Source of the DNA: Levilactobacillus mulengensis
Lineage (GTDB): Bacteria > Bacillota > Bacilli > Lactobacillales > Lactobacillaceae
Reading direction: 5' to 3'
DNA length: 64,000 nt
NCBI RefSeq assembly: GCF_003946045.1
Contig: NZ_RHNW01000009.1
Coordinates: 1 to 64,000, forward strand
The notes under the pieces are model-generated. The model was not told the origin of the DNA and ran no database searches. It saw nothing but the letters and a program-made list of their open reading frames with translations. This document shows positions 1 through 64,000 of the stretch, piece by piece. The translations under genes and the position numbers were made by a program. Every line of letters starts with the position of its first letter. Position 1 is the first letter of the stretch.

Positions 1-77
1 CGAACACGGAAGTTAAGCTTTAGCACGCCGATAGTAGTTGGGGGATCGCCCCCTGCGAGGATAGGACGTTGCCACGC
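1..77 (+). rRNA. rrf: 5S ribosomal RNA, 3' part
   Basis: The first 77 bases match the 3' two thirds of a lactobacillar 5S rRNA: the segment around CGAACACGGAAGTTAAGC, the GTAGTTGGGGGATCGCCCCC arm and the terminal GCCACGC. The 5' end lies before the window, so the window starts inside the last gene of an rRNA operon. Confidence 0.93.
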
Positions 78-83
78 GAACGA

Positions 84-111
84 AAGAACCCAGTGATTGG
101 GTTCTTTTTTT
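84..111 (+). terminator. Intrinsic terminator of the rRNA operon
   Basis: An AAGAACCCA / TGGGTTCTT stem followed by seven T residues sits seven bases after the 5S end. The following tRNA gene therefore probably has its own promoter or depends on read-through. Confidence 0.85.
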
Positions 112-149
112 ATTGCCATTTTCTGCGAAATTCGCGATAATGGACTTAT

Positions 150-222
150 GCCGCTTTAGCTCAGAAGGTAGAGCGTTTCCATGGTAAGGAAGAGGTCGTT
201 GGTTCAAATCCAATAAGCGGCT
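150..222 (+). tRNA. tRNA-Thr(GGT)
   Basis: The acceptor stem GCCGCTT/AAGCGGC closes the molecule. The D arm reads TTTAGCTCAGAAGGTAGAGC, the anticodon stem TTTCC/GGAAG holds loop ATGGTAA with anticodon GGT, and the T loop is GGTTCAAATCC. The CCA end is not encoded, since TTA follows. Anticodon GGT reads ACC and ACT threonine codons. Confidence 0.92.
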
Positions 223-251
223 TATCAGCAAGTTTTCAAATTTTCGTTCAG

Positions 252-295
252 AAGGAACCGTACTGGAATAGTATTCCGGTGGGGTTCCTTTTTTT
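252..295 (+). terminator. Terminator after tRNA-Thr
   Basis: The stem AAGGAACC / GGTTCCTT encloses a second small hairpin (GGAATA/TATTCC) and is followed by a run of T. Its position 30 bases after the tRNA fits a tRNA transcript terminator. Confidence 0.8.
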
Positions 296-588
296 GCACG
301 ACGATTTCAAAAATGTTTGCGCAGATTTTGCGCATGATTTTTGAATTCTTAAAAGAATTGCTGCCATCCAAATCATGAAAGTATGGCGTGTTGCAGCGAT
401 ATCAGAATTTCAATGATCCACTGGGTGCTGTGTAGTGTTCTAATGCGGTATGAAAGGCAGAATACCAGAATAAATGCCACAGAGTAAATAACTTTAGATA
501 AGAGCAGTTAATATCATGTGAAGCCTTGTCTTCCTTGCGTTACCGGCTGTATACTTTAGCTGTAACTATTTTTAAGGAGGATGAAATT
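296..588. other. Gene-free stretch with an imperfect palindrome
   Basis: No open frame here has a ribosome binding site. At 308-343 there is a palindrome: CAAAAAT (308-314) pairs with ATTTTTG (337-343), and TGCGC (318-322) with GCGCA (330-334). It could be an operator or a weak bidirectional terminator. The promoter of the CAP-domain gene should lie in this stretch, but I see no clear -35/-10 pair. Confidence 0.4.
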
Positions 589-1374
589 TTGACAACTAAA
601 TGGGGAATTGCGGTCGGTTTGTTACTGGGTTTGATCAGTGCGACTACTGGATTCGCAGCTACGACGCAACCGGCAAAACAGATGACCGTACATTACCGAT
701 CAACTACGGGAAAGACCCTCAAACCCGCCAAACAGATTACGTCGACTGGCGCCACGGTTCAGGCTTATGGCAGTCAGTTTAGTGCCAGTGGGACTGGGAC
801 TTTTGGTAGTGGTGGTACCGGGTACGTTAAAAAGATCAAAGGCTACGTGCCATTTTCACTGAAGAAGGCCTATCATTACAGTCAGCTACCTACCAAGGTG
901 ACCGTGACCTATGTGAAGGAGTCCGTCCTCAATAAAAAAGTCGCTGCGAGTTACCTTAAGCAGTTTAACGCCTACCGGAAGAAGCAAGGGGTTCAACCAT
1001 TGAAGCACCGGAAGAGCTTGCTAAAAAAGGTGAACGTCCGCGCGCATGAACTCTGGATTCGTGACGACCATATTCGCCCTAACGGCAAGTCTTACAACGC
1101 CAAGATGAGTGGTTATGCTGAAACCATGGCAGAGCTACCAGCCTACTACATGCCAGCTGGGATGATGGCCGGGGGCCTTGGCGCCACGCTGGTTTACAAC
1201 GCCAAGGGACATATTACCTACAAAGGCACTGCCAAGACGGCCGTCAACGAGCTGATGACTGTTGACAAGTTACACCGGAATACGGAACTGAATACTTGGG
1301 CCCATTACAGCCAGGTTGGGTTTAGTTTTGCGTCCGATGGCTCGGCCATGATGGCACAATTGTTCCAAATTTAG
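589..1374 (+). CDS. Secreted CAP (SCP/PR1)-domain protein
   Basis: 261 residues. The TTG start at 589 is chosen because an AAGGAGG site lies 9 bases upstream and the protein then begins directly with a signal peptide (MTTKW, hydrophobic core, cleavage near FAA). The middle has MucBP-like sequence (MTVHYRSTTGK, VTVTYVKES). The C-terminal half, from about residue 130, resembles the CAP domain of SEC10/PgrA-type surface proteins (YLKQFNAYRKKQG, VRAHELWIRDDH, HYSQVGFSF). CAP domains are common in secreted lactobacillar proteins and their biochemical role is usually unknown. There is no sorting motif, so it is probably released. It is first in a cluster of three secreted-protein genes with 15- and 11-base gaps. 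Confidence 0.8.
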   Translation: MTTKWGIAVGLLLGLISATTGFAATTQPAKQMTVHYRSTTGKTLKPAKQITSTGATVQAYGSQFSASGTGTFGSGGTGYVKKIKGYVPFSLKKAYHYSQLPTKVTVTYVKESVLNKKVAASYLKQFNAYRKKQGVQPLKHRKSLLKKVNVRAHELWIRDDHIRPNGKSYNAKMSGYAETMAELPAYYMPAGMMAGGLGATLVYNAKGHITYKGTAKTAVNELMTVDKLHRNTELNTWAHYSQVGFSFASDGSAMMAQLFQI

Positions 1375-1389
1375 GTTAGGAGATCGCAT

Positions 1390-2292
1390 ATGTTTAAGCA
1401 ACTTAGTTTAGGGCTCGCTGTCGGCTTAGCAGTCTTGGGCCTCGGCGTGACCGCACAAGCCGCTAGCAGCCAACAACTCGTTTCACAAAAATCGGTGACC
1501 CGGTATGGTCAGGTGACCGGTAACGTTAAGGGCAAGTTATACGCCTTTAAAACCACTGGTCAGGCGTTAACCTTAACGGCGACGCACCAGTTGAAGAATT
1601 ATCCACACACGGCTTGGATCGTTAGTAAGTCCGCTGTTATTCAAAAGACGAACGGTAAGCACTATCGGTACAGCTACGTGACGTCGACCAGCTCTAAGAC
1701 CAAAAAGACGGTGAGTGGTTGGGTCTGGGCACACTACCTTAAGACGCCAACGACCGTTAAACTCGGCGCGCCCTATGTTAGCCAGCAGGCGGTGAAGGCC
1801 TGGATGGGGTGTGAGTCAGCCAGTTTACTTGAGGGGTTACATTACAAGGGCGTCTTGACCTCAACCGGCTTGGTGGCCTTTATGAAACACCTGCCACGTA
1901 GCAAAAATAACAACCCTAATAATGGGTTTGCCGGGAGTCCTTACAAAGTGACGCCGGGTGTATTCCAATCCATTTTTCCTAAGCCACTGGCCAAGTGGGG
2001 GAACCGGTATGAGCCGGTGAAGAATATCAGTGGGGCCAAGTTAGCTAAGTTACGGGCACAACTCCGGCTACATAATCCCGTGGTGGTCTATGTGACCTTG
2101 CATTTTGCGAAGGCGCAATATGGCCATTATTTCTGGGGGACCGGCATCAATAATAGTCACGTGATGTTGCTTGATGGTTATAAGTCTGGCGCGTATCACG
2201 TGGCCGACCCGAACCATGGCAAATATTGGGTCAGCGCTAAGAAATTTGCACGGAGTTATAATTACAAACATTTCGCCGTTGCCATTCAGTAA
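1390..2292 (+). CDS. Secreted C39-like (peptidase_C39_2) protein with SH3-like domain
   Basis: 300 residues with an N-terminal signal peptide (cleavage near AQA). Residues about 25-120 look like a GW/SH3-type wall-binding module (WIVSKSAVIQK, SGWVWAHYLK). The C-terminal part has the layout of papain-like C39 peptidases: a cysteine in WMGCESASLLEGL near residue 140, a histidine in NSHVMLLDGY and an aspartate in HVADPNHGKYW. A role in peptide or wall-protein cleavage is inferred from family membership only. An AGGAG site precedes the ATG. It shares a unit with the CAP gene upstream and a frameshifted paralogue downstream. Confidence 0.82.
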   Translation: MFKQLSLGLAVGLAVLGLGVTAQAASSQQLVSQKSVTRYGQVTGNVKGKLYAFKTTGQALTLTATHQLKNYPHTAWIVSKSAVIQKTNGKHYRYSYVTSTSSKTKKTVSGWVWAHYLKTPTTVKLGAPYVSQQAVKAWMGCESASLLEGLHYKGVLTSTGLVAFMKHLPRSKNNNPNNGFAGSPYKVTPGVFQSIFPKPLAKWGNRYEPVKNISGAKLAKLRAQLRLHNPVVVYVTLHFAKAQYGHYFWGTGINNSHVMLLDGYKSGAYHVADPNHGKYWVSAKKFARSYNYKHFAVAIQ

Positions 2293-2303
2293 GAGATAGG
2301 AGA

Positions 2304-3159
2304 ATGAATATGTCAAAGTGGCCAAAAATCTTTACCGGGTTTGTCGTTGCCCTCGGCTTACTAGGACTGAGCCAAGCAGCTAGTGCTAGCAGCTACACCG
2401 TTAAATCCGGGCGGACCTACAATTCCCGCATCGTTCGGAGCAAGGGGTGGCGGCTATGGAATCAGCCGTACACCAAGCAAGCCAAAGCGTTAGGCAAAAC
2501 GGGCAAGCTGAGCGGTCAGTTGGTCCAGGTGAATCAGGTGGCCAAGCAAGGAAACGACACGTACTTCCAAATCAGTCGGCGGGGACACAACTACGGTTGG
2601 CTCAACGCCCAGGGGTTGAAGAAGACCAGTCGTTACGTGTTACCGTACACCTACACCAGTCAACTGTACCCGTTGTACGCGCCGAATGCTTGTGAGGCGG
2701 CCAGCATGAAGATGGCGTTGTCGGTAGGGCATCGCGACCAAGACCAACTTGAAGACCATCATCACGAAGATGCCTAAGGCCAAGACGCCTAGCAAGGGCT
2801 TCGTGGGTAATCCGTACACGGAGAGTCGTCCAGGGGAGACCCGGACCATTTATCCCAAACCGCTAACGGCCTATACCAAAACGTATGATGCTCAGGCTAA
2901 AAATATTACCGGCGCCAGCAAGCAACAGCTGATTACGGAAGTCAAACGCGGCAATGCCGTCATCTTTTCTGGGGCTTGGCGCATGCAAGGCTTCCGTCCC
3001 TATCACGTTTTAGCGCTGGTTGGCTATCAACGTGGACAATTTTTAGTTGCTGATCCATATATGAAAAAGAGCTGGCCAAATAAAACTTATTGGACCAAAT
3101 CGTCAAACTTTATGAAGGTGTACCAATCCCGGCATTCACGGGCAATTACAGTACGTTAA
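2304..3159 (+). pseudogene. Frameshifted secreted C39-like peptidase
   Basis: The first frame (2304-2777) gives a signal peptide (cleavage near ASA), an SH3-like domain (YGWLNAQGLKK) and the catalytic cysteine region APNACEAASMKMALSV. It then runs out of frame. The second frame continues the same protein (GIATKTNLKTIITKMPKA onward) with the histidine (YHVLALVGY) and aspartate (VADPYMKK) motifs, ending at 3159. Removing one G from GGG at 2727-2729 restores a single frame, so a one-base insertion is the simplest explanation. The shift separates the nucleophile from the other catalytic residues. It may be a true pseudogene, a phase-variable gene or a sequencing error. It is a paralogue of the preceding gene. 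Confidence 0.78.
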
Positions 3160-3164
3160 TTAAA

Positions 3165-3204
3165 AAAATGGAATCACCGCTCGAAGGCGGTGGTTCCATT
3201 TTTG
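3165..3204 (+). terminator. Terminator of the secreted-protein cluster
   Basis: The stem AAATGGAATCACCGC / GCGGTGGTTCCATTT has a 6-base loop and a terminal T run, 6 bases after the frameshifted peptidase gene. Confidence 0.85.
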
Positions 3205-3313
3205 ATTGTGTACAACGAATTGTGTTTTCTTCTGCGTATCAACCTGATAGGATATTGTTTATCGGAGAGAGAACAACAGACAATCAAATTTAAAAACTTT
3301 GGGGGAAAAGATC

Positions 3314-6300
3314 ATGACACAACACGTACGCACAAGTTTATGGTTAACGGCGGCAGCAACTCTGGTGGGGGCAGGAATGCTGATGACGGATGACCAAAGT
3401 AAGCACGTCTTTGCCGCAACGTTGGACGCCCAACACCGCGTGGTCGAAACTGGCGATTTAAAACCCGGCGACCGGTTGGACAAGGAAATGACGAACACCT
3501 ACTTACAAGAAATTGTTTTGCAAGCGCTTAATCGCGAAAATCAAAGCCGCAAGAAATGGCAAGAGTTTTCTGAAGTGAAGGTTCGGGACGTTGCCCATAT
3601 CAAGCGGCTGGCCATTTCAACGGAAAACACCATTTACGGAACCAATATTCCGACCGGTGAATTCACCTTGAACGGGTTGAAATACTTCACCGACTTGGAA
3701 GAACTTTCGTTGGATGGGTCCGTCCGGAACTTTGATGACAAGAACCATTTCTCAGCTGGTCAAAAACCCGTTTGTCAGGGACAGGGGAAAATTACCCGAC
3801 TGAAACAGCTCGAACGACTCCACAAGCTCAAGTCAGTCGACCTGAGCAACAACATGATCAGGGACATTAGCTCGTTGGCCGGGCTTCCCGAGTTGTCGGT
3901 ACTGCGACTTGAAGGGTGTCGCATCAAGGACTTCTCCCCACTGAAGGGGACGAACTTTGATGTCCTGAAGCTTGCTGGTCAGGTCATCACCGATAACAGC
4001 CGGTTGAAGGGCCAGACGGTCAACGCCCATTTGGCCAACGACTTTATCTGGGTCGACGGTACGAAGAAGCAGATGACCGCCGCTCAAGAATTTGGCATCA
4101 CCTCCTACTATCAGGAGTACCGCGATGAGCTGGGAGAATGGCAAATGACGACGCGTTTCTACAAACCACGTTTCAGCGGGGGTAAGGCAACGCCCAACAC
4201 CCAAGATTATGGCTTGGACTTTAAGGACTTAGCCATTCAGGAAAAGGTGCGGAAGACGGATACGATTGGTGAAGGTAAGGTTGCGAACGCCGGTCAAGAT
4301 AACCGATACGCCATGATCGGTGAGGTATTAGGGGATGACGGCAAGCCAATTTGGACGTACATTGACACCTATTCATCCAACGTTTATCCAGCGCCAGTCA
4401 CGGTTTCTTACGTTGATGAAAACGGCAAGACCTTGAGCGAGGACGTCGTGCTGAAGGACAATCTAGGCGTGGCGTACACAGCGGAAGAAAAGAAAATTGC
4501 CGGCTACAAACTGAAAAAGGTTGAGGGCCAAGCAAGTGGAACATTTACCGAAGAAAAGCAGACTGTGACCTTCGTTTATGAAGCGGATGGAAATGGCAGC
4601 GGTTCCAATGGTAGTGATAACAACAACGGTGATGGTGACACGAACACCGGGAATGGCGATGGCGGTTCAGATGCAGGGAATGGCGATGGCGGTTCAGATG
4701 CAGGGAATGGCGATGGCGGTTCCGACGCAGGAAACGGCGATGGCGGTTCCGACGCAGGTAACGGCGATGGCGGCTCTGATGCTGGGAATGGCGATGGTGG
4801 CTCCGATGCTGGGAACGGTGATGGCGGTTCCGACGCAGGTAACGGCGATGGTGGCCCCGACGCAGGAAACGGTGATGGCGGTTCCGACGCAGGAAACGGT
4901 GATGGCGGTTCCGACGCTGGAAATGGCGATGGCGGTTCCGACGCAGGAAACGGCGATGGCGGCTCGGATGCTGGAAACGGCGATAGTGGTTCCGATGCCG
5001 GGAATGGTAACGGCGGTTCCGACGCAGGAAACGGCGATGGCGGTTCCGACGCAGGAAACGGCGATGGCGGCTCAGATGCAGGGAATGGTAACGGCGGCTC
5101 TGGTTCAGGTGGTGGTAACGATGGCAACGTGACTGGTCCTGGCGGTAATGGTTCTGGCAACGGCGGTAGCAACGGTGAGGACAATGGTTCTGACGGTTCG
5201 GATGGTTCCGGCGATGGCGGTTCTGGTTCTGGGAGCGGTGACGACGGAGATGAAAATGATACTGGTGTAGATGGCGATTCCGACGGTGATGATTCTGACG
5301 ATGGAGACGGATCTAACAACGGGGATGGTTCCGGCAATGGGGATGGTTCCGATAACGGGAACGGTTCTGGTGATGGAAACGGCTCTGATAACGGAGACGG
5401 CTCTGGTAACGGAAACGGTTCCGACAACGGAAATGGTTCTGGCGATGGAAACGGCTCTGGTAACGGGGATGGTTCCGGTAACGGAGACGGCTCTGGTAAC
5501 GGGAACGGCTCTGGTAATGGAAACGGCTCTGGTAACGGAGATGGTTCCGGCAACGGGAACGGTTCTGGCAATGGAAACGGTTCCGACAACGGAAATGGTT
5601 CTGGCGATGGAAATGGTTCTGGCGATGGAAATGGTTCTGGCGATGGAAACGGCTCTGGTAACGGGGATGGTTCCGGTAACGGTGACGGCTCTGGTAACGG
5701 AAACGGTTCTGGTAATGGAGATGGTTCCGGCAACGGAGACGGCTCTGGTGATGGAAACGGCTCTGGTAACGGAGATGGTTCCGGCAACGGGAATGGTTCT
5801 GGTGATGGCTCTGGCAATGGAGACGGCTCTGGTAACGGGAACGGTTCTGGAGATGGCGACGGCTCTGGTAACGGAAGCGGTTCTGGCAACGGGGATGGTT
5901 CCGGCAACGGCAACGGATCTGGTAACGGCAATGGAAATGGGTCCAATACTGGAGACGGCTCTAACTCGGGTAACAACACCGATGACAATAACAACGACAC
6001 CGGCGTTGGCTCCGGCAATGGCTCTGGTAGCAACACGGGTGGTGCCGGAAATGGTAACAACAATGGTAGCACCGGGGGTTCCGGGTCCAACACTGGTGGT
6101 AACAACGGCAATGCTAACGGCAATAACCAAGGCGGTGGGGGCACGGGCACTGGCGACGGTCACAACACCGGCAATAGCAACAGTAGCACCGGAAATGGAA
6201 CTGGGAACACCACCGGCTCAGGTAATGGGACGACCGACGTCAGCACGGGAACGACTGGCAATGGTACCGGCAGTAGCACAACTGGCGATACTGGCAGCGT

Positions 6301-6637
6301 GACGGGAACGGTAAGTCCTGACGATACGGGCGACCAAAACGTTACGGGTTCCGCAGCAGACACGTTAACGGGTGGGACATCATCGACCAACGACGACGAT
6401 GCGCCAACCGGACTAAGTTACAGCGGGTCTGGTTCCACTGGCTCAACGGGGTCGACTGGCGGTAGCGGTTCCGGGAGTTACGGCCACAGTGGCAGTACAA
6501 TTGGTGGGCAGACCGGAAACGGTATTTTACCACAAGCCAATGAGCAACAATCTTCCGCTGCTTGGGTAGGTGCCCTGTTAACGGTCCTCACACTGGGTGG
6601 TTGGAAATTGGTCAACCGCAAACGGCGTCAGAACTAG
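3314..6637 (+). CDS. LPXTG-like wall-anchored adhesin with LRR, MucBP and Ser/Gly/Asn/Asp repeats
   Basis: 1107 residues. The ATG at 3314 is chosen because a GGGGGAAAAG site precedes it. Order: signal peptide (about residues 1-34); unique N-terminal region; leucine-rich repeats about residues 165-235 ([37 protein letters not shown]); a MucBP domain about 355-420 ([16 protein letters not shown]); a low-complexity stalk about 425-1050 of sixteen 9-residue NGDGGSDAG units followed by 6-residue [14 protein letters not shown] units; then the sorting tail ILPQANE, a hydrophobic segment and KRRQN. LRR plus MucBP suggests internalin-like adhesion to mucin or other glycans at the cell surface. The sorting motif carries Ala where lactobacillar LPQT motifs have Thr, so anchoring may be weak. 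Repeat copy number is likely variable. Confidence 0.85.
4652..5085 (+). repeat. 27-base coding repeat array (about 16 units)
   Basis: Sixteen near-identical 27-base units encode NGDGGSDAG, with variants [13 protein letters not shown] and NGGSDAG. The units differ mainly at third codon positions, so the amino-acid pattern is kept while codons drift. Confidence 0.9.
5308..5945 (+). repeat. 18-base coding repeat array (GNGSGN/DGDGSG units)
   Basis: Roughly 35 degenerate 18-base units encode alternating G-N/D-G-S-G/D-N/D. The array forms the outer stalk of the adhesin. Because of the repeats, long spurious open frames exist on other frames and on the minus strand. Confidence 0.85.
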
Positions 6638-6759
6638 CACGCACACCTGCAGAATAGAAGCAGTAGCGGATCACTGAAAAATAGGCGTTAGAAAAAGCAC
6701 TAATCCAGTGGTTACCTGATATAGCTAATAGGTATTTTAAAAATTAAAGGAGGCTGGCT

Positions 6760-6939
6760 ATGGAATCAAACAAGTCGACAGCACCGGTTGCTGGGATAAC
6801 GACCGGACAGTGCGGCGAAATGGCACCAGCTAAAGACACACACAAGTCGTTGCGGACTGGGGGAGTCCCGTTGCGACAACCAGCGACACCGTTGGTTTGG
6901 CTGGGAACACTGTTGACGGTGCTACGGGGGCGCCAATAA
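6760..6939 (+). CDS. 59-residue protein with a tail resembling a wall-sorting signal
   Basis: ATG at 6760 follows a perfect AAAGGAGG site (6746-6753) by 6 bases and the frame runs to TAA at 6937-6939. The protein starts MESNKSTAPVAG, has one cysteine (TTGQCGEM) and ends in a short hydrophobic stretch, VWLGTLLTVLRGRQ. That ending matches the tail of the adjacent adhesin (WVGALLTVL) residue by residue but lacks an LPxT motif. It may be a decayed remnant of a second wall-anchored protein or a small membrane peptide. The strong ribosome binding site argues that it is translated. No family recognised. Confidence 0.55.
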   Translation: MESNKSTAPVAGITTGQCGEMAPAKDTHKSLRTGGVPLRQPATPLVWLGTLLTVLRGRQ

Positions 6940-6990
6940 GAATCAGCGAAGCAAGCTAAGGACTAGCAACGCCAAGGAGTAGGAAAGTTA

Positions 6991-7031
6991 AAAGGTATGG
7001 CCCGTCAGTCGACGAGGTCATACCTTTTTTT
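6991..7031. terminator. Bidirectional terminator
   Basis: The stem AAAGGTATG / CATACCTTT has flanking A and T runs on both sides. It can end the adhesin-side transcript and, read on the minus strand, the Nudix transcript that stops at 7033. Confidence 0.82.
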
Positions 7032-7032
7032 G

Positions 7033-7563
7033 TCAGGAATCAATTTGACTGTGTTGTTGGATGTGCGCCCAGGCACGCTGGAGTTCCTGGGTGTAGGCGT
7101 TGAAGCCAATTTGTTTGAGGTGCTCGTGAGCGGCTGACAGATCAAAGTAGGCCACCCGCTGGAGTTCCTCCGTCTGAATCGTCAGTGCGCTTGCCGGTTG
7201 GTCCGTTTGAAAGGCGAACCAGGCTTCAATCCAGTGGGAATGGGGCTGGAGTAGGTAGTTGTCCGCTGGTGTGACCGGCAAATCCAGTCCCAGTTCTTCC
7301 GCCATTTCACGGTGCATGGCGGCCGTAATGGTCTCGCCAGCGACGACGGAACCGCCGACGGAACAATCCCAGCAGTCCGGAAAATTCAGCTTGTTGGGCG
7401 ATCGCTTTTGTAGGAGCACTTCGCCCGCTGGATTGAAAATAAAGGCGTCCACGACCAAATGAAATTCACCGGCGCGCACGGGGTTGCGCCGCTGCTGTTG
7501 ACCGACGCGTTGCAGACGCCGGTTATAAATATCCCAATACTCACTTAAACGATCCGCGGCCAT
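7033..7563 (-). CDS. Nudix hydrolase
   Basis: 176 residues from the ATG at 7563, which lies 9 bases after AAGGAG. An ATG three codons earlier abuts the site and is less likely. The Nudix box is complete: GGSVVAGE (GX5E) followed by REMAEELGL (REUXEEXGU) at about residues 68-95. The N-terminal part (DRLSEYWDIYNRR, HLVVDAFIFNPAGEVLLQKRS) resembles YfcD/isopentenyl-diphosphate-isomerase-like Nudix proteins. It should hydrolyse a nucleoside diphosphate linked to another group, with Mg2+, in the cytoplasm. The substrate cannot be read from sequence. It appears to be a single-gene unit. Confidence 0.85.
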   Translation of the reverse strand: MAADRLSEYWDIYNRRLQRVGQQQRRNPVRAGEFHLVVDAFIFNPAGEVLLQKRSPNKLNFPDCWDCSVGGSVVAGETITAAMHREMAEELGLDLPVTPADNYLLQPHSHWIEAWFAFQTDQPASALTIQTEELQRVAYFDLSAAHEHLKQIGFNAYTQELQRAWAHIQQHSQIDS

Positions 7564-7640
7564 ACCGGTCATCTCCTTACCTTTTAGTCTAGCGTACCAC
7601 TTTTAGGACAAAACGTTGACCGTTAAATGTACTGAAGGGC

Positions 7641-8279
7641 TTAGGCTTCGTCGTAGCGAGTAATCTCAAACTGATGATTTTCATACTTAGCCATGTAGAT
7701 GTCGCGCACGTTCTGAACGCCGTGTTGCTTCAGTTGCGCCATGAGCCAGGTTTCATCGTGACTCATCAATTCTAAAACGTCGTAGTCAATCTGTCCGTCC
7801 ACGATGACCGGGTAGCGAATGGAGCCATCACCTTGACGGAGCACGGTCAGGCTCCCGTTCTGCTCGACGATGGCGCGTTTAACGTCATCAATTTGGTAAA
7901 CGCCCGCCGTTCGGAGCTTGAAGTCAATTTCCTTGGCGGATAAATTGGCCTTTAAACAATTGTGAACGAGTAACTGGCCGTTACGGATCACCGTGATGGG
8001 GCCGCCGTCAATGAATTTGCCAACGGCCCGGACGTGAATCTTGAGGTAGCGGGTGACCAGTATCAGCAGTGACCAAATCAGTAACACCATGATGAACTGG
8101 ATTAAGGTCACGGCCGAGTTATAGATGACCCCACCAACGATTCCCCCTAAAACATAGTTCTGCACTTGGTCGATAGCGGAGGTGGGGGCCAGATTACCTT
8201 TCCCCGAGAAATTGATCAGGAGAGTCATAAAAATAAAGCCAACCAGTAGTTTAATAAAAACGTCTGAATAAATGAACAT
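7641..8279 (-). CDS. DUF421 membrane protein (YetF/YcaP family)
   Basis: 212 residues. Three hydrophobic segments in the first 80 residues are followed by the DUF421 cytoplasmic domain (FIDGGPITVIRNGQ, CLKANLSAKEIDFKLRTAGV, IRYPVIVDGQ). Family members form membrane-bound assemblies, and some affect stress or spore-coat properties in Bacillus. The role here is unknown. It starts three bases after the DUF3290 gene ends, a pairing seen repeatedly in lactobacilli, so the two proteins probably act together at the membrane. Confidence 0.85.
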   Translation of the reverse strand: MFIYSDVFIKLLVGFIFMTLLINFSGKGNLAPTSAIDQVQNYVLGGIVGGVIYNSAVTLIQFIMVLLIWSLLILVTRYLKIHVRAVGKFIDGGPITVIRNGQLLVHNCLKANLSAKEIDFKLRTAGVYQIDDVKRAIVEQNGSLTVLRQGDGSIRYPVIVDGQIDYDVLELMSHDETWLMAQLKQHGVQNVRDIYMAKYENHQFEITRYDEA

Positions 8280-8282
8280 AGG

Positions 8283-8729
8283 TTACTCCTTTACCAGTGT
8301 AATTTTCGGTCGGTGTAAGTGGACCTTTTCTAAAACGTAGGCGGACCCATCGGCGTTGTAATCCAAGCGGTAATAGCCTTGCGGGGCCTTGATTAATAAA
8401 TTGGTATTCGTGTTGGTCGCGTTGACCGCCAACTGCGTGGGGGCCACGTGCAACTGCTTGGCGACGGTGGTGACGGTACTGGTAATCTCACCGGTCTGTT
8501 CGGTTGCCGACCTTAAGGAGACCAGACTGTTGATTTGAAAGCCCAGGACGAGTAAAAGTAAGGTTCCAGTAATAATACTCATATCTTTATATTTAAGGTT
8601 CCACCGGTGGCGTAAGTAGTAAACGAATAAACCAATGAAAACAATTAAGAGGGCAATTAACAGGCCGATGCGGGCGTATTGCCAGGTATTGTGATGATTG
8701 GTTAGATACCCATAAGTATAGAATGTCAT
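8283..8729 (-). CDS. DUF3290 membrane protein
   Basis: 148 residues with two transmembrane segments (about 20-42 and 52-72) and an extracytoplasmic C-terminal domain rich in Thr and Asn (ITSTVTTVAKQLHV, NATNTNTNLLIKAPQGYYRLDY). This matches the DUF3290 family. It is the first gene of a two-gene minus-strand operon with DUF421. No biochemical function is known. Confidence 0.82.
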   Translation of the reverse strand: MTFYTYGYLTNHHNTWQYARIGLLIALLIVFIGLFVYYLRHRWNLKYKDMSIITGTLLLLVLGFQINSLVSLRSATEQTGEITSTVTTVAKQLHVAPTQLAVNATNTNTNLLIKAPQGYYRLDYNADGSAYVLEKVHLHRPKITLVKE

Positions 8730-8917
8730 CGTGTACTCCCTTCAATAGTTACTAGGGGATATTTTATCACGAAATGGCGGTTGCTGGTCGGACCATGTTT
8801 GCGGAGGAGTCGTTTCAATTGTTAGATATTAAGCTAACTTGGCAACCTGGCCAATTAACATTTTAATTAAGAAACGATTAGAGTATAATGAGAATATTTA
8901 TATTAGGAGGGACCACC

Positions 8918-10183
8918 ATGGACGTTCAAATCACCAATCGCCAGTCGGTCATTCAAATTGTTAAGGCCGCTAGCAGCGACATCATCGGGACGCTTGGTGG
9001 CGACACCTTCAGCTTTGCCCTGGGACTCATGCTGTTACATACGACCCACTCCGCCATCAGTTTTGGTTTGGGGTCGATCATTTATCCGCTGGTCGGCTTA
9101 TTGCTAGTCATGCCCGTCGGTAACTTAGTGGATCGCCGGCGCCATAAGCCACTCTTACTGACTAGTCGGGGCGTGGCCTTGCTAGCATTCGTCGGGTATG
9201 CCCTATTGGCGAACCGCGTCAGCAACGTCATGGCATTGGCGGTTGTGGTGCTAACCATCCTGGCCTGTGCGGACAAGGTGACCTCGACGACCTATACTGC
9301 GTCGATTCACGAACTGGTCAATGACGAGCGCATTAAAACGCTTGCGACGATCGAGCAGGCGGCAACTGCGGGCATCCAGTTGATTTCACCCGTGTTGGCC
9401 GCAGCGTTGTACGGGTGGATTGGTTTTGAGGGAATCGTTGCAGTCGAAATCGTGGCCGAGAGCTTAACCTGGTTGATTGCGCTGAGCATGCACTTCCATC
9501 CCCTGAAAGCCACGGACGAAGATGAGGCGGACACGGACAAGACGCAGTGGCAACAATTTAAGGTCGGCTTGGTCTTTATCCGGCGCCACTTCACGCTCTT
9601 TACCATCGTGACGATCGGCATCTTCCTGAATTTCTTGTTCTCTTCGATCGACGTCGGCTTGCCCTACGCCATCGTCCAGACCCGCCACCTAGGCAACGCC
9701 CGCTTGAGCTGGATTTTAAGTGCCTTTGCCGGTGGGGTCCTGGTCGGTAACTTAGTTCTGTCGGTGCTGCCGCGGTTTAAAAATGTGCTGGTTGCCGTCT
9801 TACGATTAGCCATGCTGTTGGGTGTTCTGATTGGCGTCATCGGCGGGCTCTTCCTAGCGCCCATCCCCAGCTTCATACTGGTCGCCAGCCTGATTGGCAT
9901 CTCCTTTATCATCGGGGGTGTCCTGGCCTTCGTCAACACGCCGATGTCGGTCTACATGCAGATGACCGTGCCTACGAAATTGTTAGGCCGAGTCGGTTCG
10001 ACATTTTCCACGCTATTGCAACTGGCCCTGCCATTGGGGACTGCATTTTACGGGTTTGCCTTTCAAAAGGTTCCAGCGGGACCCATTTATTTGGTGACCG
10101 GGATTGTTATCGTCTTGTACATTGGCGGCAACTACCTCGCCATTCATCGGCACAACGCCTTGGAACAAAATACGCCTGAATGA
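8918..10183 (+). CDS. MFS transporter, 12 TM
   Basis: 421 residues from the ATG at 8918, 7 bases after AGGAGG. The frame extends further upstream but those codons lack a site. About twelve hydrophobic segments and the loop motif GNLVDRRRHKPLLL between segments 2 and 3 mark a major facilitator of the drug/siderophore-exporter type (MFS_3-like). The substrate is unknown. A TATAAT box lies at 8884-8889 just upstream, giving a very short leader. It is followed closely by the flavin oxidoreductase gene, possibly in one transcript. Confidence 0.8.
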   Translation: MDVQITNRQSVIQIVKAASSDIIGTLGGDTFSFALGLMLLHTTHSAISFGLGSIIYPLVGLLLVMPVGNLVDRRRHKPLLLTSRGVALLAFVGYALLANRVSNVMALAVVVLTILACADKVTSTTYTASIHELVNDERIKTLATIEQAATAGIQLISPVLAAALYGWIGFEGIVAVEIVAESLTWLIALSMHFHPLKATDEDEADTDKTQWQQFKVGLVFIRRHFTLFTIVTIGIFLNFLFSSIDVGLPYAIVQTRHLGNARLSWILSAFAGGVLVGNLVLSVLPRFKNVLVAVLRLAMLLGVLIGVIGGLFLAPIPSFILVASLIGISFIIGGVLAFVNTPMSVYMQMTVPTKLLGRVGSTFSTLLQLALPLGTAFYGFAFQKVPAGPIYLVTGIVIVLYIGGNYLAIHRHNALEQNTPE

Positions 10184-10238
10184 GCCAATTTCGTGCTAAA
10201 CTCGGAGACGTGATCAATACGAAATGGAGGGGTATGAC

Positions 10239-11573
10239 ATGCAAGAATTTGATGTTGTCATTATCGGTGGTGGCCCCGGTGGCCTAGCCGCAGCTTATGG
10301 GTTACATGCACGGGGACTGAACGTTGCTGTCGTAGAAAAGGACCTGTGGGGTGGCACCTGTCCCAACCGGGGATGCGACCCGAAGAAAATTTTGATGGCC
10401 GCGGTGGAGGCTCAGGGGCGCAGTGAAGCGCTCCAGGGCCACGGTCTCACCAGCGTGCCCCAGCTGGATTGGCCAGCCTTAATGGCCACCAAACGGGCGT
10501 ACACAGCGAAGATTCCCGGCGGCACCCAGGGCGGTCTGCAGTCCGCTGGTATTGCCAACTTTCACGGGACCGCTAGCTTTAACGCCGATGGGACGTTGAC
10601 TGTGGGTGAGACGCAACTGACCGCGACAAACTGGATCATTGCGACCGGCCAGGAACCGCATTTGCCCGCTATCAAGGGGCAGGAGTGGTTACGGACCAGC
10701 AATGACTTCCTAGACCTAGACAATCTGCCAGCGGACATCACGTTGATGGGCGCTGGGTTTGTCGGCGTTGAACTGGCAGCCATCGCCAATGCCGCGGGTA
10801 GTCGCGTCCACCTGGTTCATCACAGTGACCGGCCATTACGGGCCTTCGACGGGGACCTGGTCACGGACTTATTGGCGCGGTTAACCACTGAGGGGGTCGA
10901 TGTTAAATTGAGCACCGACATCACCGAGGTGACGCCAGCGGATGATCAATACCACGTCACGACGGCCACGGGTGAGAGTTGGACGTCAGATTTAGTCTTT
11001 GCCACGGCCGGCCGGACGCCGGTCACCGCGGATCTTCACCTGGATCGGATCGACGTGGTCACCAGTCGGCATGGCATCAAGGTCAATGGCCAGCTCCAGA
11101 CGACCAACCACCACGTGTTTGCCATCGGCGATGTGGTCGACCGACCACAACCCAAGCTGACGCCGGTTGCCGGTTTCGAAGGGCAATACCTGGCGGATAC
11201 CCTGGCGACGGGGGATGCGGCGGCCATCGTTTATCCGGCGATTCCGTCCGTCGTTTACGGCAAAACGCAGCTGGCCCAGGTCGGCGTCACGACCGCCGAG
11301 GCGGTAACCGCACCCGATAAATACCACGTCACGGATTTGGATTTGACGCATTGGTACAGTTACCAGCGGATTCAGGACCCGACGGCACGAATCAAAGTTG
11401 TGGTCAATCAAATCAGTGGTGATATTGTGGGGGCCACGATTCTTAGTAGCGAGGCCGAACAGGTGATCAACTACCTGGACTTTGTGATTCAAAACCACAT
11501 GACTACGGCGGCTATCAACCGGATGATCACGGCTTACCCAACCTTGGCTTCAGACCTGACTTACTTCAATTAA
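10239..11573 (+). CDS. FAD-dependent pyridine nucleotide-disulfide oxidoreductase
   Basis: 444 residues. ATG at 10239 is 6 bases after TGGAGGGG. The N-terminal FAD site is IIGGGPGGLAAAYG. The redox pair is in GGTCPNRGCDPKK (C-X4-C, about residues 41-46). A second dinucleotide fold is at MGAGFVGVELAA, and the FAD-binding AIGDV lies near residue 297. This is the glutathione reductase / dihydrolipoamide dehydrogenase fold. In that family a C-terminal His-Pro-Thr of the partner subunit is the catalytic base. Here the corresponding stretch reads AYPTLASDL, with Tyr in place of His. The substrate may therefore differ from the usual small disulfides. It follows an MFS gene. Confidence 0.82.
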   Translation: MQEFDVVIIGGGPGGLAAAYGLHARGLNVAVVEKDLWGGTCPNRGCDPKKILMAAVEAQGRSEALQGHGLTSVPQLDWPALMATKRAYTAKIPGGTQGGLQSAGIANFHGTASFNADGTLTVGETQLTATNWIIATGQEPHLPAIKGQEWLRTSNDFLDLDNLPADITLMGAGFVGVELAAIANAAGSRVHLVHHSDRPLRAFDGDLVTDLLARLTTEGVDVKLSTDITEVTPADDQYHVTTATGESWTSDLVFATAGRTPVTADLHLDRIDVVTSRHGIKVNGQLQTTNHHVFAIGDVVDRPQPKLTPVAGFEGQYLADTLATGDAAAIVYPAIPSVVYGKTQLAQVGVTTAEAVTAPDKYHVTDLDLTHWYSYQRIQDPTARIKVVVNQISGDIVGATILSSEAEQVINYLDFVIQNHMTTAAINRMITAYPTLASDLTYFN

Positions 11574-11600
11574 GCTCTGGTAAAATTAGTGTTTTGCAGC

Positions 11601-11780
11601 GCCTCCGGGCTGGTGAAAATGGGCCGTGACGCTGTGGGCGCGCGCCTGGAGCCAAAGGGCGGTCTCCAGGCTTACTTTGAGCCACTGAGAAACGTGTCTC
11701 AAAGATAGCAGTTACCTAAGCGGGAGACCCGCTAAGGTAACTCCCACGGCTGAGCCCATTTTCACCAGCCCTGCGGCTGA
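11601..11780 (+). repeat. Family 1 structured repeat, subtype A (copy 1)
   Basis: About 180 bases with nested helices: P1 GGCTGGTGAAAATGGGC with its complement at 11753-11769, P3 GCCTGGAG/CTCCAGGC, P4 CTTTGAG/CTCAAAG, P5 AGTTACCT/AGGTAACT. The P3 loop contains the family-wide GCGGT. It starts about 28 bases after the oxidoreductase stop and before the terminator at 12040, so it should be transcribed in the 3' UTR. The flanks form an imperfect inverted repeat reaching the end of the coding sequence (TTACT, AGC and AAA blocks). Confidence 0.8.
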
Positions 11781-11800
11781 TACTGGTTTAACCCGCTGAT

Positions 11801-11945
11801 TTGCGAGTAACTGAGCCACTGCGTATAGCAGTTTTGGGTGGGCAAAGATGGGCCTGGTCGTGTCTGTTCCCGGTGGCGGATTCAAAGCGCCTCTGGTCAC
11901 GCCCACGACCGGCCCAGTTTTTCCAGCCCTGCGGCTACACGGTTT
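11801..11945. repeat. Family 1 repeat fragment, internally deleted
   Basis: A degenerate hairpin (GGGCCTGGTCGTG / CACGACCGGCCC) encloses a fusion of the two ends of a subtype B element: GTTCCCGGTGGCGG joined to GCCTCTGGTCAC. Its outer sequence ends CCAGCCCTGCGGCT like subtype A. It looks like a deleted B copy nested in an A remnant. Confidence 0.5.
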
Positions 11946-12039
11946 TAGCCTGCAGAGTAGATGAATGTGGTCTATTTGTGTGTCACTGTAGTGGGCCAGC
12001 GCGTTAACTTAGTTTTAATGTTTTGTCATTAAATTAATG

Positions 12040-12082
12040 GGTCCATTCACTTCAGGAAATTTGAAGTGGCTGGGCCTTTTTG
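12040..12082 (+). terminator. Terminator-like hairpin
   Basis: The stem GGTCCATTCACTTC / GAAGTGGCTGGGCC, with G-T pairs and one mismatch, is followed by TTTTT. It is the first plausible end for the oxidoreductase transcript, placing the repeats at 11.6-11.9 kb in its 3' UTR. Confidence 0.6.
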
Positions 12083-12265
12083 TGGTTGATTTGAGATTAG
12101 CTGTTCAGAAGTTGAACCGATATCGCTATAGTGACTGTCGCTACAATGTTTTAACCTCGAAATTTTACTAGTTTGCGTGGTTACCCAAGTAACTGAATGG
12201 TTAGCGGCCATCACCGCTTCGTGAGCGTGGTACACTAGCGGCAATTCCAGGAGGGGGACTGGCTA

Positions 12266-12454
12266 ATGTGGGGGTTAGAACGGAAAAAGCGCGTGTGCAG
12301 TTTTCTATTTAGTTGGTTTTTGTTATTGCCCGCAACGAGTTGGTTACTGACTTATCCGCGTCAATCCATTATGGATTTGACGGCGGAGGGGCTAGCCATT
12401 TTGTGGGGATTGTTAGTTTTAGGCTGGTCCTGTCGGCCACAACATCAGGCATAG
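12266..12454 (+). CDS. Small hydrophobic protein, unknown
   Basis: 62 residues, ATG preceded by AGGAGGGGG at 12249-12257. Two hydrophobic stretches (FLFSWFLLLPATSWLL and LAILWGLLVLGW) predict a two-segment membrane protein with both termini inside. No family recognised. It is a single gene ending just before a hairpin terminator. Confidence 0.55.
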   Translation: MWGLERKKRVCSFLFSWFLLLPATSWLLTYPRQSIMDLTAEGLAILWGLLVLGWSCRPQHQA

Positions 12455-12461
12455 CTGACTT

Positions 12462-12495
12462 AAGCATCACCAGAAAGTTTCCGGTGGTGCTTTTG
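12462..12495 (+). terminator. Terminator after the small membrane gene
   Basis: AAGCATCACC / GGTGGTGCTT stem with an 11-base loop and a weak TTTTGTGTT tail. Confidence 0.65.
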
Positions 12496-12554
12496 TGTTG
12501 CCCAAATGTGGCGTATGATAGTATTTATTAAATTTTATTGAAGGAGGGATCCGC

Positions 12555-13736
12555 GTGGCATTTCTAGGAACGTTGTGTTTAATCCTGGTACTGACGACGC
12601 TGGCGGGAAACTTAGCGAACCGCCTGGGCGTTCCAGCAGTTATCGGGGAGTTGCTAGTAGGTATCATCGTGGGACCGGCATTGCTAAACTGGGTACAGCT
12701 CAACAGCTTAGTTAATTTATTTGCCGATATCGGGGTGGTGATTTTGATGTTTCTCGGGGGGCTGGAGAGCAATCTGCAGTTACTGATGAAATATCTACGC
12801 CCGGCCATTGTGGTGGCAACCTCCGGCGTCATTTTTCCGGTGACGCTGATGGGGCTGACGTCTTGGTGGTGGGGCTTTACACCGTTGGAATCCCTCTTTA
12901 TCGGGGTGATTTTCTCCGCCACGTCCGTTTCCATTTCCGTCGCGGTGTTGAAGGAATATCACGCCCTGACGACGCGGGAGGGCGCCACGATTCTGGGGGC
13001 GGCCGTGGCCGACGACATTATCGGCGTGGTGCTCCTGTCCTTGATGATCAGCCTACTGGCTAGTCAGGGAATCGAGACGGCCGGGAGTCAGCCAGCGCTG
13101 GCCTTGGTCTTGGTGGAGCAGGTCGCGTTCTTTGGCGGCACGTACATCCTGGTTAAATGGGTGGCCCCCTACTTAATGCATTTGAGCGAACGCCTGGTGA
13201 TGGCGTCCAGTGTCACCATCATGTCGATGGTCATCTGCCTCGGTATGGCCTGGATTGCCAATTTGGTCGGCTTGAGTGGGGCGATTGGCGCCTTCTTTGC
13301 CGGCATCGCGGTGGCCCATACGCCATACCGTGCCGTGTTGGCCGACCACGTGGAACCGCTGGGCAATGCCATTTTCATTCCGGTCTTCTTCGTGAGTGTT
13401 GGATTAAATATGACCCTGAACCATTTAGCGGATAACTTAGGCATCATCGCAATCTTAACGGTGTTGGCCTGTGTGACCAAGCTGATTGGTTGCGGCCTGG
13501 GTGCTCGCTTGAGTGGGTTTACCATGGGCAGCAGTACCGTGATTGGGACCGGGATGATTGCCCGGGGCGAAATGGGCTTGATCACCGCGCAGATTGGTCA
13601 TCAGGCCGGTTTACTCGGTGGCAGTGACTACTCCGCCATGATTCTGGTGATTGTTTTGGCTACCGTCATCGCGCCCCTGTTATTGAAACAGGCATTGAAA
13701 CGCATGCCAGCGGGCCGGCCAGAACAGGCGGTCTAA
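12555..13736 (+). CDS. napA: Na+/H+ antiporter, CPA2 (NapA-like)
   Basis: 393 residues. The GTG start at 12555 follows AAGGAGGG. Around twelve membrane segments are visible. The ion-binding helix carries the double aspartate GAAVADDIIGVVLL at about residues 150-163, as in electrogenic CPA2 antiporters, and a conserved segment RGEMGLITAQIGHQAG is near residue 337. It should exchange cytoplasmic Na+ for H+ at the membrane (pH and sodium tolerance). No regulatory KTN domain is attached. It forms a single-gene unit with a strong terminator downstream. Confidence 0.85.
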   Translation: MAFLGTLCLILVLTTLAGNLANRLGVPAVIGELLVGIIVGPALLNWVQLNSLVNLFADIGVVILMFLGGLESNLQLLMKYLRPAIVVATSGVIFPVTLMGLTSWWWGFTPLESLFIGVIFSATSVSISVAVLKEYHALTTREGATILGAAVADDIIGVVLLSLMISLLASQGIETAGSQPALALVLVEQVAFFGGTYILVKWVAPYLMHLSERLVMASSVTIMSMVICLGMAWIANLVGLSGAIGAFFAGIAVAHTPYRAVLADHVEPLGNAIFIPVFFVSVGLNMTLNHLADNLGIIAILTVLACVTKLIGCGLGARLSGFTMGSSTVIGTGMIARGEMGLITAQIGHQAGLLGGSDYSAMILVIVLATVIAPLLLKQALKRMPAGRPEQAV

Positions 13737-13760
13737 CAAGTATAGTCGAATAAATTAATT

Positions 13761-13803
13761 AAAGGCCTGGCTAAATTCGTGATGAATTTAGCCGGGCCTT
13801 TAA
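13761..13803 (+). terminator. Strong terminator after napA
   Basis: AAAGGCCTGGCTAAATTC / GAATTTAGCCGGGCCTTT, an 18-base near-perfect stem with a 5-base loop. It is symmetrical enough to act in both directions. Confidence 0.85.
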
Positions 13804-13965
13804 ACTTAAGGGAGCCAAAATGGCGGTAAGATTGACGTGAATACCAGACAACTAACTAGGCTGAGCAAGCAGGTTAAGGTGTAAAAACCAATAAAACGAG
13901 GCAGTCCAATAGAATAAAAGGGGCCAAAGCCAGTCTGCAGTACTGGGGGTCTACGGCCAGTTTAA

Positions 13966-14149
13966 GTGACCAGAGGTGGGCCAAGTTGGCCAGCTGTGTC
14001 GGTGTTCTTGGCTGGGGTCCTTTCCCAGCCTAGAACACGGGACGACCTTTGAGACTGTGACCTTTCAGGCTCAAAGTCGAGGTGGAAGACCGCTTCTCAG
14101 TCTGGAACCGACCCCATAGCAGGCCCACTTGAGCCCACCGCCGGGAACG
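13966..14149 (-). repeat. Family 1 structured repeat, subtype B (copy 2)
   Basis: It begins GTGACCAGAGGTGGGCCAAG and ends CCGCCGGGAACG. The outer helix is GGTGGGC-CAAGT with ACTTG-a-GCCCACC, and the apical GGCTGGG pairs with CCCAGCC. It contains GACCGC (GCGGTC on the minus strand) and the conserved CAGCTGTGTCGGTG. Orientation is set by GCGGTC. The rest of 13804-14266 holds no gene. Confidence 0.78.
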
Positions 14150-14266
14150 CCCCAGAACCAGCCCTAGAAATGCCCAGTCCAGTGAAAGACTTGCTTTATC
14201 GGGGGAAGACGCGTAAATTTAGGGAAAGCTAGACGCAGCGCGGAACATTTCACGGGAGGAATAATC

Positions 14267-14728
14267 ATGAAGAAACCCTATTTTTTAATCGGATTGGCAG
14301 CCGTCACCCTCGGCTTAACGGCGAACAATCTGTCGTCAGCCCAAGCCGCAACGTGGCACGCAGGGACACCCAAGGTTTTGCGCCACACCTGGTTTTACAA
14401 CGGTAAGGACGACAACAAGGCCTACATCACCTACAGCAAGTCCAAGAGTACGGGGAACTTATTTGGCTACGATAGCACCAGCGAACGCTACTACCGGCTG
14501 CCGGGGTATGGCTTGAAAAAGCTGAAATATCAATCCTTAGGCAAACACGTTTACCGGTTGTCCGGGATTCAGTATTCGCCCAAGGGCAGTCAGGTCCAGT
14601 TTGACGGGCAGCGCATGACGTACAAGGTCAAGGTGACCAAGCAACACCTGCACTTCTACAAGGGTTATAAAAATTATGTCCGCAAGGCAACCTTCGCCAC
14701 CATGAAGGCGCCCACCGGCTTATCATAG
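14267..14728 (+). CDS. Secreted protein of unknown function
   Basis: 153 residues with GGGAGG 8 bases before the ATG. A signal peptide (MKKPYFLIGLAAVTLGLTA, cleavage near SAQA) precedes a basic, Tyr-rich mature part (YNGKDDNKAYITYSKSK, YYRLPGYGLKKLKYQSLG). Such small secreted lactobacillar proteins with high predicted charge usually stay near the wall. No domain recognised. It is a single gene with its own terminator. Confidence 0.7.
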   Translation: MKKPYFLIGLAAVTLGLTANNLSSAQAATWHAGTPKVLRHTWFYNGKDDNKAYITYSKSKSTGNLFGYDSTSERYYRLPGYGLKKLKYQSLGKHVYRLSGIQYSPKGSQVQFDGQRMTYKVKVTKQHLHFYKGYKNYVRKATFATMKAPTGLS

Positions 14729-14736
14729 GTCAAAAT

Positions 14737-14774
14737 AAAGTCTCACCAACAATTTCTGCTGGTGAGACTTTTTC
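14737..14774. terminator. Convergent terminator
   Basis: AAAGTCTCACCA / TGGTGAGACTTT with T tail, between the secreted-protein gene and the 3' end of helD. It probably serves both. Confidence 0.85.
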
Positions 14775-14781
14775 ATATCGA

Positions 14782-17088
14782 TTAATTTTGAAATTCGTGT
14801 TCGATCGTGAGGTCTGACGCGGGAATCTTGTTGGAGGCAATCAGCGGGGAGGCCGCGCCGATGCACAACAGGGTCAAATGGTGCATGGCCCGCGACGCAA
14901 TCGTGTAGAGCGTTCCGGTCAGCTGCTCATTGGGATAATTCTCCGCGGACACGTTGTAGGCGATGACGCTGTCGAACTCGAGGCCCTTGGCCAGGTAGAT
15001 TGGCAGGACGACGATGCCCTTCGGCAGGGAACGGTCGGTGTCCGTCAGCCGCGTGATGTCGAAGTCGCGGTGGAGTTCCTGGTAAACGTACTTGGCCTCC
15101 GCCGTGCTCTTGGTCAAAATGGCCACGGTGCCGTTGGTCGCCAGCTCTAATTTCAGCTCGTGGGCCAATGCCTTGAACGCCGCTGCAGCATCGTAGCGGA
15201 TGATGACCTTCGGCAGGTCGCCCGGCCGGTTGAAGGCCTCAATCTGGTCACCGTCGGGCAGGAGGGCCTTGGCAAAGGTGGTGATGGGCAGCGTCGAGCG
15301 GTAGGATCGCCGCAACGTGATCAGTCGTGACCGCTTGACGTTCAACGCGGCATCCAACTTTTTCAAAATGGCTTCCGGGGCTTCGACTGCCTTGAATAGG
15401 GCCTGTTCGCTGTCGCCCAACAGGGTGAGCTTGGCCCGCGGGAAGGCATGTTGCAGGTAAATCAATTGGGCCATCGAATAGTCCTGCATCTCATCGACAA
15501 ACAGGTGCTGCATCCGGTGATTGGCCCCGCCACCCGCGAGAATGTCCCGCAGGTAGAGCAGCGGTGCCGCGTCTGTCAGCGCCAGCCGGTGAAACTCGAT
15601 GTCGTGTTGGTAAGCAGCGATGACCGTTTGCCAGTCGTCAGCGGAGACGTCATCTGGCAGGGGACACTGCTGCAGAAACGCCGTGTACTGGCTATAGGCG
15701 TCCAGAAAGTAGCCGTTGTAAATGGCATCGTCGACCGACCGCAAGCGCCGCCGAACGATTTGGCGGGCGATGAAGTCAATTTCATCGTCCAACTGCTCAA
15801 ATTGGCCGAGGTGTTTTTCTCCCAACAGGTTGTGGTAATCCTCATCGCTGAGTTGATCGATGGTGTCACGGACCCAGTCCTCCTTGGCCTCGTCGGCGAT
15901 GCGGTGCTTGAGCCGCTTTTCCAGGGCATTCTTGGTCCGGAGGAGGCGGTCGGCCGGCGCCGTGGCGTCTGGAAATTGGCTGTAGATGTCCCGAATTTCT
16001 TCCTTACTGAAGAAGACACGGCTCTTGAAGCGAATGTCCGTGAATTTTAAATCGGCCGGTGAACACTGGTAACAGTAGTCCTTGACCGCCGTCATCATGG
16101 CCGCACTCTCCCGGAAGTTGCGCAGGGGGAGGTTGACCGGCGTTTCCTGGTCGGCTTCGTAGCGTTCAAATTGCGTTTGCACGTTGAGTCCCTGGAACCG
16201 TTGCGTGAGAAATTCTGCCAACGTGACCTGCCGCATGTTGCGCTCACCCAGGCTAGGGAGCACGTCGCTGATGTAGTGACTGAACAGGCGATTCGGCGAG
16301 AACAGGACGATTTGGTCCGCCTCTAGATCCCGCCGACTGTGATACAGCAGGAAGGCGATTCGCTGTAAAATGGCGGACGTCTTGCCGGAACCCGCGACCC
16401 CTTGGACCACCAGGAGGTCACTCTTGGTATCGCGGATGATGTCGTTTTGTTCCCGTTGAATGGTCGCCACGATATTTTGCATGGTGGCGTCGTTTTGCTC
16501 GCCCAGGGCATGCTGGAGCATCTCGTCACCCACGGTTTCGTTGGTGTCGAACATGCTCTCGATTTGCCCATTTTGAATCAAAAATTGCCGTTTCTTTAAG
16601 AGGTCGGTCTGCTGGTCGCCAGCGGGGGTGCTATAGGCGACCTTCCCGAGGACCCCGTTGTAGTAGATACTGGAAATGGGGGCGCGCCAGTCGTAGACCA
16701 GAAAGTTCTGGTCATCGTCGACGAATGAGGCGGTCCCAATATAGAGGGACTCGGACTGCGTTTCACCCGGATCCTGGATGTCGATGCGGCCAAAGTAAGG
16801 GGACTTTTGGAGTTCCTTAAAAGTATCCAATTGGTCTTGAATAATGTTTTGGTTTTCAGTCAGCCGGGAGACCAGCGCCCGTTGCTGTTGCAGTTCAGCA
16901 CTGGTTTCGATTCGGTCATCGACTTCAAACCAGTTGACCGAGGTGTTTTCACTATAATTCTGCAGGACGTTGCGCAGTTCTTGGTGCGCGGCGTTGTAGT
17001 CGGCATCGGTCTTCGCGATACGCTTACCAATTTCATTTGCCACGCGGTCGACACGCTGTTGTTCCTGTGCTTCTTCGCTGGTGGTCAA
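14782..17088 (-). CDS. helD: HelD, RNA polymerase-recycling helicase-like ATPase
   Basis: 768 residues. The TTG start at 17088 is 7 bases downstream of AAAAGGAGG. The N-terminus is a charged coiled coil (about residues 1-100), as in HelD proteins, whose arm enters RNA polymerase. A UvrD/Rep-type superfamily 1 ATPase follows: Walker A GVAGSGKTSA near residue 233, Walker B-like HLFVDEMQDYS, motif III-like LTLLGDSEQALF, and C-terminal KGLEFDSVIAYNV. HelD removes stalled RNA polymerase and sigma from DNA at the cost of ATP. It is a single-gene unit on the minus strand with a family 1 repeat about 60 bases upstream. Confidence 0.88.
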   Translation of the reverse strand: MTTSEEAQEQQRVDRVANEIGKRIAKTDADYNAAHQELRNVLQNYSENTSVNWFEVDDRIETSAELQQQRALVSRLTENQNIIQDQLDTFKELQKSPYFGRIDIQDPGETQSESLYIGTASFVDDDQNFLVYDWRAPISSIYYNGVLGKVAYSTPAGDQQTDLLKKRQFLIQNGQIESMFDTNETVGDEMLQHALGEQNDATMQNIVATIQREQNDIIRDTKSDLLVVQGVAGSGKTSAILQRIAFLLYHSRRDLEADQIVLFSPNRLFSHYISDVLPSLGERNMRQVTLAEFLTQRFQGLNVQTQFERYEADQETPVNLPLRNFRESAAMMTAVKDYCYQCSPADLKFTDIRFKSRVFFSKEEIRDIYSQFPDATAPADRLLRTKNALEKRLKHRIADEAKEDWVRDTIDQLSDEDYHNLLGEKHLGQFEQLDDEIDFIARQIVRRRLRSVDDAIYNGYFLDAYSQYTAFLQQCPLPDDVSADDWQTVIAAYQHDIEFHRLALTDAAPLLYLRDILAGGGANHRMQHLFVDEMQDYSMAQLIYLQHAFPRAKLTLLGDSEQALFKAVEAPEAILKKLDAALNVKRSRLITLRRSYRSTLPITTFAKALLPDGDQIEAFNRPGDLPKVIIRYDAAAAFKALAHELKLELATNGTVAILTKSTAEAKYVYQELHRDFDITRLTDTDRSLPKGIVVLPIYLAKGLEFDSVIAYNVSAENYPNEQLTGTLYTIASRAMHHLTLLCIGAASPLIASNKIPASDLTIEHEFQN

Positions 17089-17201
17089 ACTGACCGCCTC
17101 CTTTTGCTAGGCTAAAGTGCCTAACAAGTTTAGTCATATTCCCCGGCCGTGTCAATCAATCCCCCTTCGATTGTCGCCATTTTTCTGTTTGGGGGTGGTT
17201 T

Positions 17202-17374
17202 CGCCTCCGGGCGGGGCTAAATAGACCGTGACGCTGTGGGCGGACGACTGGAGTCAAAGAGCGGTCTCCAGTCTTGCTTTGAGCCTCAAGAAGCGAGTCT
17301 CAAAGTCACCATTTCCTGAGGTACCCTCAGGAAATCCCACGGCTGAGTCTATTTAGCCCCGCCCTGCGGCTGAC
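17202..17374 (+). repeat. Family 1 structured repeat, subtype A (copy 3)
   Basis: P1 here is GGGCGGGGCTAAATAGAC / GTCTATTTAGCCCCGCCC, an 18-base perfect helix whose sequence differs from copy 1. P3 is GACTGGAG/CTCCAGTC and P5 is ATTTCCTGAGG/CCTCAGGAAAT. Outside it, CGATTGTCGCCA (17168-17179) and TGGCGACAATCG (17388-17399) extend the palindrome. Confidence 0.82.
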
Positions 17375-17437
17375 GGTGGCGGAGGTTGGCGACAATCGGA
17401 GTGGGATTAGGCTAACACTTTGTTCTCCTTTAGATGG

Positions 17438-17586
17438 ATGTGGTGGGGAGGACGCTCCGAGCCTGAGGAGCGGTCTCGGGACTTGCTTTGAGCCTCGAAG
17501 ACCGAGTCTCAAAGTTACCATTTCCTGAGGTACCCTCAGAAAATCCCGCGGCTGAGCCTATTTTGAACCACCCTGCAGGGCTGACG
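17438..17586 (+). repeat. Family 1 structured repeat, subtype A, 5'-truncated (copy 4)
   Basis: It has P3, P4 and P5 of copy 3 with small changes (P3 GAGCC..GGTCTCGG region, P5 ATTTCCTGAGG/CCTCAGAAAAT), but the left arm of P1 is absent. Its 3' flank (GCGGAAGTTGGCGACAATCGG) repeats the 3' flank of copy 3, so it arose by tandem duplication. 17105-17794 holds no gene apart from these repeats. Confidence 0.75.
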
Positions 17587-17794
17587 GCGGCGGAAGTTGG
17601 CGACAATCGGTGTGGGATTGGGCTGACACTTATTTCTATTACAATTTATTCAGCAGCATACCAATTTTCCAGATGATAAGTTATCCTTACGATGTAAGCG
17701 GTTTTATGGTACGCTTATGTTGTCCCATTAGTTTTATATTCTGTGATACATAAGCATAGTTGTCGTTTCTCTGAGATTGGAAAGGATGATTTGA

Positions 17795-18745
17795 ATGCAA
17801 GGTTGGCAATTTACGAAGACACATGAACCCCTGCAATTGGTTGAGGTCGCGGACCCCGTTGCGGCGGCTGGACAGGTTGTGATTGACATCAAGGCTTCTG
17901 GGTTGTGTCATACTGACGTGACCATCATTGATGACCCCGGGTGGATGGAATTGATTCAACCGCCAGTTATTTTAGGGCATGAATGTGCGGGCGTGATTGC
18001 ATCCGTCGGCACGGGGGTCACTAAATTTAAGCCAGGCGACCGGGTCGGGGTTTGCCCGATTGATCCGGACACCCAAGTCTCAATCGGTGGGGTCGTTGAC
18101 GGGGCCTACGCGAACAAACTTGTTGTCCCCCAGACCGAGTTGATTCCATTGCCCGACAACGTTTCCTTTATCGATGGTGCCGCAGCAACTGATGCTGGCA
18201 TGACGTCTCACCGGGCTATCTTTGGCGTTGGTGGTGCGAAGGCGGGGATGAAGGTTGGTATCGTCGGCATTGGCGGTATCGGGGACTTTGGTGCCCAGCT
18301 CGCAATTGCCGCTGGTTGCGATGTCTATGCCGCCGACCCGAAGCCAGCTGCTAAGAAAATGGCTGAGGCGATGGGCTGCAAGGGAATCTTCGACGACGTT
18401 AGTGAAATGAAAGATATCGCCCCGGACCTCATTGTGGACTTCGCTGGCTTTGACAGCACCACGAGCCACGCCCTATCCGTTGTCGCCCCTGGTGGCAAGG
18501 TTGTCGTGGTGGGGATGGGAATTCTCCATTCAACCATCAGTACTTGGGACCTAATTATGAAACGCGCTCAGGTCGTTGGCAGCATGGGTGGCGACAGCTC
18601 AGACATTGCGGTTTGCTACGACGCGCTGTCTAAGGGCCAGGTCAAGCCAACGCTATCGACCATCGACTTCAGTAAAATTGATGAGGGACTGGAAACGTTG
18701 CGTCAAGGTGGCGTGACCGGTCGGCTGATTGCCACGCAAGACTAG
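17795..18745 (+). CDS. Zinc-type alcohol dehydrogenase (MDR family)
   Basis: 316 residues with GGAAAGGATG upstream. Catalytic zinc ligands are in SGLCHTD (about residue 37) and GHECAG (about residue 60). The NAD(P) site is IVGIGGIGDFGAQLA near 150-164. The four-cysteine structural-zinc lobe of typical alcohol dehydrogenases is absent (VCPIDPDTQVSIGG instead), so this is a shortened medium-chain dehydrogenase. It should interconvert an alcohol and an aldehyde or ketone with NAD(P)H. The physiological substrate is unknown. Flanked by a repeat region and a terminator, it appears monocistronic. Confidence 0.85.
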   Translation: MQGWQFTKTHEPLQLVEVADPVAAAGQVVIDIKASGLCHTDVTIIDDPGWMELIQPPVILGHECAGVIASVGTGVTKFKPGDRVGVCPIDPDTQVSIGGVVDGAYANKLVVPQTELIPLPDNVSFIDGAAATDAGMTSHRAIFGVGGAKAGMKVGIVGIGGIGDFGAQLAIAAGCDVYAADPKPAAKKMAEAMGCKGIFDDVSEMKDIAPDLIVDFAGFDSTTSHALSVVAPGGKVVVVGMGILHSTISTWDLIMKRAQVVGSMGGDSSDIAVCYDALSKGQVKPTLSTIDFSKIDEGLETLRQGGVTGRLIATQD

Positions 18746-18760
18746 CTAATTTAAAATTTT

Positions 18761-18799
18761 AAATCATCATCGGCGGTTAAATGCTGGTGATGATTTTTA
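18761..18799 (+). terminator. Terminator after the alcohol dehydrogenase gene
   Basis: AAATCATCATCGGC / GCTGGTGATGATTT stem with T tail, 15 bases after the stop codon. Confidence 0.85.
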
Positions 18800-18949
18800 C
18801 GTTATCAGCACTTATTTAATGTGTAGGCCGGGACAAATAAGTCACGTAAGTCAGCCCAAATTGAGTCGTAACCGCCAACGCTTTCAGTATAAAAATCTTT
18901 GTGGAAGTTACCAGTTTACTTTACCCGAAAAAACCTCTAAAATAAGGAA

Positions 18950-19162
18950 ATAGAACTTGATAAAAGTAGGCCAACATTAGAGAAAAACCGCTCGTGCTGA
19001 AACGGTTTTACGGCCCAAATGGGTCAAGCAAGTTTCATTTAATCGATAATTAATTATCGCGGTGTCGCCGTTATTGACGAGAGTGGTGGTCCCAACGACC
19101 ACAAATTAGGTGGTACCGCGCACGAGCGTCCTATTGGCAATTGGCCAGTAGGGCGCTTTTTC
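18950..19162 (+). promoter_or_regulatory. Tryptophan T-box leader of trpS
   Basis: The T-box sequence AATTAGGTGGTACCGCG is at 19104-19120. It is followed by a terminator stem (19124-19158, AGCGTCCTATTGGC / GCCAGTAGGGCGCT) and a T run. The base of stem I pairs AACTTG (near 18955) with CAAGTT (19029-19034). A TGG specifier lies at 19020-19022, just upstream of the stem I 3' strand, matching tryptophan. Uncharged tRNA-Trp should favour the antiterminator and turn trpS on. The specifier position is my reading; the T-box itself is unmistakable. Confidence 0.92.
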
Positions 19163-19178
19163 AGAAAGGAAGAACAAA

Positions 19179-20198
19179 ATGAGTAAAAAACACGTGATTT
19201 TAACTGGAGACCGACCAACGGGTAAGCTACATATTGGGCATTACGTGGGGTCATTGAAGAACCGGGTCGCTTTGCAAAACACCGGTGATTACGATACCTA
19301 TATCATGATTGCGGACATGCAGGCCCTGACCGACAACGCCCGGGATCCCGAAAAAATTCGCCACAGCCTGTTACAAGTCGCTTTGGACTACCTGGCCGTG
19401 GGTATCGACCCTGCCAAGTCCACGATTTTGGTACAATCCCAGATTCCTGCCTTGAACGAGCTGACCATGGCTTACCTGAACCTGGTTTCCGTTTCTCGGT
19501 TGAACCGGAACCCAACCGTTAAGAGTGAAATTAAGCAAAAGGCCTTTGGCGAAAGTGTGCCGGCTGGCTTCTTCATCTACCCAGTCAGTCAAGCCGCTGA
19601 TATCACGGCGTTCAAGGCCGATACGGTCCCAGTTGGGGAAGACCAAGAACCGATGCTGGAACAAACGCGAGAAATTGTGCGGAGCTTCAACAATATCTAC
19701 CAACAAGAGATTCTGGTCGAACCCGAAGGCTACTTCCCACCGAAGGGCCAAGGCCGGATTCCCGGCTTGGATGGCAACGCCAAGATGAGTAAGTCCCTCG
19801 ACAACGCCATTTACCTGGGCGATAGTGCTGACACGATTCAAAAGAAGATCATGTCCATGTACACGGATCCAGAACACATTCACATCGAAGATCCTGGCCA
19901 TATCGAAGGCAACACCGTGTTCACCTACCTCGACATTTTTGCCGACGACCGGGAACACGTTGAAGAATTAAAGGCCCAATACCAACACGGTGGCCTGGGT
20001 GACGTGAAGATCAAGCGGTACTTGAACGAAGTCTTACAGGCTAAATTACAACCGATCCGCGAGCGCCGTGAAGCCTTCGCTGCCGATGAGGGCGCCGTTT
20101 ACGACATCCTCAAGCAGGGGAGCGAAAAAGCTAACCAAGTTGCCGCACAGACCTTACGTGAAGTTCGGCACGCGATTGGCATCGATTACTTCGGTTAG
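19179..20198 (+). CDS. trpS: Tryptophanyl-tRNA synthetase
   Basis: 339 residues, the usual length of bacterial TrpRS. AGAAAGGAAG precedes the ATG. The class I signatures are present: [11 protein letters not shown] near residue 15-25 and KMSKS ([11 protein letters not shown]) near residue 203. It charges tRNA-Trp with tryptophan in the cytoplasm. Expression is controlled by the T-box leader directly upstream. The ppx gene follows after 20 bases, so read-through into a ppx-mvaA unit is likely. Confidence 0.96.
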
Positions 20199-20218
20199 AT
20201 TGAAACGGGGGATGAACA

Positions 20219-21139
20219 ATGCAAAACTTAGCCATTGTTGATTTGGGCTCTAACTCGGTCCGGATGGCCGTTAACGAACTGCATGACGACGGCACGTACC
20301 GCGAAGTCAACCGCATCAAGGCTGACAGCCGTTTGTCAGAGGGGATGGGTCCCGAAAAGATCCTCCAACCGAAGGCGATGGACCGCACGATTGCGGCGTT
20401 GAAGTCGTTCCGACCGTACTATGAGCAATTGCCCCATTTAATTGTTAGGGGAATTGCGACGGCGGCCGTGCGCCAAGCCCGTAACCGCGACGAATTTTTA
20501 AAACGCGTCGCAGCGGCCACGAACATTGAATTAGAAGTGTTGTCCGGGGACCAGGAAGCCTACTACGACTACCTGGGCGCGGTCAACCGGTTAAAAATTA
20601 AGGATTGCCTGTTGCTGGATACCGGTGGGGCCAGTTGTGAACTGGTTCACGTCAAGGATGGCCGCGATGCCAACCTGATCAGTGTGCCGTTTGGCGCCGT
20701 TAACTTGTCGGAGCAGTTCCGGCTCGATGACCGGGTCACGGCGGTAGACTTGTTTTCCGCGCAGGTTTTCCTTCGGGAACGCCTCCAGGATATTTGGTGG
20801 CTCAATGATGCCAAACACCTGCCACTGGTACTTTTAGGTGGTGCCAACCGGACACTGGCTCGGATGAACCGCCAGCAGCAAAAGATTTTGCACGTCGAAA
20901 ATATTCACGGCTATCGGCTCACCACAGGTCAAGTCATGAAGACGTTTGAACGATTACTGCGGGTACCTTTGCGGGAACGCAAGCGCATCTCTGGTCTGGA
21001 GACGGAGCGGGCTGATATTATTATCGGGGGGATGTTGCCCCTGGTCACGCTGCTCCAAATGCTGGATTCCGACCGGGTCATTTTCTCTGAAAGTGGCGTC
21101 CGGGAGGGTATCATCTCCGAGTACTTGAGTCAACGTTAG
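20219..21139 (+). CDS. ppx: Ppx/GppA family phosphatase
   Basis: 306 residues. ASKHA-fold phosphate loops are visible: VDLGSNSVRMAV at residues 6-17, RGIATAAVRQA near 78 and LLLDTGGASCELV near 131. The family includes exopolyphosphatase and guanosine pentaphosphatase, and short forms like this one usually lack the C-terminal HD domain. The choice between polyphosphate and (p)ppGpp as substrate cannot be made from sequence. It lies between trpS and mvaA (11 bases to the latter) and is probably co-transcribed. Confidence 0.85.
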   Translation: MQNLAIVDLGSNSVRMAVNELHDDGTYREVNRIKADSRLSEGMGPEKILQPKAMDRTIAALKSFRPYYEQLPHLIVRGIATAAVRQARNRDEFLKRVAAATNIELEVLSGDQEAYYDYLGAVNRLKIKDCLLLDTGGASCELVHVKDGRDANLISVPFGAVNLSEQFRLDDRVTAVDLFSAQVFLRERLQDIWWLNDAKHLPLVLLGGANRTLARMNRQQQKILHVENIHGYRLTTGQVMKTFERLLRVPLRERKRISGLETERADIIIGGMLPLVTLLQMLDSDRVIFSESGVREGIISEYLSQR

Positions 21140-21150
21140 GAGGGACATCA

Positions 21151-22413
21151 ATGAGCCAACCACCATTTTACCGGCTACCCTATGAGGCACGTCGGGACCA
21201 AATTGCCAGCCAAAGCCATTTGACGGTCGATCAGTTAGTTGAGCTGACCGCCCACCGGCAGGCGACCGACGAGAGTTTAATTGAAAATTATCTCACGACG
21301 TACGGTCTACCCGAGGGCGTCGCCGTGAATCTGACCGTCGATGGCCGACCGGTGACGGTGCCGATGGTGACCGAGGAACCCTCAGTCATCGCGGCAGCTA
21401 GCAATGGTGGCCGACTATTGGCCAGTCCAACGGGGATTGAGACTCAGGTTACCCAGCGAGAATTGATGGGGCAAATCGTTTTCAGTCACGTCATTGATCC
21501 CGGTGATTTAGTTAAGTGGTTGACGGCTAACCGCAAGCGACTCCTTAACGTGGCCGATGCGGCGCACCCCAGCTTGATTACCCACGGGGGTGGCGCCAGC
21601 AGTCTACGGATTCGCCAGCTGCCACCCGACTGGGTCTTGCTGGACGTCTTCATTGATGTTGGCGAGGCCATGGGTGCCAATTTGGTCAATACCATGACGG
21701 AAGCCGTGGCGGCGGACATCAAGGCGCACCGCGACGAGGATATTCTAATGAGTATTCTCAGTAATTACGCGACGCACAGCCTAGTGACCGCGACCTGTGA
21801 AGTGCCGGTTAATCAGGTGAAAACGCCCACGATTGCCGGGGCCGCGGTGGCCCAGCGGATCGTCGAGGCCAGTGAACTGGCTCAGGTCGATCCGTACCGC
21901 GCCGTGACCCACAACAAGGGCATTATGAATGGCATCGATGCCGTCGTCCTGGCGATGGGCAACGACTGGCGGGCCGTCGAGAGCGGCGTGCACGCCTACG
22001 CTAGCCGCAATGGCCAGTATCAGGGGCTCAGCCAGTGGTCAATCGTTGATGGTAAATTACGCGGCGAGTTGACGCTTCCCCTGGCCTTGGGCTTTGTGGG
22101 CGGCGCCACACGGGTACTACCACTGGTTAAGGTGAATCAACAGATCGCCCACGTGACGAGTGCCCGGGAACTGATGGGCATCACCGCGGCGGTCGGACTC
22201 GCCCAGAACGTGGCGGCCTTGCGCGCACTGGTGACCGACGGCATTCAACGCGGCCACATGTCCCTGCAACGCAAGTCGTTGGCCTTATCCGTCGGGGCGA
22301 CCCCCACGGAGCTGCCTGCAGTGATGCAACGCTTAGCGACCATCACCCAGCCAACCATGGCGCAGGCCCAAGCGGCCCTAACCGCCGTCCGTCAAGCAAA
22401 TTTAAAGGAATAG
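21151..22413 (+). CDS. mvaA: Hydroxymethylglutaryl-CoA reductase, class II
   Basis: 420 residues, AGGAGG 6 bases before the ATG. Class II HMG-CoA reductase signatures: substrate-binding DVGEAMGANLVNTMTEA near residue 168, ALGFVGGATRVLPLVKVN near 310, and the C-terminal catalytic histidine in DGIQRGHMSLQ near 370. It converts HMG-CoA to mevalonate with NAD(P)H, the committed step of the mevalonate route to isoprenoids used by lactobacilli. The next gene begins immediately after the stop codon. Confidence 0.94.
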   Translation: MSQPPFYRLPYEARRDQIASQSHLTVDQLVELTAHRQATDESLIENYLTTYGLPEGVAVNLTVDGRPVTVPMVTEEPSVIAAASNGGRLLASPTGIETQVTQRELMGQIVFSHVIDPGDLVKWLTANRKRLLNVADAAHPSLITHGGGASSLRIRQLPPDWVLLDVFIDVGEAMGANLVNTMTEAVAADIKAHRDEDILMSILSNYATHSLVTATCEVPVNQVKTPTIAGAAVAQRIVEASELAQVDPYRAVTHNKGIMNGIDAVVLAMGNDWRAVESGVHAYASRNGQYQGLSQWSIVDGKLRGELTLPLALGFVGGATRVLPLVKVNQQIAHVTSARELMGITAAVGLAQNVAALRALVTDGIQRGHMSLQRKSLALSVGATPTELPAVMQRLATITQPTMAQAQAALTAVRQANLKE

Positions 22414-23394
22414 GTGAAAATAAACAGTATGCAAGCAAAAGATGTCAAATTAAATAAAGAGGTTCAAAGCCTGTTAGATCAAGTTAATGCCATCTACCCA
22501 GGCAAGGTTGAGGTCCAATTTATTGGGGAACTGCAAGCCGGTTTCGTGCGGCATGACCAGGCCCAACAGATGCAAATGGGCAAGGACATCGCCATTCAGG
22601 TGGCCGATTTGACCGCGCCAAACTACACGGCCTCTCACGAACTGCTCCATTTGTTAATGATTCTATCCGGGTTCCCCCAGGTCTTCTTCTCCTTGACGAC
22701 CGGCCAACCCCAACTCGACGAACAACTGATGATCATGGGCACCGAGCTGTATGATATCGTCAGCCACGAAGTCGTGGTCAGCGAACAACGCAAGCACCAT
22801 TTAATCGACGACCACATCAAGGATTTATACTTGAAAGGGGTCACGGCAACCATTAAGCCAGAGCCCAACCCAGTTGATGACGAAATGACGTTGCGGACGT
22901 TGACCTTGCTGGATGCTTTAGTCTTCTTCGGTACCGACGACCAAGACCTGATGGCCCAATTCACCAAGGATTATCCCATCAGTTTCGCTGCTGCTCAGAA
23001 GCTGTATAAAGTTATCACGGAAAAGCCAGTCGACTCACCATTTAGCCTGCGCCGGAACGTGGTCAAGCTGTTCAAGGCCTTCGATGCCCAACTGGAAGCC
23101 TGGAACCTGCCAGCTCTGCACAACACCGAGTTCACAACGTTAACCAGTGTCTTGTCCAAGCGGCAATTGAGCTTACAGGTCAAGCAGATTTTTGAGCTGT
23201 ACCATTCAGACATGCATGAGAAGACCACGCAACGCCGCGGCTACGTCGGCTTCAATCACGCCGACGAACAAAACGCGTTCGTGCTCCCAGCACCAGCGCC
23301 CAAGGATGATACGCCAGAGTACTTCACGAAGATTTACAGCATGACGGTCGAAGAACTCTTCAAGCAACTCAAGATGCCATACATCTTGCGGTAG
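22414..23394 (+). CDS. Cytoplasmic protein with HExxH motif (annotated IpaB/EvcA family in lactobacilli)
   Basis: 326 residues from the GTG at 22414, preceded by AAAGGAATAG and adjacent to the mvaA stop. An ATG five codons later is possible. No signal peptide or membrane segment. A metallopeptidase-like NYTASHELLHLLM motif (HELLH) lies near residue 75, with histidine-rich stretches after it (VSHEVVVSEQRKHHLIDDHIK). I recall such lactobacillar proteins being labelled IpaB/EvcA, a name without functional evidence in these bacteria. A zinc-dependent peptidase is possible but only the motif supports it. It is translationally coupled to mvaA by position. The last codons lie in the outer arm of a family 1 repeat. 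Confidence 0.6.
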   Translation: MKINSMQAKDVKLNKEVQSLLDQVNAIYPGKVEVQFIGELQAGFVRHDQAQQMQMGKDIAIQVADLTAPNYTASHELLHLLMILSGFPQVFFSLTTGQPQLDEQLMIMGTELYDIVSHEVVVSEQRKHHLIDDHIKDLYLKGVTATIKPEPNPVDDEMTLRTLTLLDALVFFGTDDQDLMAQFTKDYPISFAAAQKLYKVITEKPVDSPFSLRRNVVKLFKAFDAQLEAWNLPALHNTEFTTLTSVLSKRQLSLQVKQIFELYHSDMHEKTTQRRGYVGFNHADEQNAFVLPAPAPKDDTPEYFTKIYSMTVEELFKQLKMPYILR

Positions 23395-23404
23395 CGGCTA
23401 GGTT

Positions 23405-23590
23405 TCGCCTTACCGGGCGGGCAAAATGAGACCGGAACGCTGGGGCGGACGTCCCAAGCCTGAGAAGCGGTCTTGGGACTTACTTTGAGCCTCCAAGGGC
23501 GAGTCTCAAAGATACCAGTTCTCTAGGCGGCCTAGCCGCCAAGAGAACTCCCACGGCTGGGCTCATTTTGCCCGCCCTCACGGCTGACAC
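23405..23590 (+). repeat. Family 1 structured repeat, subtype A (copy 5)
   Basis: P1 GGGCGGGCAAAATGAG / CTCATTTTGCCCGCCC, P3 GTCCCAAG/CTTGGGAC, P4 CTTTGAG/CTCAAAG, P5 AGTTCTCT..GGCGG / CCGCC..AGAGAACT. P1, P3 and P5 differ in sequence from copies 1 and 3 but all still pair. It starts 10 bases after the stop codon. Beyond P1, CATACAT.TTGC..AGCG in the last codons pairs with CGCTAGCAACATGTATG downstream (23594-23610). 23395-24380 holds no gene. Confidence 0.82.
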
Positions 23591-23875
23591 TGGCGCTAGC
23601 AACATGTATGCCTATTCAGCTAGATTGCAGTATGACACTAGTTTTCATTGAGTTGGCAGGATGTATTTTGAACTTTACGAAAAGAATCCGCGACAATCAG
23701 CTGAAACCAGCATACAATGAGAGCGAAATCTGTTTACGATTCGATTGATTTTATGCAAGTGTTAGTCATTGTGGTATGAAGAATGTTGGTTGAAATCTGT
23801 ACACTGTGCCTGACATAAGTACAGATGTAATCAGACCAACGAACTGAAGTAACGTTAAGTTAGATGGACCATGTT

Positions 23876-24060
23876 AGTGACCAGAGGTGGGCCAAGGTGA
23901 TCAGCTGTGTCGATGGTCTTGGCTGGCGTTCTTTTCCAGCCTAGAGCATGGGACGACCTGAGAGACTGGTGATTTTCCAGGCTTTCAGGCGAGGTGGAGG
24001 ACCGCTCCTTAGGCCGGAACCGGGCCCCACAGCAGGATGGCTTAAGCACACCGCTGGAAA
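23876..24060 (-). repeat. Family 1 structured repeat, subtype B (copy 6)
   Basis: Minus-strand B copy: GTGACCAGAGGTGGGCC at the left end, CAGCTGTGTCGATGGTC, then GACCGC and CCCCACAGCAGG. The right end is eroded (CCGCTGGAAA in place of CCGCCGGGAACG). The outer helix is poorly kept, so this copy may be decaying. Confidence 0.7.
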
Positions 24061-24155
24061 CAACATAGCATAAAGTGAATCTTAGTTGGCTTTACGGCTG
24101 AATAGGGGGACCTTTGTACTTTAATGCTAGCTTAAAATGATAGGGCTAGTGTCAG

Positions 24156-24336
24156 CGACCAGAGGCGGGTCAAGTTGACCAGCTGTGTCGATGGCCTTAG
24201 CTGGGGTTCTTTCCCAGCTTAGCCCATGGGACGCCCTTTGAGACTTGGGTTTTAGGCTCAAAGGCGAGGCGGAAGACCGCTTTCCAGGCTGGAGCCGGGC
24301 CCCACAGCAGGGCTGCTTGAACCCGCCGCCGGGAGC
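24156..24336 (-). repeat. Family 1 structured repeat, subtype B (copy 7)
   Basis: Well-preserved minus-strand B copy. The outer helix GGCGGGT-CAAG pairs with CTTG-a-ACCCGCC. The apical AGCTGGG pairs with CCCAGCT and CTTTGAGACT with the AGGCTCAAAG side. It ends 45 bases before the sirtuin gene, so it may lie in that gene's 5' leader. Confidence 0.78.
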
Positions 24337-24380
24337 GAAAGTCGCACGTGTTTTAAGATATGGATTTGATTTAAGAAGGG

Positions 24381-25094
24381 ATGATGGGGATGGAAGCGAG
24401 CTTGCAAGCAACCTTTGATGACGCCAAACACATCGTGTTTCTAACTGGTGCGGGCGTCTCGACGCCGTCGGGGATTCCAGATTACCGGTCGAAAAATGGC
24501 CTGTATACGGGGCACCGCAACGCCGAGTATTACCTGAGTCACGCCTGCCTGGTACAGGAGCCAGAGGTCTTTTATGATTATGTGAAACAAAACCTGTACT
24601 ATCCAGACGCCAAACCCAACGTCATTCATGAAAAACAGGCGGCCCTGACCCAGCAGGACCGGGCGATGGTGATCACGCAAAATATTGATAACCTGTACAA
24701 CGTGGCGCACACCAAGCACTTGGTGGAGTTCCATGGCAACATGTACCAGGTTCACTGCCAAGTCTGTGGCGCGAAGGTCGATTGGCAAGACTACTTGCGC
24801 GACCCGCACCACGACGTTGATGGTGGCTGGTTGCGACCGGACGTCGTGCTTTACGACGAGGGCCTCAACGAACTCAATGTTCAGCGGTCGGTTGCCGCGA
24901 TGGGCCAGGCCGATTTGGTCGTAATTGTCGGGACCTCCATGCGGGTTTACCCGTTTGCCGGACTCTTAGACTACCGCAATCAACAGGCCAAGGTGGTCGT
25001 GGTCAACCAGGAGCGCTTGAATCTGGGCTTTGACTACACGATGGTTCAGGCGGACGCTACTGAGTTCTTCAACGAACTCCAAGTTCGGGGGTAA
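24381..25094 (+). CDS. Sir2 family NAD-dependent protein deacylase
   Basis: 237 residues; AAGAAGGG precedes clustered ATGs at 24381, 24384 and 24390, so the exact start is uncertain. Sirtuin core motifs: LTGAGVSTPSGIPDYRS near residue 21, TQNIDNLY near 95, catalytic HGN in VEFHGNMYQVHC near 115, and GTSMRVYPFAG near 188. The zinc ribbon normally has two CxxC pairs. Only CQVC is present, and the second pair is replaced by RDPHHDVDGGWLRPDVV. It should remove acyl groups from lysines using NAD+, though the incomplete zinc site may alter stability or specificity. Two short-spaced genes follow. Confidence 0.85.
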   Translation: MMGMEASLQATFDDAKHIVFLTGAGVSTPSGIPDYRSKNGLYTGHRNAEYYLSHACLVQEPEVFYDYVKQNLYYPDAKPNVIHEKQAALTQQDRAMVITQNIDNLYNVAHTKHLVEFHGNMYQVHCQVCGAKVDWQDYLRDPHHDVDGGWLRPDVVLYDEGLNELNVQRSVAAMGQADLVVIVGTSMRVYPFAGLLDYRNQQAKVVVVNQERLNLGFDYTMVQADATEFFNELQVRG

Positions 25095-25098
25095 GCCG

Positions 25099-25425
25099 AT
25101 GACGCATCAAGAAGTAATCCATCAACTACACGGGCTGGTGAGGCGTTTGCGTTGGTTAAACGTGCTCCAGCTGATTCCAGATACCCTGGTCATCTACGGG
25201 ATCCTCCAGCTGGCCTTTAGCGGGCAAATTGTCACGCTATTTGAAGCGAGTTTTTCTCGCAACCAGGCGGTCCTTGTGACGGTGCTCTTTGCGTTGATTG
25301 ACCTCTGTGTGACCGGGATTCGCTACAACGACCGGGTCGCTGGCAAGCGCCTGATCAGCCAACTGAGTGGTCGCCTGACTACCCCTGAAGCCGAATTGAT
25401 TAAGAAGTTTGAACGTTTTAAGTAA
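25099..25425 (+). CDS. Small membrane protein, unknown
   Basis: 108 residues. ATG at 25099 lies 4 bases after the sirtuin stop codon with GGGGG just upstream. Two hydrophobic segments (LIPDTLVIYGILQLAF and AVLVTVLFALIDLCVTGI) are flanked by basic N- and C-terminal parts (VRRLRWL, KKFERFK), predicting a two-pass membrane protein with cytoplasmic ends. No family recognised. Its position between the sirtuin and DUF72 genes suggests an operon. Confidence 0.6.
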   Translation: MTHQEVIHQLHGLVRRLRWLNVLQLIPDTLVIYGILQLAFSGQIVTLFEASFSRNQAVLVTVLFALIDLCVTGIRYNDRVAGKRLISQLSGRLTTPEAELIKKFERFK

Positions 25426-25438
25426 GGAGTGGTTTGGC

Positions 25439-26284
25439 ATGATTACCATTGGGTTGACCACCTGGACGGAGCATCCGGCGTTAATTGGCGGCGACACGCG
25501 GCCCGTAACGTTACCGGAGTATGCGGGGCATTTTCCTGTCGTTGAGCTGGATACGCCGTTCTACGGGATTCCTCGCCAGAGCACGATTGAGAAGTGGCAA
25601 GCGGCCGTGCCGGATGGTTTTCAATACATTTTGAAGGCCAATCAGGTCATGACCCGGCACGACCGGGATGAAACGTTACCCGAGACCGAGCGGAATCTGG
25701 CCTTTGACCAGTTTCGCACGGCAATTCAGCCACTGGTCACGAATCAGAAACTGTTGACGGTGCTCTTTCAGTTTCCACCGTTCTTTAACCGGACGACGGC
25801 GAACATCGAATACTTGCGGCAGGTCCGCGTGTTGATGGGGAACTTGCCCGTCGCCGTGGAGTTTCGCAGCCCCAGTTGGTTTGCGACGCCTGAGATGAGC
25901 GCAGACGTGTTGGCCTACCTGCAATCGTTGCGGTTCACCAACGTGACGACCGACGAGCCGCACAATCTAAATGATGGGATTCCCCTGGATGAGACCGTGA
26001 CGACGCCTAACTTGGCAATGGTTCGGCTCCACGGTCGCAACGCCGAGGGCTGGTTCAATCAGGGCCAGAATTGGCGGAAGACCCGCACCCTCTACCACTA
26101 TTCGGAAGAGGAGTTGCAGGACTTTGCGGCCATGGTCAAGCGCTTGGATCAGCAGGCTAAAAATGTCTGTGTGATTTTTAACAACAACGCGGGTCGTGAC
26201 GCCGCGCCAAATGCCCAGCGACTTCAAGAAATCTTGGACCTACACTGGCAAAATTTGGCGCCACAACAATTAGACCTATTTTAA
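25439..26284 (+). CDS. DUF72 family protein
   Basis: 281 residues from ATG 25439, with AAGGAG 10 bases upstream. It starts MITIGLTTWTEHPAL and continues VVELDTPFYGIPRQSTIEKW, EFRSPSW and MVRLHGRNAEGWF. These are DUF72 (YecE-like) signatures in a TIM-barrel-like fold related in shape to xylose isomerase-type enzymes. The reaction is unknown. It is the last gene of a sirtuin, membrane protein, DUF72 run and ends before a weak hairpin. Confidence 0.85.
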   Translation: MITIGLTTWTEHPALIGGDTRPVTLPEYAGHFPVVELDTPFYGIPRQSTIEKWQAAVPDGFQYILKANQVMTRHDRDETLPETERNLAFDQFRTAIQPLVTNQKLLTVLFQFPPFFNRTTANIEYLRQVRVLMGNLPVAVEFRSPSWFATPEMSADVLAYLQSLRFTNVTTDEPHNLNDGIPLDETVTTPNLAMVRLHGRNAEGWFNQGQNWRKTRTLYHYSEEELQDFAAMVKRLDQQAKNVCVIFNNNAGRDAAPNAQRLQEILDLHWQNLAPQQLDLF

Positions 26285-26297
26285 ATAAATGAAATGA

Positions 26298-26332
26298 GCA
26301 GGTACGCAACTGAGTGAATCGGTTGGGTACTT
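26298..26332 (+). terminator. Possible terminator after the DUF72 gene
   Basis: AGGTACGCAAC / GTTGGGTACTT stem with an interrupted T tail (TTTTGTCTTTTTT). Confidence 0.55.
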
Positions 26333-26454
26333 TTGTCTTTTTTCAGTGGCTAGTTTCACCACAAAATCCTGGGTTAGCGCTATGGCTAAACCGGGGTTTA
26401 TGCTATACTTGATTAGAATTTATCATGAATTTTAACCCGATAATAACGGAATAA

Positions 26455-28518
<2,064 letters not shown>

Positions 28519-28539
28519 GGGTTACCTTCTGCTGCGCCG

Positions 28540-28722
28540 CGCCTCCGGGCTGGTGAAAATGGGCCGTGGCGCTGTGGGCGCGCGTCTGAAGCCTGAGAAG
28601 CGGTCTTCAGACTTACTTTGAGCCTCTGAGAAACGAGTCTCAAAGATAGCAGTTGCCTAAGCGGTAAACCGCTAAGGCAACTCCCACGGCTGAGCCCATT
28701 TTCACCAGCCCTGCGGCTGACA
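28540..28722 (+). repeat. Family 1 structured repeat, subtype A (copy 8)
   Basis: Close relative of copy 1. P1 is identical, but P3 is GTCTGAAG/CTTCAGAC (GCCTGGAG/CTCCAGGC in copy 1) and P5 is AGTTGCCT/AGGCAACT (AGTTACCT/AGGTAACT), which are compensatory changes. Flanking ACGTCAG and CTA.GGGTTA across the metG stop codon pair with TAACCCGTAG and CTGACGT downstream (28728-28749). Confidence 0.82.
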
Positions 28723-28816
28723 TGGTGTTAACCCGTAGCTCACTGACGTAGGTGTTGGCAATGGCGGATGGTATTGTTAGCATGCCACACATAGCTTGTG
28801 GAGTGTTAGGTATTCC

Positions 28817-28951
28817 AGCCTGTGAAGTGGGCTTCCACCTCAACTTTGCGCCTGAAAAGCGGTCGCAAAGGTTGTCCCATGGGCTAAGCTGAGAAAATCG
28901 CTCAGCTAAGACCATCGACACAGCTGGTCACTTTGGCCCGCCTCTGGTCAC
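28817..28951 (+). repeat. Family 1 structured repeat, subtype B, truncated (copy 9)
   Basis: Plus-oriented B copy without its first ~50 bases. It contains GAAAAGCGGTCGCAAAG, TCCCATGGGCTAAGCTGAG with CTCAGCTAAGACCAT, CGACACAGCTGGTC and CCGCCTCTGGTCAC. It is sandwiched between two copies of the same subtype A 3' flank. Confidence 0.72.
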
Positions 28952-28962
28952 TAACATTGACT

Positions 28963-29045
28963 GCGTGGCCCATTTTCACCAGCCCTACGGCTGACATAGT
29001 GTTAACCCGTAGCTCACTGACATAGGTGTTGGCAATGGCTGATGG
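28963..29045 (+). repeat. Fragment of subtype A 3' end with duplicated flank (copy 10)
   Basis: GTGGCCCATTTTCACCAGCC repeats the P1 right arm of copy 8. The next ~60 bases repeat the flank at 28722-28781 with four or so changes. A segment was duplicated and a B copy now lies between. No gene lies in 28519-29229. Confidence 0.7.
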
Positions 29046-29229
29046 TATTGCCAGCTCAGCATAACTGCATATAGTCTGTGGGCTGGTGGCAGTAACACCG
29101 GTAGCCAGTAGGGGTAACACTTCACACAAACAAAATAAAACCATAACCAAAACGTGGGCGGCGGATCGATGAGACGCCGGCTGCGTTTTGTTCGTTTACT
29201 AAATCAAACTAAGGTAAAGGAGAATGACG

Positions 29230-30009
29230 ATGAAAATCTTTGATTCACATACACATTTGAACAGCGAAGAGTTCATCAACGATGTGCCTGGCTTCTTGAA
29301 GCGGGCTGCCGATTTGGGTGTCGTCAAGATGACCAATATTGGGTCGAACACGCAGCTGAACGCTGACGCCATCAAGTTGGCCCACCAGTATCCGCAGCTG
29401 TACGCCGCCGTTGGTTGGCACCCCGAAGATTCTAAGAACTACGACGCTGCGGCTGAAAAGTTGTTGGAAGAACAGCTCGCCGATGACCGGGTCGTTGCGC
29501 TGGGTGAAATTGGGTTGGACTATCACTGGGACACGTCGCCCCGGGATGTTCAGCGGAAAGTCTTTGCCCGGCAGATTGCGATTGCCAAGGAAGTGGGCAA
29601 GCCCATCGCCGTGCACAACCGGGATGCCTTTGAAGACACCTACCAAATCATTAAGGATGCCGACATCAGCGAAATCGGGGGCGTCATGCACAGTTTTAAC
29701 GGTGACCCCGAGTGGCTGAAGAAGTTCCTTGACTTGGGGATGCACATCTCGTATTCTGGCGTTGCTAGCTTCAAGAACGCCCACGAGGTCCACGACGCCG
29801 TTCGCGCGACGCCACTGGATGTCATGATGGTCGAGACCGACGCCCCTTACCTGACGCCGGAACCGCACCGCGGCGAGCAGAACGAGCCTGGCTTCACCCG
29901 CTACACGGTCGAAGCCATTGCTAAGGAACGCGCGACCACGCCGGAAGAAATTGCGGCTGCCACGTTTAAGAACGCAGAGGAGTTTTACAAAATTAATGAA
30001 AAAGATTAA
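29230..30009 (+). CDS. tatD: TatD family metal-dependent DNase
   Basis: 259 residues from ATG 29230, 7 bases after AAAGGAG (an ATG two codons earlier is too close). Metal-binding motifs: FDSHTHLN near residue 3-10, ALGEIGLDYHWDTSP near 95, VHNRDAFEDTY near 128, MHSFNGD near 154 and MVETDAPYLTPEPHRG near 200. It is a TIM-barrel hydrolase. Family members are 3'-5' exonucleases or D-Tyr-tRNA-related hydrolases. It overlaps rnmV by 14 bases in the conserved metG-tatD-rnmV-ksgA order. Confidence 0.93.
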   Translation: MKIFDSHTHLNSEEFINDVPGFLKRAADLGVVKMTNIGSNTQLNADAIKLAHQYPQLYAAVGWHPEDSKNYDAAAEKLLEEQLADDRVVALGEIGLDYHWDTSPRDVQRKVFARQIAIAKEVGKPIAVHNRDAFEDTYQIIKDADISEIGGVMHSFNGDPEWLKKFLDLGMHISYSGVASFKNAHEVHDAVRATPLDVMMVETDAPYLTPEPHRGEQNEPGFTRYTVEAIAKERATTPEEIAAATFKNAEEFYKINEKD

Positions 30010-30559
30010 AGAGGTCCTCGTCGTTGAGGGCAAAGATGATACCAAACAAATCAATCGTGCAGTCAACGCCGACACCATTGAGACCCGGGGCTCCGCGATT
30101 GATGAGGACACGTTAGCCTTGATTCAAAAATTAGCGGACCAACGGGGCATTATTATTTTCACCGATCCGGATTTTTCTGGGGAAAAGATTCGAAAAATTG
30201 TGGCCGAGGCGGTGCCCAATGCCAAGCATGCCTTTCTCCCCAAGAAGGAAGGGCGTCCGGACAAGGCCGGTGGCTCATTAGGCGTAGAGCATGCCAGTCC
30301 AGAAGCCATTCGGGCGGCACTGGATCACGTTTACACGGAAACGACCGCTGCGCCAACCCTGATTACCCACGAAGACTTGATGGCCGCTGGCCTGATTGGT
30401 GGCGCGGGGGCCAAGGAACGGCGGGAGCAGCTGGGCGAACTGTTACAGATTGGCTACGTGAATGGAAAGCAGCTCGAGAAACGACTGCGGATGTTTGGGA
30501 TTCAGCCGGCTGATTTTGCGGCCGCCCTCAAGCAGGTGCGCGCAAAGGAGGATAAATAA
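29996..30559 (+). CDS. rnmV: Ribonuclease M5
   Basis: 187 residues. ATG at 29996 lies within the tatD 3' end, with GAGGAG upstream. TOPRIM motifs: [10 protein letters not shown] at residues 5-14 and [13 protein letters not shown] near 57. The later [12 protein letters not shown] is typical of RNase M5. It matures the ends of 5S rRNA, assisted by ribosomal protein uL18 in Bacillus. It is translationally coupled to tatD before it and to ksgA after it (TAATG overlap at 30557-30561). Confidence 0.95.
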
Positions 30560-31449
30560 TGATGAATGAAGTACCCGAAATTGGGTCACCAGCCCGGACT
30601 AAGGCGATTCTGAACCGGTACCATCTGGTGGCGAAGAAGAGTCTGGGACAGAACTTCCTGTCCGACCTGAATATCTTGCGGAACATTGTGGCCGCTGGGG
30701 ATGTCACCGACCAGGACAACGTCATTGAAATTGGCCCTGGGATCGGTGCCCTGACGGAACAGATTGCCAAGCGGGCCCACAAGGTCGTGGCCTTTGAAAT
30801 TGATGAAAACCTGTTGCCAGTCCTGGACGAGACGTTGATGGATTACGACAACGTCAAGGTCATCAACCAGGATATCCTGAAGGCTAATTTGCCAGAGGTC
30901 GTGGCGGCTGAATTTGAACCGGGCCATCCCCTGAAGCTGGTTGCCAACCTGCCATACTACATCACGACCCCCATCCTGATGGGCGTGCTCCAAAGCACGG
31001 TCGATTTCGATGCTATCGTGGTCATGATGCAGGCCGAAGTGGCCGACCGGCTGGTGGCAGAGCCGGGGACGAAGGCTTACGGGTCCTTGTCCGTGGTCAT
31101 GCAGTACCGGGCGCACGTTGAGGTTGCCTTTAGCGTGCCGCGCACGGCCTTCATTCCACAACCGAATGTTGACTCCGCAATCATTCGCTTAACGCCGCGG
31201 GAGCCGCTACCAGTTAATCCGTACGAAGACAAAGCCCTGTTTAGTTTTGTTAAGGGATGCTTTGCCCACCGGCGGAAATCCTTGTGGAACAATTTGCAAG
31301 GCATCTTCGGCAAGCAACCGGAAGTCCGCGAACGAATTGAAGTTGTCTTAAATCAAACCGGAATTTCGCGTCAGCTACGGCCAGAACGCTTAACGCTGGT
31401 AAATTTCATTGAATTGACGAACGCTTTCCACAATGAAGGGCTTATGTAA
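30559..31449 (+). CDS. ksgA: 16S rRNA (A1518/A1519-N6) dimethyltransferase
   Basis: 296 residues, AAAGGAGG before the ATG. Motifs: [11 protein letters not shown] near residue 25, SAM-binding [12 protein letters not shown] near 54, NLPYYITTP near 122, and C-terminal [12 protein letters not shown] near 236. It dimethylates two adenines in the 3' hairpin of 16S rRNA during late small-subunit assembly. It is the last gene of the tatD-rnmV-ksgA unit. Confidence 0.96.
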
Positions 31450-31492
31450 CCCTTACCAACTGTGGATTCTTGCGGTTTGATGGCTGTTGTGG

Positions 31493-31537
31493 TATAATTT
31501 GCAATTTCTGTGAAACGGTGCTATAATTGTTTCACAG
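31493..31537 (+). promoter_or_regulatory. veg promoter region with a perfect 9-base inverted repeat
   Basis: Two TATAAT boxes occur, at 31493-31498 and 31522-31527. The second sits in the loop of a perfect inverted repeat, CTGTGAAAC (31508-31516) and GTTTCACAG (31529-31537). This places a dyad right over a candidate -10 element or at the 5' end of the veg transcript. Confidence 0.65.
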
Positions 31538-31548
31538 AGGTGAAGTGC

Positions 31549-31788
31549 ATGCCAACAAGTTTAGCGAACATTAAGAACAAACTGGACGATCGTATCGGCG
31601 AAAAGTTGATGGTGATTGCCCAGGCCGGTCGTAAGAAAACGACAGAGCGGCATGGAATTCTTCGGGAAACCTATCCAGCCGTTTTCGTGGTGGATTTAGA
31701 CCAAAACGAAAATTCGTTCGAACGGGTTTCATACAGCTATACCGATATTTTAACTAAAAACATCGAAGTTGACTTTGATGAACAATAA
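31549..31788 (+). CDS. veg: Veg protein
   Basis: 79 residues from ATG 31549 (AGAGGTGAAG upstream). MPTSLANIKNKLDDRIGEKL and ERHGILRETYPAVFVVDLD match the Veg family, a small beta-barrel protein between ksgA and ispE in many Firmicutes. In B. subtilis Veg has been linked to biofilm matrix expression; its molecular role is not settled. It has its own promoter and a terminator directly after the stop. Confidence 0.92.
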   Translation: MPTSLANIKNKLDDRIGEKLMVIAQAGRKKTTERHGILRETYPAVFVVDLDQNENSFERVSYSYTDILTKNIEVDFDEQ

Positions 31789-31828
31789 TTGGGCCAATTA
31801 GGCCTTTTTATTTTGCCCAATTTTTTGA
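31788..31828 (+). terminator. Terminator after veg
   Basis: AATTGGGC / GCCCAATT hairpin ending in TTTTTT. An alternative shorter stem GGCC/GGCC with TTTTTA lies inside. Confidence 0.75.
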
Positions 31829-31846
31829 CAGACTGACCTGACCGTG

Positions 31847-31915
31847 AAGCGTGTGTCAAGGCCGGTAGTGGCGCTTAATCCCGCTAACTACCTGGCTTTT
31901 GACACACGCTTTTTA
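31847..31915 (+). terminator. Long hairpin with T tract between veg and ispE
   Basis: AAGCGTGTGTCAA pairs with TTGACACACGCTT around an inner GCCGGTAGT/ACTACCTGGC stem, followed by TTTTTATTTT. It directly follows the veg terminator, with no room for a gene between. It may be a second terminator or the end of a small RNA read from the veg region. Confidence 0.75.
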
Positions 31916-31933
31916 TTTTGGCTAAAACCATAG

Positions 31934-31978
31934 TATAATAGGCTTAATTAGAATTACGAGAACGGTAGGCAACCTACC
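31934..31978 (+). promoter_or_regulatory. ispE promoter -10 box and leader hairpin
   Basis: TATAAT at 31934-31939 gives a leader of about 50 bases before ispE. The leader contains a small perfect hairpin, GGTAGG/CCTACC at 31964-31978. No convincing -35 box. Confidence 0.5.
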
Positions 31979-31999
31979 TAGTAGAATTCAGGTGAGCAC

Positions 32000-32854
32000 A
32001 TGCAACTGATTGAAAAGGCGCCAGCTAAGATAAACCTCGGGCTTGACACCCCGTACCACCATCAGGATGGGGCGGAGGAGTGGAACATGGTCATGACGTC
32101 CGTGGACTTGGCCGACTATGTCGAAATTCAAACATTAACCAAGCACAAACGCATCCGGGTCGCCTCGGATAGCGGCTTTTTACCAAATGATCAGCGGAAC
32201 CTAGCCTTTCAGGCCGCCCATTTGCTGCAAACAAACTACCACATTGATGAGGGGGTCAATATTCGCATCAAGAAAAATATTCCGGTAGCGGCCGGTTTGG
32301 GTGGTGGATCATCGGATGCCGCTGCGGTCCTACGCGGACTGAATCAGGCCTGGTCGTTGGGCCTAAGCTGGCAGGAACTGGCCGAGCTGGGTCTCCAGAT
32401 TGACTCGGACGTGCCGTACTGCGTTTACGGACGGACGGCCCACGTCCGCGGGCGGGGCGAGCGAATCACCCCGCTGTCCAAGCTACCGGCGGCCTGGGTC
32501 GTTTTGGCCAAGCCCAAGGTGAGTGTTTCCACGCCGACGATTTTGCAGCAGATTCGTTACGACAACCTGGAACACCCAGACATTGAGGCGCTGCTGCGAG
32601 CCGTCCGGGACCAGGATATCGACGGGATGTGTGCCGTCATGGGCAATGCCTTGGAACCGCTCACAGCGCACCGCTACCCCGAAATCACCCAGTTGAAGCA
32701 ACAGATGATGAAGTTCGGCGCCGATGCCGCGCAAATGAGTGGCACGGGGCCCACGGTCTTTGGTCTGTGCAGCAAGCAATCACGGGCCCAACGGGTCTTT
32801 AACGGCATGAAAGGGTTCTGTCGTGAAGTGTATTTGGTGCGGCCGTTGCCTTAG
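32000..32854 (+). CDS. ispE: 4-diphosphocytidyl-2-C-methyl-D-erythritol kinase (orphan IspE)
   Basis: 284 residues, CAGGTGAG before the ATG. GHMP kinase motifs: KAPAKINLGL at residues 5-14, ATP loop PVAAGLGGGSSDAAA near 95, and C-terminal AQMSGTGPTVFG near 240. By family it phosphorylates CDP-methylerythritol in the MEP isoprenoid pathway. The same window encodes mvaA of the mevalonate pathway, and no other MEP gene is visible, so IspE is probably an orphan retained for another role, as in other lactobacilli. Neighbours veg and purR-type genes are conserved, though here purR lies 20 kb away. Confidence 0.9.
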   Translation: MQLIEKAPAKINLGLDTPYHHQDGAEEWNMVMTSVDLADYVEIQTLTKHKRIRVASDSGFLPNDQRNLAFQAAHLLQTNYHIDEGVNIRIKKNIPVAAGLGGGSSDAAAVLRGLNQAWSLGLSWQELAELGLQIDSDVPYCVYGRTAHVRGRGERITPLSKLPAAWVVLAKPKVSVSTPTILQQIRYDNLEHPDIEALLRAVRDQDIDGMCAVMGNALEPLTAHRYPEITQLKQQMMKFGADAAQMSGTGPTVFGLCSKQSRAQRVFNGMKGFCREVYLVRPLP

Positions 32855-32975
32855 TTGCTTTAGGGATTAGTTGTTTCTTTTTTAAGTGAATTGATGGTCG
32901 TTTAGTACGGGCTATTTTGTTTAGGCCTGGTAACTTACGTGTGCTATATTGAATGCTAAGGAGGCGAAGCTAGTC

Positions 32976-33542
32976 ATGAAACTCAAAGAAATATATTCAT
33001 CTGATTTTATCAGTCAGTTTGGTGAAAACGCTGACGGCTTTGGTCAATTATTATTGCTTCCCTCTTCTCCGTACATTGATTTAAAAAAAATTGCGGAATT
33101 ACTTGGCATTAAACTCAATTATGTTCATTTACCAGATAACCATTCTGGGGAGTTTGACGAAGCTAATCAAACGATTAAAATTAACCAAAATCATCCTGAC
33201 ACACGCAATCGATTTACAATTGCCCATGAAATTGGTCATGATGTTTTAGGCCATCACGGGATTTCGCTACGTTCAACTGCCCTCGGTTCTTATGAAAGTG
33301 TCTTAGAGAAAAGTAATGAGATGGCGGCGAATAACTTTGCAGCGACTTTATTAATGCCTAGAAAGTTATTGGTGAAATTAGTGAATGAAACAATCAACCG
33401 ACTTGGGTTAGATGACGCTGGGTTAACCAAGCAGCAAGTTGGTGAAGTGACTAAAATCATTTCTCAAGAGTTGGCGGTATCTGAGGAGACCATGACTTAT
33501 CGTCTTCAGAACGTCAGAATGTTTGTGAAGAGGGATGACTAA
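32976..33542 (+). CDS. ImmA/IrrE family zinc metallo-endopeptidase
   Basis: 188 residues. ATG 32976 is 12 bases after AAGGAGG. The catalytic motif is RFTIAHEIGHDVLGHHG (HEIGH) near residue 80, with a later NEMAANNFAATLLMP as in ImmA/IrrE proteins. Such peptidases cleave repressors or antitoxin-like partners, in mobile elements and in toxin-antitoxin-like pairs. It overlaps the FRG-domain gene by 8 bases, so the two are co-translated. The pair is visibly richer in A and T than the core genes on both sides, which suggests acquisition. No HTH domain is attached. Confidence 0.82.
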   Translation: MKLKEIYSSDFISQFGENADGFGQLLLLPSSPYIDLKKIAELLGIKLNYVHLPDNHSGEFDEANQTIKINQNHPDTRNRFTIAHEIGHDVLGHHGISLRSTALGSYESVLEKSNEMAANNFAATLLMPRKLLVKLVNETINRLGLDDAGLTKQQVGEVTKIISQELAVSEETMTYRLQNVRMFVKRDD

Positions 33543-34698
33543 GGAAATATATGATGAGGTTCAAACGCGTTTAAAGGATATTCCGCTCTTCACTGAGGCT
33601 GAAATTAAAATTGTTGTGAAACCGGACTTACGGGAAACAAGCGATAATCAAAATGCGCTAACTAATTTAGCACAATATGGTGATTTTGATCATTATCATA
33701 TTGAGAAACTAGTTTATTGCCCGAACACTGATCCAGAAGCCGCATTTGAGCAAGTCGCCCAAACTGTAGAAGCGATCAACCAAGACCTAGCGCATGGAAA
33801 AATTGAGAATTGGCATATCTTTTACTTGTACAAGGAACTAATTCAAAAGTTAGTTCAGGATAGAAGTGAAGGATATTTTAATTACTTCAGAGGCCAGTTT
33901 GATGATTGGCCGTTGATCCCCAGCTTATTCCGGGGGAACACCAAAAAGTCTTTCATTAGTTCATACGATAGGATTTATAATGACATTGCTAAGGAGTATC
34001 CTGATATTTTGAGTTATATTCCTTACGCTGAAAGTCAGGCGGAGGCGCGTGCTGAACAATTAGCGATGCTCCAGCATTATGGTATGCGAACAAGTCTGCT
34101 GGATATTACGCAGAATCCATTTATTGCGTTACAGTTTATGGTTTTGGGATTTGAGACGGCTAAACATTGGCATTACAGTTCGTTTGACATGTACTGCATC
34201 GATGAAGAAAAACATGCTGAGTCTAATATTTTCGTTGCCGTCGTCAAAAATGACCGTAATAAACGCATTAAAGCTCAAAAGGGGCCCTTTTTTGATTATG
34301 ATTATTTGAATGACATTCGAGTAACCAATATTCAAAAAATCCCGAGACTGAAGATTAGACTAGATTACGATATGAGTGGTGTTAGTGAAGCATTACAGAA
34401 GCAACAGATAGAGTTCACGGGTTTAGCGAGATTTCTAAAGGAATCTGAGAAGAAGGCTGAGGCTTCGACGGTCGCCATGCAGAATCAGCTAGCTGAAAAT
34501 ATTAAAATGATTACGGAAATTCGTGAAAAAAGTCCGGAATTGATTAAGGATAGATTGAGTTATTTGCTGAGTCGAGATATTAGTCATAAGTTACGTGAGT
34601 ATTTTTACTTGGAGAAAAATCTTTTTCCCGATTTCGATAAATACATTTCGTATTTGCAACAGCGAAATATTGAGCCAACAGAAAGATTAAATCGTTAG
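33535..34698 (+). CDS. FRG-domain protein
   Basis: 387 residues, ATG overlapping the end of the ImmA/IrrE gene. The FRG domain spans about residues 118-230: GYFNYFRGQFDDWPLIPSLF, then EQLAMLQHYGMRTSLLDITQ and NPFIALQFM. In most FRG proteins I know the second motif reads TRLLD; here it is TSLLD. The C-terminal ~100 residues are charged and helical (KESEKKAEASTVAMQNQLAE). FRG domains occur in bacterial and phage accessory proteins without an established activity. Linkage to an ImmA-type peptidase suggests a two-component defence or toxin-like module, which is inference. AT-rich composition as for its partner. Confidence 0.75.
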   Translation: MTKEIYDEVQTRLKDIPLFTEAEIKIVVKPDLRETSDNQNALTNLAQYGDFDHYHIEKLVYCPNTDPEAAFEQVAQTVEAINQDLAHGKIENWHIFYLYKELIQKLVQDRSEGYFNYFRGQFDDWPLIPSLFRGNTKKSFISSYDRIYNDIAKEYPDILSYIPYAESQAEARAEQLAMLQHYGMRTSLLDITQNPFIALQFMVLGFETAKHWHYSSFDMYCIDEEKHAESNIFVAVVKNDRNKRIKAQKGPFFDYDYLNDIRVTNIQKIPRLKIRLDYDMSGVSEALQKQQIEFTGLARFLKESEKKAEASTVAMQNQLAENIKMITEIREKSPELIKDRLSYLLSRDISHKLREYFYLEKNLFPDFDKYISYLQQRNIEPTERLNR

Positions 34699-34710
34699 GA
34701 GCGAAGAGCC

Positions 34711-35289
34711 ATCAATGCAGAGGAGATTTTTCAAGCCATTCAGGATGATCCGGCCAACCAGCAGTTTACCCAGCAAGGGATTCTGCCACTTTACCACGTT
34801 GACCCCCAGGCGGAAATCCTGTTGGTTAGTCAGGCGCCCAGCCGGCAAGCGCAGGCGTCCATGACCTTTTGGGATGACGCCAGTGGGAATCGGCTACGGG
34901 ACTGGATGGGCGTCACCAAGGACCAATTTTACAATTCCGGTAAATTGGCCGTGTTGCCCCTGGACTTTTACTATCCGGGCAAGCACGTACACGGGGGCGA
35001 CCTGCCGCCACGCAAGGGCTTTGCGGACAAGTGGCATGCGCCGCTTCTGGCGTTGATGCCTAACATCAAGCTGACCCTGTTGATTGGTCAGTATGCCCAG
35101 AAATACTATCTCCCCAAACGCGAGAAGACGTTGACGGCAACGGTCGAGCACTATGCGGATTATTTGCCAGCGTTTTTCCCACTGGTCCATCCGTCACCGC
35201 TAAATTATGGCTGGATGCACCAACACCCGTGGTTTGTAGAGTCGGTGGTGCCGGAATTGCAGACCCGTGTTGGTGAGATTATCTCATAA
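34711..35289 (+). CDS. Uracil-DNA glycosylase superfamily protein with non-canonical ATC start
   Basis: The frame is open from the stop of the FRG gene (34698). The protein sense begins at INAEEIFQAIQDDPANQQFT, with AGGAG (34697-34701) 9 bases before ATC at 34711. The first ordinary start (TTG at 34822) would remove about 37 residues, including the family's N-terminal core. Recognisable motifs: LVSQAPSRQAQASMTFWDD (glycosylase GxAP-like loop), LLIGQYAQKYY and VHPSPLNYGW (HPSP loop). This fits family 4/5-like uracil-DNA glycosylases. It either starts at ATC or has lost its ATG at the border of the ImmA/FRG insertion and is poorly expressed. About 192 residues. Confidence 0.65.
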   Translation: MNAEEIFQAIQDDPANQQFTQQGILPLYHVDPQAEILLVSQAPSRQAQASMTFWDDASGNRLRDWMGVTKDQFYNSGKLAVLPLDFYYPGKHVHGGDLPPRKGFADKWHAPLLALMPNIKLTLLIGQYAQKYYLPKREKTLTATVEHYADYLPAFFPLVHPSPLNYGWMHQHPWFVESVVPELQTRVGEIIS

Positions 35290-35300
35290 AATTTGTTAGC

Positions 35301-35342
35301 AAAGGAGGTGTCTGGGCATTTGTCCTGGACACCTCCTTTTTA
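35301..35342 (+). terminator. Terminator after the glycosylase gene
   Basis: AAAGGAGGTGTC / GACACCTCCTTT perfect 12-base stem with T tail, 11 bases after the stop. Confidence 0.88.
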
Positions 35343-35351
35343 GGTGAAGCG

Positions 35352-35615
35352 CTAGAAAGTCACGCTAGCCAAAATAATCCAAACCAGGATGCCGCCGTAT
35401 AGGAGTCGGTCGCGTTTCGTCAAAGAAACTTGGCGGCGTAGACGGTCGACCAGGTAAACACCGACAAGCAAGACAAAATCAAAAATCATCACGACGGTCG
35501 TTGTAAACGTGTTTGGCAGGGCGAATTGGAGGATCATTAGTTTGCTCAGAAGAAACACGCCAGCGAGGAGGCTGATGAGAACCAGACTATGATGGTACTG
35601 GTGTCGGAGGTGCAT
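35352..35615 (-). CDS. Small membrane protein, unknown
   Basis: 87 residues from ATG 35615 (AAAGGAA 10 bases upstream). A GTG three codons earlier is possible. Three hydrophobic segments (LVLISLLAGVFLLSKL, TVVMIFDFVLLVGVYLV, LYGGILVWIILASV) and a basic loop (DRLRRQVSLTKRDR) predict a three-pass membrane protein. No family recognised. It converges on the glycosylase gene. Confidence 0.6.
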   Translation of the reverse strand: MHLRHQYHHSLVLISLLAGVFLLSKLMILQFALPNTFTTTVVMIFDFVLLVGVYLVDRLRRQVSLTKRDRLLYGGILVWIILASVTF

Positions 35616-35749
35616 CGTACTCACGTTCCTTTCCTTACGCGCACAAGCCGCAATTAGCTAAAGCTATTGTTAGCTATGCCTATTATGCCGCCGAAGACTA
35701 GTCAATGATCAGTGGGAGCAACGGTCAGTAAAGGACCCCCGCGCAACTA

Positions 35750-35804
35750 AAAAATTCCCGTACCACTAACGACTCTCGGGTCGCTGGTAGTGTGGGGATT
35801 TTTG
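35750..35804 (-). terminator. Terminator of the alpha-xylosidase gene
   Basis: On the minus strand AAAAATCCCCACACTACCA pairs with TGGTACGGGAATTTTT in a long interrupted stem ending in T residues, 14 bases after the stop. Confidence 0.8.
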
Positions 35805-35817
35805 GTAAAAACGTAAC

Positions 35818-38106
35818 TTAGAGCGTCACAGTCACCGTGTTGCCAGTGAGGGCAGCTTGGGTGACGTGGCCATTTTCGTGAACGTGTACGGTGGCTGAAC
35901 CCGTCAAACCGGTCGTGGTCACAACCAGTTCGTTGCCGTGACGGTCAACGGTGACCTTTCCCGCATCCTGGCCTTTTTGGTCGACAACCGCAACGGTCGT
36001 GGTGCCTTCGTGCATGTCGTAGAGGTGGATGTCAAGATCCTTGGTGAAGTCATAGTCGGCGTGAACGGCCTGAGGATTGCGCAACAGAATCGTGTTTTCC
36101 CGGGCCAGAACAGGGAGGTCTAACTCGCTGTAGTCCTTGCTGAACCATTTGCCATCAGTGACGTCGTAAACTTCGCTGTCGTCAATAATGCTGGTCCACT
36201 TGCCGGCTGGCAGGTAGAGGTTGACGTGGCCTTCATGGTTGAAGACGGGGGCAACCAGGATTTGGCTCCCCAACATGTACTGGTTATCCAGGGTGTGGGC
36301 GGTGAGGTCTTCGGTAAAGTCGAACCACATTGGCCGCATCAGGGGATTGCCGTAAGCCGTGTTGTGGGCGGCCTGGGTGTACAGGTAAGGCATCAGGGAT
36401 AACTTGAGATTCACGAACTTCCGTGTATTTTCAACGGCTTCGTCATCGAAGTTCCAAGGCACTCGGTAAACATTGCTACCGTGGTACCGACTGTGAGAAG
36501 ATAGCAGGCCAAATTGGGTCCACCGCTTGTACAGGTCGGCGGTTGGCGTGTCGGGACCGTCTTCGAACCCACCAATATCGTGGCTCCAGAAGGCGAAGCC
36601 GGAACTCAGGAAGGACAGCCCACCGTGTAAGGTGTCGGCCATATTCTTAAAGGTCGACAGTGCGTCACCACCCCAGTGAACGGGGAACTTCTGTGAACCA
36701 ACCGTGGCAGAGCGGGCAAAGACGACCGCTTCATCTTCACCCTTGGCAGCGACAATCGTGTCGTAAACGGCCTGGTTGTATTGCAGGGTGTAGTAGTTAT
36801 GTTCGCGCTTGGGGTCGGAGCCGTCGAAGAAGACCGCGTCGTCTACCGGAATCCGTTCGCCAAAGTCGGTCTTGAAGCAGTCTACGCCCATGTCAATCAG
36901 CGCTTGGAGCTTGTCTTGGTACCATTTAACGGCGGCGGGGTTGGTGAAGTCGACGAAGGCGTTGCCGGCTTGCCAGAGATCCCATTGCCAAATGTTGCCA
37001 TTCTCGCGTTTGACGAAGTAACCGTTCTTCTTGCCCTCTTCAAACATCTTCCCCTTTTGGGCGATGTAGGGGTTGATCCAGACACAGACCTTGATGCCGC
37101 GATCATGAATCTTCTTGATCAAGCCTTCAGGGTCGGGGAACTCATCGCGGTCCCATTCCATGTTGGACCACTCGAACCCCTTTTGCCAGAAGCAGTCAAA
37201 GTGGAAAACGTCCAGCGGAATGTCGTGGTCCTTCATGCCATCAATGAACTTCATGACGGTTTCTTCACTGTAATCAGTGGTGAAGGAGGTCGTCAGCCAA
37301 AGGCCAAATGACCAAGCGGGTGGCAGCTGGGTCTTACCGGTCAATTCCGTGTAACGGTGCAGAATCTCTTGGGGTGTTGGGCCGTAGATCACGTAGTATT
37401 GTAAGGATTGGCCCTCGGTACTAAATTGCACGCGGTCAACGTTTTCGGAAGTGATTTCAAAGTCGACGGGTTGTGGTTGGTCCACGAAGACCCCGTAGCC
37501 GGCATCCGTTAAGTAGAAGGGGATGTTCTTGTAAGATTGTTCAGAGGCCGTGCCACCATCTTGGTTATCGATGCGGACTTCTTGGCCGTTCTTGATGAAG
37601 TTACCGAAGCGTTCGCCGAGACCGTAAACCTTGTCGTCTACGCCAACGTTCAGCTGTTCACGCATGTAGTCCAGGTTGGTGTCCTTGTCGTGAATCACGC
37701 CTTGGGCCTTGTCCAGTGACTGCGTTAATAGGTGATCACCATGTAAGAAGTCTAATTGGAAGGCTTGCTTAAAGGGGATGCGAGCGGTCAGTCCGCCTGT
37801 GGTAAAGGTCAGCTCGTTGTCACCCGTAGTGATGGCCACGTCCGGGTTCTGATCGGTAATGTGGTAGGAAGGTCCCTGCGTATCCTGATCGAAGTGGGTC
37901 AGCTTCACGCCAATCACACCTTCAATCGGGGAGGTCAGGTCAATCGTACTCATCCCCAAGTTCAGTTCATCGCCACGTTCGTTGATGAATTTGAAGGGGG
38001 CGTACAGGGTTAACTGCCGGTCCGTCTGCTGGTAATCGAAAACTTCTCGTGGTGAGTCAATCTGATATTGTGGCCGATCTAACCAATAGCCATTCGTAAA
38101 CTTCAT
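35818..38106 (-). CDS. yicI: Alpha-xylosidase, GH31 (YicI/XylQ)
   Basis: 762 residues, close to E. coli YicI (772). An N-terminal beta domain is followed by the GH31 barrel. The nucleophile is the aspartate of CFKTDFGERIP near residue 417. The acid/base region is HWGGDALSTF near 480, and FWSHDIGGF and SSHSRYHG follow. It releases xylose from alpha-xylosides such as isoprimeverose, taken up by the divergent XylP transporter. In L. pentosus the equivalent genes are xylPQR. The minus-strand promoter has a cre site over its -35 box and a shared 14-base motif at the transcription start. Confidence 0.92.
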   Translation of the reverse strand: MKFTNGYWLDRPQYQIDSPREVFDYQQTDRQLTLYAPFKFINERGDELNLGMSTIDLTSPIEGVIGVKLTHFDQDTQGPSYHITDQNPDVAITTGDNELTFTTGGLTARIPFKQAFQLDFLHGDHLLTQSLDKAQGVIHDKDTNLDYMREQLNVGVDDKVYGLGERFGNFIKNGQEVRIDNQDGGTASEQSYKNIPFYLTDAGYGVFVDQPQPVDFEITSENVDRVQFSTEGQSLQYYVIYGPTPQEILHRYTELTGKTQLPPAWSFGLWLTTSFTTDYSEETVMKFIDGMKDHDIPLDVFHFDCFWQKGFEWSNMEWDRDEFPDPEGLIKKIHDRGIKVCVWINPYIAQKGKMFEEGKKNGYFVKRENGNIWQWDLWQAGNAFVDFTNPAAVKWYQDKLQALIDMGVDCFKTDFGERIPVDDAVFFDGSDPKREHNYYTLQYNQAVYDTIVAAKGEDEAVVFARSATVGSQKFPVHWGGDALSTFKNMADTLHGGLSFLSSGFAFWSHDIGGFEDGPDTPTADLYKRWTQFGLLSSHSRYHGSNVYRVPWNFDDEAVENTRKFVNLKLSLMPYLYTQAAHNTAYGNPLMRPMWFDFTEDLTAHTLDNQYMLGSQILVAPVFNHEGHVNLYLPAGKWTSIIDDSEVYDVTDGKWFSKDYSELDLPVLARENTILLRNPQAVHADYDFTKDLDIHLYDMHEGTTTVAVVDQKGQDAGKVTVDRHGNELVVTTTGLTGSATVHVHENGHVTQAALTGNTVTVTL

Positions 38107-38131
38107 GGATAAACACCTCTTAGATTTTTTA

Positions 38132-38197
38132 GAAAATTGAATTTCTTAATCGACACCAACAGTGTACGGGGAATTTTACAAAATGTCAACGCTTTCA
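38132..38197 (-). promoter_or_regulatory. Promoter of the alpha-xylosidase gene with cre and candidate XylR operator
   Basis: Minus-strand -35 TTGACA (38184-38189), 17-base spacer, -10 TACACT (38161-38166). The cre-like TGAAAGCGTTGACA (38184-38197) covers the -35 box, so CcpA should repress. The motif GAAAATTGAATTTC (plus-strand reading, 38132-38145) lies just after the predicted start and recurs in the opposite promoter. Confidence 0.8.
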
Positions 38198-38440
38198 CAA
38201 AGAGAATTTATCCTGGCTGAGTGTGGCGGACTGCCTATAGAGGTAAGAAAAAGTGGGCGATAAATTGCCAACCGGTTGCGCTGACCAATTATAACAAAAC
38301 GGCTACATCAGGCCTAACCGAATTGATAACAGTCCTAGGCCAATTACCTAAAAATTTAAGAATTGACCATTTAACTAGACCCTACCAGGCTTTTACCCAC
38401 CGTATTCACCCCCAAAGTCGTTCAACCCGTAAATTTGTCG

Positions 38441-38490
38441 TTGACAAGTGAAAACGGTTACAGTAAACTGTGATTTGAAAATTGAATTTC
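38441..38490 (+). promoter_or_regulatory. Promoter of xylP with cre and candidate XylR operator
   Basis: -35 TTGACA (38441-38446), 17-base spacer, -10 TAAACT (38464-38469). The cre TGAAAACGGTTACA (38449-38462) fills the spacer. GAAAATTGAATTTC at 38477-38490 begins at about +1, the same relation to the start as in the divergent promoter. Between the two promoters (38198-38440) I see no gene. Confidence 0.82.
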
Positions 38491-38552
38491 CTTGAATGCC
38501 GACGATTCAAACGCAAGACAATTGATTCAACCAAATAATGAGGTGTGTACTT

Positions 38553-39953
38553 ATGAGTGAAAATGCTCCTAAAGTCGCGGTCGCCGAGAAGAACATGGTG
38601 CCGTGGAACGAACGAATTGCCTATAGCTTTAGTGACTTTGCCTGCAACCTGTCCTTCCAAATGGTCGGGACGTACTTAATGATTTTCTACACGGATACGT
38701 TTGGTATCAGTGCCGCGGCAGTGGGGACGTTGTTTCTGGTCGCCCGAATCGTGGATGCCTTTGATGGGCCATTCTGGGGAATCATGATCGACCACACGCA
38801 TACCAAGTGGGGGAAGAGCCGACCGTACTGGTTATGGTTCTCGATACCGTTTGCGGTGTTCTGTGTGTTAGTCTTCACCACGCCCAATATGAGCCTGACC
38901 TGGAAATTGGTCTGGGCCTACGTGACTTACATCGGGGTCGACGTGCTGTACTCAGCCGTTAACATTCCGATTACTTCGATTTTGCCATCATTAACCAGCA
39001 ATCCTCAAGAACGGGTCACGTTATCCACGATTTGGCAATTCATGGGGACGGCCGGTGCCACCATTATTACCGGGATCACGCTGACCATGGTTGCCTTCTT
39101 CGGCCACGGGTCAACCACGAGTGCCCGCGGCTGGTTCATCTGGGCCTTGATTGTCGGTATCATTGTGGTTATCATCTTTGGATTCGTCTTCAAGAACACG
39201 ACGGAACGGGTCCAAACCAAGAGTTCTCGACAATCCATTCCAATCAAGGAATCTCTGAAGGCCTTGAAGCGTAACTGGCCTTGGGCCATCATCATCTTCA
39301 TTAATTTCATCTACTGGATGGGGATGCAGACGCGGTCACAAGTCACGGTTTACTTCTTTAAGTACAACATGCACGATGCCAAATTGGCTTCCTTCGTGTT
39401 GAGTCTACAAATGGTTGCGCTGGTCGCCGTGGTCTTAACGCCATGGACGTCCAAAATGATTGGTAAACGGAACACGATGCTTGGTGGGATGATTCTCGCC
39501 GTGGTGGGGCAATTACTTTTGAGCCTGGGTGCCACGCATCTGAGTGTGCCAATGATTATCTTTGCCACCATCGTCGGTTACCTGGGGACTGGGTACGTTT
39601 CCGGTCTGATTGCCGTGATGTTAGCCGATGCTGTGGACTACGGAGAATGGAAGAACGGCGTCCGCGCTGAAGGAATTGTTACCTCTTTCTCTAGTTTTAG
39701 TGCTAAATTAGGTATGGGGATTGGTGGGGTCATCACCGGTTGGATTTTGACCGGGAGTGGCTACGTTGCCAACCATACGCAATCGGCTGCGGCCTTACGC
39801 GGAATCGAATTGAACTACATTTGGGTTCCCCTGTTGGGCTTCGCACTTTCCGGGATTGCTTTGATGTTCTACCACGTTGACGGCATTGAAAAACAAATGC
39901 AAAGTGAGTTAGCAGAAAAGCACGCCCGTGAAAACGCAGAGGACGGCGAATAA
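38553..39953 (+). CDS. xylP: Glycoside-pentoside-hexuronide cation symporter (isoprimeverose/xyloside type)
   Basis: 466 residues from ATG 38553 (GAGGTG upstream). About twelve membrane segments. GPH-family loop motifs: VDAFDGPFWGIMIDHTHTKWGKSRPYW near residue 58-85 and AVMLADAVDYGEWKNG near 355. Unlike XylP-type carriers with a C-terminal PTS IIA domain in some relatives, none is present here. It should import alpha-xylosides with a cation across the membrane. Its position divergent from the GH31 alpha-xylosidase and upstream of a ROK regulator matches the L. pentosus xyl locus. Confidence 0.88.
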   Translation: MSENAPKVAVAEKNMVPWNERIAYSFSDFACNLSFQMVGTYLMIFYTDTFGISAAAVGTLFLVARIVDAFDGPFWGIMIDHTHTKWGKSRPYWLWFSIPFAVFCVLVFTTPNMSLTWKLVWAYVTYIGVDVLYSAVNIPITSILPSLTSNPQERVTLSTIWQFMGTAGATIITGITLTMVAFFGHGSTTSARGWFIWALIVGIIVVIIFGFVFKNTTERVQTKSSRQSIPIKESLKALKRNWPWAIIIFINFIYWMGMQTRSQVTVYFFKYNMHDAKLASFVLSLQMVALVAVVLTPWTSKMIGKRNTMLGGMILAVVGQLLLSLGATHLSVPMIIFATIVGYLGTGYVSGLIAVMLADAVDYGEWKNGVRAEGIVTSFSSFSAKLGMGIGGVITGWILTGSGYVANHTQSAAALRGIELNYIWVPLLGFALSGIALMFYHVDGIEKQMQSELAEKHARENAEDGE

Positions 39954-39975
39954 CTAGATAAAGTGAGTGAACGGC

Positions 39976-41133
39976 ATGATTATTAACAAGGACGTGATGC
40001 GTGATCACAACGAAAGGTCTGTCCTGCAGACCATCGTGAATCACGGACCGATTTCGCGGTCAGAAATTTCTAAATTGTTAGGGTTAAATAAGGTCTCGGT
40101 GTCAGACATCGTGGGCACGTTTAGCGACCGCAAATTAGTTCTGAGTCAGGGCGAAGCTACCTCCAATCAGGGGAGTGGCCGCCGTGCCGAGTTGGTGGCC
40201 TTTAACGCCACTTACGGCTATGTCATCAACTTCAGTATTTCCGGTGAAAAGCTGGAAATGCTGGTGACCCAGCTGGATGGGCGGGCCCTGGAATACAACG
40301 AAAGTCCCATTAGTCACCTTGCCGTAAAGGAAATTGTGGCGAAGATGGTCGATATGATCGGTCAATTGCCGAGTTTCAAGGCGGAGAACGGTCTTCAAGC
40401 CATCTCCATCGCCATCTTCGGGGTCGTTTATGAAAATGAAATCGTGACGTCGCCCTTCGTGGATTTCGCTGATTTCGACCTGGTCGGCTACTTTAAGCGC
40501 CGCTACCACGTGCCCATCATCTTGGAAAACGAAGCCAATCTGGCCGCCGTTTTCGAACAGGACTTCAGTAAGCAGGAACTGCAGAGCATCGTTGCCATCA
40601 GTATTCATGAGGGTATCGGGGCCGGCATCCTGGTCAACAAGCAGCTCTACCGAGGAAATTACGGGCGCGCTGGTGAAGTCGGTCACATCATGATTCAGGA
40701 CACGGGGCGGAAACGCCAGCGCTTAGCCCAGCTGCCAAGCTTCGATGAGGAGTGGTCGGAAACGGCTTTGCTCAAGAAGGCGGCCCAAATCAAGGGCGTT
40801 GAGCAGTTCACCTTGACCGAGTTAGTCGCGGCGGCCAATCAAAACGATCCGGAGATTTCTGGACTACTTGAGGAGCTGTGCTACCACCTGGCCATCGTGA
40901 CCAGCGACTTGATTGTCGCCTACGATCCACAGATGATTTTCTTCAACTCACCGTTGGTTGAACAACTACCAGAAATTTTAAAAAACATTCAGATGAAATT
41001 GAGCTTTATGCCATTGGTCCCACCACTGGTGATGTCTAAGGATGTGAAGTATGCCACCTTACTGGGCGGCGCTTCCTTGGCGATTCATGAGGTGCTGGCA
41101 ATGCCCGGCACGCGGCTGATTTTTCACCATTAG
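39976..41133 (+). CDS. xylR: ROK family transcriptional repressor (XylR)
   Basis: 385 residues from ATG 39976; a GTG three codons earlier is possible. An N-terminal winged HTH (HGPISRSEISKLLGLNKVSVSDIV, about residues 22-45) is followed by a ROK domain with LENEANLAAVFE near 190 and GIGAGILVNKQLYRGNYGRAGEVGH near 220-245. The ROK zinc-binding CXCGXXGC is not seen; the area reads DTGRKRQRLAQ instead, as in XylR. It probably represses xylP and yicI until xylose or a xyloside binds. It follows xylP after 22 bases and is co-transcribed, giving autoregulation. The 14-base motif in both promoters is the likely operator. Confidence 0.85.
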   Translation: MIINKDVMRDHNERSVLQTIVNHGPISRSEISKLLGLNKVSVSDIVGTFSDRKLVLSQGEATSNQGSGRRAELVAFNATYGYVINFSISGEKLEMLVTQLDGRALEYNESPISHLAVKEIVAKMVDMIGQLPSFKAENGLQAISIAIFGVVYENEIVTSPFVDFADFDLVGYFKRRYHVPIILENEANLAAVFEQDFSKQELQSIVAISIHEGIGAGILVNKQLYRGNYGRAGEVGHIMIQDTGRKRQRLAQLPSFDEEWSETALLKKAAQIKGVEQFTLTELVAAANQNDPEISGLLEELCYHLAIVTSDLIVAYDPQMIFFNSPLVEQLPEILKNIQMKLSFMPLVPPLVMSKDVKYATLLGGASLAIHEVLAMPGTRLIFHH

Positions 41134-41144
41134 AACCAGCAAAG

Positions 41145-41192
41145 TGGTCCGCAAGCTCATTCCTTGGGTTTGCTGGGCCACTTTTCTTTTTT
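41145..41192 (+). terminator. Terminator after xylR
   Basis: AAAGTGG.CC.GCAA pairs with TTGC.GG.CCACTTT, then TTCTTTTTT. Confidence 0.8.
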
Positions 41193-41226
41193 AGACTGGT
41201 TTGGGGATGGGGTTGTATGTGATTTG

Positions 41227-41412
41227 CCGCCTACGGCCTCTGGGGACTCCGCCTTCTGTGGGGAGCGCTTGCGGCCTGCGGGGCGGTCCTCCAGCTCGGT
41301 TTGAAGCCGGGAAATCGCCGTCTCCAAACACGTCCCATGGTGTAAGCCCGGGGAAGTTCACCCCGGACTAACACCATCGACACAGAAGACTGCGTCCCCA
41401 GCTGCCTGCGGC
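41227..41412 (+). repeat. Family 1 structured repeat, subtype B variant (copy 11)
   Basis: Outer GGGGACTCCGC.TTCTGTG pairs with CACAGAA.CTGCGTCCCC. It contains GGGCGGTCCTCC, GGTTTGAAGCC with GTCTCCAAAC, and CCCATGGTGTAAGCCCGGGG with CCCCGGACTAACACCATC. TAGACTGGT (41193-41201) and ACCAGTCTA (41430-41438) extend the stem by a perfect 9 bases. 41193-42223 holds no gene. Confidence 0.78.
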
Positions 41413-41513
41413 TCTTGGTTGTGGCCCGACCAGTCTAGGGGTTCGGGGCCCAACAAACCAGTCTGGCTGGTTCTTGGCTTCACTAGTTTGGAGATTGGGT
41501 TGTGAATGACTTG

Positions 41514-41700
41514 ACGCCTGCGGCCTCTGGGTACTCCGCCTTCTGTGGGGAGCGCTTGCGGCCTGCGGGGCGGTCCTCCAGCTCGGTTTGAAGCCGAAAG
41601 CCCGTCGTCTCCAAACGCGTCCCATGGTGTAAGCCCGGGGAAATTCGCCCCGGACTAACACCATCGACACAGAAGGCTGCGTACCCAGCTGCCTCCGGCT
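41514..41700 (+). repeat. Family 1 structured repeat, subtype B variant (copy 12)
   Basis: Tandem duplicate of copy 11, offset by 287 bases including flanks. GGGGAC/GTCCCC of copy 11 is GGGTAC/GTACCC here, a clean compensatory pair change, and AGTTCACC becomes AATTCGCC in the apical loop. Confidence 0.8.
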
Positions 41701-41917
41701 CTTGGTGGCGGCCCGACCAGTCTAGTGGTTGGGGACTAAGTAAGCAGGTCTGGTTGGTTTTTGAATTTGCTGGTTTTGCTGGTGAAATTGGCTAGTGACT
41801 GTGTCCGGACTGGTCTAATTGAGTGTGAATCATTAAATTAGCTAATTAATGTGTCACTGTGATGAACAGAAAGATGATGTCATTCAAGGCTGTGGTGAAA
41901 GTCAGGCGTCCATATGA

Positions 41918-42105
41918 GTGACCAGAGGCGGGCCAAAATGACCAGCTGTGTCGGTGGTCTTAACTGAGTGGACTTCTCAGTTTAGAGCACGGGACGACCT
42001 TGGAAACTCGCGGTTTTAGCGAGGCTTCAAGTCGAGGTGAAAGCCCGTACCCCAGGCTGAAACCGGCCCCACAGCAGGGCGTTTTGAGTCCGCCGCCGGG
42101 AACGG
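41918..42105 (-). repeat. Family 1 structured repeat, subtype B (copy 13)
   Basis: Minus-strand B copy. The outer GGCGGGC-CAAAA pairs with TTTTGAGTCCGCC and the apical AACTGAG with CTCAGTT. The loop motif is degenerate (AAAGCCCGTACC where others have GACCGC). Confidence 0.72.
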
Positions 42106-42137
42106 ATGGTCACGCTTAGTTTCACCCTGCCCACCGC

Positions 42138-42170
42138 GAACCGGTCTCATTTTTCTCGCCCGGTAAGGCG
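42138..42170 (-). repeat. Subtype A 5' end fragment
   Basis: ACCGGTCTCATTTTTCTCGC and CCCGGTAAGGCG are the reverse complement, with small changes, of the first 30 bases of copy 5, showing recombination between subtypes. Confidence 0.6.
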
Positions 42171-42178
42171 GCACTTAG

Positions 42179-44567
<2,389 letters not shown>

Positions 44568-44633
44568 GTTAACAAGATTAAAAGATTGTATTGGCCGTCG
44601 AAGTCGCGCATAGTCTCGGTGGCGGTGAGCAAT

Positions 44634-44825
44634 ATGGCTGTAGATAGTCTGAACCTATTGATAGATAAGCAGTTGGCCGATAAGGTGGATTATATTCTCG
44701 AGGCTAGTAATCTGACGGCGGAGGACCTCATCAAGACCCTGTACGCGCAAATCAGCATGGAAAAAACAATTCCCGACCTAACTGCTTTTGTCAAAAGCCA
44801 GTTAGCGAGTACTGAAACGAAATAG
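44634..44825 (+). CDS. RelB/DinJ-like antitoxin, apparently solo
   Basis: 63 residues from ATG 44634 (MAVDSLNLLIDKQLADKVDY). A TTG start 16 codons earlier lacks a ribosome binding site. The ribbon-helix-helix pattern of RelB/DinJ antitoxins is visible: a beta strand at the start, then LADKVDYILEASNLTAEDLIKTLYAQI, and a short acidic tail. No toxin gene follows; the next 200 bases hold only the approach to a family 1 repeat. It may be an orphaned antitoxin or a stand-alone regulator. Confidence 0.55.
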   Translation: MAVDSLNLLIDKQLADKVDYILEASNLTAEDLIKTLYAQISMEKTIPDLTAFVKSQLASTETK

Positions 44826-45036
44826 TTAAGGAGACAACTCACCCTATTTTTTCAAGTGAATTAGTGGCACCAGTGACAAATTTTCGGTACAGTAAGGGTA
44901 GAACATTGGCCAGGGATTGTTGCAATTACAGATATTTGGTCAACCAGTAAATGCAACAAGACCAATGACCTGAATGAGTGACGCGGGGGAAATAGGCGTT
45001 GATCGTAGAAATTGTGGAAATGGATAATCAATGTGA

Positions 45037-45234
45037 GTGACCAGAGGCGGACCAAGGTGTCCAGCTGTGTCGGTGGTCTTGACTGAGTGATTTTCTCAGT
45101 CTAGAGCACGGGACGACCTGAGAGACTGGTGGTTTTCCAGGCTTTCAGGCGAGGTGCAGGACCGCTCCCCAGGCCGGAACTGTTCCCCACAGCAGGGCAT
45201 CTTGAAGGGCATCTTGAGGCCGCCGCCGGGAACG
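45037..45234 (-). repeat. Family 1 structured repeat, subtype B (copy 14)
   Basis: Minus-strand B copy. The apical GACTGAG pairs with CTCAGTC and the CTGAGAGACTGG arm with CCAGGCTTTCAGG. It has an internal 12-base duplication (GGGCATCTTGAA twice, 45196-45219). 44826-45314 holds no gene. Confidence 0.75.
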
Positions 45235-45314
45235 GCAAGCCACCACAATTCATTTTCACGATTTCGAAGACAACACCAATTTAGCCCGTATTAAGTAGAA
45301 ATGGGGTAGTGATG

Positions 45315-46247
45315 ATGAAGACTTGGCAAAAGGTCGTTGGTGGCGTGGCCGCACTGTCTGCGGTGGGGGCCGTGAGCGTGTTGGGCGCCGCGGCTGGCCT
45401 GTATTTATCGGCCACGCGGTCCTATGCCCGCAGCCGGCAACAGTCAAAGGAACGGGCCATCAGTGAAAATACGGCGGCCGACAACGTGTGGTACTTGCGG
45501 CACAATCCGGTCGAGTGGACGCAGACCAGTCAAGACGGCCTGTGTTTACGCGCAAGCTGGATTGCGGCGGACCAGCCGACGACCAAGGTCGCTATCCTGG
45601 CCCACGGGCTCGGTCACGCTCGGGAACAGATGATTCCCTGGGCGCGCGCCTTTCATGACTGGGGTTACGCAGTTTTGATGCCGGATGCTCGGGCCCATGG
45701 CGAAAGCGACGGTCATACGATTGGCTACGGTTGGCCGGACCGGCACGATTATCAGGGCTGGATCAACCAGGTGATCGCACAGAATGGGAACGACAGTCAA
45801 ATTGTCATGCTGGGCATCTCCATGGGTGCAGCGACCGTCATGGCCACGGCCGGGGAAAACCTGCCAGCCAACGTCAAGGCCATCATCGCTGACTCGGGCT
45901 ACGCGTCTGTCTTGGGTGAGGCTCGTTTTCGGATGCGCCACGAATTTCACGTGCCGACCCAGCCAACGCTGGCGATTGCCGACCAGTATTCCCGGTTAGG
46001 CGATTACCGCTTGGCGGACGGCGACATTGCCGGGCAGTTGAAGAAGAGTCAGATTCCACTGCTCCTGATTCAGGGCGCCAAGGATGAGACCGTGCCGATT
46101 GAAAACTTGGATTTACTCTACCAAGCAGCGGCCGGTCCCAAGCAGAAATACCGCGATCCGGACGCCGCCCACATTGCGACGCGCGAGGATGATCCGGTGG
46201 CCTATGACCACTTGGTCGCGGATTTCTTAGCGCCGTACATTAAATAG
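45315..46247 (+). CDS. Membrane-anchored alpha/beta hydrolase
   Basis: 310 residues; three start codons are clustered (GTG 45309, ATG 45312, ATG 45315) and the last has the best spacing to GGGG. One N-terminal hydrophobic helix (VVGGVAALSAVGAVSVLGAAAGLYL) acts as anchor or uncleaved signal. The hydrolase core has the oxyanion HGLGHAREQ, nucleophile elbow GISMGAA near residue 165, acid in GAKDETVP and histidine in DAAHIA. It resembles BAAT/YqkD-like esterases acting outside the membrane. The substrate is unknown. Confidence 0.82.
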   Translation: MKTWQKVVGGVAALSAVGAVSVLGAAAGLYLSATRSYARSRQQSKERAISENTAADNVWYLRHNPVEWTQTSQDGLCLRASWIAADQPTTKVAILAHGLGHAREQMIPWARAFHDWGYAVLMPDARAHGESDGHTIGYGWPDRHDYQGWINQVIAQNGNDSQIVMLGISMGAATVMATAGENLPANVKAIIADSGYASVLGEARFRMRHEFHVPTQPTLAIADQYSRLGDYRLADGDIAGQLKKSQIPLLLIQGAKDETVPIENLDLLYQAAAGPKQKYRDPDAAHIATREDDPVAYDHLVADFLAPYIK

Positions 46248-46262
46248 AAAAAATTGGTGTTG

Positions 46263-46306
46263 GACGTGTTTGCCCGTGGTTGGGCCGGCACGTCTTTTTT
46301 GCCACC
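46263..46306 (+). terminator. Terminator after the hydrolase gene
   Basis: GACGTG..GCCC / GGGC..CACGTC stem followed by TTTTTT. Confidence 0.82.
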
Positions 46307-46316
46307 AAATTTTTAG

Positions 46317-46345
46317 TTGACGGCCTCGCATTTCGGCGGTATTCT
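46317..46345 (+). promoter_or_regulatory. pyrD promoter
   Basis: -35 TTGACG (46317-46322), 17-base spacer, -10 TATTCT (46340-46345). The predicted start near 46352 puts the PyrR-type hairpin at the very 5' end of the mRNA. Confidence 0.65.
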
Positions 46346-46363
46346 ACGATTAATTTAATTTCA

Positions 46364-46396
46364 GTTTGGTTCGAGGTCCAGTGAGACCGACCAAAC
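46364..46396 (+). promoter_or_regulatory. PyrR-binding RNA hairpin in the pyrD leader
   Basis: GTTTGGT pairs with ACCAAAC around an internal bulge and GGTC/GACC, with loop sequence GAGGTCCAGTGAGACC. This matches the PyrR anti-antiterminator consensus (AGTCCAGAGAGGCT type). No intrinsic terminator lies between it and the GGGAGG site at 46423-46428, so control is more likely at translation or elongation than by classical attenuation. Confidence 0.75.
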
Positions 46397-46434
46397 GTTT
46401 TCAGCAAGACATTAACGTATCACGGGAGGATATT

Positions 46435-47358
46435 ATGTCGACAATTAGTGTGCAGTTACCCGGGCTTGATTTGAAGAACCCCATCATCCCAGCGAGCGGG
46501 ACGGCGGCTTACGGCCAAGGCCTGGCCCAACATTTTGATTTGAATGAACTAGGGGCGCTGGTAATTAAATCCACGACGCTGGAACCTCGAACTGGCAACC
46601 CCAAGCCCAACGTGACGGAAACGCCGGCGGGGTGGATGAACGCCATCGGTCTGACCAATCCGGGCATTGAAGCCGTGATGGCGGATCGCTTACCGTGGTT
46701 GGCCGTGCACTACCCAGACCTGCCCATCATTGGCAGTGTGGCCGGCAGCACGTTTGCCGAGTACGTGGCGGTGGCCCAGCGGCTGACCCAGGCGCCCAAC
46801 GTGCACGCCTTAGAGGTCAACATTTCCTGTCCCAACGTGGCGGCCGGGGGATTAGCCTTTGGCACGGATCCCGAGTTGGTCCACGACCTGGTCGCCCAGG
46901 TGGTGGCGGTGGCCACGAAGCCGGTCTACGTTAAACTAACGCCGAACGTGACGGACATCACGGCAATCGCCCAGGCAGCGGTCGCGGGCGGGGCCAGTGG
47001 CCTGACGATGATCAATACGCTGACCGGACTCCAGCTAGATTTGACCACGCGGCAACCGACCCTGAGTAACGGCACGGGTGGCTTGTCTGGTGCGGCGATT
47101 CATCCCTTAGCCGTTCGCATGGTCCACCAAGTGCGTGCCGTGACGGATGTGCCCATCATTGGGGTCGGCGGCGTCATGCGGCCGGAAGATGCCATCGAAT
47201 TCTTCCTAGCAGGTGCTAACGCCGTGCAGGTCGGGGCGGCCACGTACGGCAATCCCTGCGCCTGTCGCGACATCGCCCGGGCACTACCGGCAACGCTGGC
47301 GAAATATCATTTGCCGGACCTGATGACGTTGACGTGGGAACAGGCGGACCGAAGATAA
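46435..47358 (+). CDS. pyrD: Dihydroorotate dehydrogenase, class 1
   Basis: 307 residues from ATG 46435 behind GGGAGG. Class 1 motifs: FMN/substrate segment KSTTLEPRTGNPKPN, catalytic-base cysteine in LEVNISCPNV near residue 130, LTPNVTDI near 168 and IIGVGGVMRPEDAIEFFLAG near 240. It oxidises dihydroorotate to orotate in pyrimidine synthesis. Overall it looks like the 1B subclass, which pairs with PyrK, but no pyrK or other pyr gene is nearby. Expression should respond to UMP/UTP through the PyrR hairpin. Terminated on its own. Confidence 0.9.
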   Translation: MSTISVQLPGLDLKNPIIPASGTAAYGQGLAQHFDLNELGALVIKSTTLEPRTGNPKPNVTETPAGWMNAIGLTNPGIEAVMADRLPWLAVHYPDLPIIGSVAGSTFAEYVAVAQRLTQAPNVHALEVNISCPNVAAGGLAFGTDPELVHDLVAQVVAVATKPVYVKLTPNVTDITAIAQAAVAGGASGLTMINTLTGLQLDLTTRQPTLSNGTGGLSGAAIHPLAVRMVHQVRAVTDVPIIGVGGVMRPEDAIEFFLAGANAVQVGAATYGNPCACRDIARALPATLAKYHLPDLMTLTWEQADRR

Positions 47359-47378
47359 GTGTGAATAAGAATCAGGTA

Positions 47379-47420
47379 GGGACCTCAGAAATCTTTTCAG
47401 GATTTCTGAGGTCTCTTTTT
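47379..47420 (+). terminator. Terminator after pyrD
   Basis: GGGACCTCAGAAATC / GATTTCTGAGGTCTC 15-base stem with TTTTT tail. Confidence 0.9.
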
Positions 47421-47502
47421 AACCTACGAGTAAAAAGTAGAATTTGCGTGGTGCACCTAAAGTTATTTGATGGAACAATCGAAAAAATTAAAAATATTAT
47501 CA

Positions 47503-47531
47503 TTGTTTTTTAATAAAGTCAAGTGTACACT
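47503..47531 (+). promoter_or_regulatory. Candidate promoter of the MFS gene
   Basis: TTGTTT (47503-47508), 17-base spacer, TACACT (47526-47531). It leaves a 130-base AT-rich leader before the next gene. The -10 lies in GTGTACAC, a perfect 8-base palindrome. Confidence 0.45.
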
Positions 47532-47670
47532 AAGCTAAAACGTATCAAATGTTATTTAATTAAATCCCATGGCTGTGCAGGGAATAGGTGAATAATGCGT
47601 AAATGATAGTTTCAAAATGTAAGTCGAAGATAAGTGAAAATGAGAAAATAAGAGCATGAGGAGGGTGCGT

Positions 47671-48918
47671 ATGATTAATGCCTTGAAGAGCAGATCGGTC
47701 GAGGTCCTATCCTTGGCCAATATATTTGAAACCTTAGGGGTTAGTATCTTCAATATTGTTTTACTGACGTATGCGAAGACCTACGCTAATCCAGCAATTA
47801 TGGTATCAGTTGTCTCGATTGCGACCGTGGTGCCGGGAACTCTGGGATTTGTGATTGGCTTTTTAGCGGATCACGTCGTTCACAAAGATCGTATGCTAGT
47901 TTTGACCAAGGTGATTCAAGCCGGGTTGTATCTGGTATTGGCCCTGGTGATTGATGCACGCACACTGGTTATCTTTACGGTTGTCGTGGCCATTAACTTA
48001 GTCTCGGATTGTTTGGGATTTCTGAGTAGCAGTCTACGTTTGCCAATCATTCGCGAACGGGTAGCCAGAGACGACCGCCAGCAAGTTTTAGGGTTAAACC
48101 AGAGTATTGCTTCCCTCTTACAACCGGTCGGCCAGTCGATTGGGGTTTTCGTGCTTGCGGCGACGCATGATTACGCACTGGCTGCTTTGATTAATGCCGG
48201 GACATTTCTCATTGCAGCGCTGATTCTCTTCATTGGACGGCGAGCCATTCACATCGCGCCGGCTGTTATCCCGCAACCTCAGACCGAAACAGAGAAGGGT
48301 CCTAACCTGTGGCAAAAAATGAGTACGATTCTAGGCCAGTCTTCAGGAGTCAGCATCGTCCGGTTACTAGTGGCGGTAGTGATTGTCAATGCAGTGGGGG
48401 CTAGTGTGGATGCGGTGATTAACCTCTACTTGTTAGATCGGGGTAAAGCAACTGGGCTGCCGTTTGGCGTTGCCATTTTGATTGTGAATATTTTGTTTGT
48501 CATTGGTACCGTGTTGGGCAGTACGCTGCGGTTGAAGTTTCTTGATCGCCAATCGTTCAAGCTAGTGATGGTGGAAACGATTGCGGTGATGGTCGTCCTT
48601 TACCTAAACTTCTTATGGATTCAAAATTATGCGCTGCTGGTAATCTTGATGTTCGCCATTGCGTTTGGCTTGGGCAACATGAACCCCAAGCTCTATGCGC
48701 AGGTAATTAGCATTGCCTACCAGAACCTAGTGGGCACCATCTTCGGTACGGTCAGTTCACTGGTTACGGTAGCCGCACCGGTCGGGAGTGTCGGCATTGT
48801 ATTGATTTACAACGCGGTTTCGCCGGCCGCCGCATATTGGGTGTCAATTGTGATTTTAGTGCTGGGTACGGTGATTTTACTGACGGGTAAATCAACCAAG
48901 CCGGCAGAGACTGTTTAG
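47671..48918 (+). CDS. MFS transporter
   Basis: 415 residues from ATG 47671, 6 bases after GAGGAGGG. Around twelve membrane segments. The cytoplasmic loop GFLADHVVHKDRMLVLT after segment 2 is an MFS signature. ANIFETLGVSIFNIVLLTYA and the central loop rich in charged residues (PQPQTETEKGPNLWQKM) suggest a macrolide/multidrug-efflux-like member (MefA/MFS_3 type). The substrate cannot be assigned. Codon use appears slightly more AT-rich than neighbours. Monocistronic. Confidence 0.8.
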   Translation: MINALKSRSVEVLSLANIFETLGVSIFNIVLLTYAKTYANPAIMVSVVSIATVVPGTLGFVIGFLADHVVHKDRMLVLTKVIQAGLYLVLALVIDARTLVIFTVVVAINLVSDCLGFLSSSLRLPIIRERVARDDRQQVLGLNQSIASLLQPVGQSIGVFVLAATHDYALAALINAGTFLIAALILFIGRRAIHIAPAVIPQPQTETEKGPNLWQKMSTILGQSSGVSIVRLLVAVVIVNAVGASVDAVINLYLLDRGKATGLPFGVAILIVNILFVIGTVLGSTLRLKFLDRQSFKLVMVETIAVMVVLYLNFLWIQNYALLVILMFAIAFGLGNMNPKLYAQVISIAYQNLVGTIFGTVSSLVTVAAPVGSVGIVLIYNAVSPAAAYWVSIVILVLGTVILLTGKSTKPAETV

Positions 48919-49003
48919 GCACTCTCAGTTCAACGAATCTCCAGTAGGTGTGCTTGATTTGGAGTGGTCAAATCAGTAGAGTTCTTTCATAAAGTAATCA
49001 ACG

Positions 49004-49034
49004 AGTCAGTCCACCAGTCGGGCTGGCTTTTTAC
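49004..49034 (+). terminator. Terminator after the MFS gene
   Basis: AGTCAGTCC / GGGCTGGCT stem (two G-T pairs) with TTTTT. Confidence 0.65.
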
Positions 49035-49071
49035 ATTTGTGCAAAGTTTCTCCCCCGTCGACCGAAAGCTG

Positions 49072-49123
49072 TTGACAAGTTTTCAATTTCTGGTAAACTA
49101 CTAAACGGTAATCATTACTGTTT
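49072..49123 (+). promoter_or_regulatory. Promoter and Zur-type operator of the zinc ABC operon
   Basis: -35 TTGACA (49072-49077), 16-base spacer, -10 TAAACT (49094-49099). At 49103-49123 AAACGGTAAT-C-ATTACTGTTT forms a 21-base palindrome with one mismatch and the core GTAATcATTAC, matching Gram-positive Zur boxes. It covers the expected start site. The operon begins 480 bases further on; repeats fill much of that leader. Confidence 0.8.
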
Positions 49124-49299
49124 ACATAAAAATATGGTTGTTTAAACGTTCTGGTTAGTATGCCTATTCGTGTCAGAATAATAATCATGCGAATAGTTAG
49201 TTTGCCTACACGTTGCCTAGTGTTTCCGACCTAATGGTGAAGAATAGCGCCAGAGCTTAAGCGATACCTAACGCTGATTCTTGATTGGTGCACCACCGT

Positions 49300-49485
49300 A
49301 GCCGCAGGCAGCCAGGGATGGAGTCAGCTGTGTCGATGGTGTTAACGGCTGTTCTTTAGCCGTTTACAGCATGGGACGACTTGAGAGACTGCTGAACTTT
49401 GGCAGGCTTTCAAGCGAGATGGAAGCCCGCTCTTTGGCTGGAATCGGGCCCCACAGCAGGCGGAATCCCTGGAGGCCGGAGGCGG
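49300..49485 (-). repeat. Family 1 structured repeat, subtype B (copy 15)
   Basis: The outer CCAGGGAT pairs with ATCCCTGG, the apical AACGGCT with AGCCGTT. It has CAGCTGTGTCGATGG and CCCCACAGCAGG. It lies in the leader between the Zur box and the zinc ABC genes, so it should be part of their mRNA if the promoter at 49072 is used. Confidence 0.75.
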
Positions 49486-49490
49486 CTGAG

Positions 49491-49559
49491 TGAAGGACCA
49501 TTTCACAGGCTGGAACCGTTCCCCACAGCAGGGCACTTTGAGCCCACCGCCGGGAACGG
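49491..49559 (-). repeat. Family 1 subtype B fragment (copy 16)
   Basis: This is the right third of a B copy only: AGGCTGGAACCGTTCCCCAC, AGCAGGGCACTTTGAGCCCA and CCGCCGGGAACGG. It is fused directly to the end of copy 15. Confidence 0.7.
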
Positions 49560-49604
49560 ACAGGGAAGAAGACAGTTCACTATTTGATAAAAAATGAAGT
49601 AAAG

Positions 49605-50537
49605 ATGGGGATGACGGACTTGCGAAAACAAATAGGACGACTGAAAGGCCTCCGGTGGCTAGCACTGGTGGTCAGTTTGGTGGCGGTTTTCACCTTGGCG
49701 GGTTGCCAAGCGACGACCCAGCCCAAGCAGTCCGGCAAAATCAACGTGGTGGCGACGCTGGGTTTTTACGGCGAAGCGGCGGAAGCCATTTTAGGCGACC
49801 AAGGTAACGTCCACACGATTATCAACAGTCCCAGCATCGACGCCGAGAGCTACGAGCCAGACGTGAAGACGGCTAAGCTGGTCGCTAAGGCCAACGTGGT
49901 GGTCGAGAATGGTCTGGGCTACGACAGCTGGATGGACCGCGTGGTGGCCGCCAATGAGGGCTCTGGAACGCAGACCTTGTCGATTGGCAAACTCATGGGC
50001 AAGACCACGGGGGACAATCCCCATCTGTGGTCGGACCCGAGCGTGATGACGCAGGTCACGCAGCGGTTGGTCGCCCAGTTCAGCCGCATCTCACCCAAGC
50101 ACGCGGCCGAGTTCAAACGTCGTGGAGCCGCTTATGAGAAACAACTGGCCGTGTTAACGAAAACGGCCAAGCAAATCAAGCGCCACGCCCATGGTCAGAA
50201 GGTTGCCGTGAGTGAGCCGGTCTTTGATCTGGCGTTGACCGCGATGGGTTACCAGGTCAGTGACGGTCATTTTGCCCAGTCCATCGAGGAGGACAGTGAC
50301 CCGACCCCGGCCGACATCACCCAATTACAGAAGCAAATCAAGCACCACCAGATTGCCTTTTTCGTGGAGAATACCCAAAATTCCAGCAAAAACGTGACCG
50401 CCATGGTCCAACTCGCCCATAAATACCACGTGCCCGTGGTTCAAGTGACGGAAACCATGCCGACCCACCAAACGTACCGAACCTGGATGCTACAACAGTA
50501 TCGCCAGGTCCAACGGATTCAGGAGGAGAATCGCTAA
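49605..50537 (+). CDS. znuA: Zinc ABC transporter substrate-binding lipoprotein
   Basis: 310 residues from ATG 49605 (ATG 49611 and TTG 49584 also possible; no site is strong). Lipobox LAGC near residue 35. Cluster 9 fold: VVATLGFYGEAAEAI, YEPDVKTAKLVAKANVVVENGLGYD, GDNPHLWSDPSVM and SEPVFDLALTAMGYQ. In PsaA/ZnuA relatives the first ligand is His in DPH-E-Y-EP; here the stretch is DAESYEPD, so that His is missing. NPH and SEP ligands remain. It should capture zinc outside the membrane. The linked Zur box supports zinc over manganese. Confidence 0.85.
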   Translation: MGMTDLRKQIGRLKGLRWLALVVSLVAVFTLAGCQATTQPKQSGKINVVATLGFYGEAAEAILGDQGNVHTIINSPSIDAESYEPDVKTAKLVAKANVVVENGLGYDSWMDRVVAANEGSGTQTLSIGKLMGKTTGDNPHLWSDPSVMTQVTQRLVAQFSRISPKHAAEFKRRGAAYEKQLAVLTKTAKQIKRHAHGQKVAVSEPVFDLALTAMGYQVSDGHFAQSIEEDSDPTPADITQLQKQIKHHQIAFFVENTQNSSKNVTAMVQLAHKYHVPVVQVTETMPTHQTYRTWMLQQYRQVQRIQEENR

Positions 50538-51238
50538 TGACGGAACCAGCCATTTTAAAACTTGAAAATTTAGGCGTGACTTTCCCCAACCATCCGGTGT
50601 TCACCGACCTTAACCTGACGATTCATCAGGGAGAGTTCTGGAGCATCGTCGGGAAAAATGGGGTCGGGAAGACTACGCTGATGCGCGCCATCCTACACCA
50701 ATTACGGCCGACGACGGGGAAGGTTTCCTACCTGCCCAACGCCGGTGGGGTGAAGATCGGTTACGTTCCACAATTTCGCAACATTGACAGCGATTATCCG
50801 TTGACCATCAAGGACTTCGTGGGTCTCAACTTGACCGGCTGGAAGTGGCCGTGGTTGTCCCGCAAGGAGCACGCGGAAATCGAACACATTTTAGCGGAAA
50901 CGGGACTGACAAAACTGGCCAAACGGCCAATCGGCCAGGCGTCCGGTGGGGAGCGGCAGAAGGCCTACCTTGCACAGGCGTTGGTGGAATCGCCGAACCT
51001 GTTGATCTTAGACGAATCGACGGCCAGTCTGGACCCGGTCACCAAGACCGAGTTGCTGGATCTGGTCATCGAGTTGAATCAGCGGCTCCATCTGACCGTG
51101 CTCTTCGTGACGCATGATATTCCGATGGCCCGTAAGTATAGTTCACAATACCTGATGTTAACGCCAGCCGGCGCCGAACAGGGCCCTATCAGTGGCTTGA
51201 CGCAGGAAAAGGTCTGGGAGGGCGAGAAGAATGTTTAG
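50537..51238 (+). CDS. znuC: Zinc ABC transporter ATP-binding protein
   Basis: 233 residues. Its ATG overlaps the stop of the binding-protein gene (TAATG). Walker A VGKNGVGKTTL near residue 38, Q-loop VPQFRNI, signature QASGGERQKAYLAQAL near 135, Walker B LLILDEST, and H-loop FVTHDI. It is the cytoplasmic ATPase powering metal import through the permease that follows with an 8-base overlap. Confidence 0.93.
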   Translation: MTEPAILKLENLGVTFPNHPVFTDLNLTIHQGEFWSIVGKNGVGKTTLMRAILHQLRPTTGKVSYLPNAGGVKIGYVPQFRNIDSDYPLTIKDFVGLNLTGWKWPWLSRKEHAEIEHILAETGLTKLAKRPIGQASGGERQKAYLAQALVESPNLLILDESTASLDPVTKTELLDLVIELNQRLHLTVLFVTHDIPMARKYSSQYLMLTPAGAEQGPISGLTQEKVWEGEKNV

Positions 51239-52028
51239 TTATGAATTTATGCGCAACGCCTTCGCGGCCGGCACCATCATCGCCATCATCTGCGGCATCA
51301 TGGGTGTCTTCGTGATTGCCCGGAACATGTCGTTCTTGACGCACACGTTGTCTGAAATTGGGTTCTCCGGCGCGGCCTTCGGGGTCTTCGCTGGGTGGGC
51401 ACCACTGAACGGGATGCTCCTGTTCACGGTCATCAGCTCGGTCATTGTGGGGCAGCTGAGTGCGCGCAGTGAACGACGTGAAGCGGCCACCAGTGCCATT
51501 TCCGCGCTGTTTATTGGGTTAGGAATTTTGTTCTTGTCACTCGCCAACAAGAACGCGAGCTACGCCACCAGCATCCTGTTCGGGAGTGTCATCGGCATTA
51601 GTGCCAGTGACGTCCAGCAAATGTTGTGGTTGTCGATCCTGGTCCTGATTATTGTGTTCGTGATCTACCGGTTCCTGAAATTTGATTCGTTCGACCACAC
51701 GGGTGCCCGGGTCAAGGGGCTGTGGACCAACACACTGTCCATCACGTTCCTGGTATTGGTCGCCCTGAGTGTCAGTGTCGCGGCCCAAATCGTGGGTTCG
51801 CTGTTAATCTTCATCCTGTTGACGTTACCAGCCGCAACGGCGAAATACTTCGCCCATACGGTCGGTGGCATGATGATCTTAGCAGTCGGCTTAGCCCTAA
51901 TCGGTGTCTGGGCAGGTCTCACGCTGAGCTATGTGACCAACTACCCGGTTTCGTTCTTCATCGCCGCCATTGAAGCCGTCTTTTACTTCATGGCCTTGGG
52001 CTGGCAGAAGATGCAGACAGCGGAGTAG
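51231..52028 (+). CDS. znuB: Zinc ABC transporter permease
   Basis: 265 residues, ATG inside the end of the ATPase gene. About eight membrane segments. ABC-3 family motifs: GVFVIARNMSFLTHTLSEIGFSG near residue 25-45 and LLIFILLTLPAATAKYFAH near 180. It forms the membrane channel of the zinc importer. The operon's terminator is probably at 52469-52500, after the family 2 repeats. Confidence 0.93.
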   Translation: MFSYEFMRNAFAAGTIIAIICGIMGVFVIARNMSFLTHTLSEIGFSGAAFGVFAGWAPLNGMLLFTVISSVIVGQLSARSERREAATSAISALFIGLGILFLSLANKNASYATSILFGSVIGISASDVQQMLWLSILVLIIVFVIYRFLKFDSFDHTGARVKGLWTNTLSITFLVLVALSVSVAAQIVGSLLIFILLTLPAATAKYFAHTVGGMMILAVGLALIGVWAGLTLSYVTNYPVSFFIAAIEAVFYFMALGWQKMQTAE

Positions 52029-52029
52029 A

Positions 52030-52235
52030 GTGTGACAGAGTGTGGAGTGGGGCGGTTAACTGGCGAGCATTAACGGCGTAACGGGAATGACCCTGGGCTT
52101 GGGTCGTTTTCGTTACGGTGTTAAGCGGAACCAGTTGCCCCACGGAACACGTTTCAGAGGACGCCAGGACCGAAAGATGTTCTGTGAAGAACAAGATTGG
52201 CGAACTAAGTAGGTCTAAGTTGAGCGTAAAGTCTG
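52030..52235 (+). repeat. Family 2 structured repeat (copy 1)
   Basis: Outer helix GTGGGGC-ggtt-AACTGG with CCAGTTGCCCCAC (GGTT bulge). Inner CATTAAC/GTTAAG and CGTAACGGGAATGACCC / GGGTCGTTTTCGTTACG. The 3' part carries the conserved GGAACACGTTTCAGAGGACG and GAACAAGATTGGCGAACT with a GTTCT/AGAAC hairpin. It starts directly after the znuB stop and precedes the terminator at 52469, so it lies in the 3' UTR. Confidence 0.8.
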
Positions 52236-52239
52236 AGGC

Positions 52240-52395
52240 TTGGGTCATTGCTTAGTCGGGTTAAGCGCAGGGACCTGGCTCGTGGAGCACGTTTCGGAGG
52301 ACGCCAGGACCGAAAGACATCCCCTGTAGAACAAGGTTGGCGAACTGAACCAGTCTAAATTGAACGTAGGTCTCGGGTCGAAAATCACTCTCACA
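52240..52395 (+). repeat. Family 2 structured repeat, 5'-truncated (copy 2)
   Basis: It starts in the apical hairpin (GGCTTGGGTCATTGCTTAG) and keeps the right arm of the outer helix (GGGACCTGGCTCGTGGAGCACG) and the conserved 3' part (GTTTCGGAGGACGCCAGGAC, GAACAAGGTTGGCGAACTGA). The left arm is missing, so the outer helix cannot form. Confidence 0.75.
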
Positions 52396-52468
52396 CTGGG
52401 ATAAAGCAATTCAATTTCTAGGTAAATTTCTATCTATGTAGCAATTCAATAAAATTAGATTAAACCCC

Positions 52469-52500
52469 AAGAGTTGGCCAAACCGGTCAGCTCTTTTTTC
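52469..52500 (+). terminator. Terminator, probably of the zinc operon
   Basis: GAGTTGGCC / GGTCAGCTC stem and TTTTTT, 440 bases after znuB. Confidence 0.7.
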
Positions 52501-52586
52501 ATACCAATCGTTAATTACAAAGCGGCTAATTGAATTTGACAGGTACCAACTAGTGGTGGGTAACACCACCAAAACTCTCAAAGACA

Positions 52587-52632
52587 ACTGTCAGTGACCA
52601 GGGCTGCTTGAACCCGCCGTCGGGAACGGAAG
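52587..52632 (-). repeat. Family 1 subtype B mini-fragment (copy 17)
   Basis: The left end CAGTGACC is fused directly to the right end CAGGGCTGCTTGAACCCGCC and GTCGGGAACGG, i.e. a B copy lacking about 140 internal bases. 52501-52765 holds nothing else that I can identify. Confidence 0.65.
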
Positions 52633-52765
52633 GCAACAGTCAGTCTAGTGATTTTGCGGGTGGCGTAGACCAATCACCCAACGAAATCGTCAAAAACATG
52701 GAAAACATCCAGTCGATTTCTTAAATTTCCGCAAGTAATGTGAATTCTCACGAAAATGTAACGAA

Positions 52766-52789
52766 AAACCCGAACATTTATGCTAAAAT
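52766..52789 (+). promoter_or_regulatory. PurBox and -10 of purR
   Basis: AAACCCGAACATT (52766-52778) matches the PurBox consensus AWWWCCGAACWWT with one mismatch. The extended -10 TGCTAAAAT follows (TAAAAT 52784-52789). PurR should thus bind over its own promoter, with PRPP relieving binding. Confidence 0.72.
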
Positions 52790-52832
52790 TGGCTTTACAA
52801 TTAACTCTAAAGAAATAGTTGAGGTGAAGAAG

Positions 52833-53672
52833 TTGAAAGTCAGAAGAAGTGACCGGTTGGTTGATATGACCCGGTATTTGTTGGAACGGCCGCATCAATT
52901 AGTCTCATTGACATTTTTTGCAGCGCGCTACGAGTCGGCTAAGTCTTCCATTAGTGAAGACCTGACCATTTTGAAGCGCACCTTCCAAGCACGGGGGACG
53001 GGTCTCTTGGAGACGGTTCCCGGCGCTGCCGGTGGGGCACGATTCATTCCCTACATTTTGCGGGAAGAAGCCGAACAATTTGTTGATGAAATGCGGACCG
53101 AACTGTCCGAAGCTGACCGCTACCTGCCAGGGGGCTACGTTTACATGTCCGATATCCTGGGGCGGCCCTCAGCTTTGCGTCAGATTGGGCGGATCTTAGC
53201 GACCCAGTATTTGAATCAAAATGTGGACGTCGTTGTGACGGTTGCCACGAAGGGAATTCCGTTGGCTCAGAGTGTTGCCAACTACCTGAACGTCCCATTT
53301 GTCATCGTGCGTCATGATTCACAAATCACGGAAGGGTCGACCGTTAGTGTGAACTACGTGTCCGGCTCAACCAAGCGTATCGAGCGGATGGCACTGTCTA
53401 AGCGCAGTGTGAAGCCCAACTCACGCGTGTTGATCGTCGACGATTACATGAAGGGTGGCGGGACCGTTGGGGGTCTGCGTTCCTTGGTCGATGAATTCGA
53501 TTCACAATTGGCTGGCGTGGCCGTCTTTGCTGAAGGCGATTTCGCCGGGCAACGGACCGTTAGCAAGTACACGTCGTTACTGAAGATTCAGACGGCGGAT
53601 GAACAGATTCGCGTTTCACAAGGGAACTACTTGACCCAAATCTTTGGCGACGAAAATTCCCAATTAAATTAG
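52833..53672 (+). CDS. purR: Pur operon repressor PurR
   Basis: 279 residues. The TTG start at 52833 is chosen because GAGGTG lies 7 bases upstream and MKVRRSDRLVDMTRYLL is the usual beginning. The N-terminal winged helix (about 1-75) is followed by a phosphoribosyltransferase-like domain with the PRPP loop RVLIVDDYMKGGGTVGG near residue 205. It represses purine synthesis and transport genes by binding PurBoxes and is released by PRPP. glmU follows after 16 bases, the conserved Firmicute order purR-glmU-prs. Confidence 0.95.
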   Translation: MKVRRSDRLVDMTRYLLERPHQLVSLTFFAARYESAKSSISEDLTILKRTFQARGTGLLETVPGAAGGARFIPYILREEAEQFVDEMRTELSEADRYLPGGYVYMSDILGRPSALRQIGRILATQYLNQNVDVVVTVATKGIPLAQSVANYLNVPFVIVRHDSQITEGSTVSVNYVSGSTKRIERMALSKRSVKPNSRVLIVDDYMKGGGTVGGLRSLVDEFDSQLAGVAVFAEGDFAGQRTVSKYTSLLKIQTADEQIRVSQGNYLTQIFGDENSQLN

Positions 53673-53688
53673 CTAGGAGATATTTGGA

Positions 53689-55068
53689 ATGACTACCAGA
53701 AATACCATTATCCTCGCTGCCGGCAAGGGCACCCGGATGAAGTCGAAGCTGTACAAAGTGTTGCATCAGGTGTGTGGGAAGGCCATGGTCGACCACGTGT
53801 TGACTCAGGTCGAACAGACCAAAATGGATAAAATTGTGACGGTCGTGGGCTACGGTGCCGACGACGTGGAAGCCACGCTGGGCAAACGGACGCAATATGC
53901 GTTGCAAGCCAAGCAAATGGGAACCGGGCACGCGGTCTTACAGACGGAACCGATGCTCAAGGATGAAGAAGGGACCACGCTGATTGTCAGTGGGGACACG
54001 CCTTTATTCCGGGCAGAGACCTTCGATGACCTCTTTGCTTACCACGAAGCTAAGCATGCGGCGGCCACCATTTTGACCTCCATTGCGCCAGATCCTACCG
54101 GTTACGGCCGGATTGTCCGCAACAACATCGGCATCGTTGAGAAGATTGTGGAACAAAAGGATGCCAGCTCCGAAGAACAAGAAATTCACGAAATTAATAC
54201 GGGGGTTTACGTTTTCGACAACCAAAAGTTGTTCAAGGCGCTTCACGAAACCTCTAACGACAACGCGCAGGGCGAATATTATCTGACCGATGTCATTGAA
54301 ATCTTAAAGCGTCAGGGAGACATCGTGGCCGCTTACCAAATGGCTGACTTCGATGAATCCATGGGGGTTAACGACCGCGTTGCCTTGTCCGCGGCCACGA
54401 AGATCATGCGTAAGCGGATCAACGAAGCCCACATGCGCAACGGGGTTACCCTGATCGACCCAGAGACGACCTACATTGATGCCGGCGTGAAGATTGGTTC
54501 CGACACCATCATCGAACCTGGCGTGCTGTTAAAGGGTGACACGGTGATTGGCGACGATTGCTACATCGGCGCGCACTCTGAGTTGCGGAATGCCAAATTG
54601 GCCGATCACGTGACGGTCACCTCCTCTCTGTTGGAGGATTCCGACATGGCAGCGGGCTCAAACATTGGCCCTAACAGCCATTTGCGGCCAGAATCACACA
54701 TTGGGCCAAAGGTTCACCTCGGCAATTTTGTCGAAGTGAAGAAGGCGACGATTGGTGAAGGCACCAAGGTCGGTCACCTGACTTACGTGGGGAACGCTAA
54801 GTTGGGCAAGAACATCAACGTTGGTTGTGGGGTAGTCTTCGTCAACTACGACGGCAAGAATAAGCACGAGACGGTGGTGGGCGACGACGCCTTCATCGGG
54901 TCTAACTCGAACTTGGTTGCGCCATTGGACGTGGCGGATCACAGTTTCATCGCTGCTGGTTCGACGATTACTGACGCCGTAAATAAATACGACATGGCAA
55001 TTGCCCGGGAACGGCAGACAAATAAGCCTAATTATTATCAAAAACTGCCATATCGTGGCGAAGATTAA
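53689..55068 (+). CDS. glmU: Bifunctional UDP-GlcNAc pyrophosphorylase / glucosamine-1-phosphate acetyltransferase
   Basis: 459 residues; TAGGAGAT upstream. The N-terminal uridyltransferase ([20 protein letters not shown] near residue 7-26, VSGDTPLF near 100) is followed by a left-handed beta-helix acetyltransferase from about residue 250 ([45 protein letters not shown]). It makes UDP-GlcNAc for peptidoglycan and wall polymers in the cytoplasm. It is co-transcribed with purR and probably prs, 83 bases downstream. Confidence 0.96.
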
Positions 55069-55151
55069 GCCGAAGGTCTTGTGTTTCCCGACCCGATAGC
55101 ATAAAATTGTTGTAGGAAATTCAGGCAGACTATAGGCTATTGGAGGAAATT

Positions 55152-56132
55152 ATGGCTACGCAATATTTTGACCCTAAACTAAAGATTTTTGCGTTGAACT
55201 CCAACAAACCGTTGGCAGAAAAAATTGCTAACGAAGTTGGTGTCGAATTAGGGAAAACCTCGGTGGACCGATTCAGCGACGGCGAAATTCGAATTAACAT
55301 CGAACAGAGTGTGCGGGGCAGTCACGTGTACGTGATTCAGTCCACGTCAGCACCCGTCAACGACAATTTGATGGAACTGTTGATCATGATCGATGCGTTA
55401 CGACGGGCAAGTGCGGCTACCATCAACGTGGTCATTCCGTACTACGGCTACGCGCGGCAAGACCGTAAAGCGCGTTCCCGCGAACCAATCACGGCGAAAT
55501 TAGTCGCTAACATGTTACAAACGGCCGGCGTGACCCGGGTCTTAGCATTAGACCTGCATGCCGCCCAAATTCAAGGATTCTTCGACGTACCAGTTGACCA
55601 TTTGATGGGGGCACCGCTGTTAGCGGATTACTTCATCAACAGTGGGTTGGCTGAAGATGCCGTTGTCGTGTCACCTGACCATGGTGGTGTGACGCGGGCC
55701 CGGGCGTTAGCTGAATTCTTGAAGGCCCCAATTGCCATCATCGACAAGCGGCGGCCAAAGGCGAACGTGGCTGAAATCATGAACATTATCGGTGATGTGA
55801 AAGGCAAACGCTGCATCATGATCGATGATATGATTGATACGGCCGGGACGATTACTTTGGGTTCGCAAGCCTTAATGGATGCGGGCGCCAAGGAAGTCTA
55901 CGCTAGCTGTACGCACCCAGTCTTGTCCGGCCCAGCCATTGAACGAATCAAGAACTCCCCAATTAAGAAATTGGTTGTGACGGATTCCATTCAGTTGACT
56001 GCCGACAAGCAAATCGATAAGATCGAACAAATTTCAGTCGGTCCGCTGATTGGTCAAGCCATCAAGCGAATCAACGAAAACCGGCCAGTCAGCCCATTGT
56101 TCAAGAACCGTTTCCGGAGTCACGAACAATAA
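55152..56132 (+). CDS. prs: Ribose-phosphate pyrophosphokinase
   Basis: 326 residues from ATG 55152 with TGGAGG upstream. Signatures: [20 protein letters not shown] near 60, [16 protein letters not shown] near 100, [18 protein letters not shown] near 133-150 and PRPP loop [14 protein letters not shown] near 218. It makes PRPP from ribose-5-phosphate and ATP, the precursor of purines, pyrimidines, His and Trp, and the effector of PurR two genes upstream. Confidence 0.96.
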
Positions 56133-56144
56133 AAAAGATACGGA

Positions 56145-56186
56145 GAGACTCAAGTGGCGCGGTGGTGCGTGGCTTGGGTCTTTTTT
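56145..56186 (+). terminator. Terminator after prs
   Basis: AGACTCAAG / CTTGGGTCT stem with TTTTTT, 13 bases after the stop codon. Confidence 0.85.
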
Positions 56187-56189
56187 AGA

Positions 56190-56395
56190 AGAGTGTGGAA
56201 CGAGCCGGTTAGGTCCTGAGCATTAACGTCGACTAAGTGATGACCCCGGGCTTGGGTCATTGCTTAGTTGGGGTTAAGCACAGGGACCTGGCTCGTGGAG
56301 CACGTTTCAGAGGCTGCCAGGATCAGGATAGTTCCGTGGAGAACCAGTTTAACGAACTAAACCAAGCTGAATTGAACGTAAGTATCAGGTCTGGC
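56190..56395 (+). repeat. Family 2 structured repeat (copy 3)
   Basis: Outer helix ACGAGCC-ggtt-AGGTCC with GGACCTGGCTCGT: a different sequence from copy 1 but the same length and GGTT bulge. Apical CTAAGTGATGACCC pairs with GGGTCATTGCTTAG. The conserved GGAGCACGTTTCAGAGG follows, with a GTTCC/GGAGAAC hairpin and AACGAACTAAACC. It lies after the prs terminator. 56133-56533 holds no gene. Confidence 0.8.
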
Positions 56396-56430
56396 TCGCG
56401 TAGCACGTTTCGGCGGGACGGTTCCTTAAA
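56396..56430 (+). repeat. Family 2 fragment (copy 4)
   Basis: TCTGGCTCGCGTAGCACGTT and TCGGCGGGACGG repeat the right arm and following conserved bases of family 2, fused to the end of copy 3. Confidence 0.6.
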
Positions 56431-56533
56431 AAAATTGAGGCAACGCACCAAACGGGTGTAATATTAACCAAAGTCAGCACCAAGTAAACCGAAAAATCAC
56501 CAAATAACCAAGTCAAAACAAAGGATGAAGCAA

Positions 56534-56887
56534 ATGAAAAACTGGAAAAGAGCGGCGACCGGAACCGTAGCGGCGGGGCTGTTAGTTGCGTTAATCATGA
56601 AGATTTTAGGCCAATCGTTTATGGTCATTGGGAACCTCTTGTTCATGGTGGGCCTGCTGCTCATCATGTTCGGCGGCATTTGCGTTTTGGCTAAGGGTCA
56701 CTTATTTACCGGGTGGCGGCACCTCTGGCATCGCAAGGAAAAAGTTGAGCCGTTACCAGGTGAAAAGGTGCCGGTGCGGCAAGTTGCCAGTACGAAGAAC
56801 GCGCCCATCGTGGTCAACACGTTGGCCCGGTTCGGGCTGGTTAGTGGCGCCTGCTACCTGATTTTAGGGGTCGTTTTCACAATTTAG
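56534..56887 (+). CDS. DUF3899-like membrane protein
   Basis: 117 residues from ATG 56534 (AAAGGA 9 bases upstream; an ATG at 56525 abuts that site). Three hydrophobic segments: GTVAAGLLVALIMKILG, FMVIGNLLFMVGLLLIMFGG and a final GLVSGACYLILGVVFTI. A basic middle loop (WRHLWHRKEKVE) lies inside. It resembles DUF3899 proteins of lactobacilli, which have no known function. Monocistronic. Confidence 0.7.
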   Translation: MKNWKRAATGTVAAGLLVALIMKILGQSFMVIGNLLFMVGLLLIMFGGICVLAKGHLFTGWRHLWHRKEKVEPLPGEKVPVRQVASTKNAPIVVNTLARFGLVSGACYLILGVVFTI

Positions 56888-56895
56888 CTTATTTT

Positions 56896-56932
56896 GAAGA
56901 GTCCTTGGTCGTGATGACTGAGGGCTCTTTTT
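56896..56932 (+). terminator. Terminator after the DUF3899-like gene
   Basis: AAGAGTCCTT / AGGGCTCTT stem with T tail. Confidence 0.78.
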
Positions 56933-56998
56933 ATTGGGAAAAATTTCTGACAAAATAAAAAAATCGCGTAAATGATTGGCGATTTTAGTAGGGACATG

Positions 56999-57150
56999 TT
57001 AGTCGTTTTGCTTAAGATGCAGCAGATTATGTAAAGCCGGATTTTTGGTTTTGGCGTCATAGACCATGACGATTTGATATTGTTGTGAGTCCAAGGCAAA
57101 GGGGCGGTAAACGATGCCTGGGGTGTCGCTGGGTTGAACGCCCACGTTCT
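56999..57150 (-). pseudogene. 3' remnant of a LysR-type regulator gene
   Basis: Read on the minus strand, the last ~50 codons give QNVGVQPSDTPGIVYRPFAL, DSQQYQIVMVYDAKT and KNPALHNLLHLKQND before TAA (56999-57001). This is the end of a LysR substrate-binding domain. The DNA-binding part and start are gone. The sequence breaks off at about 57150 and joins another gene remnant. Confidence 0.65.
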
Positions 57151-57301
57151 GTCAGGTAATCAATTTATGCTAGGCTTCGCGAAGCAACAATTCAACGAAG
57201 CGGGTCAGTTAACCGACGACCGGACGTTGAAATTTTTGACCACGTGTTTTGAAACGTTCCAGCAGTTTATCCAGGCGCACCGGTTAGTTCCGGCTGAATA
57301 A
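57151..57301 (+). pseudogene. 3' remnant of an NADPH-dependent FMN reductase gene
   Basis: The plus-strand frame SGNQFMLGFAKQQFNEAGQL, TDDRTLKFLTTCFETFQQFI, QAHRLVPAE ends at TAA 57299-57301. It matches the C-terminal helix of flavodoxin-like NADPH:FMN/quinone reductases. No start with a ribosome binding site and no N-terminal FMN loop. A small ORF from ATG 57167 exists but is part of the remnant. Confidence 0.65.
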
Positions 57302-57325
57302 GTAAACTAAATAGATCAGTTAAGC

Positions 57326-57355
57326 GGGACACTTCCAGTTAGGGGGTGTCCTTTT
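57326..57355 (+). terminator. Terminator after the reductase remnant
   Basis: GGGACAC / GTGTCC stem with CTTTTC, probably the original terminator of the lost reductase gene. The rest of 57356-57501 holds only the leader of the next gene. Confidence 0.65.
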
Positions 57356-57501
57356 CTGCGTGGTCGTCCAGGGGCTTAACTAGTCTGATAGCTAATACGA
57401 TTCCACTATTCAACGAATGTTTGTTCTGATATAGTAGGCCATACACCAGAAGAAATGGCGATATTACAGGGGTTATAGGCAGTTTGAAGGAGGTTGTTAC
57501 A

Positions 57502-57795
57502 TTGGGCAGAAAAGGTTTTCCCTTGAATCGGGACTATGTATCAAAACCGGGAGAAATATTGGCGGAATCGTTGTCGGCTTTGGGCATTTCACCAGGCGAA
57601 TTGGCCTGGCGAACGGGCAAATCGCCCGATTACGTTGCGGCGGTTCTAAGCGGAGATGCACGGATAACGGTGGACTTTGCAGAGAAATTGACGACCGTCA
57701 TCGCGATGGAACCGGGATTCTGGTTGCGACTGGATAAAAACTACCAGTATTTCAAGCAGCATGGCCGGGAAATACCTCCAGATTTGCAAAAATAG
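57502..57795 (+). CDS. HigA-like XRE-family antitoxin/regulator, solo
   Basis: 97 residues. The TTG at 57502 is used because AAGGAGG (57487-57493) lies 8 bases before it; an upstream TTG includes that site. The HTH spans about 15-70: KPGEILAESLSALGISPGEL, WRTGKSPDYVAAVLSG, ITVDFAEKLTTVIAMEPGFW. This is the HigA pattern. HigBA modules usually have the toxin HigB just upstream; here there is only the remnant region. It is a probable orphan antitoxin or a transcriptional regulator. Confidence 0.7.
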   Translation: MGRKGFPLNRDYVSKPGEILAESLSALGISPGELAWRTGKSPDYVAAVLSGDARITVDFAEKLTTVIAMEPGFWLRLDKNYQYFKQHGREIPPDLQK

Positions 57796-57888
57796 GTTAA
57801 CAAAAAATCGGAGCTTCCCGATGGACACTCCGATATCAGGGTTGCAGCATAGCAGCTATCTCCGCGCGGCACGGACCACGGTCTCGGG

Positions 57889-58305
57889 TTAAACGACTTG
57901 ATCGTCCAGCTCACCAATTTCTTCAATCATGGCGTCCAGTTCACCCTTGGATAGGGTGGAAGTCGTGAGGGCCTCAGCCATTTGGTCGGTCAAGACGGCG
58001 AGTTCGGCGTAAAAATGTTGGTTATCAATGAACTGCGCGTGTTTTCCTGTGATGAACCGGAGGGTATCGGCACAGCAGGTGGCACAGACGTTGGCCGAGC
58101 GTAGGTGGAGAATGTCTTGGATTTCATCCAAAGGTAAGCCTGCGCGTTTGAGACTATGGATGATGCGGTAGGTCGTGAGGTCTTCGACCGTGTATTGACG
58201 GTAATTGCCGTTGGTGCGACCGGGCACAAGAATGCCCATCTTCTCGTAAAAGCGCAGGGTGTCTGGATGACAGTCCACCTTTTCAGCGAATTCTTTTATA
58301 TTCAT
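57889..58305 (-). CDS. MerR family regulator with a cysteine cluster
   Basis: 138 residues, GAGGAGATG upstream of the ATG. The N-terminal MerR HTH is standard (MNIKEFAEKVDCHPDTLRFY, YTVEDLTTYRIIHSLKRAGL). The hinge region carries NVCATCCADTLRFI near residue 72-85, three cysteines within four positions, which could sense metal or oxidants. The C-terminus is acidic and helical. It is monocistronic; no obvious divergent target exists, so its regulon is unknown. Confidence 0.82.
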   Translation of the reverse strand: MNIKEFAEKVDCHPDTLRFYEKMGILVPGRTNGNYRQYTVEDLTTYRIIHSLKRAGLPLDEIQDILHLRSANVCATCCADTLRFITGKHAQFIDNQHFYAELAVLTDQMAEALTTSTLSKGELDAMIEEIGELDDQVV

Positions 58306-58410
58306 AAGCCATTCATCTCCTCTGATTGCGACAAGATTACCACGTGAGCTAATGATAGGGTTAGGAAATGCTATCTGAATCGGGATTTTAACCGAGGTTC
58401 GGTGAGTTAA

Positions 58411-58448
58411 TTAAAAAATCGACTTATCCGCTTAGCGGGTAAGTCGAT
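58411..58448 (-). terminator. Terminator of the lipoate ligase-HD-HAD-HAD operon
   Basis: Read on the minus strand, TCGACTTACCCGC / GCGGATAAGTCGA is followed by TTTTTT, 18 bases after the last stop codon. Confidence 0.88.
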
Positions 58449-58465
58449 AACGGGTCAGATTAGTT

Positions 58466-59275
58466 TTACTGTAGGGCATACTTGCGAATGGCAGCGGCAA
58501 CCCCATTTTCGGCGTTCGTCAGGGTGACCGCTTGGGCCGCTTCCTTGACCTCGTCGATGGCATTGCCCATGGCCACGCCTAAGCCGGCGTATTTGATCAT
58601 GGTCAGGTCATTGCCTTGGTCCCCCAGAGTCATCACATCGTTAGCAGTTAGGCCCAACTGGGTAACCAATTCGCCCAGGGTGCCCCCCTTGCTGGCATGG
58701 TTGTTCATGACTTCGATAAAGTAGGGTGCACTTTGGACCACGCTGAAGCGCTCCTTAAAGCTCTGGGGCATGTTGGCCTTAACCCGGTCAATCACGGCGG
58801 GATCGTCAACAAACATGGCCTTTGAAATCGTCAGGTCGCGAGGGGTCTCACTGACTTCGCGGTACCGAATCAACATCCGGACTAAGTAGCTTTCCGCAAT
58901 GGTATAGGCGCTGATGTTTTTGTTAGCCGTGTAGATGTAGTCGGGCGTTTCGATTTGAAAATGCGATTGCAGCTTGCGGGACAAGCTTTCCAGGTCAATG
59001 TAGTCATCGTAGGTCAACGAGTGATTCGTGAGAACCTTGCCCGAAATTGTTTGGGCGACGGAACCATTAAAGGTGATGGCGTATTGGTCGTCACCGCTGA
59101 TTCCCATGGCGTCGAGGTAAGGCTGAACCCCGGTCAAGGGCCGGCCGGTACATAAAACGACCTTGATGCCCTGGGCTTTAGCGGCTTGTACGGCGTCAAT
59201 CGTTTCTTGGGCCAGCTCGTTCTTTTCGTTGAGTAGCGTGCCGTCGATGTCAATCGCAATTAATTTGATGGTCAT
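58466..59275 (-). CDS. HAD-IIB (Cof-type) phosphatase
   Basis: 269 residues. HAD motif [12 protein letters not shown] at 6-16, motif [13 protein letters not shown] near 39, cap domain in the middle, motifs [16 protein letters not shown] near 193 and [24 protein letters not shown] near 215. Cof-type HADs dephosphorylate sugar phosphates, pyridoxal phosphate or flavin precursors in the cytoplasm; the substrate is unknown. It is a paralogue of the gene before it (21-base gap), so the pair arose by tandem duplication. Confidence 0.9.
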
Positions 59276-59296
59276 GGATGCGTCTCCTTTAGATAA

Positions 59297-60109
59297 TTAA
59301 AGTGATAGTGCGTATTTCAAAATGGCGTTTGCCACACCGTCTTCGGCGTTACTGCTGGTAACGGCATCGGCCGCGGCTTGCACCGTTGCGGTGGCGTTAC
59401 CCATGGCGACGCCTAATCCAGCGGCCTGGAGCATTGGCAAATCATTTTCGCCGTCTCCAATAGCCATGGTCTCGTCAGCAGTAATGTTCAGCCGGTCGGC
59501 GAGTTCCGTGAGCGCGGCGGCCTTGCTAACTTGGTGGTTAAGGACCTCGATGAAATGTGGGTCCGTCCGAACCATGTAGAACTGGTGATGCATGGCAGGT
59601 GGTAAGGTCTGTTCAAAGTGGTCAATGACGTCCGTCTCGTCAATGTAGACGAAGGTCAGCAGGTCCTCCCCAGCGGGAATCTTATCAGCTGGTTGGTAGT
59701 TTAATGGCAAATGGACCAGCCGACTCTCACGAATGGAGTAGGCACTGGCTGGCCGATTAGGTGTGTAAATGGCTTGAGGGGTAATCAAATGATAGTGCAC
59801 TTTCGATTGATCAGCCAGGTCAGCCAACCGCTCAGCGTCATTTAGGCTGAGCGAATGGGTAATCAGGGGGTGACCATTGGTCGTTTGAATCGAGGCTCCG
59901 TTGTGGGTGATGACGTATTGGTCGTCGCCAGTTAAATCCAGCATGTCCAGGTAGAGTTGGACCCCAGCGAGAGGGCGGCCGCTACAGAGGACGACCTTGA
60001 TTCCGGAAGCGGTCGCTGCTTTGATAGCGTCGATGGTAGAGAGCGCTAATTTATCATTAGGTGTGAGTAAGGTGCCGTCAATATCGAGTAAAATGAGTTT
60101 AACCGTCAT
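59297..60109 (-). CDS. HAD-IIB (Cof-type) phosphatase, paralogue
   Basis: 270 residues with the same layout as the next gene: LLDIDGTLLTPNDKL at 7-21, VVLCSGRPLAGVQLYLD near 39, QVSKAAALTELADRL near 194 and AIGDGENDLPMLQAAGLGVAM near 217. The motif IV aspartate pair is kept, so it should be active. The cap regions differ clearly (YHLITPQAIYTPNRPAS versus [17 protein letters not shown]), suggesting different substrates. Its start codon is 2 bases after the HD-domain gene stop, indicating coupling. Confidence 0.9.
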   Translation of the reverse strand: MTVKLILLDIDGTLLTPNDKLALSTIDAIKAATASGIKVVLCSGRPLAGVQLYLDMLDLTGDDQYVITHNGASIQTTNGHPLITHSLSLNDAERLADLADQSKVHYHLITPQAIYTPNRPASAYSIRESRLVHLPLNYQPADKIPAGEDLLTFVYIDETDVIDHFEQTLPPAMHHQFYMVRTDPHFIEVLNHQVSKAAALTELADRLNITADETMAIGDGENDLPMLQAAGLGVAMGNATATVQAAADAVTSSNAEDGVANAILKYALSL

Positions 60110-60111
60110 GC

Positions 60112-61476
60112 TTAGGACTCCTTGGGTTGGATCAATTGATTGTTCTGAATGTAGGTACCAAATTCATCATAAATGGGCTGGAAGAGCTCGGGCGCGTCGT
60201 TGCCGGGGTTCAACATTTCCTTAGGGAAGAAGAACCGTTGGTCACCCGAGAATTTACCACGAATAGCGTTGACTAGGTCGGAAACCGTGGACAGTTCTAG
60301 TAAGGTGCCATCGGGTTCCTGCAATTCAATCTGGGTCAACGGGTAGGTCATTTTCGGATCGTAGGCATCATCGTAAGGCAAGTCATAACTGTTATCGGTG
60401 GCCGTATAGTAGTCCGTGTTAAAGCCCACGGAACGAATCATTTGGCGGAGCTGTGGTAACAGGGACTTGGTGGTCTCTGAGTATTCAGCACTCTTCAATG
60501 GCTTGCGGTCGAGAAAGCGATGGGCCAAGTCAGCCAGAATCTCATCTGGAGATTGGCGCCAGTGGATGAAGTAGGTTGTCAAGACACCGTCATCCAGGTT
60601 CAAATAATCTTGGAGGTCGAATTTGTGATTGAAGAACGGTAGGAGCAAATGGGGGATGAAGCTTTCGTCCGTTTCGTTTGCTTGGTACAGTTCGTTGGCC
60701 CGGCCTAAGAGGTGATCTAAGATGACTTCCATGGACCGAGAGACCGGGTGGAAGTAGACCTGTTGATACATCTGGAAACGACTGACGATATAGTCTTCAA
60801 CCGCGTGCATCCCGTTCATGGCAAAGGCAATGCCATCCTTGTAGGGCCGCATCACCCGTAGAATTCGGGTCAAATCAAACGTCCCGTATTGGGTGCCCGT
60901 GTAGTAAGCGTCCCGCAGAAGGTAGTCCATCCGGTCAGCATCAATCTGACTGGAAATCATTTGGACGACCTGCGGATTGGGATAGGTCTTTTGAATCACG
61001 CTAGCCACTTCGGTTGGGAAGGTTGGACTGACCCGGCGGAGCACCTGGTTGACCTCAGTTTCTGGTGAGGTCAGAATTTCAACGGTGATGGCTTCGTGGT
61101 TGGTATGGAAAATATGTTCAAAGGTGTGGGAGTACGGGCCGTGGCCAATGTCATGGAGTAACGCGGCACATAGCGCGGTCAACCGCTCGTTGTCATCCCA
61201 GCCGCCATCGCCCGGTGTCTTGGTTGGGTAATTCCGTTGAAAGTTATCACAGATCTGTCGGGTGATTTCGTAAACCCCCAGCGAGTGCGTGAAGCGAGAA
61301 TGCTCTGCCCCGTGGAAAATCAGTGAGGCGGTTCCCAATTGCTTGATACGACGTAGCCGCTGGAACTCGCGGGTATTGATTAGGTCAAGAATAATTTGAT
61401 GTTGGACGTAAATGTAGTTGTGCACGGGGTCCCGGAAAACTTTCTCCCGGGGGAGCCGTTGTTGGGCATAAGTCAC
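60112..61476 (-). CDS. HD-domain phosphohydrolase (YwfO/dNTPase-like)
   Basis: 454 residues. HD-domain metal ligands: histidine in HGAEHSRFTHSLGVYE near 56-70, LLHDIGHGPYSHTFEH near 108-123, and aspartate in SQIDADRMDYLLRDAYYTG near 182-200. This is the long form seen in B. subtilis YwfO and in Enterococcus dNTP triphosphohydrolases. It probably hydrolyses nucleotides with a divalent metal. In the operon it lies between the lipoate ligase and the HAD genes, sharing no obvious pathway. Confidence 0.88.
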   Translation of the reverse strand: MTYAQQRLPREKVFRDPVHNYIYVQHQIILDLINTREFQRLRRIKQLGTASLIFHGAEHSRFTHSLGVYEITRQICDNFQRNYPTKTPGDGGWDDNERLTALCAALLHDIGHGPYSHTFEHIFHTNHEAITVEILTSPETEVNQVLRRVSPTFPTEVASVIQKTYPNPQVVQMISSQIDADRMDYLLRDAYYTGTQYGTFDLTRILRVMRPYKDGIAFAMNGMHAVEDYIVSRFQMYQQVYFHPVSRSMEVILDHLLGRANELYQANETDESFIPHLLLPFFNHKFDLQDYLNLDDGVLTTYFIHWRQSPDEILADLAHRFLDRKPLKSAEYSETTKSLLPQLRQMIRSVGFNTDYYTATDNSYDLPYDDAYDPKMTYPLTQIELQEPDGTLLELSTVSDLVNAIRGKFSGDQRFFFPKEMLNPGNDAPELFQPIYDEFGTYIQNNQLIQPKES

Positions 61477-61491
61477 ACTGATTCCTCCTTA

Positions 61492-62325
61492 CTAGTTTGA
61501 AGTGAGCCGTGGTTGGCGGCGAGCCATTTGAGCCGTAGCGTGGTCGAGTGCTGTCGTGAACTTAGGTGAGGCCATTAAGGTGGCGAGTTTTTCACGGCCA
61601 ACGTGCAGGCCAGCCGATTCCGCCGCGGTGATGAAGCGTTGTTCAGCGTCGGCAACCGTTAAGTCTTGGTGCAATAGTGCTGAAGTCGTGGTCATGACTG
61701 CGGGGTCGACGTCCGGGAAGTCCCATTTATTCTCGGCATCCCCGAGGCCAGCCTGGTAAAAATCACGAATCATTTGCCCACGGGCAGGCTGATCACCGTT
61801 CACGCCCAGGTACAGCATGGTGACTAGTGCGTGTGGGCTCCGTCGTTGGGCAATTCCCGCAATCTTATGACCGTCGACGCTCAGGTCGTAGTCACCCGGA
61901 CAGTAGGAACGGGTAATCTCATAGTGCTTCAGCGTCAACTCGGGCCAGGCGGCATCGACCAGCGTAGTCATTTGCGCGTAGGCCGCTTCCACGCTAATCG
62001 GTGGCGTGGCTAGTGGGGCAAATAACGAGACGTTTAGGACGCCGGCATCGCTGACAACGGCCAAGCCGCCAGAATTACGGAGCACGTAGTCGTAGCCATG
62101 GGCCTGAACGGCATTGACAGCCGCTGTCAGGTTGGGAAGCCGCTTATCCTTCAGTCCCATGATAACGGTCGGTTGCATGGTCCAGAAGTGCAGTATGGGC
62201 TCCTGAAGGTCAACAACCAGGTCTAGGAGCGCATTGGTGTAACCAAAAGCTTGATTTTTATTGTCAGCCGGGATCGGTGTGGTCACGGTTTGAATCGTCT
62301 CTGTGGGGAGGTCAAAAGGAAACAT
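61492..62325 (-). CDS. Lipoate-protein ligase / octanoyltransferase family
   Basis: 277 residues, AAGAAGG before the ATG. BPL_LplA_LipB fold: FWTMQPTVIMGLKDKRLPN near 47, RNSGGLAVVSDAGVLNVSL near 83-101 and SYCPGDYDLSVDGHKIAGIAQRR near 140-162, with the conserved lysine in HKIAG. It resembles LipL/LplA-type proteins that move octanoyl or lipoyl groups onto lipoyl domains (GcvH, E2). Which reaction it performs is not determined. First gene of the four-gene minus-strand operon; TATAAT at 62361-62366. Confidence 0.85.
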   Translation of the reverse strand: MFPFDLPTETIQTVTTPIPADNKNQAFGYTNALLDLVVDLQEPILHFWTMQPTVIMGLKDKRLPNLTAAVNAVQAHGYDYVLRNSGGLAVVSDAGVLNVSLFAPLATPPISVEAAYAQMTTLVDAAWPELTLKHYEITRSYCPGDYDLSVDGHKIAGIAQRRSPHALVTMLYLGVNGDQPARGQMIRDFYQAGLGDAENKWDFPDVDPAVMTTTSALLHQDLTVADAEQRFITAAESAGLHVGREKLATLMASPKFTTALDHATAQMARRQPRLTSN

Positions 62326-62360
62326 GGCGCCCGCCTTCTTTCGTTCAGTATCTTCAACCT

Positions 62361-62366
62361 CCCATT
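62361..62366 (-). promoter_or_regulatory. -10 box of the lipoate ligase operon
   Basis: The minus-strand TATAAT lies 36 bases upstream of the lipoate ligase ATG. No clear -35. Confidence 0.5.
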
Positions 62367-62497
62367 ATACTAGAAAACGCTTGCGCCGTCATGGTTCGGA
62401 CCGGTTCTTACGCGGGGCTTAATTCCGGCACGAGCAGTGGAAAACTGTTCGGAACAGGAAATCAAGATAATTGGTAGGCTTTCCGCTGAAAATGAAC

Positions 62498-62503
62498 TAT
62501 AAT
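62498..62503 (+). promoter_or_regulatory. -10 box upstream of ywiB
   Basis: TATAAT 35 bases before the ywiB ATG; the -35 element is weak. The 200-base gap to the divergent operon contains nothing else recognisable. Confidence 0.5.
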
Positions 62504-62537
62504 TAACCCAGACAATTCGCGGAAAGGAAGTGTGCAA

Positions 62538-62978
62538 ATGGATCAATTATCTACGGGGGTGCCCGTCATGATTCACTTGGAGACGCACATCAAGCAAGAT
62601 CAGGACGTTTCCGACTACCGCTTGGATGTGGATGGTCAGTTAGTCCAGATGGGACACAACCTGTATTTACGGTACTTAGAGCCCAACAAAGAGACCGGTG
62701 AACAAACGCCCGTGACCATGAAGTTTACCCCAGAAGGTGACGTGCATCTGACCCGGAACGCCGAGGCAGAATTACGTCTACACTTTGTGAGTGGCAAGCG
62801 GGTCACGGCCCGGTATAACACGCCCTATGGCATGATGCCGATTGAAACGGTCACGCCTTACTTGGAAACGAGTTTTAAGGAAAAACCGTTTAGTGGCAAC
62901 GTTAAAATTGATTATTTACTCTACGCAAATGATGATCTGGTCGGAAACTACAAGATTCGATTGCAATTTACGGCATAA
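62538..62978 (+). CDS. ywiB: DUF1934 beta-barrel protein (YwiB)
   Basis: 146 residues from ATG 62538, 7 bases after AAAGGAAG. GVPVMIHLETHIKQDQD, LYLRYLEPN, MKFTPEGDVHLTRNAEAELR and NVKIDYLLYANDDLVGNYKI match DUF1934, a calycin-like barrel. The function is unknown. It lies upstream of rpoE and pyrG, as in many lactobacilli. Confidence 0.85.
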   Translation: MDQLSTGVPVMIHLETHIKQDQDVSDYRLDVDGQLVQMGHNLYLRYLEPNKETGEQTPVTMKFTPEGDVHLTRNAEAELRLHFVSGKRVTARYNTPYGMMPIETVTPYLETSFKEKPFSGNVKIDYLLYANDDLVGNYKIRLQFTA

Positions 62979-63022
62979 ACGAGTATCATATTTCGTAGAC
63001 TGTGGAAAGGACGTGCACCAGT

Positions 63023-63673
63023 TTGGAATTAAAAGTCTTTGAGGGCCAGAATAAAAAGGAATTATCAATGATCGAAGTTGCTCACGCCATTTTGTCTCAG
63101 CACGGCGACGTGATGGGGTTTGCCGATTTGGCTAACGCCGTCCAATCATATTTGGGCGACAGCGACGAAGAAATTCGTGACCGGCTGTCCCAATTCTATA
63201 CGGATTTAAATGTCGATGGTAGTTTCATTTCTCTGGGTGATAACCTTTGGGGACTGCGAACTTGGTATCCGTTTGAATCCATCGATGAAGCCACCGTTCA
63301 CGCCGAGGAAGATGAAGATCAACCTAAGCGGAAGAAGCGGAAGAAGGTTAACGCCTTCTTGGCTGATACGACCGATGACGATGACGTGATCGATTACGAC
63401 GATGATGATCCAGAAGATGACGACACCACCAGCACTTACAGTGACGATGATGACGATGACACCACCGGTTCAACGGCGCCAGATCTGGGCAAACTCCAGA
63501 CCGGCTTAGGCATCGACGACGATGATGAAGAAGATGACACGGAAGATATTCCGGACGGTATCGAAGACCAGCTTTCCCAAATGGAAGCGCCGGACGACGA
63601 TGACGAGAATCTCGACTTCTCCGCCGACGACGATGAAGACGATGATGATGAAGACGACGAGGAACAGAAATAA
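63023..63673 (+). CDS. rpoE: DNA-directed RNA polymerase delta subunit
   Basis: 216 residues. The TTG at 63023 ([20 protein letters not shown]) is the family's usual beginning, with GGAAAGGA 11 bases upstream. An N-terminal HARE-HTH domain (1-80, [19 protein letters not shown]) is followed by a long acidic, disordered tail, about half of it Asp/Glu ([16 protein letters not shown] end). Delta binds RNA polymerase and the tail displaces nucleic acids, aiding recycling, a job shared with HelD encoded at 14.8-17.1 kb. Confidence 0.95.
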
Positions 63674-63687
63674 TTTCTGAACTTCGC

Positions 63688-63798
63688 TTGACCTCCTGCC
63701 AAAAAGCAGGTATTATGTTTTTTGGGCTCCTTGCTACTTGTAGCGAGGACAACTGGACGGTAAGCTCCCTATTCGCAATGGATAGGGAGCTTTTTTTA
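63688..63798 (+). promoter_or_regulatory. pyrG promoter and CTP-sensing attenuator leader
   Basis: -35 TTGACC (63688-63693), 17-base spacer, -10 TATTAT (63711-63716). The predicted start is G63724, so the RNA begins GGGCTCC. A terminator follows at 63762-63798 (AAGCTCCCTAT / ATAGGGAGCTT, T run). This is the B. subtilis pyrG arrangement: at low CTP polymerase stutters and adds G residues at GGGC. The G-rich 5' end then pairs with GCTCCC of the terminator arm and lets transcription continue. Confidence 0.88.
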
Positions 63799-63838
63799 TA
63801 GTTTTCCGACCCTAAATAATCTTACGAGGAGTTTGCAC

Positions 63839-64000
63839 ATGACCAAATATATTTTTGTGACTGGCGGCGTGGTTTCATCACTAGGTAAGGGGATTGTGGC
63901 CGCTTCCCTAGGACGGTTGTTAAAAAACCGTGGTTTAAACGTGACCATTCAAAAATTCGATCCTTACATTAACGTGGATCCCGGCACGATGAACCCCTAC
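63839..64000 (+). CDS. pyrG: CTP synthase, 5' part
   Basis: The first 54 codons are in the window, from ATG 63839 with GAGGAG upstream: [54 protein letters not shown]. This is the N-terminal synthetase domain with the P-loop-like [10 protein letters not shown]. The enzyme makes CTP from UTP and glutamine. Its rest lies beyond the window. It is regulated by the CTP-sensing leader just upstream. Confidence 0.97.

Follow-up and report, generated by a model that had tools for sequence, protein, structure and literature searches.

Target duplications are the signature of DNA's way of moving, and we know of no mechanism in the standard list that leaves an inverted copy of the target. The inverted REP units of REPINs carry a GTAG-type tag. 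REPINs are described as REP doublets that form hairpins and are mobilised by RAYTs (PMC3116915), the GTAG-type tag being reported for their REP units (PMC3733652), while ERIC, RUP, Correia/NEMIS and YPAL/RU-2 are tabulated as target-duplicating (PMC2229807). Template switching is described as able by itself to keep hairpin arms complementary (PMC8794818). Here we analyzed a repeated element in a 64,000-nt stretch of Levilactobacillus mulengensis DNA (the window); the host genome is food-associated.

Family, copies and distribution

The initial annotation had reported at least 14 recognisable copies in the window. Profile searches recovered all of them and showed the family to be larger than claimed, with 271 non-overlapping copies or fragments (profiles, E<=1e-5) in the 1.264 Mb searched, that is, 41% of the host genome (G000). 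The family comprises three related subfamilies (A, B and C) with a common core, plus remnants (Table 1). By their originally listed positions, 6 of the 14 copies lie on the minus strand (13966, 23876, 24156, 41918, 45037 and 49300), and 17438 and 28817 are 5′-truncated. The element measures about 185-275 nt and has a branched core, terminal inverted repeats and a conserved loop, GCGGTC. Its consensus, from which GTAG is absent, starts GGGTTAAA..GTTGTCAGC, and its ends are inverted and palindromic.

The element had been assigned to no named class, in agreement with Rfam, where no covariance model matched the elements (gathering threshold for the whole window, E<=5 for 11000-50000). A survey of relatives found it in 29 of 35 Levilactobacillus genomes, the host's own included, with no match in the other 6; outside the genus, 2 of 147 genomes sampled from the order gave one weak match each. 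Plasmids held no A or B match and phages no A match at E<=1e-5, in collections where records near the host genome may be absent. Among the titles and abstract openings searched, no paper found described the element or inverted flank copying, and PMC12306157, examined only for lactobacilli, Firmicutes and similar terms, yielded one table entry and no lactobacilli.

Table 1. Copies of the element and associated flanks in the window
Feature	Position	Strand	Evidence and remarks
A copy, full length	11596..11794	+	nhmmer, structure; 23 nt past stop of 10224-11573 oxidoreductase gene
Native left flank, upstream gene end with stop codon	11555..11575	+	flank test
Imperfect inverted copy of 11555-11575, right of A copy	11795..11815	-	copy score 8, p=0.092, alone not significant; alignment with G021, G012
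B-type remnant, ends kept, core deleted	11820..11950	+	by eye; two short profile matches
B copy	13956..14151	-	nhmmer
A copy	17197..17386	+	nhmmer
Left-flank segment, repeated inverted at 17388-17398	17168..17178	+	copy score 18, p=0.000
Inverted copy of 17168-17178	17388..17398	-	flank test
A copy, 5′-truncated, within tandem duplication	17444..17597	+	nhmmer; inverted flank absent (score 5, p=0.82)
A copy, full length	23401..23599	+	nhmmer
Native left flank, final codons plus stop codon, 22414-23394 gene	23376..23398	+	flank test
Inverted copy of 23376-23398	23592..23612	-	copy score 13, p=0.000
B copy	23867..24065	-	nhmmer
B copy	24146..24340	-	nhmmer
A copy between metG stop and conserved metG terminator	28537..28734	+	nhmmer
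Native left flank, metG end with stop codon	28506..28518	+	flank test
Inverted copy of metG end	28734..28752	-	score 15, p=0.000
B copy, 5′-truncated	28813..28961	+	nhmmer; flanked by 88-nt direct repeats 28694-28781, 28968-29055
Extra A 3′ end	28963..29008	+	nhmmer
C copy, in 287-bp tandem duplication	41222..41424	+	nhmmer
C copy, unit 2 of that duplication	41509..41711	+	nhmmer
B copy	41908..42107	-	nhmmer
B copy	45028..45237	-	nhmmer
C-type copy	49291..49489	-	nhmmer
B fragment	49490..49573	-	profile match

The left flank and its inverted copy

What is new here is an inverted copy of the left flank beside the element's 3′ end. It spans ~15-60 nt immediately to the right of the element and is found in about half of the A copies: 45 of 82 exceeded the 5% null level (4.1 expected) and 24 scored >=11 (0.1 expected), the flank test giving p 4.7e-27; 37 had no significant inverted flank. 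In B, 31 of 53 copies scored >=8 vs 5.4% under the null. None of 787 element-free gene tails reached a score of 10, in the same test as the A direct-flank comparison, where direct similarity equalled the null (p 0.17). B had a small direct-repeat excess (3/53 vs 2.6% null, p 0.004), as did Bx (p 0.045). The inverted signal fades about 60 nt out, and in 150-nt windows with free gaps it was weak (A, 11% above null 95%), so that a longer inverted copy is unsupported; in such windows, the subfamilies taken together showed a mild excess of direct similarity (9% above null 95%).

Orthologous loci, listed from 30 of the 35 genus genomes at each of two sites (L167, L199 and L207 containing only 90-141 nt downstream), allow the flanks to be compared with element-free states. 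At both sites together, an inverted copy of the gene end accompanies 8 of 9 elements directly after the gene and 0 of 44 element-free loci, which rules out pre-existing palindromes as the insertion target there. At site 1, the five same-strand elements <=30 nt past the gene end gave the five highest scores (17, 17 and 16 for A, 13 and 12 for C), vs 6-11 for 20 element-free loci and 8-9 for 5 loci with more distant elements. At site 2, three adjacent A elements scored 15-17 and 24 element-free loci 6-10; the exception is L192, with an A-like element 34 nt past the gene and a score of only 9, and two loci with more distant elements, L191 and L198, scored 8 and 9. The metG end scored 15 in the window, 16 in L. 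lanxiensis and 7-10 in six other relatives. At the three sites of known empty state, the left flank is native and the right one copied. Insertions of this many-copy family are missing from orthologous sites; the inspected presence/absence differences among G000, G012 and G021 resemble deletions, tandem changes or core exchange, and the lone near-identical polymorphic site is ambiguous, the G021 state possibly being a deletion.

Neighboring genes were called with a simple ORF caller; the context sets comprised 234 copies with score >60 and two neighbors, and 210 copies with score >100. In the latter set, the 5′ side lies <=50 nt from a gene in 100 of 210 copies, the 3′ side in 4. Moreover, A orientation follows replication (61/83 leading, p 2e-5), also where the neighbors are divergent or convergent (22/30) and beside lagging-strand gene pairs (6/7). 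Orientation along the direction of replication would be expected of an IS200/IS605-like ssDNA element; outside A, the bias was not significant (B 25/65, Bx 19/30, B? 18/31, C 15/25).

Paired arms and selection on RNA

The stems originally listed (P1, P3 and P5) are present in the sequence, and the proposal of one family with real helices and real covariation holds. Across 43 copies of the A core, 98.9% of the 1451 cells are paired, with both sides changed in 173, one side in 5, and 16 unpaired; the shuffled mean for both-sided cells is 45.5, and 0 of 500 shuffles were as high. Score and length cuts left A alignments of 43 and 82 copies. For B, alignment A2 kept 40 of 44 copies, four being dropped for one internal duplication and three deletions. 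It gave 188 both-sided cells (0/500 shuffles as high) and 28 one-sided cells, 18 of them in a single column; with 40 further pair types, however, B was not above its shuffles (mean 43.2). With our own R-scape-like script, which is not R-scape and relies on one FastTree tree, 20 simulations and an extrapolated tail, covariation exceeded the tree-based null at 9 pairs in A, 8 within the structure, and at 6 in B, all within it.

This covariation argues for a functional structured RNA, a 3′ UTR or small RNA maintained by host selection, as do the conserved loop bases and the many A copies directly past a stop codon, which are probably transcribed given a terminator-like hairpin downstream of the element at the three sites examined (metG, site 1 and site 2). 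RNA selection on a given strand is expected to favor G·U. Among imperfect cells of pairs predicted from both strands, G·U was not favored over A·C (A, 20 and 35; B, 10 and 22), a comparison whose controls are weak: 14 tRNA acceptor stems gave 3 G·U and 0 A·C, and an uninformative RNase P control was left unused. Forward-strand-only pairs in alignment A2 gave 26 G·U and 18 A·C. In orthologous resident copies (41 of the 47 pairs, of which 19 are A and 22 are B/Bx/B?, with C and >20%-diverged pairs dropped), A stems changed at the same rate as unpaired sites (99/966 vs 269/2632) and B stems somewhat more slowly (49/786 vs 372/4092). Complementarity also continues beyond the element into unique host DNA, coding sequence included. 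Because A·C exceeds G·U in strand-neutral pairs, A stems mutate like unpaired sites and pairing reaches host sequence, folded-RNA selection is not the best reading; with cores exchanged at fixed sites and no match in six genus genomes, we regard a host-maintained RNA as decidedly unlikely. In the original suggestion of selection on folded RNA or ssDNA, the step from covariation to RNA selection is unsupported, and an ssDNA or DNA-hairpin constraint may act on the mobile lineage. As a warning, covariation in a repeat family may stem from DNA template switching and not necessarily from functional RNA.

Possible modes of insertion and known systems

We consider it fairly probable that the family consists of mobile, non-coding hairpins of DNA, which insert through fold-back (template-switch) synthesis coupled to replication. 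In this model, a strand whose 3′ end lies at the left flank would be extended with element sequence while the DNA is being replicated, and the inverted ends of the element would then fold back; with the left flank as template, synthesis would go on to yield the inverted copy and afterwards return to the target on the right. Such switching of templates would also keep the element arms complementary, a putative factor would bind the conserved loop and P4, and resident copies would be mostly passive, although many sit in 3′ UTRs. Apparently frequent insertion just past genes together with the backwards copy of the gene end hints at an undescribed way of DNA movement. We judge it evenly balanced whether this is a new mobility mode, in which a non-coding hairpin enters DNA undergoing replication by fold-back synthesis and the target flank ends up copied in inverted rather than direct orientation, each new copy being a long perfect hairpin that includes host gene sequence. 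The inverted copy could instead arise after insertion.

An ordinary MITE moved by a conventional transposase, with inverted flanks that stem from palindromes already present at the target, would account for the terminal inverted repeats, intergenic location, hundreds of copies and mild direct-repeat excess in B and in all subfamilies together, and the host genome has five Y1 matches, IS200-sized with open frames of 140-146 aa. We think it unlikely, given that A lacks a direct-repeat excess, element-free orthologs lack the palindrome and element-rich G012 has no Y1 match. An IS200 parent, from the IS family that was examined individually, was rejected, the element ends being unlike those of the 5 IS200 loci, and the 1.264 Mb yielded no enzyme, autonomous copy or convincing ORF-bearing copy; among its 99 A-type 5′ ends, 2 have the next 3′ end 0.6-6 kb off, both scoring weakly. 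A reverse-transcribed element whose self-primed second strand also copies the flank inverted would give an identical product, and the element is structured and probably often transcribed, with one or two RVT_1 matches in element-rich G012, G021 and G003. This route seems very improbable to us, since G000 itself has no RVT_1 match, on which a retro-element was rejected, and within the genus such a match occurs in only 10 of 35 genomes. The inverted target copy also makes the mechanism to which it points open to testing in a lactic acid bacterium associated with food.

Among known systems, REPINs are likewise miniature, non-autonomous, many-copy hairpin DNAs with inverted end units, compensatory hairpin changes and tandem clusters (PMC3116915). 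Unlike them, the present element measures about 185-275 nt with a branched core, its consensus lacks GTAG, one element-rich genome gave no Y1 match, and the host flank is copied inverted. ERIC, RUP, Correia/NEMIS and YPAL/RU-2 are also intergenic, structured and mostly bounded by terminal inverted repeats (PMC2229807), whereas the flank copy here is inverted and A has no direct excess. The repetitive hairpin-forming elements of sponge mitochondria, likened here by their hairpins and not by their flanks, similarly spread through intergenic DNA (PMC2800124) but are organellar. In template-switch mutations that make and repair hairpins, too, reverse-complement copying explains both compensatory changes and inverted copies (PMC8794818); they are a mutation process, whereas the copying here is coupled to an element that is dispersed and has a conserved core.

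The element family and its distribution

The initial annotation had described a multi-copy intergenic element, and the window indeed holds 14 recognisable copies of one family together with remnants, all between larger ORFs. These hairpin elements form three subfamilies with a common core. A is ~185-200 nt long with a long P1 stem at its ends, and its core consists of P2 (GCTGTGGG/CCCACGGC) enclosing P3 (with a GCGGTC loop and a bulge), P4 (CTTTGAG/CTCAAAG) and P5. B has the core of A and its own P1, A-like outer ends occur on some of its copies, and C is the third subfamily. The terminal inverted repeats extend outward (GGGTTAAA..GTCAGC / GCTGACACTGGTTTAACCC). Tandemly duplicated units vary in number among close relatives, and additional A 3′ ends downstream of full A copies are recurrent elsewhere too.

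We searched 1.264 Mb of the 3.11-Mb host genome (41%; the window and sixty 20-kb stretches) with profiles trained on copies from the window and from 400 kb of this genome, and obtained 271 non-overlapping matches at E<=1e-5, of which 86 are A, 147 B and 38 C, and 213 exceed 100 bits; this extrapolates to several hundred elements per genome. Judging from its MetG protein, which is 99% identical to that of L. lanxiensis, this genome is a Levilactobacillus. Covariance-model matches (1 to at least 102 each) were present in 29 of 35 genus genomes, the host's own included; an order-wide scan with stricter filters gave matches in 3 of 148 genomes, again including its own, the other two having a single weak match each. 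Possible relatives outside the genus come from Furfurilactobacillus milii (L041), where a 22-kb stretch matched the B and C profiles four times, weakly (24-43 bits).

Further features of the window
Positions	Feature	Details
3299-6637	1112-aa ORF, perhaps a repetitive surface protein	Long 18-nt and 27-nt repeat arrays; repeat-shuffled alignments to genus genomes G012 and G021
17235-17640	Tandem duplication of whole element units	About 210 bp
18942-19136	T-box leader-like match	65 bits (Rfam gathering score 93, not reached); upstream of ORF at 19179
23394-24371	~975 bp with three elements	Takes the place of a gap of ~10 bp or less in alignments to L. andaensis, L. fujinensis and L. brevis
28694-29055	88-nt direct repeat	On both sides of a truncated B copy, within A right flank
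41184-41757	Tandem duplication of whole element units	287 bp
52118-52368; 56271-56322	Second repeat family (GTTAAGCG...CACGTTTC...CCAGGA)	Three copies; in genus genome G047 (L163, L190) a similar GTTAAGCGGAACCAGTTGCC stretch follows the gene at sites 1 and 2 (gene-end loci) alike

Inverted copy of the left flank, polarity and replication bias of A

At metG the element sits between stop codon and terminator; in L. angrenensis, L. andaensis and L. fujinensis the terminator directly follows the stop, with no element between. To the right of A copies, the unique sequence is similar to the left-hand sequence read as reverse complement. Windows of 45 nt were compared from 8 nt outside the anchors outward, under a null retaining the common element consensus. 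Of 82 A copies, 45 lay above the 5% level of shuffled pairings, where 4.1 would be expected, and 24 scored at least 11, against 0.1 expected (p 4.7e-27); the excess weakens past ~60 nt. Among the five A copies of the window, those at 17196, 23400 and 28536 clearly pass, and those at 11589 (p 0.09) and 17442 (truncated; p 0.82) do not. None of 787 element-free gene tails reached 10, the threshold of the first test, versus 9 of 82 A copies. In direct flank similarity, A copies did not exceed the null, B copies exceeded it slightly, and the subfamilies taken together showed a mild excess in 150-nt windows.

Comparison with element-free sites shows that the inverted copy accompanies the element. 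We scored gene tails against the reversed 300 nt downstream, in 30 of 35 genus genomes at each of two gene ends. At site 1 (C1:99995), five same-strand elements begin no more than 30 nt past the gene end and give the five top scores (17, 17 and 16 for three A; 13 and 12 for two C in other species), while 20 element-free loci score 6-11 and five with more distant elements 8-9. At site 2 (C12:135445), three adjoining A copies score 15-17, 24 element-free loci 6-10, and two loci with more distant elements 8 and 9; the exception is a fourth genome (L192), where an A-like element 34 nt past the gene scores just 9. For metG, the score is 15 in the window, 16 in L. lanxiensis and 7-10 in six further relatives. 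Because the copied sequence contains sense codons, the native sequence is the one on the left, and the one on the right is the copy.

A gene lies 50 nt or less from the 5′ end in 100 of 210 copies and from the 3′ end in 4, an asymmetry expected if the right side holds the copy; of 43 A copies directly after a sense gene, 34 begin within 30 nt of its stop. A orientation also tracks GC skew, being leading in 61 of 83 copies, in 22 of 30 gaps between divergent or convergent genes, whose direction is uninformative, and in 6 of 7 cases beside lagging-strand gene pairs. B copies without outer ends lean the opposite way, not significantly (25/65 leading, p 0.08); leading counts are 19/30 and 18/31 for two separately counted B-type groups (Bx and B?) and 15/25 for C.

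Covariation in the stems

Compensatory changes, reported initially for four A copies, are real in A and B, by shuffles and by a tree-based null (our own R-scape-like script, not R-scape). In the A core, 98.9% of cells are paired, and both-sided changes occupy 173 cells against 5 one-sided (shuffle average of both-sided cells 45.5; slid partners 12-30). B has 188 both-sided and 28 one-sided changes, 18 of the latter in a single column, and its number of further pair types is not above shuffles. The tree-based null left 9 significant pairs in A, of which 8 belong to the structure, and 6 in B, all of them in it.

Of the accompanying proposal of selection on a folded RNA or ssDNA, the RNA part was not borne out, there being no G·U excess on strand-neutral pairs and no slowing of A stems in orthologs; on these sequence comparisons, the covariation does not look like RNA selection. 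With pairs predicted from both strands, G·U:A·C was 20:35 for A and 10:22 for B, slightly favouring the complementary strand; with pairs predicted from the forward strand alone, it was 26:18 in B alignment A2. Over 41/47 pairs of copies common to the host genome (G000) and G021 or G012, A stems changed at 10.25% and unpaired sites at 10.22%, and B stems changed less than unpaired sites (6.2% vs 9.1%). Both-sided changes between orthologs are clustered in few pairs, and part of them reflect exchange of the whole core: at 11589, G000 and G021 carry an A core and G012 a B core, within shared flanks.

Possible mechanism and related systems

In the mechanism that we propose, a left-flank 3′ end would be extended into element sequence, the inverted ends of the element would then fold back, the left flank would serve as synthesis template, and synthesis would return to the target. 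In a single close pair, one site is apparently empty; there the inverted arm terminates in CGC, which is also the start of the native right flank, as expected for a return by microhomology, but G021 may instead carry a deletion at this site. Hairpins are reportedly created and repaired by template switching (PMC8794818). Searches for RVT_1 (absent from G000; present in G012, G021 and G003, all element-rich), for Y1 (zero matches in G012) and for ORF-bearing copies (none convincing) identified no enzyme for element mobility.

The inverted-flank signature had no description in the literature searched. REPINs (PMC3116915) and bacterial MITE-like repeats (PMC2229807) both have a way of life like that of the element. 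Since neither the dedicated transposase of REPINs nor the direct target duplication of MITEs was found for the element as tested, we call it a miniature mobile hairpin, but its own variant of that kind.
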